A stretch of 64,000 nucleotides of DNA, taken from positions 9,041,353 to 9,105,352 of the forward strand of contig NC_045141.1 in assembly GCF_008831285.2 (NCBI RefSeq). Reading direction: 5' to 3'. This DNA comes from Nymphaea colorata (taxonomy: Eukaryota; Streptophyta; Magnoliopsida; Nymphaeales; Nymphaeaceae). The notes under the pieces were generated by a model. The model saw nothing but the letters and a program-made list of their open reading frames with translations. It made no database searches and had not been told where the DNA came from. Of this stretch, positions 1 through 64,000 are shown piece by piece. The stretch's first letter is position 1. The number at the start of each line of letters is the position of its first letter. The position numbers and the translations under genes are program-made.

Positions 1-1046
1 TGCTGCTTACAAAACAGGTTTGTGGACGCTGGATACTTTTTTCTGGTTGTTTCTCTATCGTTAACTTGGAGCACTATAACATTGGGGGAATTTTGAAAAT
101 CCCATTTGGGGTCAAGCCTTAATATTGCCTTTGATGGCTGCAGTTTAATTTTGGTTATCATCCAATGGTATTGGATGAAAAAATGTAAATGGGATGCTGT
201 AGAAGGTAGGAGACAGGTTTTAGGAACTACATGAAACAAAATACTGAGGAAATTGTGAGTGGTTAAGCGGTAATCCGGAAATTAATAATGGCTAAGTAGG
301 TTCCTTGGCAGTATTGTTGCTTTCTTTACATTTTGAAAACATTCTGAAATTATCAATGCCATTTTTCATGTTTTTGCTAGATGTTGGGAAGCTAGGTCTA
401 TGGTGCTCTTGTTTGGAGCTGTTTCATGTGAAAACAAGTGATATTTATTGAATTGAATACCATGCAGTTATCACATTTAGAATATTGTTCCGTGCTGTTG
501 CCTTGTGCCCTTGTTCATAAGGCCATCTACGTATGCTGATTGCTGACTTTACTGTTTTATGTTGCTGCTTTAGCCTCCTGTAATTTGCTAATATTGTGCT
601 TTCACAATTATTGTCACTGTTGGATCTTTGTATGCAATCTCTATTTATGCTTCATCTGCTACTTTTGAAAACTTGATACATGTTATAGTCCTTTACAACG
701 TCCAGAGAGATTGTTCCTCATGTCATTTGCTTGTGTAATCCAAGTTTAAATGTGCTAATCACTGCAAATTGAAGGCTTGGTATTGCATCAGGAAACGACT
801 AATGACAAAAATATTTTCATCTGTTACTTTATACTGGATAACTAAAACAACTATATCGCCATTCCTAAATTGTGAAAGAACTAGTTGACTCCGGACTGCT
901 TGAATTTATGTATGAATAATTTGATTTTTCCAATCTGTTGAAACCATGTTTTCAATTAGGTGTTCTTGCTTCGCCTTTTCCTATGATGTTCAACTATGGA
1001 TGGTGGTTCTGGAATTAATGGACCGACCTGCCTTTTGACATTGTAG
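1..1046. other. AT-rich non-coding flank
   Basis: I see no convincing exon here on either strand. The sequence is AT-rich and looks like intron or intergenic DNA. It was read for the exon that should precede the GH38 exon at 1047 and none was found. If that exon belongs to a live gene, the earlier part must lie left of the window. Confidence 0.4.
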
Positions 1047-1218
1047 AAATGGTGGTATGTGTATGCATGATGAAGCACCCCTTTACATCGATATGATTGA
1101 ACAGACAACTCTAGGTCATGGGTTTATAAAGGAAGAGTTTGGCAAGACACCTAGAATTGGTTGGCAGATTGATCCATTTGGACACTCAGCAGTACAAGCT
1201 TATTTGCTTAGTGCAGAA
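1047..1218 (+). pseudogene. Isolated exon of a GH38 alpha-mannosidase
   Basis: The exon lies between a good acceptor (ttgtag, 1041-1046) and a good donor (GTGAGT from 1219). It is open throughout and encodes about 57 residues. It contains GWQIDPFGHS, the signature of glycoside hydrolase family 38, in which the Asp is the catalytic nucleophile known from jack bean alpha-mannosidase. It also has CMHDEA and QTTLGH, typical of the metal and substrate site. These enzymes trim mannose from N-glycans in the vacuole/lysosome or the secretory pathway. The usual Trp of the NGGWC motif reads Met here (NGGMC). No neighbouring exon could be found downstream, where the next one should be. I therefore read it as a lone relic exon; a live gene with distant exons is possible but less likely. 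Confidence 0.72.
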
Positions 1219-2126
1219 GTGAGTGAGTTTTCTGCTGCTACTTTTTGTACTTAATTTTTTAATTTGGCTTTGGTCTTGTTGTTTCTTGATCTTTTTTTCG
1301 CCTGGTGAGGAGGCTATGTCACAAGAACACTCCATTTTGATTCTGATTATGTATTCCTTGACATAGAAATTACATTGGAAACTTGAAAAGAAATCTGGGG
1401 CCTGCATGATGTTATTATTCTTTCCACCACTGTATCCGGTGACTGGTGAGCTCCACTTTGCAAAGGATACAAAGTAGCATCTTCAAGAATATAACATATC
1501 CATAACATAACGTGATTAGCAAAAGTAGAAGATTAAGAAAGGAAAAAAATGAATCCCTACCCTGATGACATAATATAGACTATATAGTTACTCAAAAGAG
1601 TTTGTCGAGCCTTAATCGAGTCGAGCTCGAGATCAACAAGTAATGGTGAGTATCAAACGAGTTTGTCGAGCCTTACTCGAGTCGAGTTCGAGGTTTCCTT
1701 TAGTCGAGCCGAGTTTGAGTTGACTGAACTCGGGCTCGACCCGGCTCTTGTTCACTTCTAGTCTTCTCTAAGGAGACACAAAGCCTGGTGAGAAATAAGA
1801 TCATCATTGAAAATGGGCAGACATGGATTCCACCATCAGTTCGTGCACTCCTGCTCAAATAGAAGTTGAAAAGGTTGTTGTGCAAAAGAACTTTCTCATT
1901 ATATTACTTTTTCAAAGTGCTGTTATGTATTATCTGAACCATGCTTCTGTTTCTCATAGTAAAATCTCAAGGTATGACCAAAACAAACTGAGAGAAGAGA
2001 GATAATGCCATAAGATTTGTAATGCTTGCTAACATCTCTGTTGGTAACTTTTCATCTTCAATTGTTGAAAGTTGTAATGCTTGCTAACATTTTTGCTTGC
2101 TCAGAACAACTTTCTTCATGTTGCAG
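1219..2126. other. Non-coding sequence with a TCGAG-rich repeat
   Basis: The sequence after the GH38 donor does not encode the next GH38 segment (expected around a FxRIDYQDR motif) in any frame. Apart from the TCGAG-rich repeat at 1598-1761, annotated separately, nothing is recognisable. Confidence 0.4.
1598..1761. repeat. TCGAG-motif repeat, probable end of a hAT-type MITE
   Basis: Two near-identical copies of a block reading GAGTTTGTCGAGCC followed by TCGAGTCGAG lie at about 1598-1630 and 1659-1690. More TCGAG/CTCGA words follow. The block ends TTGTTCACTTCTAG. The same word and a similar end (TTGTTTACCCCTA) mark the complete element at 52799-53303, so this looks like a degraded right end of that family. 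No left end or target duplication was found. Confidence 0.5.
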
Positions 2127-2429
2127 GAATTGATTTCTCAAACACATGCAATCCGATTAGCAGCAAGACTCATGTCAAGTCCAGGGGAATGGCTTGCAGC
2201 ACTGTCATTGTTGCTAGAGCTATCAAAGAACTGTTTATCTTCATGTGAGAAAATTTGTTCCAGACCTGGTACCATTCTACTTTTGATTACAATAAAATGC
2301 AATACTACTGATTCAATGGTAGCTGAAAAAGCAAACATGACCCAAAACAACTTCGTGAAGTGTCCAAAAAATAGCAAGATCATGCAGAAAATAGACTTTT
2401 GGAACCTCTTCTCAGCAACCTCATTAAAG
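2127..2429 (+). CDS. Possible internal exon, product not recognised
   Basis: A 303-bp open stretch (101 codons) runs exactly from an acceptor (ttgcag, 2121-2126) to a donor (AAG|GTATGC at 2430), in phase 0 at both ends. The peptide starts ELISQTHAIRLAARLM and contains EWLAALSLLLELSKN, plausible as amphipathic helix. I do not recognise a family, and it is not the next GH38 segment. The minus strand is also open over most of this stretch, so chance cannot be excluded. Confidence 0.25.
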
Positions 2430-2692
2430 GTATGCACTTGATATCTACGGACTGCATTGCATCGTAATCACTTGACTGCACCTGCGTTTTCTGAACTAGT
2501 CTACAGTGCCATTTGCATATACACACAGGGATATGCATTCGCCAGAAGTGACTGAAACATGTATGTATGTATAATACACACACATATGTATATGTACTGT
2601 ATGTAGGTATGCATGTATCATGTATCATGTACTTATGTGTCCTGTCAGCAGGAAGAAAAGTGTGAAGACCAAAAATTTGCCACATTTTCTGC
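2430..2692. other. Non-coding, TG/TA-rich
   Basis: No gene is seen. There are runs of ATGTATGTATG-type sequence leading into the low-complexity block at 2693. Confidence 0.4.
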
Positions 2693-3188
2693 CCAATGTG
2701 GTATAATATTACATGTATAATATATGTATATTATATGTTGTATATGTGTATTCTATAATATATTAGGAGTATGTATGTTATAGTATTATATACATACAAT
2801 AACATGTATCATATATATTATACGTTTAACATATAATACATAATATAATATATTGTATGTTATACATATACATTATTGTTCTGGTAATATATAATTAATA
2901 GACATTACTATAATGATATACATTACGCGTTATAGTACGTGTATAAAATTTGTTATACGTAATAACTTGTAATGTATATAGAATGTTATATGTTTATTAT
3001 CTTTTATACAATATAACATATAATATGTATATAATATATATTATATATTGTACAATATGACATATAGTATATATATAATATGTATAATATATTTATATAA
3101 TTTATGCATTATATATGTTGTAGCATTATAATATGTACATATACATTATAGTACCTGTTGTTGTAAACATTATATATATAAACAAATG

Positions 3189-3228
<40 letters not shown>

Positions 3229-3528
3229 TTATTTAATGTACCTATAAATCATAACTTCTATAATGTAATAATGTATACAACATTATATATTATTATGTAT
3301 ATACTGCATATATACTATTCAAAATATACATATATATTGTAATTGTATATGTAACAAATATATAATACATATCTGTACCATGTATATATACATACGTATA
3401 ACATTATTTATTATTTGTATATATATATAACATATATATATTTTTGTAAACATATCATAACGTATAATATATATGTATTATATATAAGGATGTAACATAT
3501 ATTTCTATTTTCTATTATACATGTATGC

Positions 3529-3574
<46 letters not shown>

Positions 3575-3635
3575 TTGTTTATAACATTATATGTATATGT
3601 GTATATATATATATATTTAATAAATAATATAACAG
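2693..3635. repeat. Extended AT-rich low-complexity block with TA and TG microsatellites
   Basis: Almost a kilobase is built of TATA, ATGTAT and GTATAT words. A clean (TA)n tract lies near 3190-3226 and a (TG)n tract near 3540-3570. Open frames here are Tyr/Ile/Thr/His runs and are not genes. The block probably grew by slippage and is expected to be very variable in length. Confidence 0.85.
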
Positions 3636-5480
3636 AAGCGAGGAGAAGTTGATTATTGGGCTGAAGATGAAAAGATTTGGGATTAAGAGCAAGGTGAATG
3701 GCTAAGGTGGTGTTATCTTCAACTTGGCGAGCTTCGGTGGTTGGTGGAGCAGTTAGAGGTGATTGTGGATGGATAGAATAAGAAAGAAGAAAAAAGGGGA
3801 CACCAGCGATCATTCGAGAGGCTTCCATTCGAATTCATCGTTCTCTCTTCTGTCTTCGATTCATGTAAGCGTCTCTCTCTCTCTCTCTCTCTGTTTCTTG
3901 ATAATAAGCTCTGCGTATCAGTCAAAACTGTGCCTTCCGATTAGCTGACAATCGTATTGATCTTCCGTAGTGACCCCTAAACAGAATGAAGATTCTATTC
4001 TTCTTGGAAACAAAATTTGCTTGGGTTGCGTTTTTCCAACTCTTTCAGCGTAAGCAGCTCCACAACTAGAGCGCATTGCTTTCCATGGACAGGTATATGT
4101 GCAATCTATAGTTTTATGGCCAGGTATATGTGCAATCTTTCAAGGTATTCTGCAGTTTTTCAATTAGATGTTCAAATGTGAAATGCATTTTCTATAATAT
4201 TTAAGCTACTGATTGTCAACGGCAGCTATAGTTTGAACTCGCGAATGTGAAGTTTGAACTATATGTCTTCTTTTAGGAAATAGTGCATACCTTGTCATTG
4301 CATGTTTGTTCTTTGCTTGGATTTTTTTTTTTTTTGCTTTTGAAAAATCAGCTGGTTTAGTTGTCAGACATGTAACTTTCAGGGTTTTCATTGGGTTTTA
4401 GCATGAACCACCAAACCTTTTTTCAAGATTTCACGTGCATTGGTTTATAACTTTATATTTAACCTCTTATGTACCTTATATATTTGTTAGCAATGATAGT
4501 AAGAAATTTGGATTAGAAATTCGTATCGAGAATAAAGATATCATATATGAACAAATACAAATGATTGGAAGTTAAAGTGTGATCCAAAAATCCTGTAACT
4601 ATCCATCTTGATTTGTAAGGTTTACAGAACCAAAAAAGTCCCAAGGTAAAACCAAATACTACTCTCATTTGATTGAAAAACTGATCAGGGTAAAGGTGCC
4701 TAGAGTAATGCAGAGCCCTAACCAGAATATGGTAACCGCATTAATGAGACCTAAAGAAACTTGACTATGGATCCTAGACCTAGACCATACGTGTGTTTGA
4801 ATTATAATTTTGGAGTTGACTATAAGCTTCTTTATTTAGTTTAAGCTATTGATTAGTTAGCATGAAATGAAACGAACAATTCTTAAAACTGATCAAGAAT
4901 ACTCCAAAAAGTAGATGACGAAGGAAAGATGACGAAGGAAAGAGAGAGAGAGTCCATGAATTCTCCCATCTAACTTTACGAGGTGGTCATTTGTGTGTAT
5001 GTGTGTGATAAAAAGGGAGTTTGCCAAGGAAAGAATACATAATCAACACGAAACGTTGTTGAATAAATGAGATGAACAATCATCGACACGATATTTAATG
5101 GTTGATTTTTGATATATATGTTAGAATTCTATGAATCTTTAATTATACAATCATGAAAACAATTCACTTGAGCTTCTCAACTCCATTTTATTGGGTTTTT
5201 CCTCATACTTTCAAGTACCACTTTTTAGGAACGCAACTAACAAAAGCTTCATTCACCTGGACTAAAGACCTTGAGATTGAAGAAGGTCAGGAGTTCAATA
5301 CCGCCATCGAGTTTTTTGCACTATCTCAGCTTTTTCCTTTCAAACCACCGAATGAACTTAGATGCAAGAGGAGGAAGAGAGAAGTGGGCTGCACGTCCAA
5401 GCAAGAGAGAGATGAAAGAAAGCAACAACAAATGACGTTTGCCTCATGTTATCATTATATACTAATCACGATTTAGGGTA
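3636..5480. other. Intergenic sequence, nothing recognised
   Basis: There is a short (CT)n run near 3870-3890, a T-run at about 4320 and a GA-rich stretch near 4940. The part from about 5150 to 5480 may belong to the 3' LTR of Copia-D, but its far border could not be fixed because no second LTR is available to compare. Confidence 0.4.
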
Positions 5481-5777
5481 CATCATAAAATACACAAAAT
5501 AACAATAAGATTTACAAGTATGCCACCGCCCATGATGTGTTGGGCGTGTGGATGAAATGGATCGGGTCTGGGTGACCTGATCCATATGTACAAACTTAAC
5601 AGCCCCCCTCAAGTTGTGTATGGGGTTTGATCATGTGCAATTTGTTCTTCAATTGCCAGAAATGGTGCCTTGTGAGTCCCTTGGTAAAAAGATCAGCCAC
5701 TTGTTCAGACGTGGATATATAAGTGGGAACAATCTCATCTTCCGCAACCTTTTGACGAATGAAGTGTTGATCAATCT

Positions 5778-6467
5778 CTATATATGCTTAGTGCGATTAT
5801 GTAGAACAGGATTGAAGACAATCTTGATCGTGCTTTGGTTGTCACAAAATAGAGATGATTGTGCAATGAGAAGAGAAAGTTTCTCAAGTAGATGACGTAA
5901 CCATGAAGCTTCAGCGGTGCCTGCAGCCATTGCCCTATATTCTGCCTCAGTGCTAGATCTGGCAACTGCACGTTGTTTCCTGCTACTCCAACAAATAAGA
6001 TTGGAATCAAGGAAGAGACAATAACCAGAAAATGATCGTCTATCGGCTGGATCACTTGCCAAATCTGCATCAGTATAAGTGGAAATGTTGTGGCTATGCA
6101 AAACAGTGGACTGTCTTGTGTAGATGAGTCCATCCCCAAGAGTAGTCTTAAGATAACGCAAAATACGTTTGGTAGCATCCATATGCCATTCTGTGGGTGC
6201 ATGCATAAACTGAGAGACTTGATTCCCAATATATATTATGTCTGGGCGTGTAAAAGTGAGATATTGCAACATGCCAACTATACTTCGATAGAAACTAGTA
6301 TTTGGGTATGCATCACTCCCATCAGATGCATTTAATTTTGTGTTGAGAACACTAGGTGTATTTATTGGCTTGCAACTTGTCATACCTGCCCTATCCAAAA
6401 TATCAAGAGTGTATTTATGTTGTGTAAGAGTTAATGTGCCACTTTTTCTATCAAGCTCAACACCCAA
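5778..6467 (-). pseudogene. Copia-D RNase H and RT C-terminus
   Basis: The 229-residue open stretch contains LTFTRPDI, RILRYLKTTLG, TDADLASDPADRRS and SSTEAEYRAMA, the standard copia RNase H landmarks, ending near the TKHI motif before a stop. In an intact element the frame would continue through an FTKGL-type motif to the polypurine tract. Those words are still visible downstream (toward 5640), after the stop. The enzyme degrades the RNA strand during reverse transcription inside the virus-like particle. Confidence 0.9.
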
Positions 6468-6473
6468 AAAATA

Positions 6474-7384
6474 CTATAGTTCGCCGAGATCCTTCATCTT
6501 GAATTCTTGTTGCAATACCTCCTTAACATGGGATATATGGCATGAAGGGTTTCCAGTAAGAACTATGCCATCTACATATATAAGTAGCCAAGTAGTAACT
6601 TCACCTGAATGATAGATGAATAAGGAATGATCAAGTGAACTTTTGAGGAAACCAACCTGTTGTATATGGAGGGAAAATCTATCGAACCATGAACGAGATG
6701 CTTGCTTAAGCCCATAAAGTGATTTTTGTAGTTTGCACACCTATTTGGTTGGATCATTGAAAACATATCCTGGAGATTATTCCATATAAACTTCTTCCTT
6801 TAGAAAGCCATGAAGAAAAGCATTTTTAACATCCAACTGATATAAATTCCAACCATATGAGACGACAAGATGATAACTCGGATCGTTCCCATCTTGATGA
6901 CTGAACTGAAAGTCTCATCATAATCTTCCCCGTACTGCTGAGTGAAGCCTCTAGCCACGAGTCGAGCCTTATATCTATCAATGCTTCCATCAGATTTATA
7001 CTTGAGTTTGTAAACCTATTTTGAGCCCACTACATTCTTACCATATGGACGAGGAACAATCTTCCATGTTTGACATTCATTTAAGACAGCCATTTCTTCA
7101 TTCATCGCCTCGATCCAATGTTTGCTTTTGCATGCTTGCTCATAGCATTTTGGTTCCACCTTTTTGTTCAATTTTGTCATGAAGAGCTGAAAATCCAAAG
7201 AGAAATTACCATAGCTTACCCATCTATTAATAGGGCGCCGCACACATTCTGATCTACATGGACAAGTAGTGGCAGTTTCTAGGTCAACTGGAACTGATCG
7301 TTGATTATACACCATTCCTAAAAACCGATTAGGTGAAGTCATGCTCATGTTGTTGGTCTGAGTAGATGAAGGTATGTTGTCCAT
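6474..7384 (-). pseudogene. Copia-D reverse transcriptase, broken
   Basis: The N-terminal part (7384-7016) holds the HWIEAMNEEM and WKIVPRP words and ends at VGSK, where a stop replaces the usual Trp. The core continues in other frames with [13 protein letters not shown] and GEDYDETF. The C-terminal block (6740-6474) has LYGLKQASRSWF and then YVDGIVLTG. The second catalytic Asp of the YVDD box is Gly, so even a repaired frame would lack activity. A further stop separates this block from the RNase H part. Confidence 0.88.
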
Positions 7385-7424
7385 CTGAGTGTTTGTGGCT
7401 GTCTCTGGCTCATCAATAGTTCTA

Positions 7425-8250
7425 TCACTTTGTGCGTGGTGCAGCTCTTTGGTTTAATATTTCAGCATTCAGCCATGAGTCATATACATCATTTCTAACA
7501 TTAAGTGTTGCATGTGGCTCCTTTAAACCCTTCAACCTGAGCTCATCAAAAACAACATGTCGTGAAATATGCATGCGTCCAGTTTTTGGATTGTAACAGC
7601 GATAGCCTTTATAATTTTCTGCATAACCCACAAATCTACACATGACAGTTTGATCTTGAAACTTATTTCTCAAAGAAACATCAACATGAACATAACAGAT
7701 GCATCCAAAAACACGTAGCTCATCATAATTTGGTTGTTCTTGATGTAAAATAAAGAATGGAGATTTTCCTTCAAGCATGGATAGTGACAGTCGATTAATA
7801 ACATGAACAGCAGTATGGAAGGCTTCAATCCATAAAGTCATGGGAACATCTGTGTTATGCATCATACTATGCATCATACTGAGAGCACTTTCAACTATGT
7901 GCCTATGTTTTCTTTTATCAATACCATTATGTTGTGATGTGTTAGGACATGAAATCTATCTAGTGATCCCATGATTTAGTAAGTACTCAGTAAATTCATT
8001 TGAAATGAACTCACCACCACCATCACATTGAAAATGCACGATATTACTAGAGTATTTGTTTTGAACCAAGGAGTGGACTTGGGTGAACAAGCAGAAAACT
8101 TCTTATTTGCTTTTCATGAAGTGGATCTAAGTGTAACAACAATAAGAATCAATGAAGACAATATAATATTTACTCCCGAAAGAGGAAAAAAATAGGAGCA
8201 AGCCCCCAAACATCAGAATAAATTGTGTCAAATAACTTCGAAGCTCGCTT
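7425..8250 (-). pseudogene. Copia-D integrase, frameshifted
   Basis: The C-terminal half (7877-7425) is open and reads FGCICYVHV, GYRCYNPKTGRM and ISRHVVFDE, typical of copia integrase after the catalytic core. The core before it is scattered over frames: YSDVWG carries the first Asp, CDGGGEF the second, and the Glu position of the usual VERKH box appears as Lys. The enzyme would join retrotransposon cDNA to host DNA; this copy is not functional. Confidence 0.82.
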
Positions 8251-8252
8251 AT

Positions 8253-8850
8253 TTATTGATTGAAAAGGAAGAGCATGGCTCTTACAAATATGACAACAAG
8301 ACTTTGAATGAAAGGCTGACTACAATGTGCTAAACGACCGTGCCAAAGAGATGACATATCATACTCTGTGATATTGACTTCACTATGACTGGGAAAGGAT
8401 GAATCTGAAACACAAGACTTAGACACTTTTGGAGCTTCTTCAATGACGTACATGTCTCTTTTGCGAACACCCTCAGCGAATGTCTTCTTGGTTCGAGCAT
8501 CCTTAACATACACAGAAGGAGTAAACTCAACAGAGGAATGAGTATCATGAATAAGCTCTGACACAGAAATGATATTTTTCTTGACATTTAGAACAACAAG
8601 AACATTCTTTAAAGGTATTGAGGAATGAGCCATGGATGAGTGTGCATTTCTAATATGTGATATTTTGTGATGAGAACCATTTCCTATGACAACTGAGCCT
8701 TTAGCTAAATAAGGAGAGCACTAGAAAGCTTACCTGCGCCACCAGTTACATGAGCTGCAGCACCAGAATCCACATACCATTGTCCTTCCTCATTTTGCTT
8801 GAGATTGATTTTAGACAATGCTGTCATTAGAATCTGCTGCACATCAGAGG
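8253..8850 (-). pseudogene. Copia-D protease and GAG-pre-integrase region
   Basis: The protease start is visible at about 8790-8760 as WYVDSGAAAHVTG. This is an intact DSGA triad, unlike the other copia elements in the window. A stop follows, and the pre-integrase region (8633-8253) shows SVSELIHD and LWHGRLAH, the first His pair of the HHCC zinc site. The aspartic protease normally cuts the Gag-Pol polyprotein. Confidence 0.8.
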
Positions 8851-8929
8851 AAATGTTCGATGCCGCAGTCATGTTCAAAATAGATGACCCTACTGCCTTA
8901 TTGTCACGTCTGACCTGTTTTCCCTTGTT

Positions 8930-9836
8930 CTATGGGTTATGCCAACATTCTGACTTCACATGACATCTCTTATTGCAATAAAAACAATTAGGTATCCTTC
9001 GTGGTACATCTACCTGTACATTTGTGTTAGGTGTACGAAGGATACCTCTCCCCATCCCTGCCTGTGAGTTCCAAACTCTTGGACGACTTCCTTGTAAAAC
9101 ATGGGTCCCAATGACCAATACATTGTGACCGTCAGAATGAACTAATTCATGTCGTTGTACACAACTTGCTTCATGCTGAAACAATTTTGCTTTCAAGTCT
9201 TCAGAAGAGGGAAGAACAGACAATACCTCTAAAGCAGTGCAGAAAACATCAAATTCTGGCTCCAATCCACTCAAAGCCTGTTGTACCTTGTCTTTGTCAC
9301 TGACTGGATGCCCTATGATGGCAAGCTGATCGCTGATATTTTTTATCTCATGTATATATTCTAAGACTGAACGTGTGCCTCGCTTGATATCCTGAAAGTG
9401 CCTCTTGAGTTGTAGAAATCTCGCTTTTGATATTTGAGAATATGTGGTAGCAAGTACATTCCACAACTCAAGTGCTGAAAGAAGATCATCATCAACACAC
9501 GCCAAAACTTCCTCTGATAGTGTGGAGGTGATATAAGCAACAAAAGATTGATCATGAGCCATCTACATCTCATATCTCATATTCAGGATTGATTTCTGCA
9601 ATAGTCTCTTGAACTTGCCCTGCAGCATTCTTCACCTCTCGCATAATCCATTCAGGTGGCGCATGTGTGGTGCCATTGAGATGTCCATAGAGACAGTGAC
9701 TCTTGATAAGCGGGACTATTTGACGTTTCCATGTCAAATAATTGGTATGATTTAGCTTTTGTGAGATGAGTTGGGAGAGGAAATTGGACGACAAGATGCT
9801 GGAATTGCGATGGGGATCCATAAATGCAATAATCAT
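8930..9836 (-). pseudogene. Copia-D gag, one frameshift
   Basis: The N-terminal part (9836-9570) begins MDPHRNSS (after an alternative upstream Met) and has the LNHTNYLTWKRQI word common to copia Gag. A small duplication near 9565-9580 shifts the frame, and the second part (9562-8930) contains ELWNVLATTYSQ, the helical capsid part and QLKRHFQDIKRG. It ends in a zinc knuckle CFYCNKRCHVKSEC (Cx2Cx4Hx4C), complete in its metal ligands. A stop follows at 8930, and the frame then continues into the protease. Confidence 0.88.
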
Positions 9837-9837
9837 A

Positions 9838-10150
9838 AAATATGGGAAAAATAAAAATTTGAGATTAGGGTTAGGTGGCTGATGGTAGGGCAGATTAGGG
9901 CAGACAGTAGGATTAGGGCAGACGGTAGGGTTAGGGTAGATTAAGACAGACGGTAGGATTAGGGCAGATTAGGGTAGACGATAGGATAAAGGGAAGATTA
10001 TGGCAGAAAATTTGGGGATTAGGGTTAGGGCAGAAATTTGGGGATTATGGTAGAAAATAGAGATTTGAAGATTAGCGCAGAAAAGAAACAAAGATTAGGG
10101 CAGAAATTAGAGATTCTTGCCGAACATTCTCAGTGGCAAAACCTGGCTCT
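9838..10150. repeat. Degenerate TTAGGG/GCAGA repeat in the Copia-D leader
   Basis: Between the primer-binding site and gag, the plus strand reads many imperfect copies of GATTAGGGCAGACGGTAG and shorter GATTAGGGCAG units. The spacing is irregular. The word TTAGGG recurs, but the unit is not the plant telomere repeat TTTAGGG, so this is a leader minisatellite and not a telomere tract. Confidence 0.65.
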
Positions 10151-10404
10151 GATACCATATAAGATTTTGATATCTAATACCAAAACACGTATTATTTGAA
10201 ACAAGTATTATTTGAAAAAAACACGTATAATACCTGAGAAATAAGTCAGTCGTATAAAACGGCAATTAGACGCATCTTTTTTAAAAAAACGTCAGAAAAT
10301 AAAAAAACGTGAAAAAATGCATGTTATACTCATTTTTTTCATCTTTTTTTAATATTTTTTATTTTTTATAATTTTTAGGATTTATTAAATGCTTTTAAGT
10401 TTTT

Positions 10405-11212
10405 TTAAAATTTTGCGGAGATTTTCCTAAGATACAACTTTGCCGTATTATAACCGAGAAATTGTTCGCCATATAATACCCATACACGATATATGTGACA
10501 ATAGTTCAAAGGGAGAGTGAATGACACTGATTCTAGCTCTATATGTTGGGAAAAATATCTCATATGACACAAACCTATTGGTTGCCTTATATTTCTAGTG
10601 GATCTTTTAAGGTTGTCTTCATTTGAAGTAGATTTTTGTGGAAATTGAAGTTCAAGAGTTTCATTGGTGTTTTTCTTCACCAATGTTTTGTTTTCGGTTT
10701 CTTCTATGATATGTAATTATGTTTTCGGATACCCCACCATCATTTATATCATTAATATTACTATGATCATACATTTCATCATCAAGTTGGGAGAGATACT
10801 TGATTAAAAAAAGAATAATACTTGTTGTTTTGTGGTTCTTTACATTTTTCAAATCTATTTTCTTCTTCATTAAATTTTACGTTTATTAAAGCTATGAGTT
10901 TGTCTTTGATTGGATCATAGCATTTCTAGTCTTTTTTTTGTCTCAGAATAACCAATAAAGGCACATGCATTAACCTTTGAACTCAGTTTTGAACTCAGTT
11001 TGTTGGTCTTGTCATTTAAGACAAAACATTTGCATCTAAAAGTTCGAAGTATATTGAAATCGAGTTCATATTTAAATAATTTTTCAAAAGGAGTTGTATT
11101 CTTTAAAACTTTTAAAGACATTTTATTTATGAGATAAACAGAAGCAAGGGATGCTTCAGCCCAAAAGTTTTTAGGTATATTTTTTGTAATAAGTAAAGTT
11201 CTTGTTGTTTCC
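10405..11212 (-). pseudogene. Copia-E2: integrase C-terminus and linker fragment
   Basis: Minus-strand blocks at 11256-10915 (RTLLITKNIPKNFWAEA, YLINKMSLKVL, FIGYSETKKR) and 10870-10510 (linker rich in Asn, then STRNIRQPIGL) match the part of a copia polyprotein from the end of the integrase core to just before RT. RT itself is missing. The fragment starts abruptly at about 11212, next to a CACTA-like segment. Confidence 0.75.
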
Positions 11213-11526
11213 ACTGTGCTATTATTGGCGCTAAAATAGCGCCAATGAAAATACAATAAATTAATGGCTCTAGAAAACGCACGCTACTAAATATTAACAC
11301 TGGCACTAAAGGAGCTCCCACAATCGAAACTGACTCTGGCATCTAGCGCCCTTTATGGTGCTTTTCGTGCGTCAGATAAAACTTTTAGTGCCACAAACTT
11401 TTAACGCCATGAAAAAAGGTAGTGGTGGTCCGGTCAGTGGTGCTCTTTGTGGCATTATTTGTGTGCCATTGATAATGTTCAGTAGTGCTAAAATACCACC
11501 AGAAATGCTCGTTTTTCCTGTAGTGT
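11213..11526. mobile_element. CACTA-like non-autonomous segment
   Basis: The right border on the plus strand is GTTTTTCCTGTAGTG, the reverse complement of CACTACAGGAAAAAC, a classic plant CACTA terminus. The left side begins CACTGTGCTATTATTGGCGC. Inside, words like AGTGGTGCT, TTTAGTGCCAC and GGCGCTAAAATAGCGCC repeat, as in CACTA subterminal regions. No 3-bp target duplication could be confirmed, so the left border is tentative. Confidence 0.55.
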
Positions 11527-11589
11527 AATATTCATCGATGTGCTCTTGGATCAAAATTTTCTTTGTTTTGATCATTATTTGTTGCATAG

Positions 11590-12665
11590 CAAAGAGTCGA
11601 AAAGGCCATCAAATGTTTAAAAGATAGATTTTTTTTTTCAAATAAAATTTTCAAATGGTGATTTTCCACCTCAAGTGGGAGTGGAAAGATGATTGATTAA
11701 GTATGTGGCCATCAGAACACATTCATCTCAAAAATGAATGGGTAGATTTGCTTCAAACCAAAGGGCTCTTGCAACATCAAGGTGTTGGTAGTTCTGTTAT
11801 ATCACACCGTTTTGATATTTCTGTTATATCACACCGTTTTGCTGTAATGTAGCAATGCAATTATGGTGGTGTACGGTTCCTTGTTCCTTGAGAAAGGTTT
11901 GCATATTTTGAGAAAAACTCCATGTCATTATCTGATCTTAAATTCTTGATTGGGACCTCAAATTGATTTTTTATCAAAGCAAAAAAAAAAATCATAAGGT
12001 GCAACGTCTCAAATTTGTGTCTCATCAAGAAATAATGTGCACCTGTCAATGTGGACTATGCGTAAGGTCCCCAAATGTAGAAATATTACTTGAATCGGAT
12101 TGCAAACAAGTTTGTTTTGCACGATGACAAACATCACAACTGTACTCTTTATTTAAACCACAATTCAAACAAAAGTATCAATGAATTAGTCTTAAATGAG
12201 ACTAGAGAGAATAACTAAATCATTTGTGCCAAAGTTCATGAGACGTGGTAACAGCAAAACAGTTTTGTAGAGTTGCTGCCACAAGTTGAAGATTGTAGTC
12301 ACGTTTTCTTTACCCCGACTAATCGTTATCCTCAACACCAGGATAACACAATGTAAAAAAAAAAAAGGTTACATAACACTTTAATGTTTTGGTAAGTTGA
12401 TCGACTGAAAGGAGGTTTACTTTGAATGGGGGTATACGAACGACATTATCAAGTGTGAATGACTCGAATGGGACGTCACCAACTTGGTGAACAAGAATAG
12501 ATTTCTAATAGGTAGGTTAACAGGCTTATGACACGGTTTTAGGTTTTAGAGAATAGAGCTATAGCACAATTGTGTCGACCTACTCCAAAATCAATGATCC
12601 AAGAGGCATCTTGAAGTTCAAGGGAGGGGGTGCTACATGGAAAATTGATAGAGGCTGTTTGGTTT
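11590..12665 (-). pseudogene. Copia-E1: protease to integrase fragment
   Basis: Reading from 12665 down, the words are SWIIDFGVGRHNC (protease, Ser of the DSG triad replaced by Phe), FKVNLLSVDQLTKTL (pre-integrase), NLRSDNDMEFF (integrase core Asp), LQQNGV (near the catalytic Glu) and ARALWFEANLPIHF, FLINHL-type words up to KSPFE. Stops and frameshifts occur throughout. The fragment covers the same integrase end as Copia-E2 but with different sequence, so they are two different elements. Confidence 0.72.
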
Positions 12666-12957
12666 CTTGGGAGTGACAGAATTTTATAGTACTCATCCAC
12701 AGTGAAGGCGGGTGAAACATCCCTGTTACCATTTGGTAATAAACAATATCACTATTATTTTATTTTTTGGAAGATGTACATAACGATTACATAGTATATC
12801 AATTTGTATATGACAAACAACAATTCCTCCATTACATGCACAAGACCAATAACTTTGTTACAACGTAAGATGGCATCAGAAGCTAGGAGAAGCAGTAACT
12901 CCTCTTCAAGAGTGGAATATATATCAGAAAATGCGTGCAAAGGTAGTAGGATCAATC
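12666..12957. other. Non-coding, nothing recognised
   Basis: This lies between the copia fragment and a possible terminal exon. AT-rich, no motif recognised. Confidence 0.35.
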
Positions 12958-13150
12958 AGATTGAATTATAATGATCCATCCAATGAGGAGAGACAATTTT
13001 CTAGAAAGTAATTCCGGAAAAGAACAATAATGGACAAGTCCTTGCAACCACAAATAGTCACCCATATTAGGCTTTTCATATTCAATCAAGGTGGCAACAT
13101 CTGCCATCTGCTTTATGTCATGATTGCTGGAGGTTTGCCATTTTTCTGAA
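12958..13150 (-). CDS. Possible terminal exon, product not recognised
   Basis: On the minus strand a strong acceptor (nine T then CAG, about 13151-13161) is followed by about 63 open codons ending in TGA. The peptide includes KWQTSSNHDIKQMADVATL, then EYEKPNMGDYLWLQGLVHYC and SFPELLSRKL. It looks like real protein, with mixed composition and Trp, Cys and Pro residues. I do not recognise the family. It may be the last exon of a decayed host gene, with 13384-13650 as an earlier exon. Confidence 0.35.
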
Positions 13151-13383
13151 AAAAAAAGTGGACCAAGGAATTAACTCCACATTTCTAAGCATGAAAAATT
13201 GCTAAACCTTGATTCCTTAAAAATACATACGTCAATCAAAAGACCACACAGATTAAAATAAATCCAGAGATTAGATTTCCTCTTTGGTTTGTTGAAGTCC
13301 TGTTAAGTGTTTTTCAAAATTCCATGCCAAAAACATTTTGCAAGCAAATAAAGATTCAATCGTTTCAGCAGTTTTTTGGCATC

Positions 13384-13650
13384 TTAACTTTCACCTTTAT
13401 TAGCCTTCATCACCCGAAGCACCAGATGGAAGCCCCTAATCCACCATTCCGATGTACACCACTCATCAGCAAGTTCATTTACTTTCCCTACAAATGAGCA
13501 AATGATGGCAAAGCGAACAACACAAATCAAGAATAGGAAATCCATAAGCGCATGTAGCAGGTCTACCAAATTAAACACTTTATCGGATATAGGCGAACAA
13601 TAGTTGACAACTTGCACCCCAGGTATAGCTCTTGTTCAAGATCTTTAAAA
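13384..13650 (-). CDS. Possible exon, product not recognised
   Basis: The minus strand is open for about 77 codons and reads VQVVNYCSPISDKVFNLVDL, a hydrophobic stretch, then ADEWCTSEWWIRGFHLVLRV. A donor-like AAAG|GTGAAAG follows LRVMKANK. Whether it belongs with the open stretch at 12958-13150 is inference from strand and spacing only. Confidence 0.28.
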
Positions 13651-13731
13651 GGCCTAAAAAAATATCTATGCTTCCTCAGTCACCATTTTCTGTTTCATGG
13701 TCAGTTTCACCTGCGTAGCTAACAAATGTGC

Positions 13732-13968
13732 CTAACGTTTCATGCATATCAACGACATTTTGATGTCATGATAAATTCGTTTCTTCAAAATCTGTTGTTG
13801 ACATATGCTTTCCATAAAAAATCCACTTCGTATAATTTTCACAAACTCACAGTAAATCATGTCATCCTTTACATCTTGTAAGCTCTTAAACTTACAACTG
13901 TTACACTTTATACAAGGACATCTAATCTTCTTATTAACTACTGAATTATTTGTTACGGTAAAGTGCAC
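13732..13968 (-). pseudogene. CACTA (En/Spm) transposase-associated domain fragment
   Basis: The 78-residue stretch contains KKIRCPCIKCNSCKF followed by LQDVKDDMIYCEF. This matches the Cys-rich N-terminal transposase-associated domain of plant CACTA TNP2-like proteins (pattern IRCPCxxCxN then a VxxHLyxxGF-like segment). The catalytic part is not present nearby. It is a relic. Confidence 0.6.
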
Positions 13969-16647
13969 AAACTCGTTAACCCCATTAAGATATTATGTGC
14001 TTAACCTAAGCAGGAAATACAGAATTTCGTGAATATGATTATCGTATACAATTAATGACAAAAAACTTGTAAAATTAATTTTTGTAGGCGTCCAACGAAC
14101 CTGTGCTTGCTAATCCAACTTTTATCAACCATATGGATTGCAGGAATTTCAAGCAGAAACATGTCAATCTACAACAAAAACCTTTTCCCAAGGCAAAATG
14201 ATCTGAAACCAAACTTCCTACAAGTAGGAACGTGATAATCTACAACAAAACCCTTTTTTATGGTTCCCATTTTGGCCAATTGCATCACTTTTGATGGAAT
14301 ATCAAAATTTCAAGTAGAAGCTATTTGGTGTGTATGTGCATGTATGTGTGTGCGCGCAGAAGGTAGGTCTTAGGAACTAAGGCGCCCATGGGAGACTAAA
14401 ACATCTTATTCTTTAAACCATATTCTTCTGTTTCATTTCCTTTTCTAATGTGAAAAGCGCCATATAAATCGCCATAAGTTCTCATCCAATTGTAGTACAT
14501 ATATCACACAAATGTGTTTGCTAAAAAACACATCTTTGGGACTGATGGTGCAGTTGAGGAAACTCATTTCCAAACTGCTGCAGGTAGAAAAGATGAACCG
14601 AGGAAGGCAGCAGGTACGTGGAAGGTGATCGATTCTAAAAGAGAAAACAGGTTGACGCTTCATCTTCTAGGCGGGAAATAAATTGGCACCAGACACCACC
14701 CGAATGAAGTTTTGCATCTGTTGCTAACCTCTCATCTTCCCAGCGAAATCACTCCTGGAACCTTGACGACTGCATCCGATGGGAGTTCCCCATCCAAATT
14801 TCTGCATCGAAGGTGGAACATTGAAGCGTAATCTCCACTCTTTGCCGACAGAAGGTCCCGCCAGCTCCTTTATAAGCCCTCTCCCGACGAGAGAACACCT
14901 TGTGATATTATTCTTAAAATCATTTCTTTGTCTGTGGAATTGTACAGCGAAAATAAATTATTAACCGTTAACTTGGCTTGTGAAAGGTACGAACCATATT
15001 AATGGAACAGAGATGCACAATCTCTTGCTGGATAGGAAATTGATCGTGGCGTCATGTTACCCTCCCAATCTCTTTTAACTAAAGGCAACAATCTAGGGCC
15101 TGCTACATGGGACACATTGTGGGAGCACACTTAATTTCCCTGCTATGAAATTTAGGAGAGTACCTTGCAATTGGTCTTCAAGATGCAAATGAATGAAGAG
15201 ATCACTGAATGTATTAGCATATTTTAGGCAGATGATTAACTTCTTCACCATTTCACATAATGTGTTGTTAAAATGTATGGCCCCTAAATTGCCACAAAGG
15301 TATAGGGAATCTAATGCAATCGTCCATTAATCTCTGTATTCAAAAGATAAAAATAATAAATCAACTCAAGCATATGTATGCGTTGACGTCTTCCTAAGTT
15401 GTTGAACTGTGTAACTGTACATATGAATATTATTGAGCAGATTTGGATTGACATGCTTGTGATGCTTATGCATTAATGTAAGGATCACCCTGACTTAGAC
15501 TGGATTTGGGACGAAGTTAAACTAATGTGTTGATAATTTTTGGTTCACAATCTTTTCGGGACAACTACTATCAGGTGAGTCCTAGCAGCTAGAGTCGAAG
15601 ATGATAAGACAAGCGTGGACAAATCCATATTCGATTTAGTTTACGAACTTTGTGCTTTGAAATTTTGAACTTGATGCAATAAGTGCCCACGACAGGTTAT
15701 GAACCTTAGTGTTTTGACCAAGCCCTGAAATTGAAGTGAGTTGAGAGAACGTTATATTAATGTTTGATTCGCATGTATTTTAGGAAAAAAACCTCAAAAA
15801 TTGAGTCAATATAATTGTGAAGCTGCAGAATGAATCTTATTAGTAATTATATCTGCTGTGGTTTACTGGGTCTTAAAATCGAATTGGCAATTGAATATGT
15901 CTTCTATTCATATCTTTATTACTAATTTTACTAAACCTCCAACCTTTTGTAGACTGCCCAAGTCCAGCCTGCCAATCCATGAAAAAGAATAGAAAAACAA
16001 AAGAAGAACGGTGCACCAACTCTTTCTCCATTATTTTAATCGCATACTGATTGATGATTTCTACAGATATTTCAGTGACAATCTGTCTCCATATAGAGCT
16101 CGCTGCTGGACCTCTTTCTCAGATAGTAACGTTCGGACGAGTACCCTCGCCTGCAAAGAGTTTCTTCAAACAAGCCACCCGTATCGTCCCAATGGGTTCC
16201 TCCGTCTTCCCAGCGCCAACCAGGCAAATGGGCATTATCGCCTCCTTGCTCATTGGGTGTACATGGCAAAACGCGCAGTGAATTAGAGAAACTATCATCT
16301 GGGTCTTCTTCACCCAGACAGATCGTTTTATATGATAAGGGTCGTACAATACAGAGAATACCGCAGCTACGAGTTCTATTTTCTGATCAAGTTGCTTTCA
16401 CTAGTCACTAGAGTTCATTGTTGATCGGCATGTAAAGAGAGAGAGAGTCCTGTCCCTGCCCTGTATATGAGGTGCATGCAGCATCAGACCCCTTTTGCCC
16501 ATTTCATGGTTTCATTCATCGAAACCTCAAATTTTCCCTTCTGTATTATTATCACCATCATTATTACTACATTTGAAGATGCCCGCACAAAGGGCAAATT
16601 TTTCTTCTTTCTTTTCCTTTTGCGTTTTTTGACAGACAATACCTATA
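13969..16647. other. Intergenic sequence downstream of MRS2
   Basis: No gene is recognised. A GC-richer stretch at about 16040-16290 is open in several frames on both strands but shows no family motif. The part nearest 16648 must include the 3' UTR of the MRS2 gene on the minus strand; I could not fix a poly(A) signal. Confidence 0.35.
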
Positions 16648-16878
16648 TTACAAGGGCATCAATCTTCTGTGCCTAAAGAACCATAAAAATGTGCAGAAAA
16701 TAAAAATTCCGCATGCACCAGTGATCAATAAAACCCACTTGAATGCCTCTGGTTCATCAAATAGTGATATCGAGAAATTCATGCCAAAGATTCCTGCTAC
16801 TACCCCAAAGATTGCAACAACAAATGTCGCAGTTGTAAGCAGCAATTCAAACTGAATCAACTGATTCCGCACATTGTC
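16648..16878 (-). CDS. MRS2: MRS2 exon 5 (residues 369-444) with both membrane helices
   Basis: 231 bp from acceptor TGCAG to stop TAA (16648-16650). It encodes [19 protein letters not shown], the first helix ending in FGMNF, a short acidic loop (LFDEPEAF), the second helix and the basic tail [11 protein letters not shown] is the selectivity signature of this superfamily. Confidence 0.96.
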   Translation of the reverse strand, partial: DNVRNQLIQFELLLTTATFVVAIFGVVAGIFGMNFSISLFDEPEAFKWVLLITGACGIFIFCTFLWFFRHRRLMPL

Positions 16879-19800
16879 CTGCATCAGACCAGTAACAATA
16901 TGAAATTATTTTGTGGCAGTAATACCAAAGGTTGACAAAGGCAAATTAGTATGCTAGCAGTGCCAATCAGATGTTGACAACTTGGAATATGGAATTAGTT
17001 CTGTCCTCCAATCTAGTAGATAAAGCAACCAGAAGGCACCTCATCGGTTTATTAATTAGCAAAGATGTTACCTGGCACATCGGGCTACACTATCCACAGG
17101 AATGCAATTTTCAAGAATGATGCATGACTATGTTTCTGCGTGAAGGGTAACTGGTGGACCTTTTCTTGCATTCTATACAGCTCTATGCCATCTCAAAAAT
17201 AAAGGGAGAATAGTGCTAACCAATTGTATATTGATGAAGTCCTCTGTATCATCTATATATTCCTTGAGCTGTAAAGATTAAAGTCATTCAGGAATTTTAG
17301 CAAGAACGATGTTAAGGTCAGCCAACATGAAAAGGAAAGAAATCTTGTTTGGGTTGTGTACCGATGTTAGCTTGTTGAGGGTGCTGTCAATGACAACGAA
17401 GTAGGCTTCCAGTAACATTTCCAATTCCTCAATGTTTTCCGTGGCACTTTCTGAACTCTTCATGCTCTCGTGTCTACTTCTAGCTATGCTTAGGCTCTTC
17501 TCAAGTCTCCGGGTTTCTGTAGGAGAAGAAACAGGGGAAACAGGAGCAGAAACCGACATTCCAGCTCCTATAGAGCTGTAACCGGCTATAGATTGATCAC
17601 CATCAATAGCAGATTCCACTCGCAGCTTTTTCTCTGTCAGATACATTTCAGCCATGTCACCATCATCATCCATAAGTTGTTCAATCTCATCCCTGACCTG
17701 TAAGAAATGGAACTCACAATGAAATAAAAGTGGATGAGAGTGAACATAAGATAAAGTAACAAAAGAAGTACCTTCTGAACCCTCCGGGTCAAAGCAACAA
17801 GTCTGCTCTTCAACCGACGCACTCGTTCCAAATTTAAGGTACTTATTTTAGAGGTCAGTTCATCCAACAAAGGATATGCCTCTATCTCTAGATCTGCAGC
17901 CTTTTTGGGGCCAAAAAAAATTCCCTTATTAAAGAGTTAGCTGTGGAAAATGACCAACAATTATAAAGAGAATGTCTACAGATTCAAACTTGGAGTACAA
18001 TAATCAAATTAAGGCTTTGGAAAGCTGCCAAATTTCAGTAGAGTGACAAAATCAATCGAAAATGTCCTAGAAAAAGTGAGATGAATATGAGATGATTTCA
18101 GAAAGATATTGAGGGTCAGAACCGCTCAGTTTCTGGATAGGTTAGACTGACCTTGTGACAAACAAATAATCGAACATAGGCTTCTCTTGTTTAGCTAAAT
18201 TTGTTTGGCCAAGCTACAAGAGGAGGGACCCAACATCTCCATACACAATACATGCATGGAATCAAAAGTATCTTTTCCGCCATGTAAGTAGGTTTTATGA
18301 TGGAACCATTTTTTATGGAACAAGATGCAAAAATCCTTATTATGTCATTTATCAGATTTGCTATGGATAAACTCAACATGAATATGTGTTCTACCTAACA
18401 ATAAATTTCTGTTGACCGTGATCAGAAAACCAATTCAGTTTGTTCAAGATGGAGACAAAAACAAAAATTTTGAACTATAATAGGCAAATGAGACTGAGTT
18501 GTTTGAGAGGAATAGGCTTCAGAACTGCTACAGAATAGGAGAACTTTGAGAATAAAGAGGAGTCAAAGCCATATACAATGGTCTCAGCAGACTTTTCCCG
18601 AACTTGGAAGAGGTCAATGACAGCATCTCCTGAAGCTGAAGATATGCTAGAACTACAAGCTATCAGAACATCCCTTTGAAAGATATGTAAGAGCTACAAG
18701 ACTGACCATGACTCCCGACTACGCTTTTATTGATGACTTTGGTCAAATATGTCCAGACAGGTGATCAGGTATATGCACAGAGATTGACTTAAGATATGCA
18801 GACAAAATAGCTTTGGTTGGATAACTGGATCTACGTGGGTTAATGCCTAAGGATGGTATCATCACATCCAATGGCCTGAATTGTAATCAGCACTAAGCAG
18901 CACTGCCATTATAATACAGTTTTGACATCGAACACTTGCCATAGGTATGAGGTAGGAAGGAACAAAACTGCTTTCTCAGTCTTGGCCTAAAGAAGGACAT
19001 CAGGCAGGTTTTAGTGGCTTTATTTCATGGCCAGTAAAGTAGGTTGGAAAGAGTATCCAATGCAGTAAACAAACTTCACTGCTTAACGTAGGTGATCAGA
19101 TCACTGGTTATTTCTCACCAGCAGAGCGGAGATGCAGGTTTTAACTCATAGCCTTTCTTCCAACTGAACTTGTTTCATCAGAAGAAGGTGCAGTTAAGCT
19201 TGTCACAAAAAGCCTTCATAGTCTTGGTCTTCAATGTTATTGCACATGCTAGTCTGAGAAGTCCAATATTGGAAGATCTCAGATGTCTGACTGCTCTGGG
19301 TGTGAGATTGGGGTCCCAAAATCATTCTTCATTTTGTTCTTTGGGTTGACACAGGCAACTGCTTGGACTGATCTAATCTAGCATTTTCATAGTTCTTGTT
19401 GAAGCATGTCAAATGGGTTTCAGGACCGGGTCTGAATCTATACCCGATTAATCGTGTAGCCCTTGTTGGGCCTTATTTAAGGGTTGTAACCCTAATTTTG
19501 AGAAGTTAATGAAATCTTAAGAGAGAGAGAGTCTGGTCACTAGTGGGCGCCAGTTCCTCCTCGTCCGTGGTTTTTTTCCTCTTGCTAAGGGTTTTTCCAC
19601 GTTACATCGTGTTCATCGTATTCCTTTGTTCTTGATCCTCGTGTTTCTACACGGTATCAGAGCCGTGAAGATCCGGCGTGACTAATTCGGATTTTTGTTT
19701 CTGTTGTGGCCGTGTGAGAGGACTCGTGCCGGTACTGTTCATTGCCCATCGCCCGACGGTTCCAATCACGTGATGTTACTGTTTACTGCCCGACGTTGGT

Positions 19801-22800
19801 CATCGCCTGACACCGTGGAGTTCCGGCATCTCTTCCAGCGACGCACTCGACACTGTTGAAGTTTTGGCGATGCACTCGACACCGTCTGGAGCTTCGGCGT
19901 CTCTCTGTTCCGGTGACCCTGTTTCTGTCCTGCTTGCCGTTGTGACGTTCTGGTGGACTCAGGCGAAGGCTGCTGTGTCCGACGGTGCACCTTCTGCGCC
20001 CGAGAGTTTTTTTCTCTTCACCCTTCGTAGAGCATCGCCCGAGACCACCGCTGTTGCCTCTGCCAGCGCCTAACGTCGCCACTCCGTGATCTGTTCCTGC
20101 CGCCGCCGCCACCACCTGACTGCATCGCCTGGAAATGCTGCTGCCACCGACTGCCTCACCCGACGTTACTCCATCGCCCGACAAGTTGTTTCTGTTCAGC
20201 CCCTGTTTTTGCTGTGGTGGAGTTCTTGTTTTTGGCCCGTTTGTTCCCTCTTTTGTTGTCCGTGTTCTGCCGCTGCTGCTGGTTCTTTTTGCCCTCTTTG
20301 TAAGACATGTCTGCAATTATGGCAGCCTCTTTCTCGTCGACCGTCAACACTGATCAGAATGAAGCTGTGGCTTGTAGAACCGAGAGTATTCCTGTTCAGG
20401 TCACTACCATTCGCCTTACTAAGGAAAATTATCTTAAGTGGGCTGCCGCCATCACCATGGGAATAGCTGGTCGAGGCCATATTGCATATGTGAATGGGAG
20501 TAAAGTTGAACCTGCTGCAAACAGTACAGCTTGGGATACTTGGTTTCTTGAGGACAACCAAGTAAAAACTTGGATTGTTAATTCGGTCTCGTCTGATATT
20601 CAATCTCTCATTCTTCGTAAGAAGACTGCGAGAGATATGTGGATCATGTTGGAACAAATGTATGGCCAAAAGAAGAGGAAGGTTCGTGTGTATCAACTAA
20701 TGAATGATGTATATGCTCTTAGGCAAGGAGATCGCTCGGTCGCAGATTTCTATGCAGCTCTAAAATCCAAATGAAAGGATCTTGACTATCATTCCGAGGC
20801 CACTTGGCACTGTCATGACGATCAGATGCAGTATGTTGCCAAAGAATGGGAGAATAGGATATTCCTGTTCTTAGCAGGGCTAAATGATGAATTTGAAAAT
20901 ATCAGGAGTCAGATTCTTAACTTCGAAGAATCCTTCAATATTGAAGATGTCCACTCCCGTGTTGAGGTTGAAGAACAGAGAAGACTTGTTACCCCTGGGG
21001 GGAAGAGGGATCACATACCTTATAATGAGAGATCTGCACTTGTTAGTCGTGGTCCGGGTAGTGCTCCCAAACCTCTTCGTAGATGCACTCATTGCAAGAA
21101 GACTGGCCATACTGTGGATTTCTGTTGGGATCTTCATCCACAAAAACGGGGTAACAGGGCGAGATCTTCTAGTGGGAAGACACCTGTGTCAGAGGATACC
21201 AAGTCTAGTGGAGGCAAGGCCTCCATTTCTGCTGAACAGCTTCGTGAACTGCAGGCCTATTTGGGTCAGATCGATGTCAATCCGACCGAGACATCAGATG
21301 AGATGAAGGCTAATCATGCTCTTGCTATTGTAGGGGATAAAGGTAACTCCTACTTGGAAGAATGGATTGTTGACAATGGTGCTACTCACCACATGACAGG
21401 TAACCCTAAATTGTTTCATGAGTATAAGTTGGCTTCTGGAAGAGAACGTGTATCTCTCGCAAATGGTTCCTCTACCTTTGTGGCTGGAGAAGGGAGTCTG
21501 TCCTTGTTGGACAAATTTCATATGCGAGGCGCATTACATGTCCATCAGCTTCCCTTAAATCTCTTATCAGTTAGTAAACTTACTAAAGAGCTGAATTGTG
21601 AACTCATTTTCTCTGCAAATCGTTGTGTTTTGCAGGACTTGGTGACAGGAAAGAGGATTGGGATTGGTTTGGCGTCTGATGGCTTATATCGTCTTCCCAT
21701 ACGTGTGGCCACGACTCTTATGACAGCGATCAGCAAGACGGAAAAGAGAAGAGAAGATTGTCTTCAGTCCTTTTTGTATTGGCATGAACGCCTTGGGCAT
21801 TTACCTTTTGGGATTTTAAAACAATTGTTTCTCGATATTGTCGTGAGAGAAGGAGAGAGAAGAAAACACGTACAACTTATTATTCATCACGTACCCTAAC
21901 CCTTACTTAAGGGAGAATTAGGGTAAAAAAAAAATTACAATGTAAACGAAAAGTTTTGTGAAAATAATTAAAGAACTGTCAAGTTCTTTTATATTCTAAA
22001 AACTACCTCAACTTCAACACTGCCCCTCAAGCTGGAGCATAGATATCTACCATGTTCAGCTTGTTACAACACTTTGAAAATTCCCTAATTGCAAGAGCCT
22101 TAGTAAAGATATCAGCAGTTTGTTCTTCAGAGACCACGTGAGTTGTAGAAATCACTCCTCCTTGAACTAAATCACGAATGTAATGACAATCAACTTCAAT
22201 GTGTTTAGTTCTTTCGTGAAAGACTAGGTTATTTGCAATATAAGTGGCAGCCCTGTTATCACAAAACATTGTCATAGGTAGTTGAACTGGAATGTCAAGG
22301 CTTTCAAGCATGGATTTAACCCATGTTAATTCTGCTGCCGTTTGGGCCATGGCCCTATATTCGGACTCAGCACTAGACCGTGAGACCACATTTTGTTTCT
22401 TGCTCCTCCAAGATATAAGATTCCCTCCTACAAAAACACAAAATTCAGTGGTAGATTTTCTATCTTCAACAGATCCTGCATAGTCTGCATCACTATAGGC
22501 TTGGACATCTAAGGTTTTCCCTTTCTTGAATAGTAGTCCTTTACCAGGAGAAGACTTTAAGTATTTGAGTATCATCAATGCAGCTTCCCAGTGAATCTTC
22601 CTCGGTTTCTCCATAAATTGACTCAACTTTCCCACTGCAAAACTAATAACTAATATCTGGTCTTGTAACTGTCACATAAAGAAGCTTGTCAATTAAGGAT
22701 CTATACGTCTTGGACTCTACAAGTTCTGACTGCTCATCATGTAGGTGCAATCGTGGATTCATGGGAATGGTGGCAGGTTTTGCCCCCAACATTCCAGTTT

Positions 22801-25800
22801 CTTGCAATAAGTCTAAAATGTACTTTCTTTTAGAGAGAACTATTCCTTCTTTACCACGAGCCACTTCTATTCCAAGAAAATACCTCAAGTGTCCAAGATC
22901 TCTTGTGACAAAATGCTTTTGAAGAAATTCTTTGGTCTCAGATATACCTTGTTTATAGTTGCCGGTCAATATAATATCATCAACATATACTGCCAAGATA
23001 ACCATACCCAACTCTCCCTTCTTAACAAACACTGAATGATCAAGAGGTGACCTTTGGAATCCACTCTGTGAGACTATCAGATAGTTTATGAAACCACGCA
23101 CGGGGACTTTGTTACAGCCCATATATGGCCTTTCGCAATTTGCACACCTTCCCACACTCCCCCTGAACCTCGAAGCCAGGTGGTTGTTGCATATAAACTG
23201 TCTCCTTAAGATCGCCATACAAGAATGCATTTTTGACATCCAATTGATGCATCTGCCAGTCATAGTGAACTGCAAGAGAAATCAAGAGGCGAATGGTACC
23301 TAGCCGAGCCACTGGTGAGAACGTGTCAAAAAAATCAATACCATAGGTCTGAGTATACCCTTTTGCGACCAGCCGAGCTTTATAGCGTTCAAGGGTACCA
23401 TCTACATGGTATTTGATAGTGAATACCCATTTGGATCCAACAATATCACAACCAGAAGGAGGAGCAATAAGGTCCCATGTGTGGCATTCCTGTAAAGTAT
23501 GTATTTCCTCTTCCATAGCCTGGCGCCAATTAGGGTCTAGTAATGCTTGTTGATGACATGTCGGAGTAGTATAAGTAGACAGAGCATGAATGAATTGTCG
23601 CACCTTGTCACTTACATATTCAGACGTCACAAACTGTGAAATGGGATGAATGGTGCATTGACGTTTACCCTTCCGCAAGGCAATAGGAAGATCCTGCGAG
23701 TCAGAGATAACCGGAGGCGAGGAATCAGGTACACTTACCTCAGGAGAGGATGATGGAGGAGAGCCATGTGAGAGACCCTGTCGGCGAGAGTAGACTAATG
23801 GAGGATCCGAAAAACGACTTCGGGGTGGTGATGAACTCGGAAGGGACATAAGCGGGAAAGGTGGGATTGGCAAAGGGCATTGAGGGAGACTCTCAGGACA
23901 AGAGGTTGATGGTTGTGGGAAATATGGACGAGACTCAAAGAATGTGACATCCGCACTGACATACTCTTTCTGGGTGAGAGGGTCAAAGCATTTATAGCCT
24001 CATTGGTTCTTGGGATAACCAATGAAAATACATTTTCGGGCTTGGGGAGCAAATTTATCTCGCTTTGGTCCAATGATATGAACGAAGCATGTGCATCCAA
24101 ACACACGAGGTGGAGTTTGAAACAATGGACGATTTGGGTAAAGCATTTGAACTGGAATTTTGTTAAGTATAGATGAAGATGGTAGGCGATTAATGAGGTA
24201 ACAAGCAGTTAGGATCGCATCCCCCCAAAAGTAAGATGGTACATGGCTCTGTATCATAAGAGTACGAGCAACTTCCAACAAATGTCAATGCTTTCGCTCT
24301 GCAACACCAGTCTGTTGCGAGGTATGTGGACAGGTGAATTGAGGAACAATTCCATGTTTTGAGTAAAATTGCAAAAGATTGGACGATTTGAATTCAAGAG
24401 CATTGTCAGTGCGAACAGACTTAACAGAAACTCCAAATTGAGTCTTTATTTCAATAATAAGATTTTGAAGGATACATATAGCTGCAGAACATTCTTTAAA
24501 AAGGAAAACCCAACTAGCACGAGAGAAATCATCAACAACGACCAAATAATACTAAAATTTAGACCGGCTAGCAGTACGGCTAGGCCCCCACACATCGACA
24601 TGAAGTAAATAAAACATACTATGACTCGAAGGACTTAGACTCGAAGGAAAACTACTCCTAGTGTGTTTTCCAAGTTGACAAGCTTCACACTGGAGTGACT
24701 CTGACATGGAAAGCTGAGGAAACAAGCAACGAAGTTTTAACACTGATGGATGCCCAAGTCTGAGATGCCACTGGAGACTGGTAGGTTTGGATGGAACTGA
24801 TGTAGCAGTTATGTCCATGGCCTCAGACAGGAAATAGACTCCCCCTCATTCATGGCCTCCACCAATCATCCTCCCAGTCCGGAAGTCCTGAAACCAACAC
24901 GAACCAGGATAAAAAATGACTCTACAGTTCAAATCATGAGTTAGCCCTTTAACTGAGAGAAGATGAGTGGGAAAATCAGGAGCAAACAACACGTTATTCA
25001 CAGTTAAACAATCAGAAATTTTCACACTGCCCCAACCGATAATAGGAGAGAATCTCCCATCTGCAAGCTTCACCTGTCTAGGTTGAGGAAAATGGTGAAG
25101 CACGGTGAATAAGTTTGGTCTACTGCAAAAGTGCTTGGAGGCTCCAAAATCAATAATCCATGACATACCTGGATCTCGGTTCTGCATAGTGGTGGAAAGA
25201 GCAGAATCACCCACAACTGTAGACGCCAAGGAGGAAGATGAAGCTTTCTGAGCCAGAAATTGTTCATACTCTGATTTACTCATACTAACAGTGACATTTT
25301 CTACATTTGATTCTGTATGGCCATCTTCAACATGTGAAGCTTTTGGGATATGAGACGAGTTCTTGATCTGTGATGACTCGGAGCCTCGGATCATAGGGCA
25401 ACCATGTTTATTCCAGCAACTATCTTCTAGATGACCAAGTCTTCCACAGAACGTGCATTGAAATCTACCACGTCCACCTCCTGAACTACGACCTCATCTC
25501 CCTCTATTGAAGGTCTGTCCTCGGCTTCCTGAGATGGCTAAGGACTGCCCATGACCTCCTGGGACAGCTAATGCTGAAGAAGGTGCATCAGTTGAAGATG
25601 GAGATAGAGTCACCGCCAGACGACTTAGCCTATTATAGGCCTCAGCAAGGTCTGGAATTTCAGCCCCAGTCAACATTTGGGCTTTGGCCACTGCAAAATC
25701 AGGAGATAACCCAGCTAAAAATTTCGCCACCATGTGCTGCTCAAAGTGGGTTTTGTAGCATGATTGACATGGGAGACGTAGGGCTTTGAGCCTCTCATAG

Positions 25801-28800
25801 GCTGATTTGACTGACGCAAAGTATTGGGCCAGATCTGAGTCACCTTGTTGGAGTTTAAGAAGTTCTTCTTCAACTTGCAAGACTTTGCTCATATTCTTAT
25901 CATGGGAGTAAGTTTGCTTCAGAAATTCCCACATATGCTTGGCAGAGGTCTAATAAGCAATCGTAGGAGTGATGTGTGCCTGCACACTATTCATAATCCA
26001 TGACATCACAATATTGTTATCTTCCTCCCATGTAGAATATTTTTCGGTCTTAGTTAGGGGTTCTTCCTCCTCAATAACATGTTTCTTTCTATGCCCCTTA
26101 ACAGACATCATAAATACGCGACACCGGATTTCATAATTTGAGCCATCTAACTTCACGATAGATCCAAATGAAAGAAGATTCTCAGAGACTTTATATTCTC
26201 CCTGTGTATCAACAATACTATCCCTCTGCTCCATAGTGAAGATCAAAGAAAAGAATCTTTGCACACTTAATATAAAATCTCTGCACACTTAATATAGACT
26301 GCTGAAAAAAATGAACGTGCAGGCAGAAAAATCCAGTCACAGATTTTAACGTCTAGATGCTGTTAACATGCATTCAAAGCAGGTAGCAGGTAGCAGTCAC
26401 ACTTCCTTCACGTCCCTGAATAGTAGGAAACTTGGACAATAATTACTGCTGAAAAAACAAACTTACAGACGAAGACTGCCGCTGCTTTTTCTGTTCCCAA
26501 CCTCAACTCTCAAACAGCAAGTCCACATCTTGCTGTTCCACAATTAGCAACGTCAATAAACCATCTCCCCGATCAGCAGCAGCTATCCACAACCAGAAAC
26601 AGCAACAAGCAATTTCTGATCAGCAGAAGCGACAGGATCCCAGCAGCCACACCAAATTCCACTAGTGGATCTGATCATGCGTTCCACATAGGCGAAATCA
26701 GATTCCACCCTCCAACGAGCAATAGAAGGAAGAAGAAGAAGGAGATGATAAAGGAGATGGAGAGACGAGAGAGGGGGAAGAACGAGAGGAGGAAGAATGA
26801 GAGAGGGAGATTCAGTCTCTGCCCATCAACCGAAGAGAGAGGAAGAGAGAGTTTGGGGGTTAGAAACCTGATAGTCACCGAAGAGGAGATCGCCGGAAAT
26901 CTGCCAGTCGTCGGCAGCCTGAAGTGATCACGCCGCTGGCTCTGATACTATATTGTCGTGAGAGAAGGAGAGAGAAGAAAACACGTCCAACTTATTACTC
27001 ATCACGTACCCTAACCCTTACTTAAGGGAGAATTAGGGTAAAAACAACATTACAATGTAAACGAAAAATTTTGTGAAAATAATTAAAGAACTGTCAAGTT
27101 CTTTAATATTCTAAAAGCTACCTCAACTTCAACACTCGATTTGTGTTTCACTCTGAATTTGTCTTTGATTTCTTGTGATGTATGTCAGTTTGCCAAACAT
27201 GTGAGGGCTTCGTACCCTATTTCTACTAGTTGTGTTAATGAAGTTTTTTCCTTGGTTCATTCTAATGTGTGGGGGCCTTCGGGAATTCATACCCGTCAAC
27301 GGTTTTGTAGAAACACGAGCACAGAGAAAGAGAATACGAGGAACACGATGTAACCTTGAAAAACCCTCAACAAGAGGAAAAAAACCACGGATGAGGAGGA
27401 GCTGGTTGCCCACCAGCCGCCAGACTTTCTCTCTCTTAAGATTTCATTCACCATAAGGATTAGGGTTACACGACTTAAGTAATGCCCAACAAGGGCTACA
27501 AGATGGATCGAGTATGGATTCGGACCCGGTCCCGAGACCCGTCTAACATACTTCAACACTCCCCCTCAAGTTGGGCATACATATCAAACATGCCCAACTT
27601 GGATACATTTCTCTCGAATGAAGTTGAAGATAGAGCTTTCGTTAGAATATCAACTGTTTGGTCTTCAGATCTCATGTAAGGAAGTACAAGTTCTTTAGCA
27701 TCAATTCTCTCTCGAATGAAATGTTAGTCAATCTCAACATGTTTTGTTTTGTCATGAAGCACAGGGTTGTTGGCCAAGTTGATTGCAGACTTGTTATCGC
27801 AATACATCTTCATTGGTTCTTCAACCTTTATACCAATATCCGTCAACAATACTTTTAGCCACAAAAGCTCTGAAACTCCCATAGCCACTGCTCTGTATTC
27901 TGCTTCAGCACTAGAACGAGAACACACATCTTGCCTTTTACTTCTCCACACTATGAGATTCCCTCTCAAATAGATACAATAGCCAAAGGTGGACCTCCTA
28001 GTGTCAATACAGTCTGCCCAGTCTGCATCTAAATAACCTTCAATCCCAAGAGTGTCTTGCTTGACATACAAAAGACTTTTACCAGGATTTCTCTTCAAGT
28101 AGCACAAGATCCTGTCAACAGCCTTCAAGTGGGCATTCATAGGAGCATGCATGAACTGACTCATCACATTCACAACAAAGGTAATATCAGGTCTAGTGAG
28201 AGTAAGATAAATCAACTTCCCTACAAGACATTGATATCTTCTTTTGGCCTCTTCACAGAAAGGCTCCCCATCTCTAAGACTTAGCTTATGGCCAGCATCT
28301 AGAGGAGTAGAAGCTGGTCTACACCCTAATTTCCCGGTTTCCTTTAACAAATCTAGGGTGTACTTCCGTTGATTTAGCACGAGGCTAGTCCCAGACCTAG
28401 CAATTTCAATGCGAAGGAAATATTTCAACTTACCAAGGTCCTTGAGATCAAACTCGATCGCCAACAGTTTCTTTAACTTAATTATTTCATCTTCATCATC
28501 ACCTGTGACAATCATATCATCAACATATACCAACAAAATAGTAACCTTTTGTTCATTTCTCTTCACAAAGAGTGAATGATCTCCATTCCCTTGATGGTAT
28601 CTACATTGTCTCATGACAAGTCTAAGTCGTTCAAACCATGCCCGATGAGATTACTTGAGCCCATATAAAGCTTTCCTTAACTTGCAACATTTTCCAGGTT
28701 CCTCATATCCTGGAGGCATACACATATATACTTCCTCTTCAAGGTCTCCATTGAGAAATGCGTTCTTGACATCAAGTTGGTACATCTTCCACTCCTTCAT

Positions 28801-31800
28801 CACAGCTAAGGAGATAATGACTCTGACAGTCTTCATCTTCGCAACAGGAGCAAAGGTCTCCAAATAATCAAAATCTCATATTTCTGACTAAACCCTTTGG
28901 CCACAAGACGAGCTTTCTATCTTTCAACACTTCCATCTGGTTTGTACTTGATGGTGTAGACCCACTTAGATCCAACCAAGTGAGCCGCCTCAGGAATCTT
29001 TATAACTTTCCATGTCATGTTTCTTCTCAGGGCTTCCATCTCTTTTTGCATTGCATAAGTCCACTTGGGATCACTTTGAGTCTCAGCAACATTCCTGGGA
29101 ATCATAGCCAAAGAAAGAGAAGATACAAAACATTTATAGTCCCTGCTCAGTCTAGAATATGAAACAAAATTACCAATAGGATGTTGAGTACATGACCTGA
29201 CACCCTTTCGCAGGGCGATGAGAATCTCTTCACTTGCAATAACAGTCTGAATCTTCAACAGGTTGCTTCTGAGCACGACTTGGGTCATCCAGGGAAGGAC
29301 TAACTGGATTGGGAGCAGAATTCTCACCACCTGTCATCTCCTCAGTACAGACTCTTCGCCTAGAGTAAACTTGCCCAAACAGACGATTGCATTCTTCTCC
29401 TGCCCAATAGAACACTCTCCATTTTTCTCTTGTTCAAGCACCTCAATAGAATGACCAATGGATTCACGCCTGTAGTCTAAAAAATCTGTAAAAAGAATTT
29501 CCTGACTCGAAGAATACTCTTCCTTTGACATAGAATTCACACCCTGAAGAGGATTCTCACCAAAATAGGAAGCATGTTCAAGGAAAGTGACATCTTTGGT
29601 AACATAGGCACGACCAGTGGAAGGGTCCCGACACTTATACCCTTTTTGAGTGGGAGAATAACCTAGAAATACGCCCTTAATAGACCTTGGATCAAGCTTT
29701 TTAATGTGAGGACTATGATTGTGAATAAAGCAAACACAGCCAAAGACTCTTGGTGGAAGAGAGAAAGGTTCACGACTCCCTGGTAACATAGAGTGAGGCG
29801 TCTGTCCATTCAACACACAACTAGGCAAACGGTTTATAAGATACGCACTGGTCAACACAGCATCCCCTCAATACCTTTTTGGAACATGACGTTGAAAAAG
29901 AAGAGCTCGAGTCATATTCAATAACTGACGATTCTTTCGTTCAGCAACTCCATTTTGAGGAGGAGTATAATTGCAGGAAGTCTCATGAACAATTCCCTTT
30001 TTTCGAAAGAAGTTATCAACAGACTGACACACATACTCACGAGCATTGTCAGATCGAAAAGTCTTAACAGATGCTCCATATTGACTTTCCACATAAGCAA
30101 TGAAAGTCTCTATGGCAGTAGAAACTTCACTACGGTCTTTCAACAAGTAGACAATAGTGTTACGAGAACAATCATCTATAAAGGTGATAAAATACTGAAA
30201 ACCAAGATAAGAAGGAATCCCTGATGGCCCCCACACATCAGAATGAATCATGGCAAATACCTCATTAGACCGATGACTAGACAAAGGATATGAAGCCCTA
30301 ACATGTTTAGCCAGGTGACAGACAACACAGGACACCATAGTCATATCTAACCTGGAACATAAAACAGGAAACAGCTGTCTAAGAATTCCAAAAGGCAGGT
30401 GTCCAAGGCGTTCATGCCAACGTAGAAGCAATTGAAGGGACTCCTCTCTGTTCTTCATTGCTTGACTGACAGCCATCATGAGAGCCTGAGCAGTACGCAT
30501 AGGTAAGCGATATAGCCCGTCAGAAGTCAGACCAATCCCAATCCTCTTCCCTGTCACCAAGTCCTGCATAACACAGCGATCATCAGAAAAAATTAGTTCG
30601 CAATTCAACTCTTTCGTAATCTTGCTAACCGACAAGAGGTTCAAGGGAAGATGGGGAACATGTAGAGCATTGTGGACAAAGAACTTGTTCAAAAGTGGGA
30701 GACTCCCTTTCCCAGTCACAAAGATAGAGGAACCATCAGCAAGAGAAACATGTTCATTTCCTGACGAAAGCTTATACCCATGAAAGACTTTAGGATCGCC
30801 GGTCATGTGGTGAGTAGCGCCACTGTTGATGATCCACTCTCCCATAAGGGAATCCGCCATCACGTCGATCGAACACCCAAATTTCTCCTGCAGTGACAAA
30901 GGGCAGCCGCGGCAATGGGGAGCACACAGCAACTGGCGTGAGCAGAGGTGCTGGAACTCTGCAGCAGATCCCGCAGGAGAACAATGATGCAGGGAGTAGA
31001 GGCAGCGCTAGATGGAAAGGCAACACCAGGAAGCAGATCGGGCGGCAGAAGACGTTGCTGGTCAGGAGGAGCAGGGAGCAGGTCGGGCGCCGATATCGAC
31101 GGCGCAGAGGGCGACGGCAGGGAGGAAGGGGGGCGACAGCGAACGGCAGCAGCAATGGAGGGCACCACTGGAGTAGGGCAGACCCAGAAGGCGACGGCGC
31201 AAAGGACGACAGCAGGGAGCAGGGCGCGACGTTAGGGAGCAGGTCGACGGCGCGACAGCAAGGGCGGTGACGCCAGTGGCGGAGCCGGCGGCGGCGGTGA
31301 CGGCAGCGGTGACGGCGGCGGTGGCGAAAACGACGACGGTGACAACAGCGGCGGCGGGTGAAGAAAACTCCACGATCACCAAAAAAGTCCCAATCTCGTG
31401 GGCTCTGATACCATGTAGAAACACGAGCACAGAGAAAGAGAATACGAGGAACACGATGTAACGTGGAAAAACCCTCAACAAGAGGAAAAAAACCACAGAT
31501 GAGGAGAAGCTAGTTGCCCACTAGTAGCCAGACTCTCTCTCTCTTAAGATTTCATTCACCATAAGGATTAGGGTTACACGACTTAAGTAATGCCCAACAA
31601 GGGCTACAAGATGGATCGGGTATGGATTCGGACCCAGTCCCCAGACCCATCTAACATACTTCAACAGGTTTCAATATTTTATTACTTTTATTAATGACTT
31701 CTCTAGGACCACCTTTGTGTACTTGTTAAAATATCGCAGTGAGGTACCTCAAATCATAGAGACATTCATTCTTCTTGTGCAAACTCAATATGGTGGAAAT

Positions 31801-34800
31801 GTTAAAACTTTTCGATTGGATAATGCCTGTGAGCAATGTTATTCATATCATACGATACGGACGCGTATCATACGATACGTATCGTATGAGTCAAGAAAAC
31901 CTATACGATACGTGTTTGAAACACGATACGCGTCCGTATCGTACGTGTGTCGCCCGTATCGTGCGATATGGGGGCCGTATCGTACGATACGGGCGATACA
32001 TCCCCGTATCGTATGATACGGGAGACAACACATATTTCTTTATTTTTTAAAAGTTTAAATACTCCTCCCCCTCTCTCTTCTTGTATTTAAAGACTCCAAT
32101 AGACGTAGGAGGGAGAGATTTTGCCCATTTTCATCAAAAATAACCAAGGATTCATCCATTTGGGAGATATTATCGTTGAATTAGGAAACATGATAACTAT
32201 ATGTTTTGAACTTATAAAATTGTGATGTAATCTAAGTCCTAAAACTCCAAGTCCTAAGACTCTAAGCCCTAAGATTCTATAAAATTTTCAAGTTTAAAAT
32301 CGTGATGGATGCTTATATGTTATTCTTGAAGATTTGATTTCTTATTTTTGAATGTGTCGTTGATACACATGAATGTTCCTTATGTATGATGATCTTTTTT
32401 ATATTTGAATACATTTTTCTTAATTTCTGATTTTTTGTTCATTTTTTCAGATTTTTAATGATTTTTCTCTATTTTTTATTAATTTTAAATATTTTTTAAA
32501 ATTAAAAAATTAATTTTACGATACGCTACACTACGTTTGCGATACGTTACGATACGGCGTATAGGTTGGCCCGACCGATACGCGATACGCTACGCCTTTT
32601 ATAACATTGCCCGTGAGTATATATGTCAGTCAGTTGAGGATTTTCTTCGAAAAAGGGGGATTGTTCATGAGACGTCCTGTAGTTATACCCCCCCTCAGAA
32701 CGGGGTGGCTGAGAGGAAGTACCACCAGCTTCTTAATGTCACCAGAGCCCTTTTGTTTCAGAGAAATCTTCCCAAACACTATTGGGGTGATGCATTTTTT
32801 ACTAGTGCGTACCTCATCAACCGTATGCTCAGTCGTGTACTGAATGGTGGACTCCTCATTCCTTACTTCCGGGAAGTCGTCAACCTTTTCTTCTCCCCCC
32901 TCGTGTGTTTGGCTGTGTGTGTTTTATTCATGATCACAGTCCAAATGTTAAGAAACTTGACCCCCGGTCTATCAAGGGTGTGTTTGTTGGGTATTCTTCC
33001 ACTCAGAAGGGGTATAGATGTCTTGATCCTACCACTGGTCGAGTTTATGTTACAAGGGATGTTACCTTTTTGGAACATGCCTCTTACTTTTGTGAGAATC
33101 CTCTTCAGAGGGAGAAGTCTGTGGTTAGGGAAGAGTATTCTCAAAGTCCAGAGATTCAATTTACAGATTTTTTGGATTACAAGAAAGAAGAACCTATCAC
33201 AGTTGTTAATATGTCTGAGAAGGAGAAAGGGTTTAACACCGGGACTGAGAAGGAAGGCCTTCGTTTGTTTGGACAGGTCTACTCTAGACGAGGTGCTCGG
33301 ACAGAGGAGGTGACTTGTGGTGCGAGGTCTGATTCCAATCCCAATGCCATTCCTTCCCTGGATGAACCAAGTCCTACCTTGAAGACTCAAGATGAGGTTA
33401 AAAAAGAGAATGAAGAGCTTCCCATTGCCCTGAGGAAGGGTGTCAGGTCATGTACTCAACACCCGATTGGTAGTTTTGTATCTTATTCTAGACTTTGCAA
33501 GGATTACACGTGTTTTGTATCTTCTCTTTCTTTGGTTGCGATTTCCAGGACCATTGCTGAAGCTCAGAGTGATTCCAAGTGGGCTGATGCTATGAAAGAA
33601 GAAAAGGAAGCCTTGAGAAGAAACATGACATGGGAAGTTGTGAAGATTCCTGAGGCGGCTCACTTGGTTGGATCCAAGTGGGTGTATACCATCAAGTACA
33701 AACCAGATGGGAGTGTTGAAAGATACAAAGCTCGTCTTATGGCCAAGGAGTTCAGTCAAAAATATGTGATTGATTACCTACAGACTTTTGCACCAGTTGC
33801 GAAAATGAAGACAGTTAGAGTTGTTATGTCCCTAGCTGTGATGAAGGAGTGGAGCATGTACCAACTCGATGTTAGGAATGCTTTCCTCAATGGTGATCTC
33901 AAAGAAGAAGTGTACATGCACATGCCCCCAGGATATGAAGAACCAGAGAAATGCTGTAAGCTGAAAAAGGCACTATATGGCCTCAAGCAGTCACCCAGAG
34001 CATGGTTCGAACGACTTAGACGAGTGATGCAACGCCATGGGTATAATCAAGGGAATGGAGACAACACTCTATTTGTGAAGAAAAAGGAGGGCAGGGTCAC
34101 TCTTTTACTTGTCTATGTGGATGACATGATTGTCACAGGAGATGATGAGGTGGAGATCATCAAGTTAAAAGTGTTACTGGCTACCGAATTTGATCTTAAG
34201 GATCTTGGCAAACTGAGGTATTTTCTTGGTATTGAAATTGCTAGATCTAGAACTGACCTTGTGCTAAACCAAAGGAAATACACATTAGATCTGTTGGAGG
34301 AGACTGGTAAGTTGGGGTGTAGACCTGCTTCTACCCCACTTGATGCTGGACACAAGTTGAGCCTCAGAGATGGAGAGCTGCTCTGTGAAGAAGCTAAGAG
34401 AAGATATCAACGTCTGGTTGGAAAGTTGATTTATCTTACCCTTACAAGACCAGATATCACTTTTGCAGTGAATGTACTGAGTCAATTCATGCATGCACCT
34501 ACTGATGCACACCTGAAGGCTGTGGACAGAATACTGTGCTATTTGAAGAGAAATCCTGGCAAGGGACTCTTGTATGTAAAACAAGAGACTTTAGAGATGG
34601 AGGGCTATTCCGATGCAGACTTGGCAGGTTGTGCTGACACTAGACGGTCTACCACAGGGTATTGTGTCTACTTGAGAGGAAACCTTGTTGTTTGGAGGAG
34701 TAAGAGACAGGATGTGTGTTCTCGATCTAGTGCAGAGGCAGAGTATAGAGCCATTGCTATGAGAGTGTCAGAGCTACTATAGTTGAAAATATTACTAACT

Positions 34801-37252
34801 GATATAGAATAGAGATTGAAGGACCTATGAAGATGTACTGCGACAACAAATCTGCAATCAACTTAGCCAACAACCCTATACTACACGACAGAACGAAGCA
34901 TGTTGAGATCAACCGTCACTTCATCCGTGAAAGAATTGATGCTAAAGAGTTAATCCTACCTTACATGAAGTCTGAAGACCAAACTGCTGATGTTCTGACA
35001 AAAGCTCTGTCTTCGACTTCGTTCGAGAGAAATGTATCCAAGTTGGGCATGTTTGATATGTATGCCCAACTTGAGGGGGAGTGTTGAAGCATGTCAAATG
35101 GGTTTCAGGACCGGGTCTGGATCCATACTCGATCCACCGTGTAGCCCTTGTTGGGCCTTACTTAAGGGTTGTAACCCTAATTTTGAGAAGTTAATGAAAT
35201 CTTAAGAGAGAGAGAGTCTGGTCGCTAGTGGGCGCCAGTTCCTCCTCGTCCGTGGTTTTTTTCCTCTTGCTGAGGGTTTTTCCACGTTACATCGTGTTCA
35301 TCGTATTCCTTTGTTCTTGATCCTCGTGTTTCTACAGTTCTCCATGATGATGACCAAGCATGCGACAAATGTTGCCTCACAAATTTTTTCACTTTAGTGG
35401 AAACTACTATGATACCTTTCCCAACATATTATGAGTTATAAATTTAATTTAATGATCAGTACATTCATTCCTCAGAAACACAATAGATTTACACTTTCAA
35501 TAGTTGAAAGTAAACTTGAAACAAATCAATTTGCAATGGTTAAAGCCATTGTCACAAATATCATTAACGGGTTTTCAACAGCTAGGATTTTGTATGGTAT
35601 TTCTTGGCAAAGCAGAAAAATCTCCACAAAAATTCGGCAAATTTTTTAGAAAAGAAAAATCCTAAAATTAGGAAAAAGTAAAATAAATGAAAAACTAACA
35701 AAACATAAAAATAACTTGATAAAATGATGTTTTTTAGTAATGATAGAAATGAAGATAAATAACTTAACTTAAGTTTTAAACTTTAAAGCAAAAATAACAT
35801 AAAAATAAAAATTCATTTTGGATGTTTTTTTCAAAAGAACGGGAAAAAGAAAGGCTTTTCATTTTCATCGTTTTTAACATTTTTATTGGGTCTTTTTTGA
35901 AAAAATGGGTTTTCTGTGACAATGGTTAAAACTAAAATCAGTCCTCAAGTCAGATTGTCCACAAAAAGCAAGAAACAGAAGATCATCTAGAAGTTATCTC
36001 ATGATGAACAGTCTCACCAAAATAATTTAACTTCACACATCTATTACCTACATTTATATGAATGATCAAGCCTTCCTATCTCAGTAAGCATCCAATTAAG
36101 AAAACATCCTAATTCTATTTACGATTGTTCTCTTCAGCCTAAGCTATAGAGACACAAGAAAAAGGAAAAGCTAGCCCTTTCCCATATCCCTATCTAAGAT
36201 CTTCCTTTCATCAGATGGAAGAAAGATAAATATCTTTGGTCCCTCTTCTCCCTCATTATCTACACTACCAAGACTCACATACATGATAGAGACATATCTA
36301 ATGCTGTGTCCAAGCTTTTGCACATAATGCACATAATAATTTAGAAAATGACGTGCCTGTATAATACAGATGACAACATGCAGTATGCACCCTTAGTTTT
36401 TCTCCCATGGTTATGAGGAGACTCAGGAGAGCTACGTGTACACAGGAACTGTGATGCTTCCAAGTTCCAAAGCGACTAAGGAAGCACTAGTTTGAAAACA
36501 GGAGCTCACTTCACATGAAAAAGGAATGAGGTTCCCATATAGAGGAAAGTGGGCTTTTGAACTTTCTTGTTCACTGAAAACGAGCTTCCTATTTCCTGGG
36601 AATAAAGATTCTTAAATTCAGAGTCTCAATTCCCCTATATTTCACTTTTTTCCTTAACAAGCATTCCTGTATTTTACAATTTCACCAGATCAGAAAGATA
36701 GCTTAGAAGGAAAAAAATGAATTTCAAAGTAATAAAGAAACAAAAAGCTATCACAATGTGTTTATTCGTTTCATTTCTAGTTTGTTTCCCATTCCACTCC
36801 CCACTTTGTGGTTGATTCTTAGTTGTAAAGGCATGGACTAGTCCACGCCTAGGCATGAGTCCACACCCATCGCCTAAGACCATCACTTAGGCGACAGGTG
36901 TTAGACTGGCACCTAGGTGCACCCAGGCTGGACTAGGCACTAGCACGCCTAGTCCATGGGAAGGTGAAAAGTCAACTTCCCTTCAAATTAAGTCCTGTAA
37001 TTTTATTATACATTATTATACTGTATATACTTATATTATGTGCAGTTATATTATATAATTTCTGTTCTTTAAGTATAGTTTGTTGTTAATTACATATTCT
37101 ATATCAACTCATCAACTATGTCACATAGGTGCCGGTACGGGTACCGGTGTGGGTACGGGTACGGACCACTTTCAAAAAGCTTGGGTGTGGGGGTACGGCC
37201 GTACACACACGTGCACATATATATCAAAAAATTACAAATAGAATAACATATT

Positions 37253-37306
<54 letters not shown>

Positions 37307-40300
37307 CAAACAGAATAACATATTCACACACATATATATATCAAAAAATTAAAAACACAATAACATATTCATTCTACCAAAAAACTGAGAAGACAATGCA
37401 AGCACACATGAAAGAAAAACACAAAAGTTGAAAAAACAGATGATCTACCAACAGATGGAAAATGGAAATCGTGTTATTGGAAGAAAGTTTTAAGGAGGAA
37501 CGGAAAAACCAAAACTAGACTCCAACAAAACAGTTGCATCGATCGACAATATATTACGAGAAAAGAACCACAAATGAAACCAGGCAAAGAAGGAGCAAAA
37601 CCAGGAAAAGCAAGAAGAGGGAAAGGATTGACATTAAAAATTGAATAAAAAACAGAAAAGCACATTTAGCGAAGTTCAGGAACTAAGAAATCAACTGAAA
37701 TGCTAAATCTCGTCCGTTAAATCCCCTAAAACCCTACAAAGAACCGAACAGAAAGTGAAGGGCCGACGAAGAAGCCAAAACCGGCCAAGAATGATTACAA
37801 AGGCACAAACAGAAAACAGAAGAACAAAAAATGAAGAAAGGAGATCGATCTTCAGAAAACAAACGAGATTTTCGATAGATGAAACCGGCAGTTCGCCTCT
37901 CGCCTCTTGCCTCTCTCCATTCGCCGTCGCAAGGTAGCCGTTCGCAGTTCGCCTCTCGCCTCTCTCCATTCGCTGTCGCCGTTCGCCGGAGTGGAGAATC
38001 ACCTCCCGTCATTGGTCTCGGTGAAGACAAGTGAAGAAGAACAGTTGGGCGTCGAGGGTTACCATATTTTTAACATGAATAAAGTAAACCGTGTTAAATT
38101 GTAAATCACGTTTAAAAACCAAATAAAAGGTCGAAATTGGACTCGGTCAACTTTGACCGAGTCTAAAAATGGACGGACTCGACCCTGGGTGCGTTGACCG
38201 TACCTGGTACGGTCAACGCAGCACCCATGCCGCACCCAAGGCCGTACCCGTACCGGTACCGGTGTCATACCGGTACCATGCGTGTACTCCTCCTTAAGAG
38301 GAGTACCCGTGTGACATAGCTCATCAAGTGGAAGTTCCAGCCATACGTTAAATACATATTCTATAAAACTAATAAATATCAACTTTTGAGCTCTAAAACA
38401 TATTTTGGAACCTATGCCAGCCTTCTTACCCATGTTAAAACCTAGGTTATGGTCAAAAGACCACCAGTTTCTCTTGTTTAATGCATGTCTAGTAATCAGA
38501 GAAATTCGTGCAGACCTCACTTTTGCAACCTGAATACAGATTTATTTTCATTTGTGTTGGTGTTTTGTGTGTTACATGTACATTATACGTTATATGTACA
38601 ATCTATTGTAAACTTGTAACGTAAATTACATGTACTGATTTGATATGATTTTTGTTTGAAATGATTCAAGTGAAATAGTCTATAAGGTCTATAACTGAAA
38701 TAGTCTATAAGAAATGCAACCATTGTCCAGTATGTAAACAAGAATGACGTGTTTTCTTTTGTGTATCAAACCAAGGCATCAGCCAGAACAAAACAACACA
38801 GTTTTCCACTATGTAAACAAGCTGGAAATGTACTGTTAATCTGTCATGTAAACAAGAACAGAGCAACTTTTTATGTTTTACTTTTTGGCTTTACATACAA
38901 AGTATATTCATTCAATTGGAACAGAACAGAACAGAACAGAACATTTTTTCAAGTTTTACTTGGAATAGAAGCTTACAGCTCAGTCAGCAAGTACATAATT
39001 TTATTGTGTAATGGTTAACATAACTAAAAAACCCACAAAAAAGGGTCGCCTTTTTGCCTAGCGTGGCCGCCTTAACAACTAAGGGTTGATTTCATTCTGC
39101 TTTGCGATCCACTTTGGATTGTGCTTTTAATTTACTCCACACTTGCTAAAATTTTTTCTGAACCCAGTTTCCCATTTCCAGTCCTGTATTACTTTTCACT
39201 CCTGCTTCAATAATTGGTGAACTACTGAACTTGCTTTTCTCTTCATTTTTTTTTCCTAAATCAACTAGCTTTAAAATCTTTTCAGTTTCTGAGTTCTGAA
39301 AATTTAAATTCCTTCTATTCATCCAAGTTGCTTTGATAGGTCATATAAGGCCTAAGTTGCAGTTGTTACACTACCCTTTACAGACACCAAGTAATTTGTG
39401 TGGTCAGAAGCAGGCATAGATGCCTCTTCACCAATTTTTTCTTTTTGGTTTTTGACACTAAAAGAGTAACTTCTTTCATCTGTTCAGTCTTGACTTGCTG
39501 CATAAGGTAGGGGAGCTTTGAGACCCCGCCATCCCCTTTACTCCTTTTCCTGCTCCATTTTTTCTGACTACAAATTCCTATCCTTTATGCCATGCTTAAT
39601 TGTTGACTAGGCCATTTTAGTTGCACAAATTCCCAGTTCTCATTTGTGCATCCCAAGTCTTCTCTTCAGGGAGGTTATTTATTAATTCATTCATAAAATT
39701 TCTTTTATATTATTGACCTTAATAGGGTAAGCCACCAGGCCAACCAATCTAGCCAATATATTGACCTTGAACAGTACTATATTTTGGTGCCTAAGGTAAC
39801 GTTTGATGGGCTGAAAATTCACTGTAGCACAGGAAATTTATTTCAAATTTTTAAAATTTTTTCAGTTTATCAAACATGGCATAAAGGATAATAAATTTTT
39901 TCACTTTAAAATTTTTTCAGTTTCAAAAAAGAAAATTTTTTTGACCGTTGGAGCTGGAAACGGAAATATATTTCCGGAAAAAAATTTCCGACTGAGAGCC
40001 GGAAAATTTTTTTCGGTTTTTTTTTTACCATTACCTCCGTTGCCTCCCTCGCTCGCCTTCTTCCTGCACCTCCCTTCTTCCTCCCTCTCTCCCTTCTTCC
40101 TCCGTCCCTCGCCTGCTTCCTCGCTTCCTTTTTCCTCCCTAGCTCCCTTCTTCCTCTGCCTCCCTTCTTCCTCCACCTCCCTTCTTCCTCCCTCGCTCCC
40201 TTCTTCCTCCTTCGCTCCCTTCTTCCTCTGCCTCCCTTCTTCCTCCCTCACTCCCTTCTTCCTCCACCTCCCTTCTTCCTCCCTCGCTCCCTTCTTCCTC

Positions 40301-43300
40301 CCTCGCTCGCCTTCTCCCTCGCCTCCCTTCTTCCTCCCTCGCTCGCCTTCTCCCTCGCCTCCCTTCTTCCTCCCTCGCTCGCCTTCTCCCTCGCCTCCCT
40401 TCTTCCTCCCTCGCTCGCATTCTTCACTTGGAAATATATTTCTTTTTCATCAAACTAAGCAATAAATTTCTGGAAATTTATTTTTCAGTCATCACACAGA
40501 CATCCAAATGAGAATCAGAAAGATTTTTCCAATTCCTTGGGCAGGAGCTGCACAGAACTGATATGAGAACTGAGCATATCAGTTCAACTAAAATATCACA
40601 GAGCTCGAGCTCAAGTCAAGCTTGGGCAGGTGAGTTCATTCTTGGGCAAACTCAATTCAAGTTCAGCACATGCTAAACCCAAGCAAGTAAATATATAGGA
40701 AAACAAAAAGCATTTTGAATGTACAAAGTGGCTACAGCAAGATTGAAACTCATTACATTTAAAAGAAGATATGGTTACCACTGCATCTGAACACCTTGTA
40801 AAAACTGATAATATGCAACATCACAAGCTAAGTAACATGGACTTGCCAAAACAGGCACAGCATCCGAGACAACACAACTCAAGTGCAACACCCAGCATGG
40901 TCATATGCAAGTCAGACATGTTAAGCTGCACCTGCATATTTCCATCCAAAGTGATGTGCACTAGACTCGAATGAACAGTGAGTAGGCTGCAGAGAAAATA
41001 TTGCTTGAGCTCATTTTCATCCTCTAGTCGACTTAAAAAGAAATGATTTAGGTTTTGAAGTTCCTCATTTTCCTGTGTTGCTCTCTCTCTCTCTCTCGCT
41101 CCCTCCCTCCCTCTCTTTCTCTCTCCCTGTCACACACACACACACAAACACATAACTGTAGCTTGCCATCAGAATCTTTGAGGGAAACTGATGACCAGGA
41201 AGCATTGGGCTGACTTTTCTGTTATATTTGTCTTAATCTGTTTTCATCTTTTTTTTTTCTGTTTTATATGTTCTTTTTATTGTACAACCCATAATAATCT
41301 AAACCAGTCTATAACCTGCCTTAGTGTCTTATAATCTGCTTTATCTGTTTTAAACTTTTTCTGTTTTAATTTCAAATTTTTAATCCGCTCGATGTGAACC
41401 TGTTTTAGTTGACATATATAATCTGTTTTGCTTTATTATATAATCACTTTTACTTTCATTATATTTTGTGCTTTTCTGTTTTTTTGTTAAAGCATTGGTA
41501 GAATGATATTGTGATAGTTTGCTCTATATATAATATACATTAAAACTGTTACGAAGAGCCACTCAAGAAATGAGTGATTAACAACTTGTCGCCCAGTTTT
41601 TCATCTTCAACAAACAGTACTGAACTTTTTAAGTTGTTCTTCAAAGAGCCCCACAATATCTAAACCTTAAAATTGATGGTTAACTTATACAAATAGATCT
41701 TCAATCCAATTAACTTAAAAAAAAAAATAAAAGAAAATATTGTTGCCCGTTGCCTGGCAAGGGGTGGTGGGGATCGATGGATTGATGATCACTGGGTAAA
41801 AAAGGCCAAGGGTTTGGCCTATGAACAATCATTGTCAGGTGAGGGTTGAAACTCGACCCTTTCTGGAAGGAGTTGACCAGCTAGGGTTAAACGGTGACAT
41901 TGTTGATCCCCATTGACCTTCTAGACAATGAAAATCAACCCAGCTGTCGACCCCTCGACCCTCGCAGACAATGAGGATCAACCTTGGCGAGGGTCAAAAT
42001 CTTTCTCCCTTGTCATCCAAAGAGGGTGACTATTTTTTCTTTTAAATAGTTGTGATTAAAAGGAAATTTAGTAACTTAATCATTGATTTTAAGATTTTGA
42101 AATAAAAGATGGCTGTCCGAGAAATGACCTCAAAAAGTTGAGCAGTTGAATGTATGAAATGTTCAGCTGACTAGAGCAAGTTGAACTTAGGTCAAGTTCG
42201 ATCAACTCAACTCAATATGTGCCTCTACCTCTAAACATATCACATATATGCAGGAATGGGTTTGAGATTCACAATCTTTTGAGAAGTTTAATAGACGACT
42301 TGTATGTAAGAGGACAAGATGTTGGCGCCTAAAAATATAGCAGAGTAAATGAAGGCATTGATGATGGTGCTTACAAGATTGAAGATTATGATGCATGGCA
42401 AGAACCATAGTAACAAAGATCGCAATGGATCTAAATAAGCAGTTAAAGATATCAACGAAGAATTATTCTGCTGTTAATGCTTGTAATAGATCACTTGTAA
42501 CTGCTCCTTAAAATAAGGAACTATCCTTTGTAAAAGACCCTGTAAATATCAAGGTCTTATTAGCACTACCGACTTCAAGGTCATTTATCCATATTAAGCT
42601 CATAGTGTTTTTTCTTTATCTCAGTTTAAGTTTTTCCCACCGAGCCATAATGAGAATCTTGTGATATATCCATCGTCTTTGTATGCCTATTTTTATGCAT
42701 AAGAAGCTTTTACCTTTCACACCTTATGAGTTGGTTCACCTAAATGTCTAGGAGCCTTATTAGAAGTTAAAAATGCTTTGCCTCTAAAGTAAAGGAGGTT
42801 AATCCTTTCTTCCTGGCCCTGCATCTTAGTTCTTAGAGCTTACACCTTCAAAAGATTAACTAAACTAAAAATCTTCAGTAAGACATTGCTCATTTTCTGA
42901 GTCCATTTACTTGTAAGTTGGCGTTCTTTGAGAAAAGGGAAAAATCAAAATTGGAAAAGAACCCTATTGTGGAGAATAACTAGTAGAGCTAACATAACAG
43001 AATATTATACATTTAAAGTATACAATTCTGCAATTGTTAGTAACTCATATTGAATAAGAAATTAAGCTTCAAGATTCCAATTCAGTAACTAAAATTTGTT
43101 TTTAAAAAAAAAAAAAAAAACAATGTAAAGAGTTAACCGCACCTGCGCATCAAGATATGTACACGCCGCCTCGAGCGCAACCTCGAGCGCCCGGAACTCG
43201 AAAGGCAAGCTGTCAGCAGGAGTGGAGCCACCGCCATAGGCGTAATCAAAGTTGGGAATTGAGGTCGAGGAGCCGCGCCTGCCGTTTAGGGAGCCGGAAC

Positions 43301-43733
43301 CGCTACCAGCACCATTGAGGCGACGCTGAAGCTCGACGACGTACTGAAGGACGTAGCTGTCAAGGGAGTTGAGGAGAAGGACTTCGTCGGCGGTGATGAT
43401 GCAGCGGATCTGCTCGAGATTGACGACTATGGCGCTCTCGCGGCCGAGGATGGTGGAGGGATAGACGAAAAGCGGGTCAAGGAGGCGGAGGTCTCGGGCA
43501 GGAAGGTCGCAGCGGCGCATGACGGCAAATTTGTCGAGCTCGATGATCTCAGAGTTGCCGCCGCAGTCCACGCGGATCCAGGAGCGGACGCCGTGGCCAC
43601 GCTTCTTGAGCCCGAGGAAGTCGAGGCCGTGGAAGAGAGGGCGAGAAGATGTGGAGGAGGAGGAGGTGGTGGTGGTGGCGGTGTTGGAGTTGGGTTTGGG
43701 TAGAAGAAGACGTTCTTTCAGATCGGAAGCCAT
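16648..43733 (-). CDS. MRS2: MRS2/MGT-type magnesium transporter, five exons, 25-kb first intron
   Basis: The spliced product is 444 residues, the usual length for the plant MRS2-1/MGT2 group of the CorA-MRS2-ALR1 superfamily. These proteins form pentameric channels that carry Mg2+ across membranes; in plants members sit in vacuolar, plasma, mitochondrial or plastid membranes. Visible landmarks: N-terminal LKERLL, LKKRG then [47 protein letters not shown], the coiled-coil segment [20 protein letters not shown], and two C-terminal membrane helices (about 376-399 and 417-436) with the diagnostic Gly-Met-Asn at 400-402. All four introns are GT-AG and keep frame. I chose the Met at 43731-43733 because the family begins with a short Met-x-x-LKERLL end; an in-frame Met 61 codons upstream is probably in the 5' UTR. 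Nothing in the exons suggests decay. Confidence 0.95.
17221..17268 (-). CDS. MRS2: MRS2 exon 4, 48-bp micro-exon (residues 353-368)
   Basis: Sixteen codons, [16 protein letters not shown], between TTTACAG and a GTTAGC donor, phase 0 on both sides. The peptide is an almost invariant part of the family and is easily missed by gene finders. Confidence 0.93.
17362..17697 (-). CDS. MRS2: MRS2 exon 3 (residues 241-352)
   Basis: 336 bp. It encodes [20 protein letters not shown], the acidic stalk segment, then a Ser/Pro-rich loop ([12 protein letters not shown]) and the [20 protein letters not shown] helix. Acceptor TACAG|GTC, donor TCG|GTACAC. The preceding intron is only 74 bp. Confidence 0.95.
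17772..17900 (-). CDS. MRS2: MRS2 exon 2 (residues 198-240)
   Basis: 129 bp between acceptor AG (17901-17902) and donor AAG|GTACTT. It encodes [18 protein letters not shown] and the start of the long stalk helix up to RRVQK. It is joined to exon 1 across the 25-kb intron in phase 0. Confidence 0.95.
19397..19651 (+). repeat. Copia-A 5' LTR
   Basis: Starts TGTTGAAGC and ends TTTCTACA (TG...CA). Includes a (GA)n run and the block that would hold the promoter. It is followed by the primer-binding site for initiator Met tRNA. Confidence 0.94.
19652..20306 (+). other. Copia-A primer-binding site and GC-rich leader
   Basis: CGGTATCAGAGCC begins at 19652. The leader up to the gag start codon is GC-rich and contains CGCCCGAC words repeated many times (for example around 19750, 19785, 19807 and 20163). 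Long open frames on both strands here follow from base composition and are not genes. Confidence 0.7.
20307..21835 (+). pseudogene. Copia-A gag, protease and start of integrase
   Basis: Starts MSAIMAAS. Gag words include [12 protein letters not shown] and [11 protein letters not shown]; one TGA (20772-20774) interrupts it where Trp would fit, then the same frame resumes. The zinc knuckle [14 protein letters not shown] (about 21083-21124) is complete. The protease reads [12 protein letters not shown], so the Ser of the DSG triad is Asn. The pre-integrase part has [15 protein letters not shown] and [11 protein letters not shown] before Copia-B cuts the frame. Confidence 0.9.
21836..22019 (-). 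repeat. Copia-B 3' LTR
   Basis: 184 bp. On the minus strand it starts TGTTGAAGTTGAGG and ends CTCACGACAATA. It adjoins the polypurine tract at 22020-22032. Confidence 0.92.
22027..23873 (-). pseudogene. Copia-B reverse transcriptase and RNase H
   Basis: The first part (23873-23112) has [34 protein letters not shown] and [12 protein letters not shown], stopping after RKAIYGL. The second (23275-22643) carries an intact YVDDIILTG and [12 protein letters not shown], to VTRPDISY. The RNase H part (22635-22027) reads [35 protein letters not shown] and DIFTKAL. Two frame breaks separate the three blocks. Confidence 0.9.
23880..25394 (-). pseudogene. Copia-B protease and integrase
   Basis: The protease reads [12 protein letters not shown], with Phe in place of the triad Ser. 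The integrase has [13 protein letters not shown] and [15 protein letters not shown] (HHCC zinc site), LHVDVWGPS (Asp), VRTDNALEF (Asp), and TGVAERKH (Glu), so the catalytic triad is intact although frames change near 24545 and 24281. The C-terminal part has [12 protein letters not shown] and IFIGYPKNQ. Confidence 0.88.
25400..26234 (-). pseudogene. Copia-B gag
   Basis: Begins MEQRDSIVD at 26234. Words include [17 protein letters not shown] and [19 protein letters not shown], the Gag helical region. A stop lies near 25950 and another near 25493. The zinc knuckle [14 protein letters not shown] follows the second stop and keeps all four ligands. Confidence 0.86.
26951..27134 (-). repeat. Copia-B 5' LTR
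   Basis: 184 bp, matching 21836-22019. The primer-binding site lies at about 26938-26950. Confidence 0.92.
27140..27305 (+). pseudogene. Copia-A integrase segment between Copia-B and Copia-C
   Basis: [15 protein letters not shown], the Cys pair of the HHCC zinc site, and HSNVWGPSG, where the first catalytic Asp of the core reads Asn, are visible before Copia-C interrupts. This short piece proves that Copia-B and Copia-C both sit inside the same Copia-A copy. Confidence 0.88.
27306..27558 (-). repeat. Copia-C 3' LTR
   Basis: On the minus strand it starts TGTTGAAGTATGTTAGACGG and ends TTTCTACA. The polypurine tract (ACTTGAGGGGGAG) lies at 27559-27571. Confidence 0.93.
27724..29330 (-). pseudogene. 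Copia-C reverse transcriptase and RNase H
   Basis: Three open blocks in sequence: 29330-28917 ([36 protein letters not shown]), 28863-28651 ([37 protein letters not shown]) and 28614-27724 (intact [65 protein letters not shown]). Small frame breaks separate them. It is closely similar to the same region of Copia-A. Confidence 0.92.
29334..30932 (-). pseudogene. Copia-C protease and integrase, one nonsense codon in the core end
   Basis: The protease reads [13 protein letters not shown]: the catalytic Asp itself is Asn. The integrase has [47 protein letters not shown] and NGVAERKN, so its zinc site and acidic triad are intact. A TGA near 29865 replaces the Trp of the YWGDA word, then the frame resumes to 29334 with [12 protein letters not shown] and [14 protein letters not shown]. 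Confidence 0.9.
30933..31413 (-). other. Copia-C GC-rich leader joined directly to protease
   Basis: About 480 bp of GC-rich sequence with GGCGGCGGTGACGGC-like triplet runs. Copia-A has leader and then about 1 kb of gag at this place. The junction with the protease lies near 30900-30930. Long open frames on both strands here are composition artefacts. Confidence 0.75.
31414..31666 (-). repeat. Copia-C 5' LTR
   Basis: 253 bp, matching 27306-27558, next to the primer-binding site at about 31401-31415. Confidence 0.93.
31672..31833 (+). pseudogene. Copia-A integrase core segment between Copia-C and hAT-1
   Basis: The peptide reads [20 protein letters not shown] and then TFRLDNA, which carries the second catalytic Asp. 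It is cut by the hAT-type element and continues at 32610 with [11 protein letters not shown]. Confidence 0.87.
31834..32609. mobile_element. hAT-1: non-autonomous hAT-type element with CGTATCG arrays, nested in Copia-A
   Basis: The 776-bp element has perfect 9-bp terminal inverted repeats CAATGTTAT/ATAACATTG and an 8-bp target duplication, CCTGTGAG (31826-31833) and CCCGTGAG (32610-32617), 7 of 8 identical. It splits the integrase word DNA|REYICQ of Copia-A. Both ends are packed with CGTATCG/CGATACG words, often as palindromes. The centre is AT-rich and encodes no transposase. Confidence 0.88.
32610..35087 (+). pseudogene. Copia-A integrase end, reverse transcriptase and RNase H
   Basis: The integrase resumes with [20 protein letters not shown], including the catalytic Glu. 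A frameshift near 32880 moves it to the long open frame up to 34782. RT landmarks: [43 protein letters not shown], and an intact [11 protein letters not shown]. RNase H landmarks: [43 protein letters not shown] at 34780-34782 replaces a Trp codon and a small indel follows; the tail (34827-35087) reads [15 protein letters not shown] to LEGEC, with the stop reaching into the LTR. Confidence 0.92.
35082..35336 (+). repeat. Copia-A 3' LTR
   Basis: 255 bp, starting TGTTGAAGC and ending TTTCTACA, nearly identical to 19397-19651. It is followed directly by the duplicated target GTTCT. Confidence 0.94.
35342..36809. other. MRS2 intron sequence, nothing recognised
   Basis: AT-rich intron sequence between the Copia-A target site and the hAT-2 target site. 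No coding or repeat signature was recognised. Confidence 0.4.
36818..39083. mobile_element. hAT-2: hAT-type element with CCTAGGCG words, host of hAT-3
   Basis: Terminal inverted repeats CTTAGTTGTAAAGGC and (reverse complement of the right end) CTTAGTTGTTAAGGC match at 14 of 15. GGTTGATT is duplicated perfectly on both sides (36810-36817, 39084-39091). The left subterminal region (36831-36961) is full of CGCCTAGGC, GCCTAAG and CTAGTCC words and can fold back on itself (CATGGACTAG...CTAGTCCATG). The right end has GCCTAGCG. Without the nested hAT-3 it is about 1.05 kb and codes for nothing recognisable. Confidence 0.85.
37116..38319. mobile_element. hAT-3: hAT-type element with GGTACCGG arrays, nested in hAT-2
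   Basis: Terminal inverted repeats CTATGTCACA/TGTGACATAG are perfect over 10 bp, and CTCATCAA is duplicated perfectly (37108-37115, 38320-38327). Both ends carry dense GGTACCGGTAC and GGGTACGG words. The interior holds a CA/TA microsatellite, a diverged threefold repeat of AATAACATATTCACACACA and a C-rich block with CGCCTCTCGCCTCT. No transposase is encoded. Confidence 0.9.
39092..39800. other. MRS2 intron sequence, nothing recognised
   Basis: AT-rich. No coding or transposon signature was recognised. Confidence 0.35.
39800..40492. repeat. Probable MITE-like element with a CTTCCTCCCTCGCTC minisatellite core
   Basis: The core (about 40030-40428) is a tandem array of CTTCTTCCTCCCTCGCTC units alternating with CGCCTTCTCCCTCGCCTCC, strictly polypyrimidine on the plus strand. 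The flanks are loosely inverted: GTTTGATGGGCTGAAAA on the left against the reverse complement of TTTTCAGTCATCACACAGAC on the right, each followed by GGAAATTTATT-like sequence. No target duplication was found. Open frames over the array (Ser/Pro- or Glu/Arg-rich) are repeat artefacts. Confidence 0.6.
41618..42145. repeat. Probable fold-back MITE
   Basis: The left arm (CTGAACTTTTTAAG at about 41620, CTTAAAATTGATGGTTAACTT at about 41666) is inverted at the right (CTTAATCATTGATTTTAAG at about 42076, CTCAAAAAGTTGAG at about 42130). The interior is GC-richer, with TCGACCC words. The arms are diverged and no target duplication was fixed. Confidence 0.45.
42146..43142. other. MRS2 intron sequence next to exon 1
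   Basis: AT-rich, with a long A-run (about 43103-43121) close to the donor of exon 1. No gene or transposon was recognised. Confidence 0.4.
43143..43733 (-). CDS. MRS2: MRS2 exon 1 (residues 1-197)
   Basis: 591 bp, phase 0 end, donor CAG|GTGCGG. It encodes the soluble N-terminal domain, with a Ser/Thr-rich stretch (about 19-30) and a Gly/Ser-rich loop (about 141-170) that is variable in the family. It is strikingly GC-rich (coding strand) compared with the AT-rich surroundings. Confidence 0.95.
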
Positions 43734-46700
43734 CGATTGCCGCTGCTTATAGTGCTGGTGGTGGCCGTGGCTGTGGCCTCGGCGGCGGTGGCGGTAGCGG
43801 CGGCGGAGATGGTGATGATTGTCCGAGAAAAGAGAAAAACAGAAGGGGGCCCTTCGGTTATACAGTTGGCCTTGTGACTCCAAAACGGGATGAGCGAACG
43901 GTTCTTTTTCAAACACCGGGGGCCCACTTCCTTCCGTGGATCGGCGTGGGCCCTCATGCTTTCAACTTTGCACGTACAACTTTGAAAAATCACCGGTGGC
44001 ACGGGGGTCGAAGCGTAGGCTCGAGCTAGACTCAACGCTCACCGTGCTCATCGTTAGAAATCAACACAGCATGGAGGTGGGGGCTTCTTGCTCGTTTTTA
44101 TCAAGCCTGTCTCATTAATTTTAATTTATTTAACTCGGTTAATTTCTTTGGTTGCTATTCGTTTAATTATTTTTTCATATATTTCAGTATTTCCAAGTTG
44201 AATTTAAACAAGTAGAGTTCTTGCGATCAACTCGTTCAACATTTCTAGCATATATTTAAACTTGCGCTCGTGTTTAAGAGTTGATTTTTATCAAGTAAGT
44301 TTGAATTGAGCTCTACCTGACTCGATTTATTGTGCAGTGGTACATGTAAAAGAACCTCTTATGTTTTAATACATTTAAACTTTTATGCAATGTTTGGATT
44401 ACATTAGTTTTATAGCAACTAATTTTAAAATGAATCAGTTTTTAAAAGTTGGCTTATGTATTTAGGAAATATGGTCACAGTTATCCATTCCCTTTTGAAA
44501 ATTAAAAATTAAGTTTTACCAAATGTAGCAAAAAACCATTTTTTAATCATCCAAACCCCTTAATTTTCCTCGTCTCACTTTTTCAAGGGTTTTCTTCTGC
44601 CACTGCCACATAGGCGATAAGTCTAGCCAAGAAGTGACAATAACAATTTTGGCTCGATATAACATGAATCTACTAAGTTACAAAAAATGATAACAATATC
44701 CCGTTTTATTGCATTTTTAACTTTTAAAATGACGTTAAAAATAGAACAATTTTCTTTTACTAGCCATTGTTTGCCGTGAGCATGTCCAACAAGTTTTAGT
44801 ATAGAGAAAATATGGTCGAGAGCTGCTTGCATGGCGCATCACATGGGGCGATATGTTCGACTGCGTTAGAAAGATTTTTTTTTTTTTTTAATTTTTGTTT
44901 TTGTCCGGTCCTAAATTAAAATTAATTTGATCATTCACAACTCCTCATATTCGTTCCGGTGTGTTAGGCTCCAAAAACAAAACCTGTTGCGAGATTTTAT
45001 AAGAGGGTTGAATCTTGGAGGAGGATAAGCAATGTTGGTTCTATGTAATGACCGTATTAACCCTATTTATAAAAAGAAAAATCATTTTGTATATGGACAA
45101 AAAAAGTAATGAAAAAGTTAAAGGTCAAAAAAGACATTCCTTATTAAAAAAAATTCTAAACGACCTTGACTCCCACCTTCTTCTTTCTTTTTTTTTTCAT
45201 TTTTTGGAGTGCATATATGGTGCCCACCACCCTAATTCCTTCTTCAGGGATGGAGGGAAGGGGGCCCACAGGGGCTTTGGCTTTTTTTTAGATTTTAAAA
45301 ATTTATATGTAAATAAAAAATTAGTTTAATATATATAAAAAATTGAAAATTTTTATTTCGGCCCCTATTAAAATCTTGAAACTATAGTTCCTGGCTCCAC
45401 CCCTACATTGCTCGACCTATACCATAAAATAAATGGAGTTCATGCCAATGTCTCGGGGTCAAATACATAACGAGTCAAGTCAAGTTTGTTTGAAGTAGGC
45501 ATGATAGCTTAATCCATAGATGACCTTTTTTTTTTCCCTCTCTTTCAAATACAAAGTTATGAGGCTTTTGTGTTGCAATATTTTTCTTTCCAGCTTTTGT
45601 GAATCAAGTTCCAAATTCAAAGTCGTTTCTTAATGTTGTTCTTTTCACATTCTTCCTGACAAGCCTAGATTTATACTAATCACAATCAAGCTGAAAGCGT
45701 TGCTCGGCTTGCCTGAGCCGGACTCGAGTTCTAGCCAAAACTCGAGTACAAGCCGAAATGTAGTCCGGACATTAGGGCTCGACAGTTACATATTGTTTAT
45801 CGCCCCCACTAGATTTGAGTAGCATTCACGGTTGTGGACCAATCCATGGAAGAGGGCCTTGAAGTGAAAGTTCTGTACAAAGGCGTGCCGGTCAAGCCAG
45901 ATAACATTTGATTAAAAGTATGATTAACCGTTCATTTCAAGATTCAAATTAACAAATGAATTTGCATTTTGAGTATAACAACTTGGTTCACTCCCACATT
46001 GCACTCAGGTTCCCGGTTTGATGGATCTCAACCAGTTCTTTAGTAGTTTCAGTTTTAAAATAAAAAAAAGACTAAAAGCCAAAACAACCAAGCACTTAAC
46101 AATTCATCATTTATAAGTTCTTCAAGATTTCCCACAACCTTGGATATAAAATTAACTTTTTTTTTAAGTGAGACATTGCAATCTACCACCTTAAGATACA
46201 AGTATCTGTGTATGTAGGACTAAGGTCCAATTATATATTGAAGACCACTATTATAACCCGACTTGCTCCCACACTAAGTATGGGCTCTTAATTTGGTGGA
46301 TCCAAACCTTCCTCCTAGTAGTTTCTTCTTCAGCCTCAAAAATGCTAAGAACCAAGACAACTAATTACTTAACAACACCATTTATAAGTCTTTTAAAATT
46401 CTTTACAATCTTGAACACGAGACTAAGTTTTTCAAAGTGAGACATAACATTGAAACCAACAATACAAAATGATGTAGGAAGTATGATCGTTATCCCCCAA
46501 AGTTAGTTAGGTCATGCATATTCAATCACAGATTGGGTTCACCATCAAAGGCAATCCAAATCCAAGCATTGTGTAACATCTACATCAATTCAATGGATGC
46601 AAGGCAACATAACCATGAATATGCATTCTTAAATGGATCAAAGTCTCTATTCATTGTCCACTAGATAATGTATTGCAATCAATAGTTGAAGTACAGCACA

Positions 46701-48639
46701 ACTATGAACAGACAACAAATTGAACCAACTCAGACTATGCCCTCAATCCACAAAATAATTCAGTCAAATATAGGGCAACCGTTATGCATTGACAACAAGT
46801 CCAGCCAACTCTACCTCGACTCAAACTCACTCGATAACGAACAAGTTGAGCTCATGCTTGATTTAAAACTCGAGTTATAAACGTAACTAGAACTCGACTC
46901 ATTAAACTCATTTTAATGTGTTTGATGATTCCTTCTCTGATTGTAAAAAGCTCAGAAAAATTAGAGACATTTATTGTAAACACCTGATTTTTAAGGGCAT
47001 TAAAAAGATTTTTTTTTTGAAAATATATCTTGTTAATTAAAATTTATTTATTTTTAGTAGGTCGTTACTGTTCCTTAATCTCTCTACAGCTATCGTTATC
47101 TTTACTTCTCATCTTTGTTTTCTTTTTATTCGTTCCTCCCTCCCTGCTACTTCGCAAGTCGTGAGGGGTGGGTGCGTCAAGCTCGTGCACGGTTGTTGAG
47201 GGCTGAATATGTTGTCTAAGTACGTTGCCCGCGTCTTCTTGTCTTGTTTATGCCTCTGGTTCGGTTTGAATAATTTTCAATACGTGATCTGTGTGTGTAT
47301 GATCAATATTAGAAAAGTGTTAGCATGAATGCTATGACTGACGGTGGTGGTGATACACACTTCCTTTGTGAGCATGATGTTTTTCCAACTTGTGAATATA
47401 TACGTCACAGCATAGATCGATGTTATGATCAAGATGCCTTTGCAATGTTTCCAACCTACGCATGTTTGGGAACTTATCTGGACCCATTTCTGCTACCTTT
47501 GTTTCTAGTGAGAACATGTCATACTTACATGATGCCACATCCATATGATATGTTCATTACATGTATACATCTGATTCATGATTTTTGTTACATGTCTATA
47601 ATCCATATTCACATGCACACATATTTCCTGATTTTCCTAGCTACAATTGAAATCATGAGAAGGGTTTCCCATGTCCTATTGATTCGTTTGTGCGCCCCTA
47701 CGTCTGCACCCTTATTTTCCCACCGGAACTTCGTGTCTATTGACCTGAACATGTAGAAATAAATAACAATAATTATAATGATAAAAAGAAAAAAAAAAAA
47801 AAAAAGATGTACCGAGGGTGGGTGATGAGTTTTTTTATAGTTTATAAACTCAATCTCAAAATCACCCCTAGCTTTGCATCTTCTTCCAGAACAATGTTAC
47901 CATGGGAAAATTGTTTGTGCTGCGCAAATTCTTTGAACATATTTACATAAATAGAGTTTGCTAATCGCAACTCAGCTTTGCAAATGTCTGGTTTCTGGCA
48001 AATTCTGGAAACAGGCCTCCTAAGCTGAAACTTAATCCTTACATCTCCTTGGGCTTTAAAAAACCTATGAGAAAGGAGTTTCTGTTATGTTCTCTATATA
48101 AGCCTAGTTTTCTTGATCAACTGAGATTTCATAGAGTAATTATGTTGGACTTTGAGGCTTAGTCTTGGAAAATTGAGATACCTTTTGGTTCCATTCTATT
48201 TTTATGCTGGTTCTATTGTGAGCTTATTACCGTTGACTGAATTGAATTGGGATCCTAAGTTGGGTATAGTTTAGCTTGTACGAGCTTATCATAACAAATT
48301 AAGTTCACACTTATCATCGATTTAGAGAATCAGTAGACTTGGATTTAGATCTCATTTATCTTAAAATGCATGTTTTGGTTCATGTAAGTTTAAATTCAAA
48401 TATGTTTTCACCAGGGATGCTCTGAATATCCATTGGTACATATTCTGTTTTATTCAAAATATGGTTCTTTATGAAAAACAGGTTTAAAATACATCACCCT
48501 GAATCTACTAGACTTTGAATCGGACCAAGGTTAATTAAATTAAGTTGTTTTTCAGAAATTTGTCATTTGGTGGTACGTTTGAAACTTGATGTGGCTTCGA
48601 TTCATGGAACCTTAAAATTTGTTTTACAAGAAAAAATAA
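43734..48639. other. MRS2 promoter side and intergenic sequence
   Basis: The first part (to about 44040) is GC-rich 5' UTR and promoter of MRS2 on the minus strand. Beyond it the DNA is AT-rich with no recognised gene. A possible MITE with TGTTTGGAT/ATCCAAAC ends lies near 44389-44560, and a diverged repeat with GGAGCCAGG-like ends at about 45240-45410. Isolated TCGAG/GAGCTC words occur near 45700 and 46850. An open stretch at 47325-47756 shows no protein family motif. Confidence 0.4.
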
Positions 48640-48759
48640 TCACTTTACAAAATCGACCCACCTTAAGAACCAACTTTTGAAAACACACTTTAGTTTAGAA
48701 ATTTTCTAAATAGCCTTTTTAAAAAAAAATTAAGCTTAACAATTCTCATCCTCTACAAG

Positions 48760-49686
48760 AAATTTCGTCCTCAAAATTTAACTTACCTCTTGATAAACAA
48801 ATGAAGGTATCTAGATCTCATCTCATCTTCTCATTCCCAAGTGGCATCTTGTTCTGCCATATTGAACCACTGTACCTTTACAAGTGATACAGTTTCTTAT
48901 TGAATTACCGAATCTTTTTGTATCATAATGCCTATCGGTTTCACTAAATAAGTCAGATCCTCATTTAACTGTATTGATTGTTCTTTAAGAACATGCGAAG
49001 GATCATGAATATATTTTCTCAACATCGATACATGAAACACATTATGAATTCTATTGGGTTATGTAGGCAATTCTAATCAATAGGCTACATCTCCAATTCT
49101 CTCTAAGATACCATATGGTCCAATATATCATGGACTGAATTTATTACCATGCCCAAATCTTGCTACTGCTTTCTAAGGCGATACCTTGAAAAAAACTGTC
49201 TCCCACTTCAACTTGACTTTATCTATAGCTATCTGTATCAGTTCTGGCTCTAAGAGTTTCCTCTCACCTACTTCATCCCAACATACTGGTGTCCGACATT
49301 TTTTACCATAAAGTATCTCATAAGGTGTCATCCCAATACTAGACTGAAAACTATTGACATATGCAAATTCTATAGAGGTAGGTATACATCACATGAGCAT
49401 TGACACAAGCACGTAACATATCTTCTAGTGTCTAAATCGTTCTTTTAGTTTGTCCATCTGTCTGTGGATGGAAGGCTATACTGAACCTCAATCTAGTTTC
49501 CATGAATAAATGCAAACTTGGCCAAAATTTAAGAGTGAAGCAAAGATTTCGATCAGACACTATCAACACTGGGGAACCATGCAATTTAGCAATTTCTTCT
49601 ACAAACAACTGTGCTAACCTATCAATAGTGGTTTTCCTCTTGATGCCTAAGAAATAGGCATATTTGGTAAGCCGGTCTACAATCAT
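48760..49686 (-). pseudogene. Gypsy-G integrase core and C-terminus
   Basis: MIVDRLTKYAYFLGIK carries the first Asp, VLIVSDRNLCFTLKFW the second, and FHPQTDGQTKRTI stands where FHPQTDGQTER is usual, so the catalytic Glu is Lys. The downstream part is broken; ATWE-like words and, close to the LTR, FEDE-type residues typical of the gypsy Pol end can be made out in other frames. Confidence 0.8.
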
Positions 49687-49819
49687 CCAAATAGTATTAC
49701 TTCTATTTGGAGAACATGGTAGACCTATGATAAAGTCAATGGTAATATGTTCTCATTCCACTTTGGTATAGAGAGGTTCGCACCATCCCCACATGCCTTT
49801 ATTGTTATGCTTTATTCAT

Positions 49820-50062
49820 CTAACATGTCAAGCATTTTGAAACATAGAATGCTATCTTTTTTTTCATACCAGGCCAACAATAACTATCTTTAAAATTTCG
49901 ATACATCTTCATACTACCCGGGTGCATTTCATATTTGGAGGTATGTGCTTCTTCCATAATAACATGCTTAAGTTTTGTGTCATTGGGCATTTGCAGTTTA
50001 GTTCCAATCATGAAAATATCGTCTTCCATTACCTTAAACTCTTGTTCTTCTCCTGTTTTCAC
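49820..50062 (-). pseudogene. Gypsy-G integrase zinc-binding domain
   Basis: [20 protein letters not shown] followed by [20 protein letters not shown] is the H2C2 zinc site of gypsy integrases (His, His, Cys, Cys all present). A stop precedes the core domain. Confidence 0.85.
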
Positions 50063-50131
50063 AATCTAAACTATCTTTTGCAAATTCTCATCAAGGACTT
50101 GTGATTCCCTTATTCGTTCATAAAAAATATG

Positions 50132-50473
50132 TTAAACATGTAGTTGTGCACATAAGATTCCCATGCTACTTATTTTTAGATCGGTCTTTAAAGATTGGAT
50201 CTCCAAAAGGGATGGAAGTCGTGTTGCCTTTATATAAGCGATAGCACATGAATTCTTTCGACTCAAAGCATCTACAACCTGGTTAACCTTATCATGGTGA
50301 TAATCAATGGTACAAACATAATTCTTAATCAATTCTAACCACAGTCTCTGTCTCATGTTCAACTCTTTCTGGCTAAGTAAATACTTTAAACTTTTATGAT
50401 CATTGTATATCTGACACTTTTTGCCATACAAGTGATGTCTCCAAATCTTCAAAGCGAAGACTGCAATTGTCAA
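50132..50473 (-). pseudogene. Gypsy-G RNase H
   Basis: [40 protein letters not shown] and VVDALSRK are standard gypsy RNase H words. The stretch is open to just before the integrase zinc domain. Confidence 0.87.
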
Positions 50474-50695
50474 TTCTAAATCATATATAGAATAATTTTC
50501 TTCATTCCCTTTTAGTTATCGGGATGCATAGGTGATCACCTTATCATTTTGCATTAAAACACAACCTAATCCCTTATGAGAAGCATAATTGCTTATGACA
50601 AACCCAACTCCTCTTCAGGCAAAGAAGTATTGGGCAGATATAAGTTTTTGTTTCAGTTTTTCAAACTTTTCTCACAAGCCGAATCCCACTCAAGC

Positions 50696-50911
50696 TTAAC
50701 ATTCTTTCTCGTCAACTGAGTTGAAGGAGAAGCCATAACAAAAAAATCTTTTAATAAACCTTCTATAATATCCGGCTAAGCCCAAGAAGCTATGAATTTC
50801 TGTATAAGAAGTGGGTTTCTCCCAATTAAACTCTCTCTCTCTCTCTCTCTCTCTTTGTCTTCCATGCCCTAGGAGATCAGGAGAAAACCATAACTTTCTA
50901 GCACAATTCAA
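50696..50911 (-). pseudogene. Gypsy-G RT/RNase H junction fragment
   Basis: SFLGLAGYYRRFIK is the highly conserved word just after the RT domain. Directly upstream a (GA)n run begins and RT is gone; YVDD-type sequence is absent. This marks the internal deletion border. Confidence 0.8.
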
Positions 50912-52066
50912 AATCTAATGGTCACGAGGATAAAATTTTGAACTATTAAACTCTTAAAATTAGTAGAACATGAATGTAATCACTACTTTCTACATGATAT
51001 GCAATGCATAATCAATAACGTGAATCTAACTTCTTCCTATCACACTGGGAACACAGAGGCTAAAATATAATCATGCTTAGCCGCTGCTCACAACTACTAT
51101 CTTCCTCAGATGAGAAAAGAAAAGAAAAGAAGATTCAAAGGATGAGTTCTACTGACTCAGTGAGCATCACACTATAAACTGATAATAATTGAAAACAAAT
51201 ACAAATTACAACAATTGAGAGAAATCTTGACATATGCAACTTTCAAGCATAATGAACTTTCTCATATCACTTTCTTACTTAAGTTCTCTCTGTTGCCTCA
51301 AGAGAGACTTGCTCTCTACTTGAGGTCCTACACTTGAAGGGCTTGCTCCTTCGTGGAATCTTGAGACTAGTGACCATCTTTCTTTTTATAGAGGACTTGC
51401 TCCTCCCCACCTCAACCTTAATTAGTACCCAACAACAATCCATACAGCTGCAGCCCTATTCAAGAATAACACAGAATTGAAAATTTTCTCTTTTCCCAAC
51501 ATTCTACACTCAATACTTCATTCTCAACCCATCCACACCTGTCTTCAAAGAAACAGCCCTCAAAAACTTAATCATATAGCCCCTTCAGCCCTTTATAGAC
51601 ATGAAATATCATTGCCATCATAAGTCACATGCTAAGACTAACAATAATCAGATTCCTCTATCATAAATTAACAAGCAAACGTTCAAATCTTGAATTTAAG
51701 AAGAAATTTTACATCTACTTGAACCAAAAGCTAAAATTCGAATGACCTTACCTTTTTTGTCGTTCTTCTCTTCCTTTATTTCTCAATCTCTTGTCTGCCC
51801 CCTTTCTACCTCATCTCTTCTCTCGTTCTCCCTCTTTCTCTTTTCTCTCCCGCTCTTGCTCTCTCGTTCTCTCTCCGTCTCCCTTTCTCATTCTCTCAAA
51901 CTCACTCTCTGTTTATGGTAAAAAAAGAGAGGAGGCACAAATGGTGCGATAAAACCCTCCCTTTTTGCACTTTATAAAATCAACCCACCTTAAAAGACTA
52001 ATATTTGAAAACACAATTTAGTTTAGAAATTTTCTAAATAGCTTCTTTTTTAAAGAAAAACTTGTG

Positions 52067-52790
52067 GGTTTTACACACACACTCTCTCTCTTTCACTCTG
52101 TGTATGTGTGTAACCCTCAATTGAAGTTTTTTGAAGGAGGACCAATGATCGATCGCTCGGTCAAAAGTTTCAGAAACTTCAAACGTGTGTTGAAACAAGA
52201 GTAGAACCCTCAATCTTTGAAAATTGAAACACTCAATCGAGGGTTTCAGGACCCTCTATCTTACGATTTACATTTTTATTTTTTGTTTATTTTGGTTTTT
52301 CTTAAATGGTATTATTCTTCCTTCCTAACAGCAACAACAAAAGCTAACGTGAAGTTTCCTCTTTTGCCTTGTTGCCATCTACCTCAATAGTAGGAAGACA
52401 CATTTCATTGCCCAACAAAAGCATCTCCAGCTTAAATGAGTCGAGTTTGAGCTTTGACAAAACCAACTGAACTTGAGCTGTGGCACAGTTGATCGGAGCT
52501 CGAGCTCAAGCTAATATTGTGGAGCTCGACTTGACTCATGTACATCTATAGTAATAACAATAGGACCTGAGTGAGTGAGTTGATGATAATGATTCTAAAG
52601 TCTGAAGGTGAAGGGATTTTCAAATTGGGTTGAAAATAGAATTGATCACACTCCTTTGTCAAACCCATTAGGAGGAGCCTATGGCTACTCTTTTATCTCA
52701 CACATCAGGCTGAGTCAGTTAACGTCTCTTTAGTTCCTACTCTATCCCTTTTTTCTTAGGTTTCATTACTCATTGGGCAAGTTCTCACCC
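52067..52790. other. Intergenic sequence with a TCGAG-family fragment
   Basis: There is a CACACACTCTCTC run at about 52071-52100. At about 52435-52550 words such as GAGCTCGAGCTCAAGC and a terminal CATGTACATCTATAG suggest a diverged member of the TCGAG-word MITE family. No gene was seen. Confidence 0.4.
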
Positions 52791-52798
52791 TTTTCAAC

Positions 52799-53303
52799 TA
52801 GGGGTGAACATGAGCCGAGTTGAGCCAGATCGAGCTTGGCTCGATGAATAAAACTCAGCTCAAGCTCAAGAATAGCTCGACAGAAGCAGCTCGAGCTCAA
52901 CTCGGCAATTGCGTATTGAGCTGCGGCCCGACTCAATCAAGGCTTGAAAAACTTGTTTGAATATTTAGACTATTACTTTGCCATAAATCGAGCTCGACTC
53001 GATTAAGGATCGACAAACTTGAATGAGCTTTCGTAAAAACTTACATAATTAATTAATGTCAATATACAGGTTTTTTAATTAAAAAACAAGTCGGATATTT
53101 AACAAATCACTACATGTCATTTTCGAGCCAAGTCGAGCTTTAACAGTTCAAGTTCAGTGGACTCGAACTCAACTCAATTATTTGAACGAGTCGACTCATG
53201 AACTCGAGTTTGACTTGTTAAGCAAATGACTCTGCTCGAACTCGTTTACGAGCTGAACTTTAACGAGTCAAGCTCGGGTAGCTCGCTTCCTTGTTTACCC
53301 CTA
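52799..53303. mobile_element. hAT-4: 505-bp hAT-type MITE with TCGAGCTCGA arrays
   Basis: Terminal inverted repeats TAGGGGTGAACA and TGTTTACCCCTA match at 11 of 12 positions. The 8-bp flanks are TTTTCAAC (52791-52798) and TTTTCAAT (53304-53311), 7 of 8 identical, as expected for a hAT duplication. Both halves are full of GAGCTCGA, CGAGTC and GACTCGA words; the AT-rich middle is plain. No transposase is encoded. Confidence 0.9.
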
Positions 53304-53311
53304 TTTTCAAT

Positions 53312-54493
53312 CCAACTTCCTTTGAATCCTTTATATTTCCTTTACATTGAATCCCCTCCCCAAACTTTTGCCAGCCCCTTCCCACAACTCTCGTTTCCAT
53401 GCATCTCATTGCATTCAGTCTAGCTCTTTCTTTTCTTAAAATTCTCTAACCAGTCTGATGCATGGACAGATGCAGTTTCTCACATTTACTTTAATTACTG
53501 TTTCTCCAGCCCTCCACTTCATATGTTAACCATATGTTGGCATTTTGTCATTATCAAACCTACCAAAACTCCAATTTGATTCAGAAGCCAAGGCTTCTCC
53601 ATGGCACCTTCCCCTACGCCCTCCCAATGTTTTCAGGATTTAGGGTTGCATCGGGGCTGAGTGTGGGAACACAGCACATTCAATTTTGAGCCAATGAGCA
53701 TAAGGGAATAACGCCCATGGGAACCAAATTAATAACGTGAAATTTCACAAGCACTAACTCAACCAACCAGCCATGTTATGCCCTTGAAGCAGACCACATC
53801 ATGACTGCATGGCTTCCCCAACTTCTTATCATGAAATGCTGAAACCCTTTTCCAGACAACTTTGATTGATTTAATGAAGTCACTTGTTAAGAATTGGCGG
53901 ACTCAAGATAGGTTCATTCATTGGTCATCTTTATTTGGTCGGCCCTCATTATGGCCTCTGCTGCATCTTTTAGATGATAAACATCTTTCTTTTATGAAAT
54001 ATGGGGACTGCTACTTCCACACACACACACACATATATTGAAAGTAGCCGGCTGCTAGATGATGTTAGATTACAAAATATTTAAAAACTGTCACTAGAAA
54101 CAAGTCCAAGGTAAGTACAAGAAAAATTTTATGGTAAGACGATGATTCATGATGTTTTCAATTACAGTTTATGTTACTTTAGCCACAATATATATATATA
54201 TATATATTGGGGAGGGAAAGAGAGAGGGAGATTGAGAGAAGAAATTGGTAGGGATAAGACATTTTCTGTACTAGACCTATAAAAATCACGCTGGTTGTTA
54301 CTCTTTCCACGATAGGGCCGAGAAAAGATCCAAGAGAAAAAGAAGATATGATATTTTAATAATCTAGCATTAATTAACAACTTTTTTCTTTTGATTTTCT
54401 CTCAACTATTCATGGTGAAAAAATCAATAATAAAGACGATTCCTTATGGCTATAGAACATAAGGGACTCCTAACTACAATTTTATTTTTTTCT

Positions 54494-54535
<42 letters not shown>

Positions 54536-57212
54536 GTGAGTAATAACACTTGTGAATTATGAAGATGCTTGCTTCTTTAAAACAGAAAAATTGGCTTATA
54601 TCCTTATTTATGCATGTTATTGCCACGAGGTAGTAGATTTAAGTTAATGATTAGCATTATGGTGACATCCAAGGGACTGTTGCCTACGTTCAAAGTAAAG
54701 AAAAAAAAAAAAGAGAAGTAGAAGAAGAAGAAAAGGTTCTGAATGTATAGACTAACATTTTTTGTTAGCTGTTTTTACTGTAGGTGTCCTTTGTTGTTTT
54801 TCACGGAGATTATGAATTTTATTTTGCAAAACTGTCTTCAATTGTAGTGGGAGGGGATAAGATTCGATAATGATGACGGCAATATGATTAAGCTACCATA
54901 AACATTTGTAGTATATGCTGACTAATTTGACCCTTTAGTATCCTAACGTTAGAAAATTTTAAACTTGGCCATCAATTTATTGATTTACTACTTCAACTAT
55001 GGGTCCATTTAATATAAAAAAATCCTTTAACCGGTTGACATTTGTTATACAATAAACTAAGCCCTTGATTATTTGTTTATCAGTTGAGTTATTTATGCAA
55101 TGTTACATTTTTTATGGACAAGAACTAGAGATTAAATAATTAATTTATATCATAATTAGCTATCAAATTACAAATAGTGAAATGAGAATTAGATTAGAAA
55201 TGGTTGAAATTTGAAATTTTCTTCAGTCAATGAAGAATGACTTGATTTAATCTTAACAGTTTTGCTTATAATGATAAATCTACATAGTTTTATGTTGCTT
55301 AAATTAAATTATGTTTGTTAGAATGTGGTTGATTATTTAATTTCCACATGTTTTTATAATTCCACTTTTCCAATATATGACGTTATACAAAATAAATATA
55401 TTGCAGCTTTAATTTGAGAAGTTTCAATAAAATTTATCAATATGGTTTGAAGACTTAATGAAAACTCAAGAATATATGTTTTTAAAAGCTATACTGTGAG
55501 AAGTACATTAGCATAATAGGTGATGGCTCTAAAATTTCCAAAATATTGTACTTCAAAGGAAAATTTATCTTTGTAAAATGATTATCTAAAAAAGTGTAAT
55601 GAAATATTGATAAGGATTAGTAGAAAATCCTATATATATTTAAGATTGTAAGTGCTTGACAACTATTGGACATAACCACATGATTGAGGTGAGATTGTAT
55701 ACAAATGCAGATTGACACCAGATATTCACAGCGACATTGAACATAATAACAGCCTAACACTAATGTCTCGATGAAAACTTAGGTACATCTATTTGATTAA
55801 TATGATAAGTTTCCTTGAATTTGGATAATGAAAGCTCATTTAGGTCAATACCTATTATTTGCTTTGCATTTATTAACCATAAGTCTCATTGACACTTGAA
55901 ATGAACAAGAATTTCTTAGTCTTTCTCTCATTATATGTTTGAATAATAAGCTAGATGCTTGAATTGAATAGGACTTACTTGATTTTTTAATTTATATTAG
56001 AAGACTGAGATGATATATTTCGCAAATATCCAAGAAACGAAGAGAAATTGTTATTTGACTTTTCAATTGAAGATTCCGAAAGCCCTTGAACTTTTTCACC
56101 ATAACAATTTGGCACTTGATTTTGTCAAAAAATGAATTTAAAATGGTTGAACTTGATTCCGCAAAATTTCCAAGAAAGTGGCATTCTTAAGCATGTTTTG
56201 AGACCAATCATGATGGTGTAACGAAATTGATATTGCTGAAACTTCAATATTTGATAAGGCCAGGCCAGTAAAGCAACATTGACGATAGATTGCAAAATTT
56301 TGTGAACAAATAAAGCACTCTTTTGGAACCTTGATAAATTAGATATGGTTGTTCTCAAAAGAGAATATGAAAAACGACGTTACCAATACGTTTCATATTC
56401 TTTTCTAAAATTGGTTTAGCAAGTTCAAGCCATGGATCTAGAACTTATATGGGCATTGCGACAATATGAAGTTCAAGAAAACTCCAACAATCTGAAGATA
56501 AAGTAATTTCCCTGTAAGGGTGGGGCTTGGAATTTTTCCAAAAGGGTCACTCTATAAATTTCCGATTTTTTTATCAGGGCTGAATGACAATTTTAGTAAA
56601 TTTTACATGGTATTTTTTTTCTTAAATTTTTTCAACACTGAGGGGTCGGGGGAGAGGGCTCCCGTCCTGGGTTACTTGTGAATTTGTAATCAACATGCGG
56701 TTTTAACACTCCTCAAATAGTTTTTGGAATTTCCAAATTACCTCATAACATGAACGTTGGAAACCCAAACATCATTAAGCACTTCTAAATTTCTGACAAA
56801 GGAGGGTGACTTGTATGTCATAGCATTTCACCTATGATGATGATGATGGAATGCCCCAACCACCTGATGGATGATCCATCGCAGGTAAAATGATAATCTG
56901 CTCCATTGACAAAGAGGAAGATTGGGTGGGATAAAGATCTTATATCTTATAACAAATTAATATCTAACTCCTCAGCCCTCAAAGCAGAAAGTTCGTTCTG
57001 CAGTTCAACTATTGGCTGGAACAAGCGGAACTAATCTAGCGACGGAGGGCGAGTAAAGGAGAGAGAAAGGGAGCCTCTATGTTTGATGATCACCATTAAA
57101 CTCGGCCAAGCTTGGATCATTCAACCGAAAAGAAAATTTTTCCCGTGTTCACTTCTCAGAAGGTACCCAATTGACAACTTCAAACAAAGTGAAGAAAACA
57201 TGGAACGTCCTC
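53312..57212. other. AT-rich intergenic sequence
   Basis: No gene is seen. (TA)n tracts lie near 54189-54208 and 54497-54531. The part next to 57213 must hold the 3' UTR of the PLD gene. A GC-richer patch at about 56510-56680 contains GAGGGGTCGGGGGAG and looks like a diverged repeat. Confidence 0.4.
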
Positions 57213-57658
57213 CTATGTAGTGAGAATCGGAGGAAGGATGGTTGATTTCTTTCCCTTGACACTAGCACTAGTGTCTGGAAATGTGCCGTCCTCATTCCAA
57301 TTCACTAGATTCCCATTGTCTAAGACCCTGACAGGGAACGGTAGAAGATGCCCAGGAAGCTCCACCACTTCATCTCCAGTGTATAGCTCCCACACGTGCT
57401 GCGCAATCTTGTTTACCAACCTCACACACGCTAGGCTCTCTGGTTCATTAAAAACATCCATGTTCTCCATGTACTTGCTTGCGAAATGTTCGTACCAAAG
57501 GGACATTCTGAAGCCATATATGTGACCACGAGCAGGGCCATTCGGTCCATTGATGTGATCTGGTTGGAATGAACCATGGGCGATCTCTGTATCCCTTCCT
57601 CCATCTAGTGACCGTTGGTTCAAATTTGCAGATCCAATTATGATGTACTCATCATCCA
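57213..57658 (-). CDS. PLD: PLD exon 4 (residues 667-814)
   Basis: 446 bp from acceptor TGCAG to the stop at 57213-57215. It completes the second HKD with VDDEYIIIGSANLNQRSLDG and carries FRMSLWYEH and the LPPILTT end, which in plant PLDs is needed for activity. Confidence 0.95.
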
Positions 57659-60600
57659 CTGCAAAAAGGAAAAGACATGCAACCAACTTCTGCTTAGCTA
57701 GAAGCTGCAAGGTTGTATAGGCCCTCCATGACAGAACAACAGAAATACAGGAAACAAGATATTCCGGCACATAAAATTCCTTACTACCAGAACTGCCAAA
57801 TAGATGGTTCAGACAATCAAATTCGTGTCAGGCTGTCTAATTCACAGATTGGAACTGGCATTATGAAATGACTTTGTTTTAACATGAAATGACAGGTCTG
57901 ATTTGCATAAAAAATAGCCAATTAGATTAGCTTGAACAATATTATGAACCCACGTTCACGCAAATTCGGTTCTAGTTCAAAGTTGGTCTGGTGACTTTTA
58001 TGAGTTTCGCTAAGTGACAACAACAAGAGCTTTCGTGAATCAGCTCGACTTTAAAATGATTAGACTGACAGAGTAAAGTCCCAAAGGATTAATAAAGAGG
58101 CGAAAAATAGGACTTCCTTTCCGACACAAGGGCTGTTGGAGTGGCACAAATTAAACTTGAACTGAGGCGAAAGAAAACTCAGATCAAGCACTGATGGACT
58201 CCAATTGTTTACAGAAAAAATGGAAATGATGAACTAGGTATAAATATGAAACTATGAAGTTGCATGGACTTGTATTTTCCGGATGCCCAGACACCTCAAA
58301 GGTAGTTAGCTATTGGAGTTTAGGGAACTTGATTGTTCATGATGTGAACGTGTAAAGCATAGGGTTTCTGCTCTTACCGATCATGACCTTAGCATGCACA
58401 TATATCAGGAACCTCCTTTGCTGCTGAACACGCCAGTAATGGCTTCCCACTTCTGGTGATTTAGGTGGTTCATATTCGCCTGGCTTTTTAATTTCCCTAC
58501 TTCCCAAACAGTAGAAATTCAGATAGTCAGAGACACTAGCTCTGCCTTTCATACCAACCTCTTCAATGGCCTCGTCTATGATTTTGTACATCATCTCCAT
58601 AGTCAATCGGTTCCAGTAAAGAATTGCCTGCACCGTGTCAGAATCTGGCTTCCCTTCAGGCCACATTGGTGTTACCACATAAACACAAAATCTTTCCCCA
58701 GCTCTTACCTTACTAGCAATCTTTAATGCGATCTCAATAGGAACCAAATTCAAACACTCGGAGTCTCTTGCTTCCGACCATGCAAAACAGCTGCCAAAGA
58801 AATATTGGTTTTCTATGTAAATGAACCTCTTTGCTCTCCTTATTGCTTCGATGTATCCAGTATGTATGCTTCTCTCAATTGTGACATTTTTGCCTTTGAT
58901 CAATCCAATTGCAGAGGCAGCAGCAGGATCTTCAGGGAATCCAATGACTGAGGCATCGTCAATGGATCTGAAAATTTGGACTGACCAAGATTGGGAATTC
59001 TCATTTCCAGAATGATAAGACGCAGGTGGAGGAAAGATATCAGGCAAGCCGCTTATTTCAAGGAGGGCATCTGCAAGTTCTGATGAGGACTGCTTTCGCC
59101 ATCGCTGTTCAAAATTAGCAAGGACATCCCAAGCAGCTTGGCCTTCAACACAAGAGTGAAGGTCGTGCCAGGGCTCACGCGGGCCTCCATGTTCAAGGTC
59201 TGCATAGTCGAAATTCTTCTGTTGGAAGTCATGCAAGTAGTCAGTGTCGAGCTTGCGGAATAGTGGATGATGCTCAGTATCGTACCTGCATAATCCCACC
59301 AAAATTCCTATTAAGTACAAACTGCAATCTCTAAAACTGTATTATCATATAACTGCAGATTATCAAAGACAGTTTAGTGTCATTTCACAATGTGCTTAAA
59401 ATTCAGACAATCGTTTCAGTAAGGCAAGATTTAACTAAAGGAGTCATTATTCAGAATAAGAACTCTATCTTCAGTGGAATCTTTTAGTCTGGTGGCATGG
59501 CATTGAGAAAGGTACAAAAGAAAGAAGCCTTTTGAAGCTTCATCTCATTATACAGAAATTTTTCATAATTTCAAAACTCTTTTGCTTCTCATGATGGAAG
59601 ACTTCTAAATAATGCTGCTGCCTGCAGCTTTCAGTATCGCATCAGTGAAGGTAAAACTCATTCTCTCATATCAGTACCGGATTGGAGAGTATATAAAAAT
59701 TACCAGACATTCCTCAGTTACCATTGCATGTAAAAGAAAACCAGGTGGTCCCTCTGTATTTTTATTCAACACAAGTGGAATCGATTAAAATATTAAGGTT
59801 ATTCTTTAGGCACAGGACATGCAAGCAAATTGTCAACTGATATCTGTGAAGCTTTAATAGCACCGAGGAGAAGTTACCTTCCATCACAAAGGTCGATGCC
59901 ACCAATGAAGCTTACTATTTTCCGAGTCGAGCCAAGCCTTCCTTCGGCATCAACAATCACAGTCTTCTGGTGATGAGTGAACTCAGTCCCGACTTCGACG
60001 TGCTGAACCGCACTCAGCGAAGGGTCCGGGTTCCTTGGACAGAGGAAACACTTCACCTTGGTCTTTTCAAAGTACTTCAAGGTCATGGTGTCATGCGTCT
60101 TCATGAGGCCAGCGTTGCCCAGCAAAGTTATCGAGGTCCGGTCTTGCCAGACCATGACCAACACAGTCAAACCCTGATCGGCCTTCTCCTTAAGTAGTTG
60201 GCCTATAGCCTTACCTTCGGACCCTGGTACGGGACGACTCGGGTCGCGAACAAGTGTCAAGGACACGTTGACCGACCAACCTGCTACATAAACAAAGTAC
60301 TGAGCTCGATCAATGGCCTTGTATAGATCCTCCCAGTATCTTGCCGGCTCGTACCTTTCATTGCCAAAGAGAGAGATGGGTGGTTGGTATTCATTTGAGA
60401 GATGAGAGTTTTGGTAGAGTGCAACATGACAATTTGGCCTAAGTGGGAAGAAAGTGTTTGGTACGCCGGAGAATTTTGGATCCATGATGCCGCGGCCCCA
60501 GTGTGGATCCGCCGAAACGTGGGTAAATCCGAGTCTCACATGGACGTTCGCTTCGTTGAGCTTGTGACCCTCATCAGTAAATAATTCAAACCATCCTTCG

Positions 60601-62258
60601 ATCGGTTCTCCGGCGAGGAATTGTTCGGTGACGGCGATCTTGGCCCGGCCGACAACCTTGGCGCTCACAGGCAGCTGATCCTTGATAGAGATGACAATGG
60701 TGTCTGTGGTGTGGGCTGTGTGGATCCTGAAGGACTCGTTCCATGCTGGGTTCGTGGCATGAAACTTCACCGTCCGGGTACGGGCAAGCCGATCAAGTCC
60801 AATGTCTACTGTTGCATAGAGCTTGCTGTGAGGGAGGCCTTTTAGGTGCAATGACTCCTCAACTTTCTCCAGGGCCTATTCACAGATCGAAGGACATGAT
60901 TAAGTGTTTACCAAGTAACGAAACTACAACAAAAAATGCAGTTACAGTCATGGTGTCGGAGCTATTGAGCACCGACGCAAAAAGAGCTTTGCCAAAGGCG
61001 TTGTTGAAAGATGCGTTGCTTCTTTATCTCCGACGATTTTTATCCATGGTCATTCATTCAGGCCTAGTTGAAAGGCGCTATCTGGGTTACAAAAAGAAGG
61101 CCCTCCGTCCTCTTTTCTTCGGAGTGGCAGACTTAGATTTTTTTTTTTTTAAATTACACGTTATATATATATATATATATAACAAAACAAATATTTAAAG
61201 ATGTTAATGTGAAAATGAAAAGGGTAGGTGTAGACAACTAGCTCATATGTGGCTCCACCACTGCCTTCTTAAAAGCTATGTGCTCGCACTATTGGATCCA
61301 GTACAATACCCCAATCTTTAAGGATCCACCTAACTGCTGCAATTCAGCTAATGTTGGACTACGGCATTGGTAATGTGAGGCTACACAGAATGAGCAAAAT
61401 CCATATTATCCGCTTGCGGTGGACCAGATCCAATTAGATTTGGGCAACCGATTTCTCATCTGGATCCAGAGACATCATATCCAAATTAAAAAATGTACCA
61501 GTCTAGAAGAAGAAGAAGATCATGATGATGATGAAGGAGAACCCTTCGAAGGTGAGACTAGCTAACGGGATTAGCAATCTTCGACCTAACATAAATTTAG
61601 TTTCCTAAGAACAACTTACAAGTCATGAAGTTGTAAGATGGTTAACCATGAGTTGAAGAACAAATTAACAATAACACCAAGTTTTAGTAATTTAGAACAT
61701 TCAACCCCTTTATCAACTTTGCGTCCTTAATCTAAGAAAATGCAAAGGGGAAAGGACCAAAAAAGAGAAAAAGAAAAAAGAGAACCAACAATCAGAGAAT
61801 TGGATAACAGAGAGAAAGGAGTGTTCTTCTCGGCATTAGTTTCCACCGATCAATCGACAGATGGGAAGTTTCCTGCTTTATGGACATAGATTTCCGTTTT
61901 CAGACCGAAAATCAAGAAATCAGAAACGTTCCACAGAAAAGATCAAAAGACAAAATACCCTTTACCCAGTAACAAAACTTCCGCCCGCAGGAGAGAGAGA
62001 ACGGAAAAGATAACGATAAATGGAGCTGCCATTTTCACTAATCTCTGTAGAACGCACCCAAATTTAACAAAAAGCACCCATCAGAAGCTTGATGGCAGCC
62101 TAGCCATGGTGGATGTGTGTGTGCGTGTATGAGAGAGGGGGAGAGAGAGAGAGAGAAGTGTGCACCTGGAGAGCGAGGCCGTGAATGGAGTGATGAAGGT
62201 GAGCTGCTCCAAAGATTGTCACGTTCAGGACGCCATGGAGGGGGCTTGGGAATCCCAT
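57213..62258 (-). CDS. PLD: Phospholipase D, C2/alpha type, four exons, 814 residues
   Basis: The enzyme hydrolyses phosphatidylcholine and related lipids to phosphatidic acid and the free head group, a Ca2+-dependent step in plant stress and hormone signalling at membranes. A C2 lipid-binding domain fills about residues 8-150. The two HKD motifs are complete: HQKTVIVD (333-340) and HAKVMIVD (661-668), followed by EYIIIGSANLNQRS. Other plant PLD landmarks are GGIDLCDGRYDT, GGPREPWHD, IYIENQYFFGS, VYVVTPMWPEG and the C-terminus LPPILTT. The length fits alpha-type PLD (about 810). The start (62256-62258) was chosen because a short first exon giving MGFPSPLHGVLNVTIFGA supplies the family's N-terminal HGxLxxTI word and splices in phase 0. 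All introns are GT-AG and no lesion was seen. The N-terminal segment is shorter than in PLD alpha 1, so it could belong to another alpha subclass. Confidence 0.95.
58378..59285 (-). CDS. PLD: PLD exon 3 (residues 364-667)
   Basis: 908 bp from acceptor TGCAG|G to donor ATCG|GTAAG. It starts YDTEHHPLF, includes FEQRW, IYIENQYFFGS and MWPEGKPDSD, and ends inside the second HKD motif. Confidence 0.95.
59878..60875 (-). CDS. PLD: PLD exon 2 (residues 32-364), C2 domain and first HKD
   Basis: 998 bp from acceptor AATAG|GCC to donor AAG|GTAACT, splitting the Arg codon of CDGR. It contains most of the C2 domain, the ITGW-like word VAGWSVNVSL, VWQDRTS and the first HKD motif. Confidence 0.95.
60876..62165 (-). 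other. PLD intron 1
   Basis: 1290 bp, GT-AG. It includes a T-run and (TA)n tract at 61140-61180, followed by a diverged repeat ending GTGGCTCCACCACTGCC (about 61250-61267). Confidence 0.8.
62166..62258 (-). CDS. PLD: PLD exon 1 (residues 1-31)
   Basis: 93 bp, MGFPSPLHGVLNVTIFGA to HGLALQ, donor CAG|GTGCAC. It supplies the first strand of the C2 domain. A (GT)n/(GA)n microsatellite lies in the intron just beyond the donor. Confidence 0.88.
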
Positions 62259-62852
62259 CCCTTTCTCTCTCTACGCAGACTTCTCCTTTCCTGTTTTCTT
62301 TCTTGGTCTGCCTCTATGTGGATCTTGCAATATCAAGAACATCACGTTTTAAATCTGCGCGTCGCTTCTTCTCCTGCAACAACAATGTCCAAGATCAACT
62401 TCCCTTCTTCCATTATTTTGTTTCGGTAATTATTTCAGCGGAAAGCGGTCGCTTTGTATCGCCTGCCTTTTCCTTTTCCCACCGGGGGCAGGTAGCGATT
62501 TTGTGTAGTATTTATGAAATACTACTATTTAAACACTAGAAGAAAAAAAAAAAAAAACACTAAACGAATGAATGATGCAAATTTGTACTGGGGAAGGTAA
62601 ATACAGGGATGAGAGAGGCAAGCCTGTATAAAGTACAAACGACAGGGGGAGGGTTGTATATGCACAAATTATCAAACATGACGTGGGCGTCACATGAGGG
62701 GGCCCGACCTCACCCTTACTTTCCTGCCTTAAACCCTCGAACAGATTGAAAATACAGTGCTACCATTACAAGAATCTGGACTGCAAGCATGGAGTTAGCG
62801 CTATGGGAATACTTTACAGCAGTGGCCGAGACACAAACTTTTGGCTGAATGG
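62259..62852. other. PLD 5' UTR/promoter region
   Basis: No other gene is recognised. An A-run is present at 62544-62558. Confidence 0.4.
62526..62533 (-). promoter_or_regulatory. Possible TATA box of PLD
   Basis: The minus strand reads TTTAAATAG about 270 bp upstream of the start codon, in a locally AT-rich patch. Only the word and the position support it. Confidence 0.25.
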
Positions 62853-63160
62853 TGTTAAGGGAAGTGAGTCGAAGGTAGTCTCAAGTCTTTATGGAGGTTG
62901 GCAAGATCAACTTGTTCCCCCTACAATCATGGAGAATTTGAACGAGCATAAAATTCTATTGAGGTCTATTTCTGTGTCAGAGAGAATTGTTTACAATTTT
63001 GCAGCCATCCGTATCTCTACCTATTTACAATGGCATCTTTCTTCATGTGTACTCATCATGTACATCCTTGCATAGGCAGTGTAAAAGTAAATAGATGAAC
63101 CTCCGAGATTGTTGTTGTTGCCCAGAGTTTGTGCAATTCGTGTATTTCTTTTGTCACTTT
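62853..63160 (+). repeat. Putative copia LTR (Copia-F)
   Basis: It starts TGTTAAGGG and ends near TTTGTCA, just ahead of a primer-binding site. There is no second copy in the window, so the borders rest on the TG/CA rule and the position of the primer-binding site. Confidence 0.5.
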
Positions 63161-63161
63161 A

Positions 63162-63540
63162 TGGTATCAGAGATACATTTTCTCCTTTGAATATTGCTTT
63201 TCAAAGCCCGCAAGTTTAGTCATGGCTGCCTCGTCTTTGTCTCAAGTCCTATGTCTGTCAAGCTGAACCGAGGTCATCATTTGCCTTGGAAGAGTCAACT
63301 TGAATCTGTCTCAAGACCTATTGCTGTTTGTTGATTGAAAAGAAGAGGCTCCTCATTAGCATCTCCCCAATGACAATGGTGAGAAAAGCATCAATGCTGC
63401 ATTTCTCAAGCGGGAAAGGCCGGAAGAGCTAGCTCTTAGCTGGATCAAGGTGAATGTAAGCCAAATCATGCACACCAAGATGGCTTGTGAGACATGGTGT
63501 TGGTGTTGGGAAAATGAGCACAAACAGAATGATTGAACTT
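63162..63540 (+). pseudogene. Copia-F primer-binding site and truncated gag
   Basis: TGGTATCAGAG (63162-63172) is the initiator-Met-tRNA primer site. About 50 bp later the plus strand encodes MAASSLSQ, then (in a shifted frame) VKLNRGHHLPWKSQLESV, the conserved N-terminal Gag word (VKLxxxNxxxWKxQ). SWIKVNVSQI and MACETW follow. Nothing copia-like is seen after about 63540, so the element is cut off. Confidence 0.7.
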
Positions 63541-63659
63541 CACAATTGGAGAGGATCGCTTCCAACAACCTTTAAATAAGCACTTTTATCTCATGCACAA
63601 GCAAGCAAAATACTTCTTCTACTCGAGCTCTAAAAATAAAACCTTATCATCCAAAGGAT

Positions 63660-63662
63660 CTC

Positions 63663-63726
<64 letters not shown>
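63660..63726. repeat. (TA)n microsatellite
   Basis: An uninterrupted TA run of about 67 bp. Frames through it (Ile-Tyr repeats) are artefacts. Confidence 0.97.
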
Positions 63727-63728
<2 letters not shown>

Positions 63729-64000
63729 ATGCACAGTAATGAAACAAATGACAAAACGATAATATCAAACAAAGAAAGACCAATTTTAACGTGAAAACCC
63801 TTTCAAAATGAAAGGTAAAAACCACAAGGTTGAGAGTAACTGCACAACAAATCCACTGTATAATATGAAAATGACTACAAGAGGGTAATATATCATGTCT
63901 ATACTCCAAAGACCCAATAATCACAAAAAAGAGAAAAAATAAAATAAATGAAGAGGAAGAAGTGGAAGAATATCACATGACTAAGCGTGATAAACTTCCC
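63727..64000. other. AT-rich sequence, nothing recognised
   Basis: No gene or clear repeat was seen up to the window end. Confidence 0.4.

Follow-up and report, generated by a model that had tools for sequence, protein, structure and literature searches.

Four non-autonomous hAT elements with family-specific subterminal words in one region of the Nymphaea colorata genome

The 64,000-bp stretch of Nymphaea colorata DNA analyzed here, referred to as the window, raises the question of whether four elements within it (E1 to E4) belong to different hAT families, and whether the short words repeated near their ends follow a common plan. The preliminary description of this DNA had reported four non-coding elements with terminal inverted repeats (TIRs) and 8-bp target duplications, and this anatomy was borne out in each case: the ends match and are flanked by 8-bp duplications that agree at 8/8 positions for E2 and E3 and at 7/8 for E1 and E4, and hAT proteins compared with the window gave no match inside E1, E2, E3 or E4. 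TIRs and duplications within the window were nevertheless rejected as sole proof of an element and are weak evidence by themselves, because a blind scan for the two features returned 49 candidates in the window and also 25, 26, 25, 31 and 30 in five Markov controls. It is the copies elsewhere in the genome that make the element calls firm. Relatives of the ends of all four elements are present in the 408-Mb genome, as judged from the sum of forward and reverse matches against a reversed-pattern control, with the E2 count barely above that control.

E1 (31834..32609, + strand, 776 bp) carries the TIR CAATGTTAT at both ends and lies between the duplication copies CCTGTGAG (31826..31833) and CCCGTGAG (32610..32617, 7/8); the TIR of Tag1 presumably begins like that of E1, with CAATGTT. 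The left subterminal array (31853..32011) comprises 10 CGATACG/CGTATCG half-sites in both orientations, some forming inverted pairs such as CGTATCGTACGATACG, and five CGATACG sites in a single orientation occupy the right end (32519..32589, + strand). The E1 5' end was counted 264+258 times in the genome (control, 0+0), and 16 of 20 genome loci of the 3' end showed an 8-bp duplication with at most one mismatch, 14 of them perfect, no such pair being found at the other four within the 3 kb examined per locus. The link between element and partner is the strongest among the four. For 19 of the 100 listed E1 5' ends, a DUF659 domain (150 were listed) follows downstream on the same strand at a distance of 1127-1252 bp, and no other arrangement of these ends and domains was seen within 6 kb; the E1 transposase is known here from the DUF659 family search alone and not from its C-terminal dimerisation domain. 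Both ends match a DUF659-bearing copy at C6:10869429-10875055 (left, 80% over 179 bp; right, 94.7% over 75 bp), a full E1 copy whose flanks agree at 6/8 positions only. At least eight listed places have identical scores and a DUF659 frame that runs uninterrupted for 650 codons; an E1 5' end precedes all five of those on C1-C8. E1 thus combines 8-bp duplications with a DUF659 partner at near-constant spacing. DUF659 sequence at two further loci (L059 and L087) was rejected as a partner, since it is not contained in the E1 and E2 copies at those loci.

E3 (37116..38319, + strand, 1204 bp) is nested in E2, has the TIR CTATGTCACA at both ends and is flanked by identical copies of CTCATCAA (37108..37115 and 38320..38327, 8/8). 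Its left subterminal GGTACGG/GGTACC sites (37134..37198, + strand) form in part a 6-bp direct tandem, and those on the right (38198..38278, - strand) mostly read in the opposite direction. Its ends were counted 908+887 times, against 6+8 in the control. A duplication of 8 bp with at most one mismatch was present at 12 of 20 loci (9 perfect) and absent at the other 8 within the 3 kb examined per locus; no pair gave a perfect 7- or 9-bp match, and at four loci (L002, L004, L009 and L016) both ends are present and the duplication is absent. The two ends of E3 match those of C1:1673668-1677219 (L093; 73% over 199 bp and 75% over 191 bp), which encodes DUF659 (PF04937; E=8.5e-43) and hAT dimerisation (PF05699; E=2.1e-8) domains, so that E3 has both the 8-bp duplication and a hAT partner, albeit one whose own flanks, GTTAAACC and GCCACAGG, do not match each other. 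Of 17 places on C1-C5 with a related transposase, 3 have a listed E3 end 872-1011 bp before codon 1 on the same strand.

E2 (36818..39083, + strand), 2266 bp long including the nested E3, has the TIR CTTAGTTGTWAAGGC, the ends CTTAGTTGTAAAGGC and CTTAGTTGTTAAGGC, and identical duplication copies GGTTGATT (36810..36817 and 39084..39091, 8/8); GCCTAG/CCTAGG/CTTAGGC words populate its left end (36846..36957). Its end count (74+59, against 55+54 in the control) is weak, and among 100 listed ends there were 13 facing pairs within 6 kb and none back to back. Three of 20 loci, one of the 20 being the window copy cut short (L079), showed a duplication with at most one mismatch (L082 and L088, 8/8; L085, 7/8), another matched at 6/8 (L080), and no pair with at most one mismatch was found at 17 of the 20 within 3 kb per locus. 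A longer copy, C3:490183-494180 (3998 bp), has a perfect 8/8 duplication and contains a DUF659 fragment scoring above the cut-off (E=1.7e-11; 44.5 bits against 34.7). The E2 partner is known from this single locus, read over 1401 bases of its middle and 60 of its ends; no word array was seen in those bases, which do not include the dimerisation domain, and the DUF659 sequence may be a separate nested hAT element.

E4 (52799..53303, + strand, 505 bp) has the ends TAGGGGTGAACA and TAGGGGTAAACA and the duplication copies TTTTCAAC (52791..52798) and TTTTCAAT (53304..53311, 7/8), and its GAGCTC/CTCGAG/AGCTCGA words (52830..53208) are spread across the element and not confined to the tips. Its ends were counted 453+486 times, against 26+20 in the control. 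Two loci with decayed hAT sequence, L091 (PF14372, E=1.4e-26; PF05699, E=1e-23) and L092 (PF05699, E=2.5e-23), have right ends to which the E4 left end can be aligned, and we take the combination of PF14372 and PF05699 to be Ac-type. The alignment with L091 reaches 96% over 26 bp and 73% over 132 bp, and the other side of L092 matches E4 positions 317-454 at 82.6%, both sides of L092 thus aligning to E4. These relatives carry transposase sequence beside an E4-type end, and both are incomplete: the left tip of L092 is unrecognisable, the left end of L091 was not found, and no complete E4 partner was seen.

The hAT affiliation proposed in the preliminary description is accordingly upheld by 8-bp duplications in three families beyond the window and by hAT transposase sequence in longer copies of all four, which share end or subterminal sequence with the elements and are of DUF659 type for E1, E2 and E3 and of Ac type for E4. 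The expectation that such same-ended longer copies exist was confirmed for every family, the E2 and E4 partners having been read incompletely. The expected recurrence of 8-bp duplications was found at most examined E1 and E3 loci and, for E2, at a few loci plus the 4-kb copy; that of E4 is known from the window only. Neither a duplication of another length, among the loci examined in any family, nor a partner from another superfamily, for E1 to E4, was seen, but the four E3 loci at which both ends are present lack a duplication. Other partner candidates fared poorly: the best-scoring PF05699 loci were rejected, with word arrays in none of the best 30 and loose single-end matches in 6, and a list of DUF4371 matches, inspected by eye, showed no consistent spacing to element ends. 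The explanation that we regard as highly probable as a whole is that E1 to E4 each represent, as a non-autonomous (MITE-like) element, a different one of four hAT families in one plant genome; the arrangement is of a known kind, here clearly exemplified.

The words near the ends are dense. Compared with the means of 1000 dinucleotide shuffles, E1 has 15 words (0.23), the E2 left end 8 in 301 bp (0.35), E3 11 (0.40) and E4 8 (0.60), counts equalled in 0/1000 shuffles each, for element coordinates 1-4 bases off and words picked after the sequence had been seen. The proposed excess over shuffled sequence hence holds for these four regions and fails at the E2 right end, where a single word, reached by 76/1000 shuffles, gives no enrichment in this copy; for E4 the count is not unique, as 2 of 614 other 505-bp stretches of the window reach 8, around 1301-1905. 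In the window, exact CGCCTAGGC occurs once and exact GGTACCGG four times, all within E3. The words had also been described as self-complementary, which is true of GCCTAGGC in E2 and of GAGCTC and CTCGAG in E4, and not of the cores seen across family copies of E1 (CGATACG) and E3 (GGTRCGG). The repeated unit of E1 occurs 183 times in the ends of family copies, against 8.3 in shuffles, and palindromic 6-mers there are not enriched (180 against 188.8). In E3, where the units CCGTACC and CCGCACC are arranged as direct tandems, palindromic 6-mers number 169 against 88.6, of which ATATAT/TATATA account for 90, GGTACC for 9 and ACCGGT for 10; the enrichment is modest in E2 (60 against 35.9), and E4 has 8 against 4.9 in its one copy. 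Given the non-palindromic cores of E1 and E3 and the unenriched 6-mers of E1, palindromes are one arrangement of sites and not the common plan of the four families.

Orientation distinguishes the families further. In E1, all 58 right-end sites from 17 copies share one orientation, and none of 31 inverted pairs lies at that end; the left end uses both senses equally, with at most five inverted pairs per copy. E1 half-sites are thus paired into palindromes at the left end only, and those of E3 form directional tandems. The step sizes at the E1 left end (about 20 bp) and the E3 ends (6 bp) resemble local tandem growth, and the number of E1 sites per copy varies from 1 to 18, as might be expected if the words were by-products of tandem duplication of end regions, kept by descent and not selected for binding. 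We consider this improbable, since E1 and E3 sites lie at both ends and are absent from the middle (those of E4, however, are spread out), CpG is retained in the E1 ends (observed/expected 2.73, against 0.47 inside E1 and 0.57 in the window), and the partner has the same sites, with a sequence identity of 73-80%.

In the favored explanation, each family would keep several family-specific short sites, mostly within end-proximal stretches of 50-250 bp; the transposase from the longer sister copies (DUF659-type for E1 to E3, Ac-type for E4) would most likely bind them through its N-terminal DNA-binding part, assemble the two ends, excise the element and reinsert it with an 8-bp staggered cut. Binding by the family transposase is suggested by analogy with known systems. 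According to the parts consulted of the respective papers, Ac transposase binds subterminal AAACGG hexamers, and maize Ac/Ds resemble E1 to E4 in their short TIRs, 8-bp duplications, multiple subterminal repeats and non-autonomous derivatives whose ends recur in a copy that carries transposase (PMC3260210), although the word sequences are others and three of the four partners here are DUF659-type. Herves transposase likewise binds a family-specific subterminal motif, CG/AATTCAT, in a paper whose consulted portion also names Tag1 (PMC3143072); the motifs of both are alike in kind to those of E1 to E4 and differ in sequence. A further parallel to E1 is housefly Hermes, in which, from the sections consulted, the BED domain cooperatively binds a subterminal quasi-palindrome, an inverted pair near the left tip, and the right-end repeats STR1-STR5 all run in one sense (PMC10368747). 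E1, as known from its sequence, shares the subterminal repeats, the inverted pairs confined to the left end and the single orientation on the right, so that its left-end pairs may likewise reflect cooperative binding of two zinc fingers. In the same sections, Hermes is described with one pair close to the left tip and another deep within the element, and most of its remaining left-end repeats run in one sense, whereas the E1 left end has up to five pairs per copy and uses both senses. Among plant hAT MITEs, BniHAT-1 and -2 of Brassica nigra are, according to the abstract (PMC7385995), high-copy non-autonomous families like E1 to E4; for the latter, transposase-bearing long copies were located and words compared across four families. 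Six end or word strings of these elements gave no paper in the literature collection searched, and no passage on subterminal repeats was found in the consulted part of PMC6027215.

Each transposase presumably acts on its own family only. That one or two transposases cross-mobilize all four families, the words being neutral labels, draws on the DUF659-type sequence common to the E1, E2 and E3 partners and strikes us as similarly doubtful as tandem growth: the TIRs are distinct, the E4 partner is of a different hAT type, none of the 19 E1-linked DUF659 places appears among 102 listed E3-transposase matches (by eye, with 97 of 1329 candidates scored), and the alignment between the 76-residue E2 fragment and the E3 protein spans just 24 residues, at 54%. 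Least probable of all is that the words act through hairpins at the ends, read by the transposase or giving small RNAs, and not as duplex binding sites, for although six of eight end stretches fold unusually well (z -2.84 to -6.72, equalled by at most 1 of 200 shuffles; E1 left end -4.50 and -6.72, E2 left end -5.95, E3 right end -4.93), inverted sites fold by construction, the E3 and E4 left ends give weak values (-2.11, 7/200; -1.91, 5/200), the E1 right end has none of the inverted pairs, E3 sites are directional, and the hAT transposases in the consulted parts of PMC10368747, PMC3260210 and PMC3143072 bind duplex repeats.

Taking family-specific binding sites as the favored explanation, a bolder reading can be put forward tentatively, although we lean somewhat against it as a whole: the four co-resident hAT lineages might use mutually exclusive end codes, differing in both word and grammar, with inverted pairs at one end in E1, inward-facing 6-bp tandems at both ends in E3, and overlapping palindromes in E2 and E4. 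The E1 left end could then be an expanded Hermes-type landing array for many cooperative zinc-finger pairs, on alternating 9- and 11-bp steps, two successive steps amounting to about two turns of the helix, with single sites at the right end; and, as CpG lies in or next to the words, recognition itself could be shut off by methylation. The four words, together with transposase sequences from the same genome, form a test set for how hAT transposases discriminate between their own ends and those of competing families. E1 lends itself particularly well to this, with its uninterrupted 650-codon DUF659 frames and some 500 E1 5' ends, and, since its two ends differ from each other in a Hermes-like way, it offers an opportunity to apply the Hermes model to a plant hAT of DUF659 type.

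The ends and flanks of all four short hAT-type elements can be read in the sequence, and the elements, devoid of genes, are present as given in the preliminary description. E1 (31834-32609) carries CAATGTTAT at both ends and is flanked by CCTGTGAG/CCCGTGAG; E2 (36818-39083) has an inverted end of 15 bp with one mismatch and GGTTGATT flanking both sides; E3 (37116-38319), which ends in CTATGTCACA and is flanked by CTCATCAA on both sides, is nested in E2 and is therefore the younger insertion; and E4 (52799-53303) has ends TAGGGGTGAACA/TAGGGGTAAACA and flanks TTTTCAAC/TTTTCAAT. None of them contains a match to the hAT proteins used for comparison. A blind search for end-plus-duplication structures returned 49 candidates in the window versus 25-31 in five Markov controls. 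Hence, structure alone is no proof of an element. An AT-rich stretch of 378 bp at 35547-35924, with CATTGTCACA at both ends (10/10), flanks GTTAAAGC/GTTAAAAC (7/8) and no obvious word array, is a possible fifth hAT-like element. By visual inspection, the inverted sequence pair at 28975-33668 (16/16 at the outer ends) resembles two oppositely oriented fragments of copia-type retrotransposons, in one of which E1 seems to be inserted.

Element ends were searched in the 407.8-Mb assembly (783 contigs), comparing forward plus reverse counts with a reversed-pattern control. Allowing up to one mismatch, the E3 end was found 908+887 times (control 6+8), the E1 3' end 539+616 times (control 346+317) and the E2 end 74+59 times, hardly above its control (55+54); with up to two mismatches, counts were 264+258 for the E1 5' end (control 0+0) and 453+486 for the E4 end (control 26+20). 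The 100 E2 end matches listed formed 13 facing and no back-to-back pairs within 6 kb. The expected 8-bp target site duplications were recovered in part: among 20 fetched loci per family, they were present with at most one mismatch at 16 for E1, 12 for E3 and 3 for E2, one E2 locus being the window copy, cut short, but four E3 loci with both ends lacked a duplication. When as many as 4 mismatches in the ends and 2 in the duplication were tolerated, 7 E2 loci qualified in addition to the window copy. No E3 pair at the 20 fetched loci presented a perfect 7- or 9-bp flank match.

Longer copies combining family ends with hAT sequence, the proposed partners, were located for each of the four families. 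For E1, 19 of 100 listed 5' ends are followed on their own strand, 1127-1252 bp downstream, by a DUF659 domain (150 domains were listed, including 91 on contigs C1-C8, where 98 of the 100 ends lie), versus about 0.002 pairs expected by chance according to our own estimate; no other arrangement within 6 kb of DUF659 was seen among the matches listed. A full copy with both ends (C6:10869429-10875055, 5627 bp) shares 80% identity with window E1 across 179 bp on the left and 94.7% across 75 bp on the right, and its flanks agree at 6/8 positions. Eight DUF659 frames, each of 650 codons and with an equal score of 197.4 bits (C1:7701883, C2:34093337, C4:2481938, C7:4146321, C7:11374433, C12:163615, C13:14322029, C14:11503060), suggest recent amplification; the E1 5' end lies upstream of all five located on C1-C8. 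The E3 partner (C1:1673668-1677219, 3552 bp) presents DUF659 and hAT dimerisation sequence between both family ends, which align to window E3 at 73% identity (199 bp) and 75% identity (191 bp); the flanking sequences of this copy do not agree. Using a list of 100 exact E3 end places, 3 of 17 places on C1-C5 at least 73% identical to this transposase, the first copy included, have a same-strand E3 end located 872-1011 bp upstream of codon 1, and 1 other has an opposite-strand end at the edge of the matched part. The E3 transposase frame gave no Pfam match to a BED domain. A sister group of E3-like transposases, at 58% identity, contains repeated open 670-codon frames (e.g. C9:23390160, C7:6463091, C8:7391497). 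The E2 partner (C3:490183-494180, 3998 bp), read over 1401 middle and 60 end bases, is flanked by a perfect duplication of ACGCCTTC and contains a DUF659 fragment that scores above the curated cut-off. Two decayed loci, L091 and L092, 87% alike over 3840 bp, carry an E4-type end with GAGCTC words adjoining Ac-type hAT sequence (PF14372 and PF05699 in L091, PF05699 in L092); the other side of L092 is 82.6% identical to E4 317-454, its left tip is unrecognisable, and the left end of L091 was not found. DUF659-like sequence at two further loci (L059:1806-2486, L087:2285-2637) falls beyond the limits of the E1 and E2 copies at these loci, perhaps reflecting insertion beside older hAT elements.

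Subterminal words proved denser than in shuffled sequence in the window copies of E1, E3, E4 and the E2 left end, where the chosen words exceeded all 1000 dinucleotide shuffles, but not at the E2 right end; the words were picked after seeing the sequence, and the coordinates used were 1-4 bases off. The E4 count of 8 was equalled in 2 of 614 other window stretches, near 1301-1905. GAGCTC/CTCGAG clusters outside E4 (1301-1905, 40601-40612, 43170-43541, 52496-52528) are possibly other members of its kind. As an independent check, k-mers were counted in 17 E1, 8 E2 and 13 E3 copies, each set including the window copy and selected for both ends and a duplication with at most one mismatch (two for E2), and in the window copy alone for E4. 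The leading units were CGATACG in E1 (183 vs 8.3 in shuffles), CCTAGGC in E2 (42 vs 0.9), CCGTACC and CCGCACC in E3 (37 vs 2.5 and 28 vs 0.3), where AT and CA runs present in some copies top the list, and AGCTCGA in E4 (6 vs 0.2). Since copies are related by descent, word and orientation counts are not independent events. Three E3-family copies (L006, L012, L019) share the terminal inverted repeat and carry other GC-rich sites (e.g. GGTGCGG, GACACGG) instead of GGTACGG; the word therefore drifts within one family.

Palindromic 6-mers numbered 180 in E1 (188.8 in shuffles), 60 in E2 (35.9), 169 in E3 (88.6), 90 of these being ATATAT/TATATA, and 8 in the single E4 copy (4.9). Summed over the 17 E1 copies, sites on the left number 61 plus and 65 minus, and all 58 on the right are plus. 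In 37 cases, a count that includes the left part of the C6 copy, adjacent E1 sites point towards each other at 9 bp; the 17 copies contain 31 instances of the paired form CGTATCGNNCGATACG, with between 0 and 5 in each and none within the final 200 bp. E3 sites, most commonly in 6-bp tandem steps, number 34 plus and 0 minus on the left and 39 minus and 2 plus on the right, whereas E2 sites are of mixed orientation, with 17 occurrences of the palindrome GCCTAGGC spread over 13 of the 16 ends. A self-complementary word thus fits E2, E4 and the paired E1 sites but, given these k-mer and orientation counts, is not a plan shared by all four. Observed/expected CpG, 0.57 over the whole window, is higher at the ends than inside in E1 (2.73 vs 0.47), E3 (1.31 vs 0.89) and E2 (0.63 vs 0.32), and runs in the reverse direction in E4 (1.21 vs 1.61); such ratios would allow methylation-sensitive recognition of the ends as a possible extra layer.

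The end asymmetry of E1 may recall that of Hermes, for which PMC10368747 describes cooperative binding of BED domains to a left-end quasi-palindrome and first right-end repeats all in one direction; this comparison is our own, and the Hermes left-end repeats outside the pairs are described as mostly of one sense, unlike the E1 left-end sites. Repeats bound by the transposase are reported as AAACGG for Ac (PMC3260210) and CG/AATTCAT for Herves (PMC3143072), and the sequences preferred by domesticated hAT DNA-binding proteins are described as highly varied, usually containing CGG or CGC (PMC8097297). By analogy with work on Hermes, Ac and Herves, each family's transposase would bind its own site array in the end regions, bring the two ends together, cut, and reinsert the element with an 8-bp stagger. 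E1-E4 are, on this analysis, most likely followers of four hAT families, each moved by its family's own transposase. Six end or word strings had no match in the papers searched, a weak negative because many repeat families exist only in databases. That hAT elements carry family-specific subterminal repeats bound by their transposase is established; the present analysis adds four further members, with longer transposase-bearing copies placed beside each.
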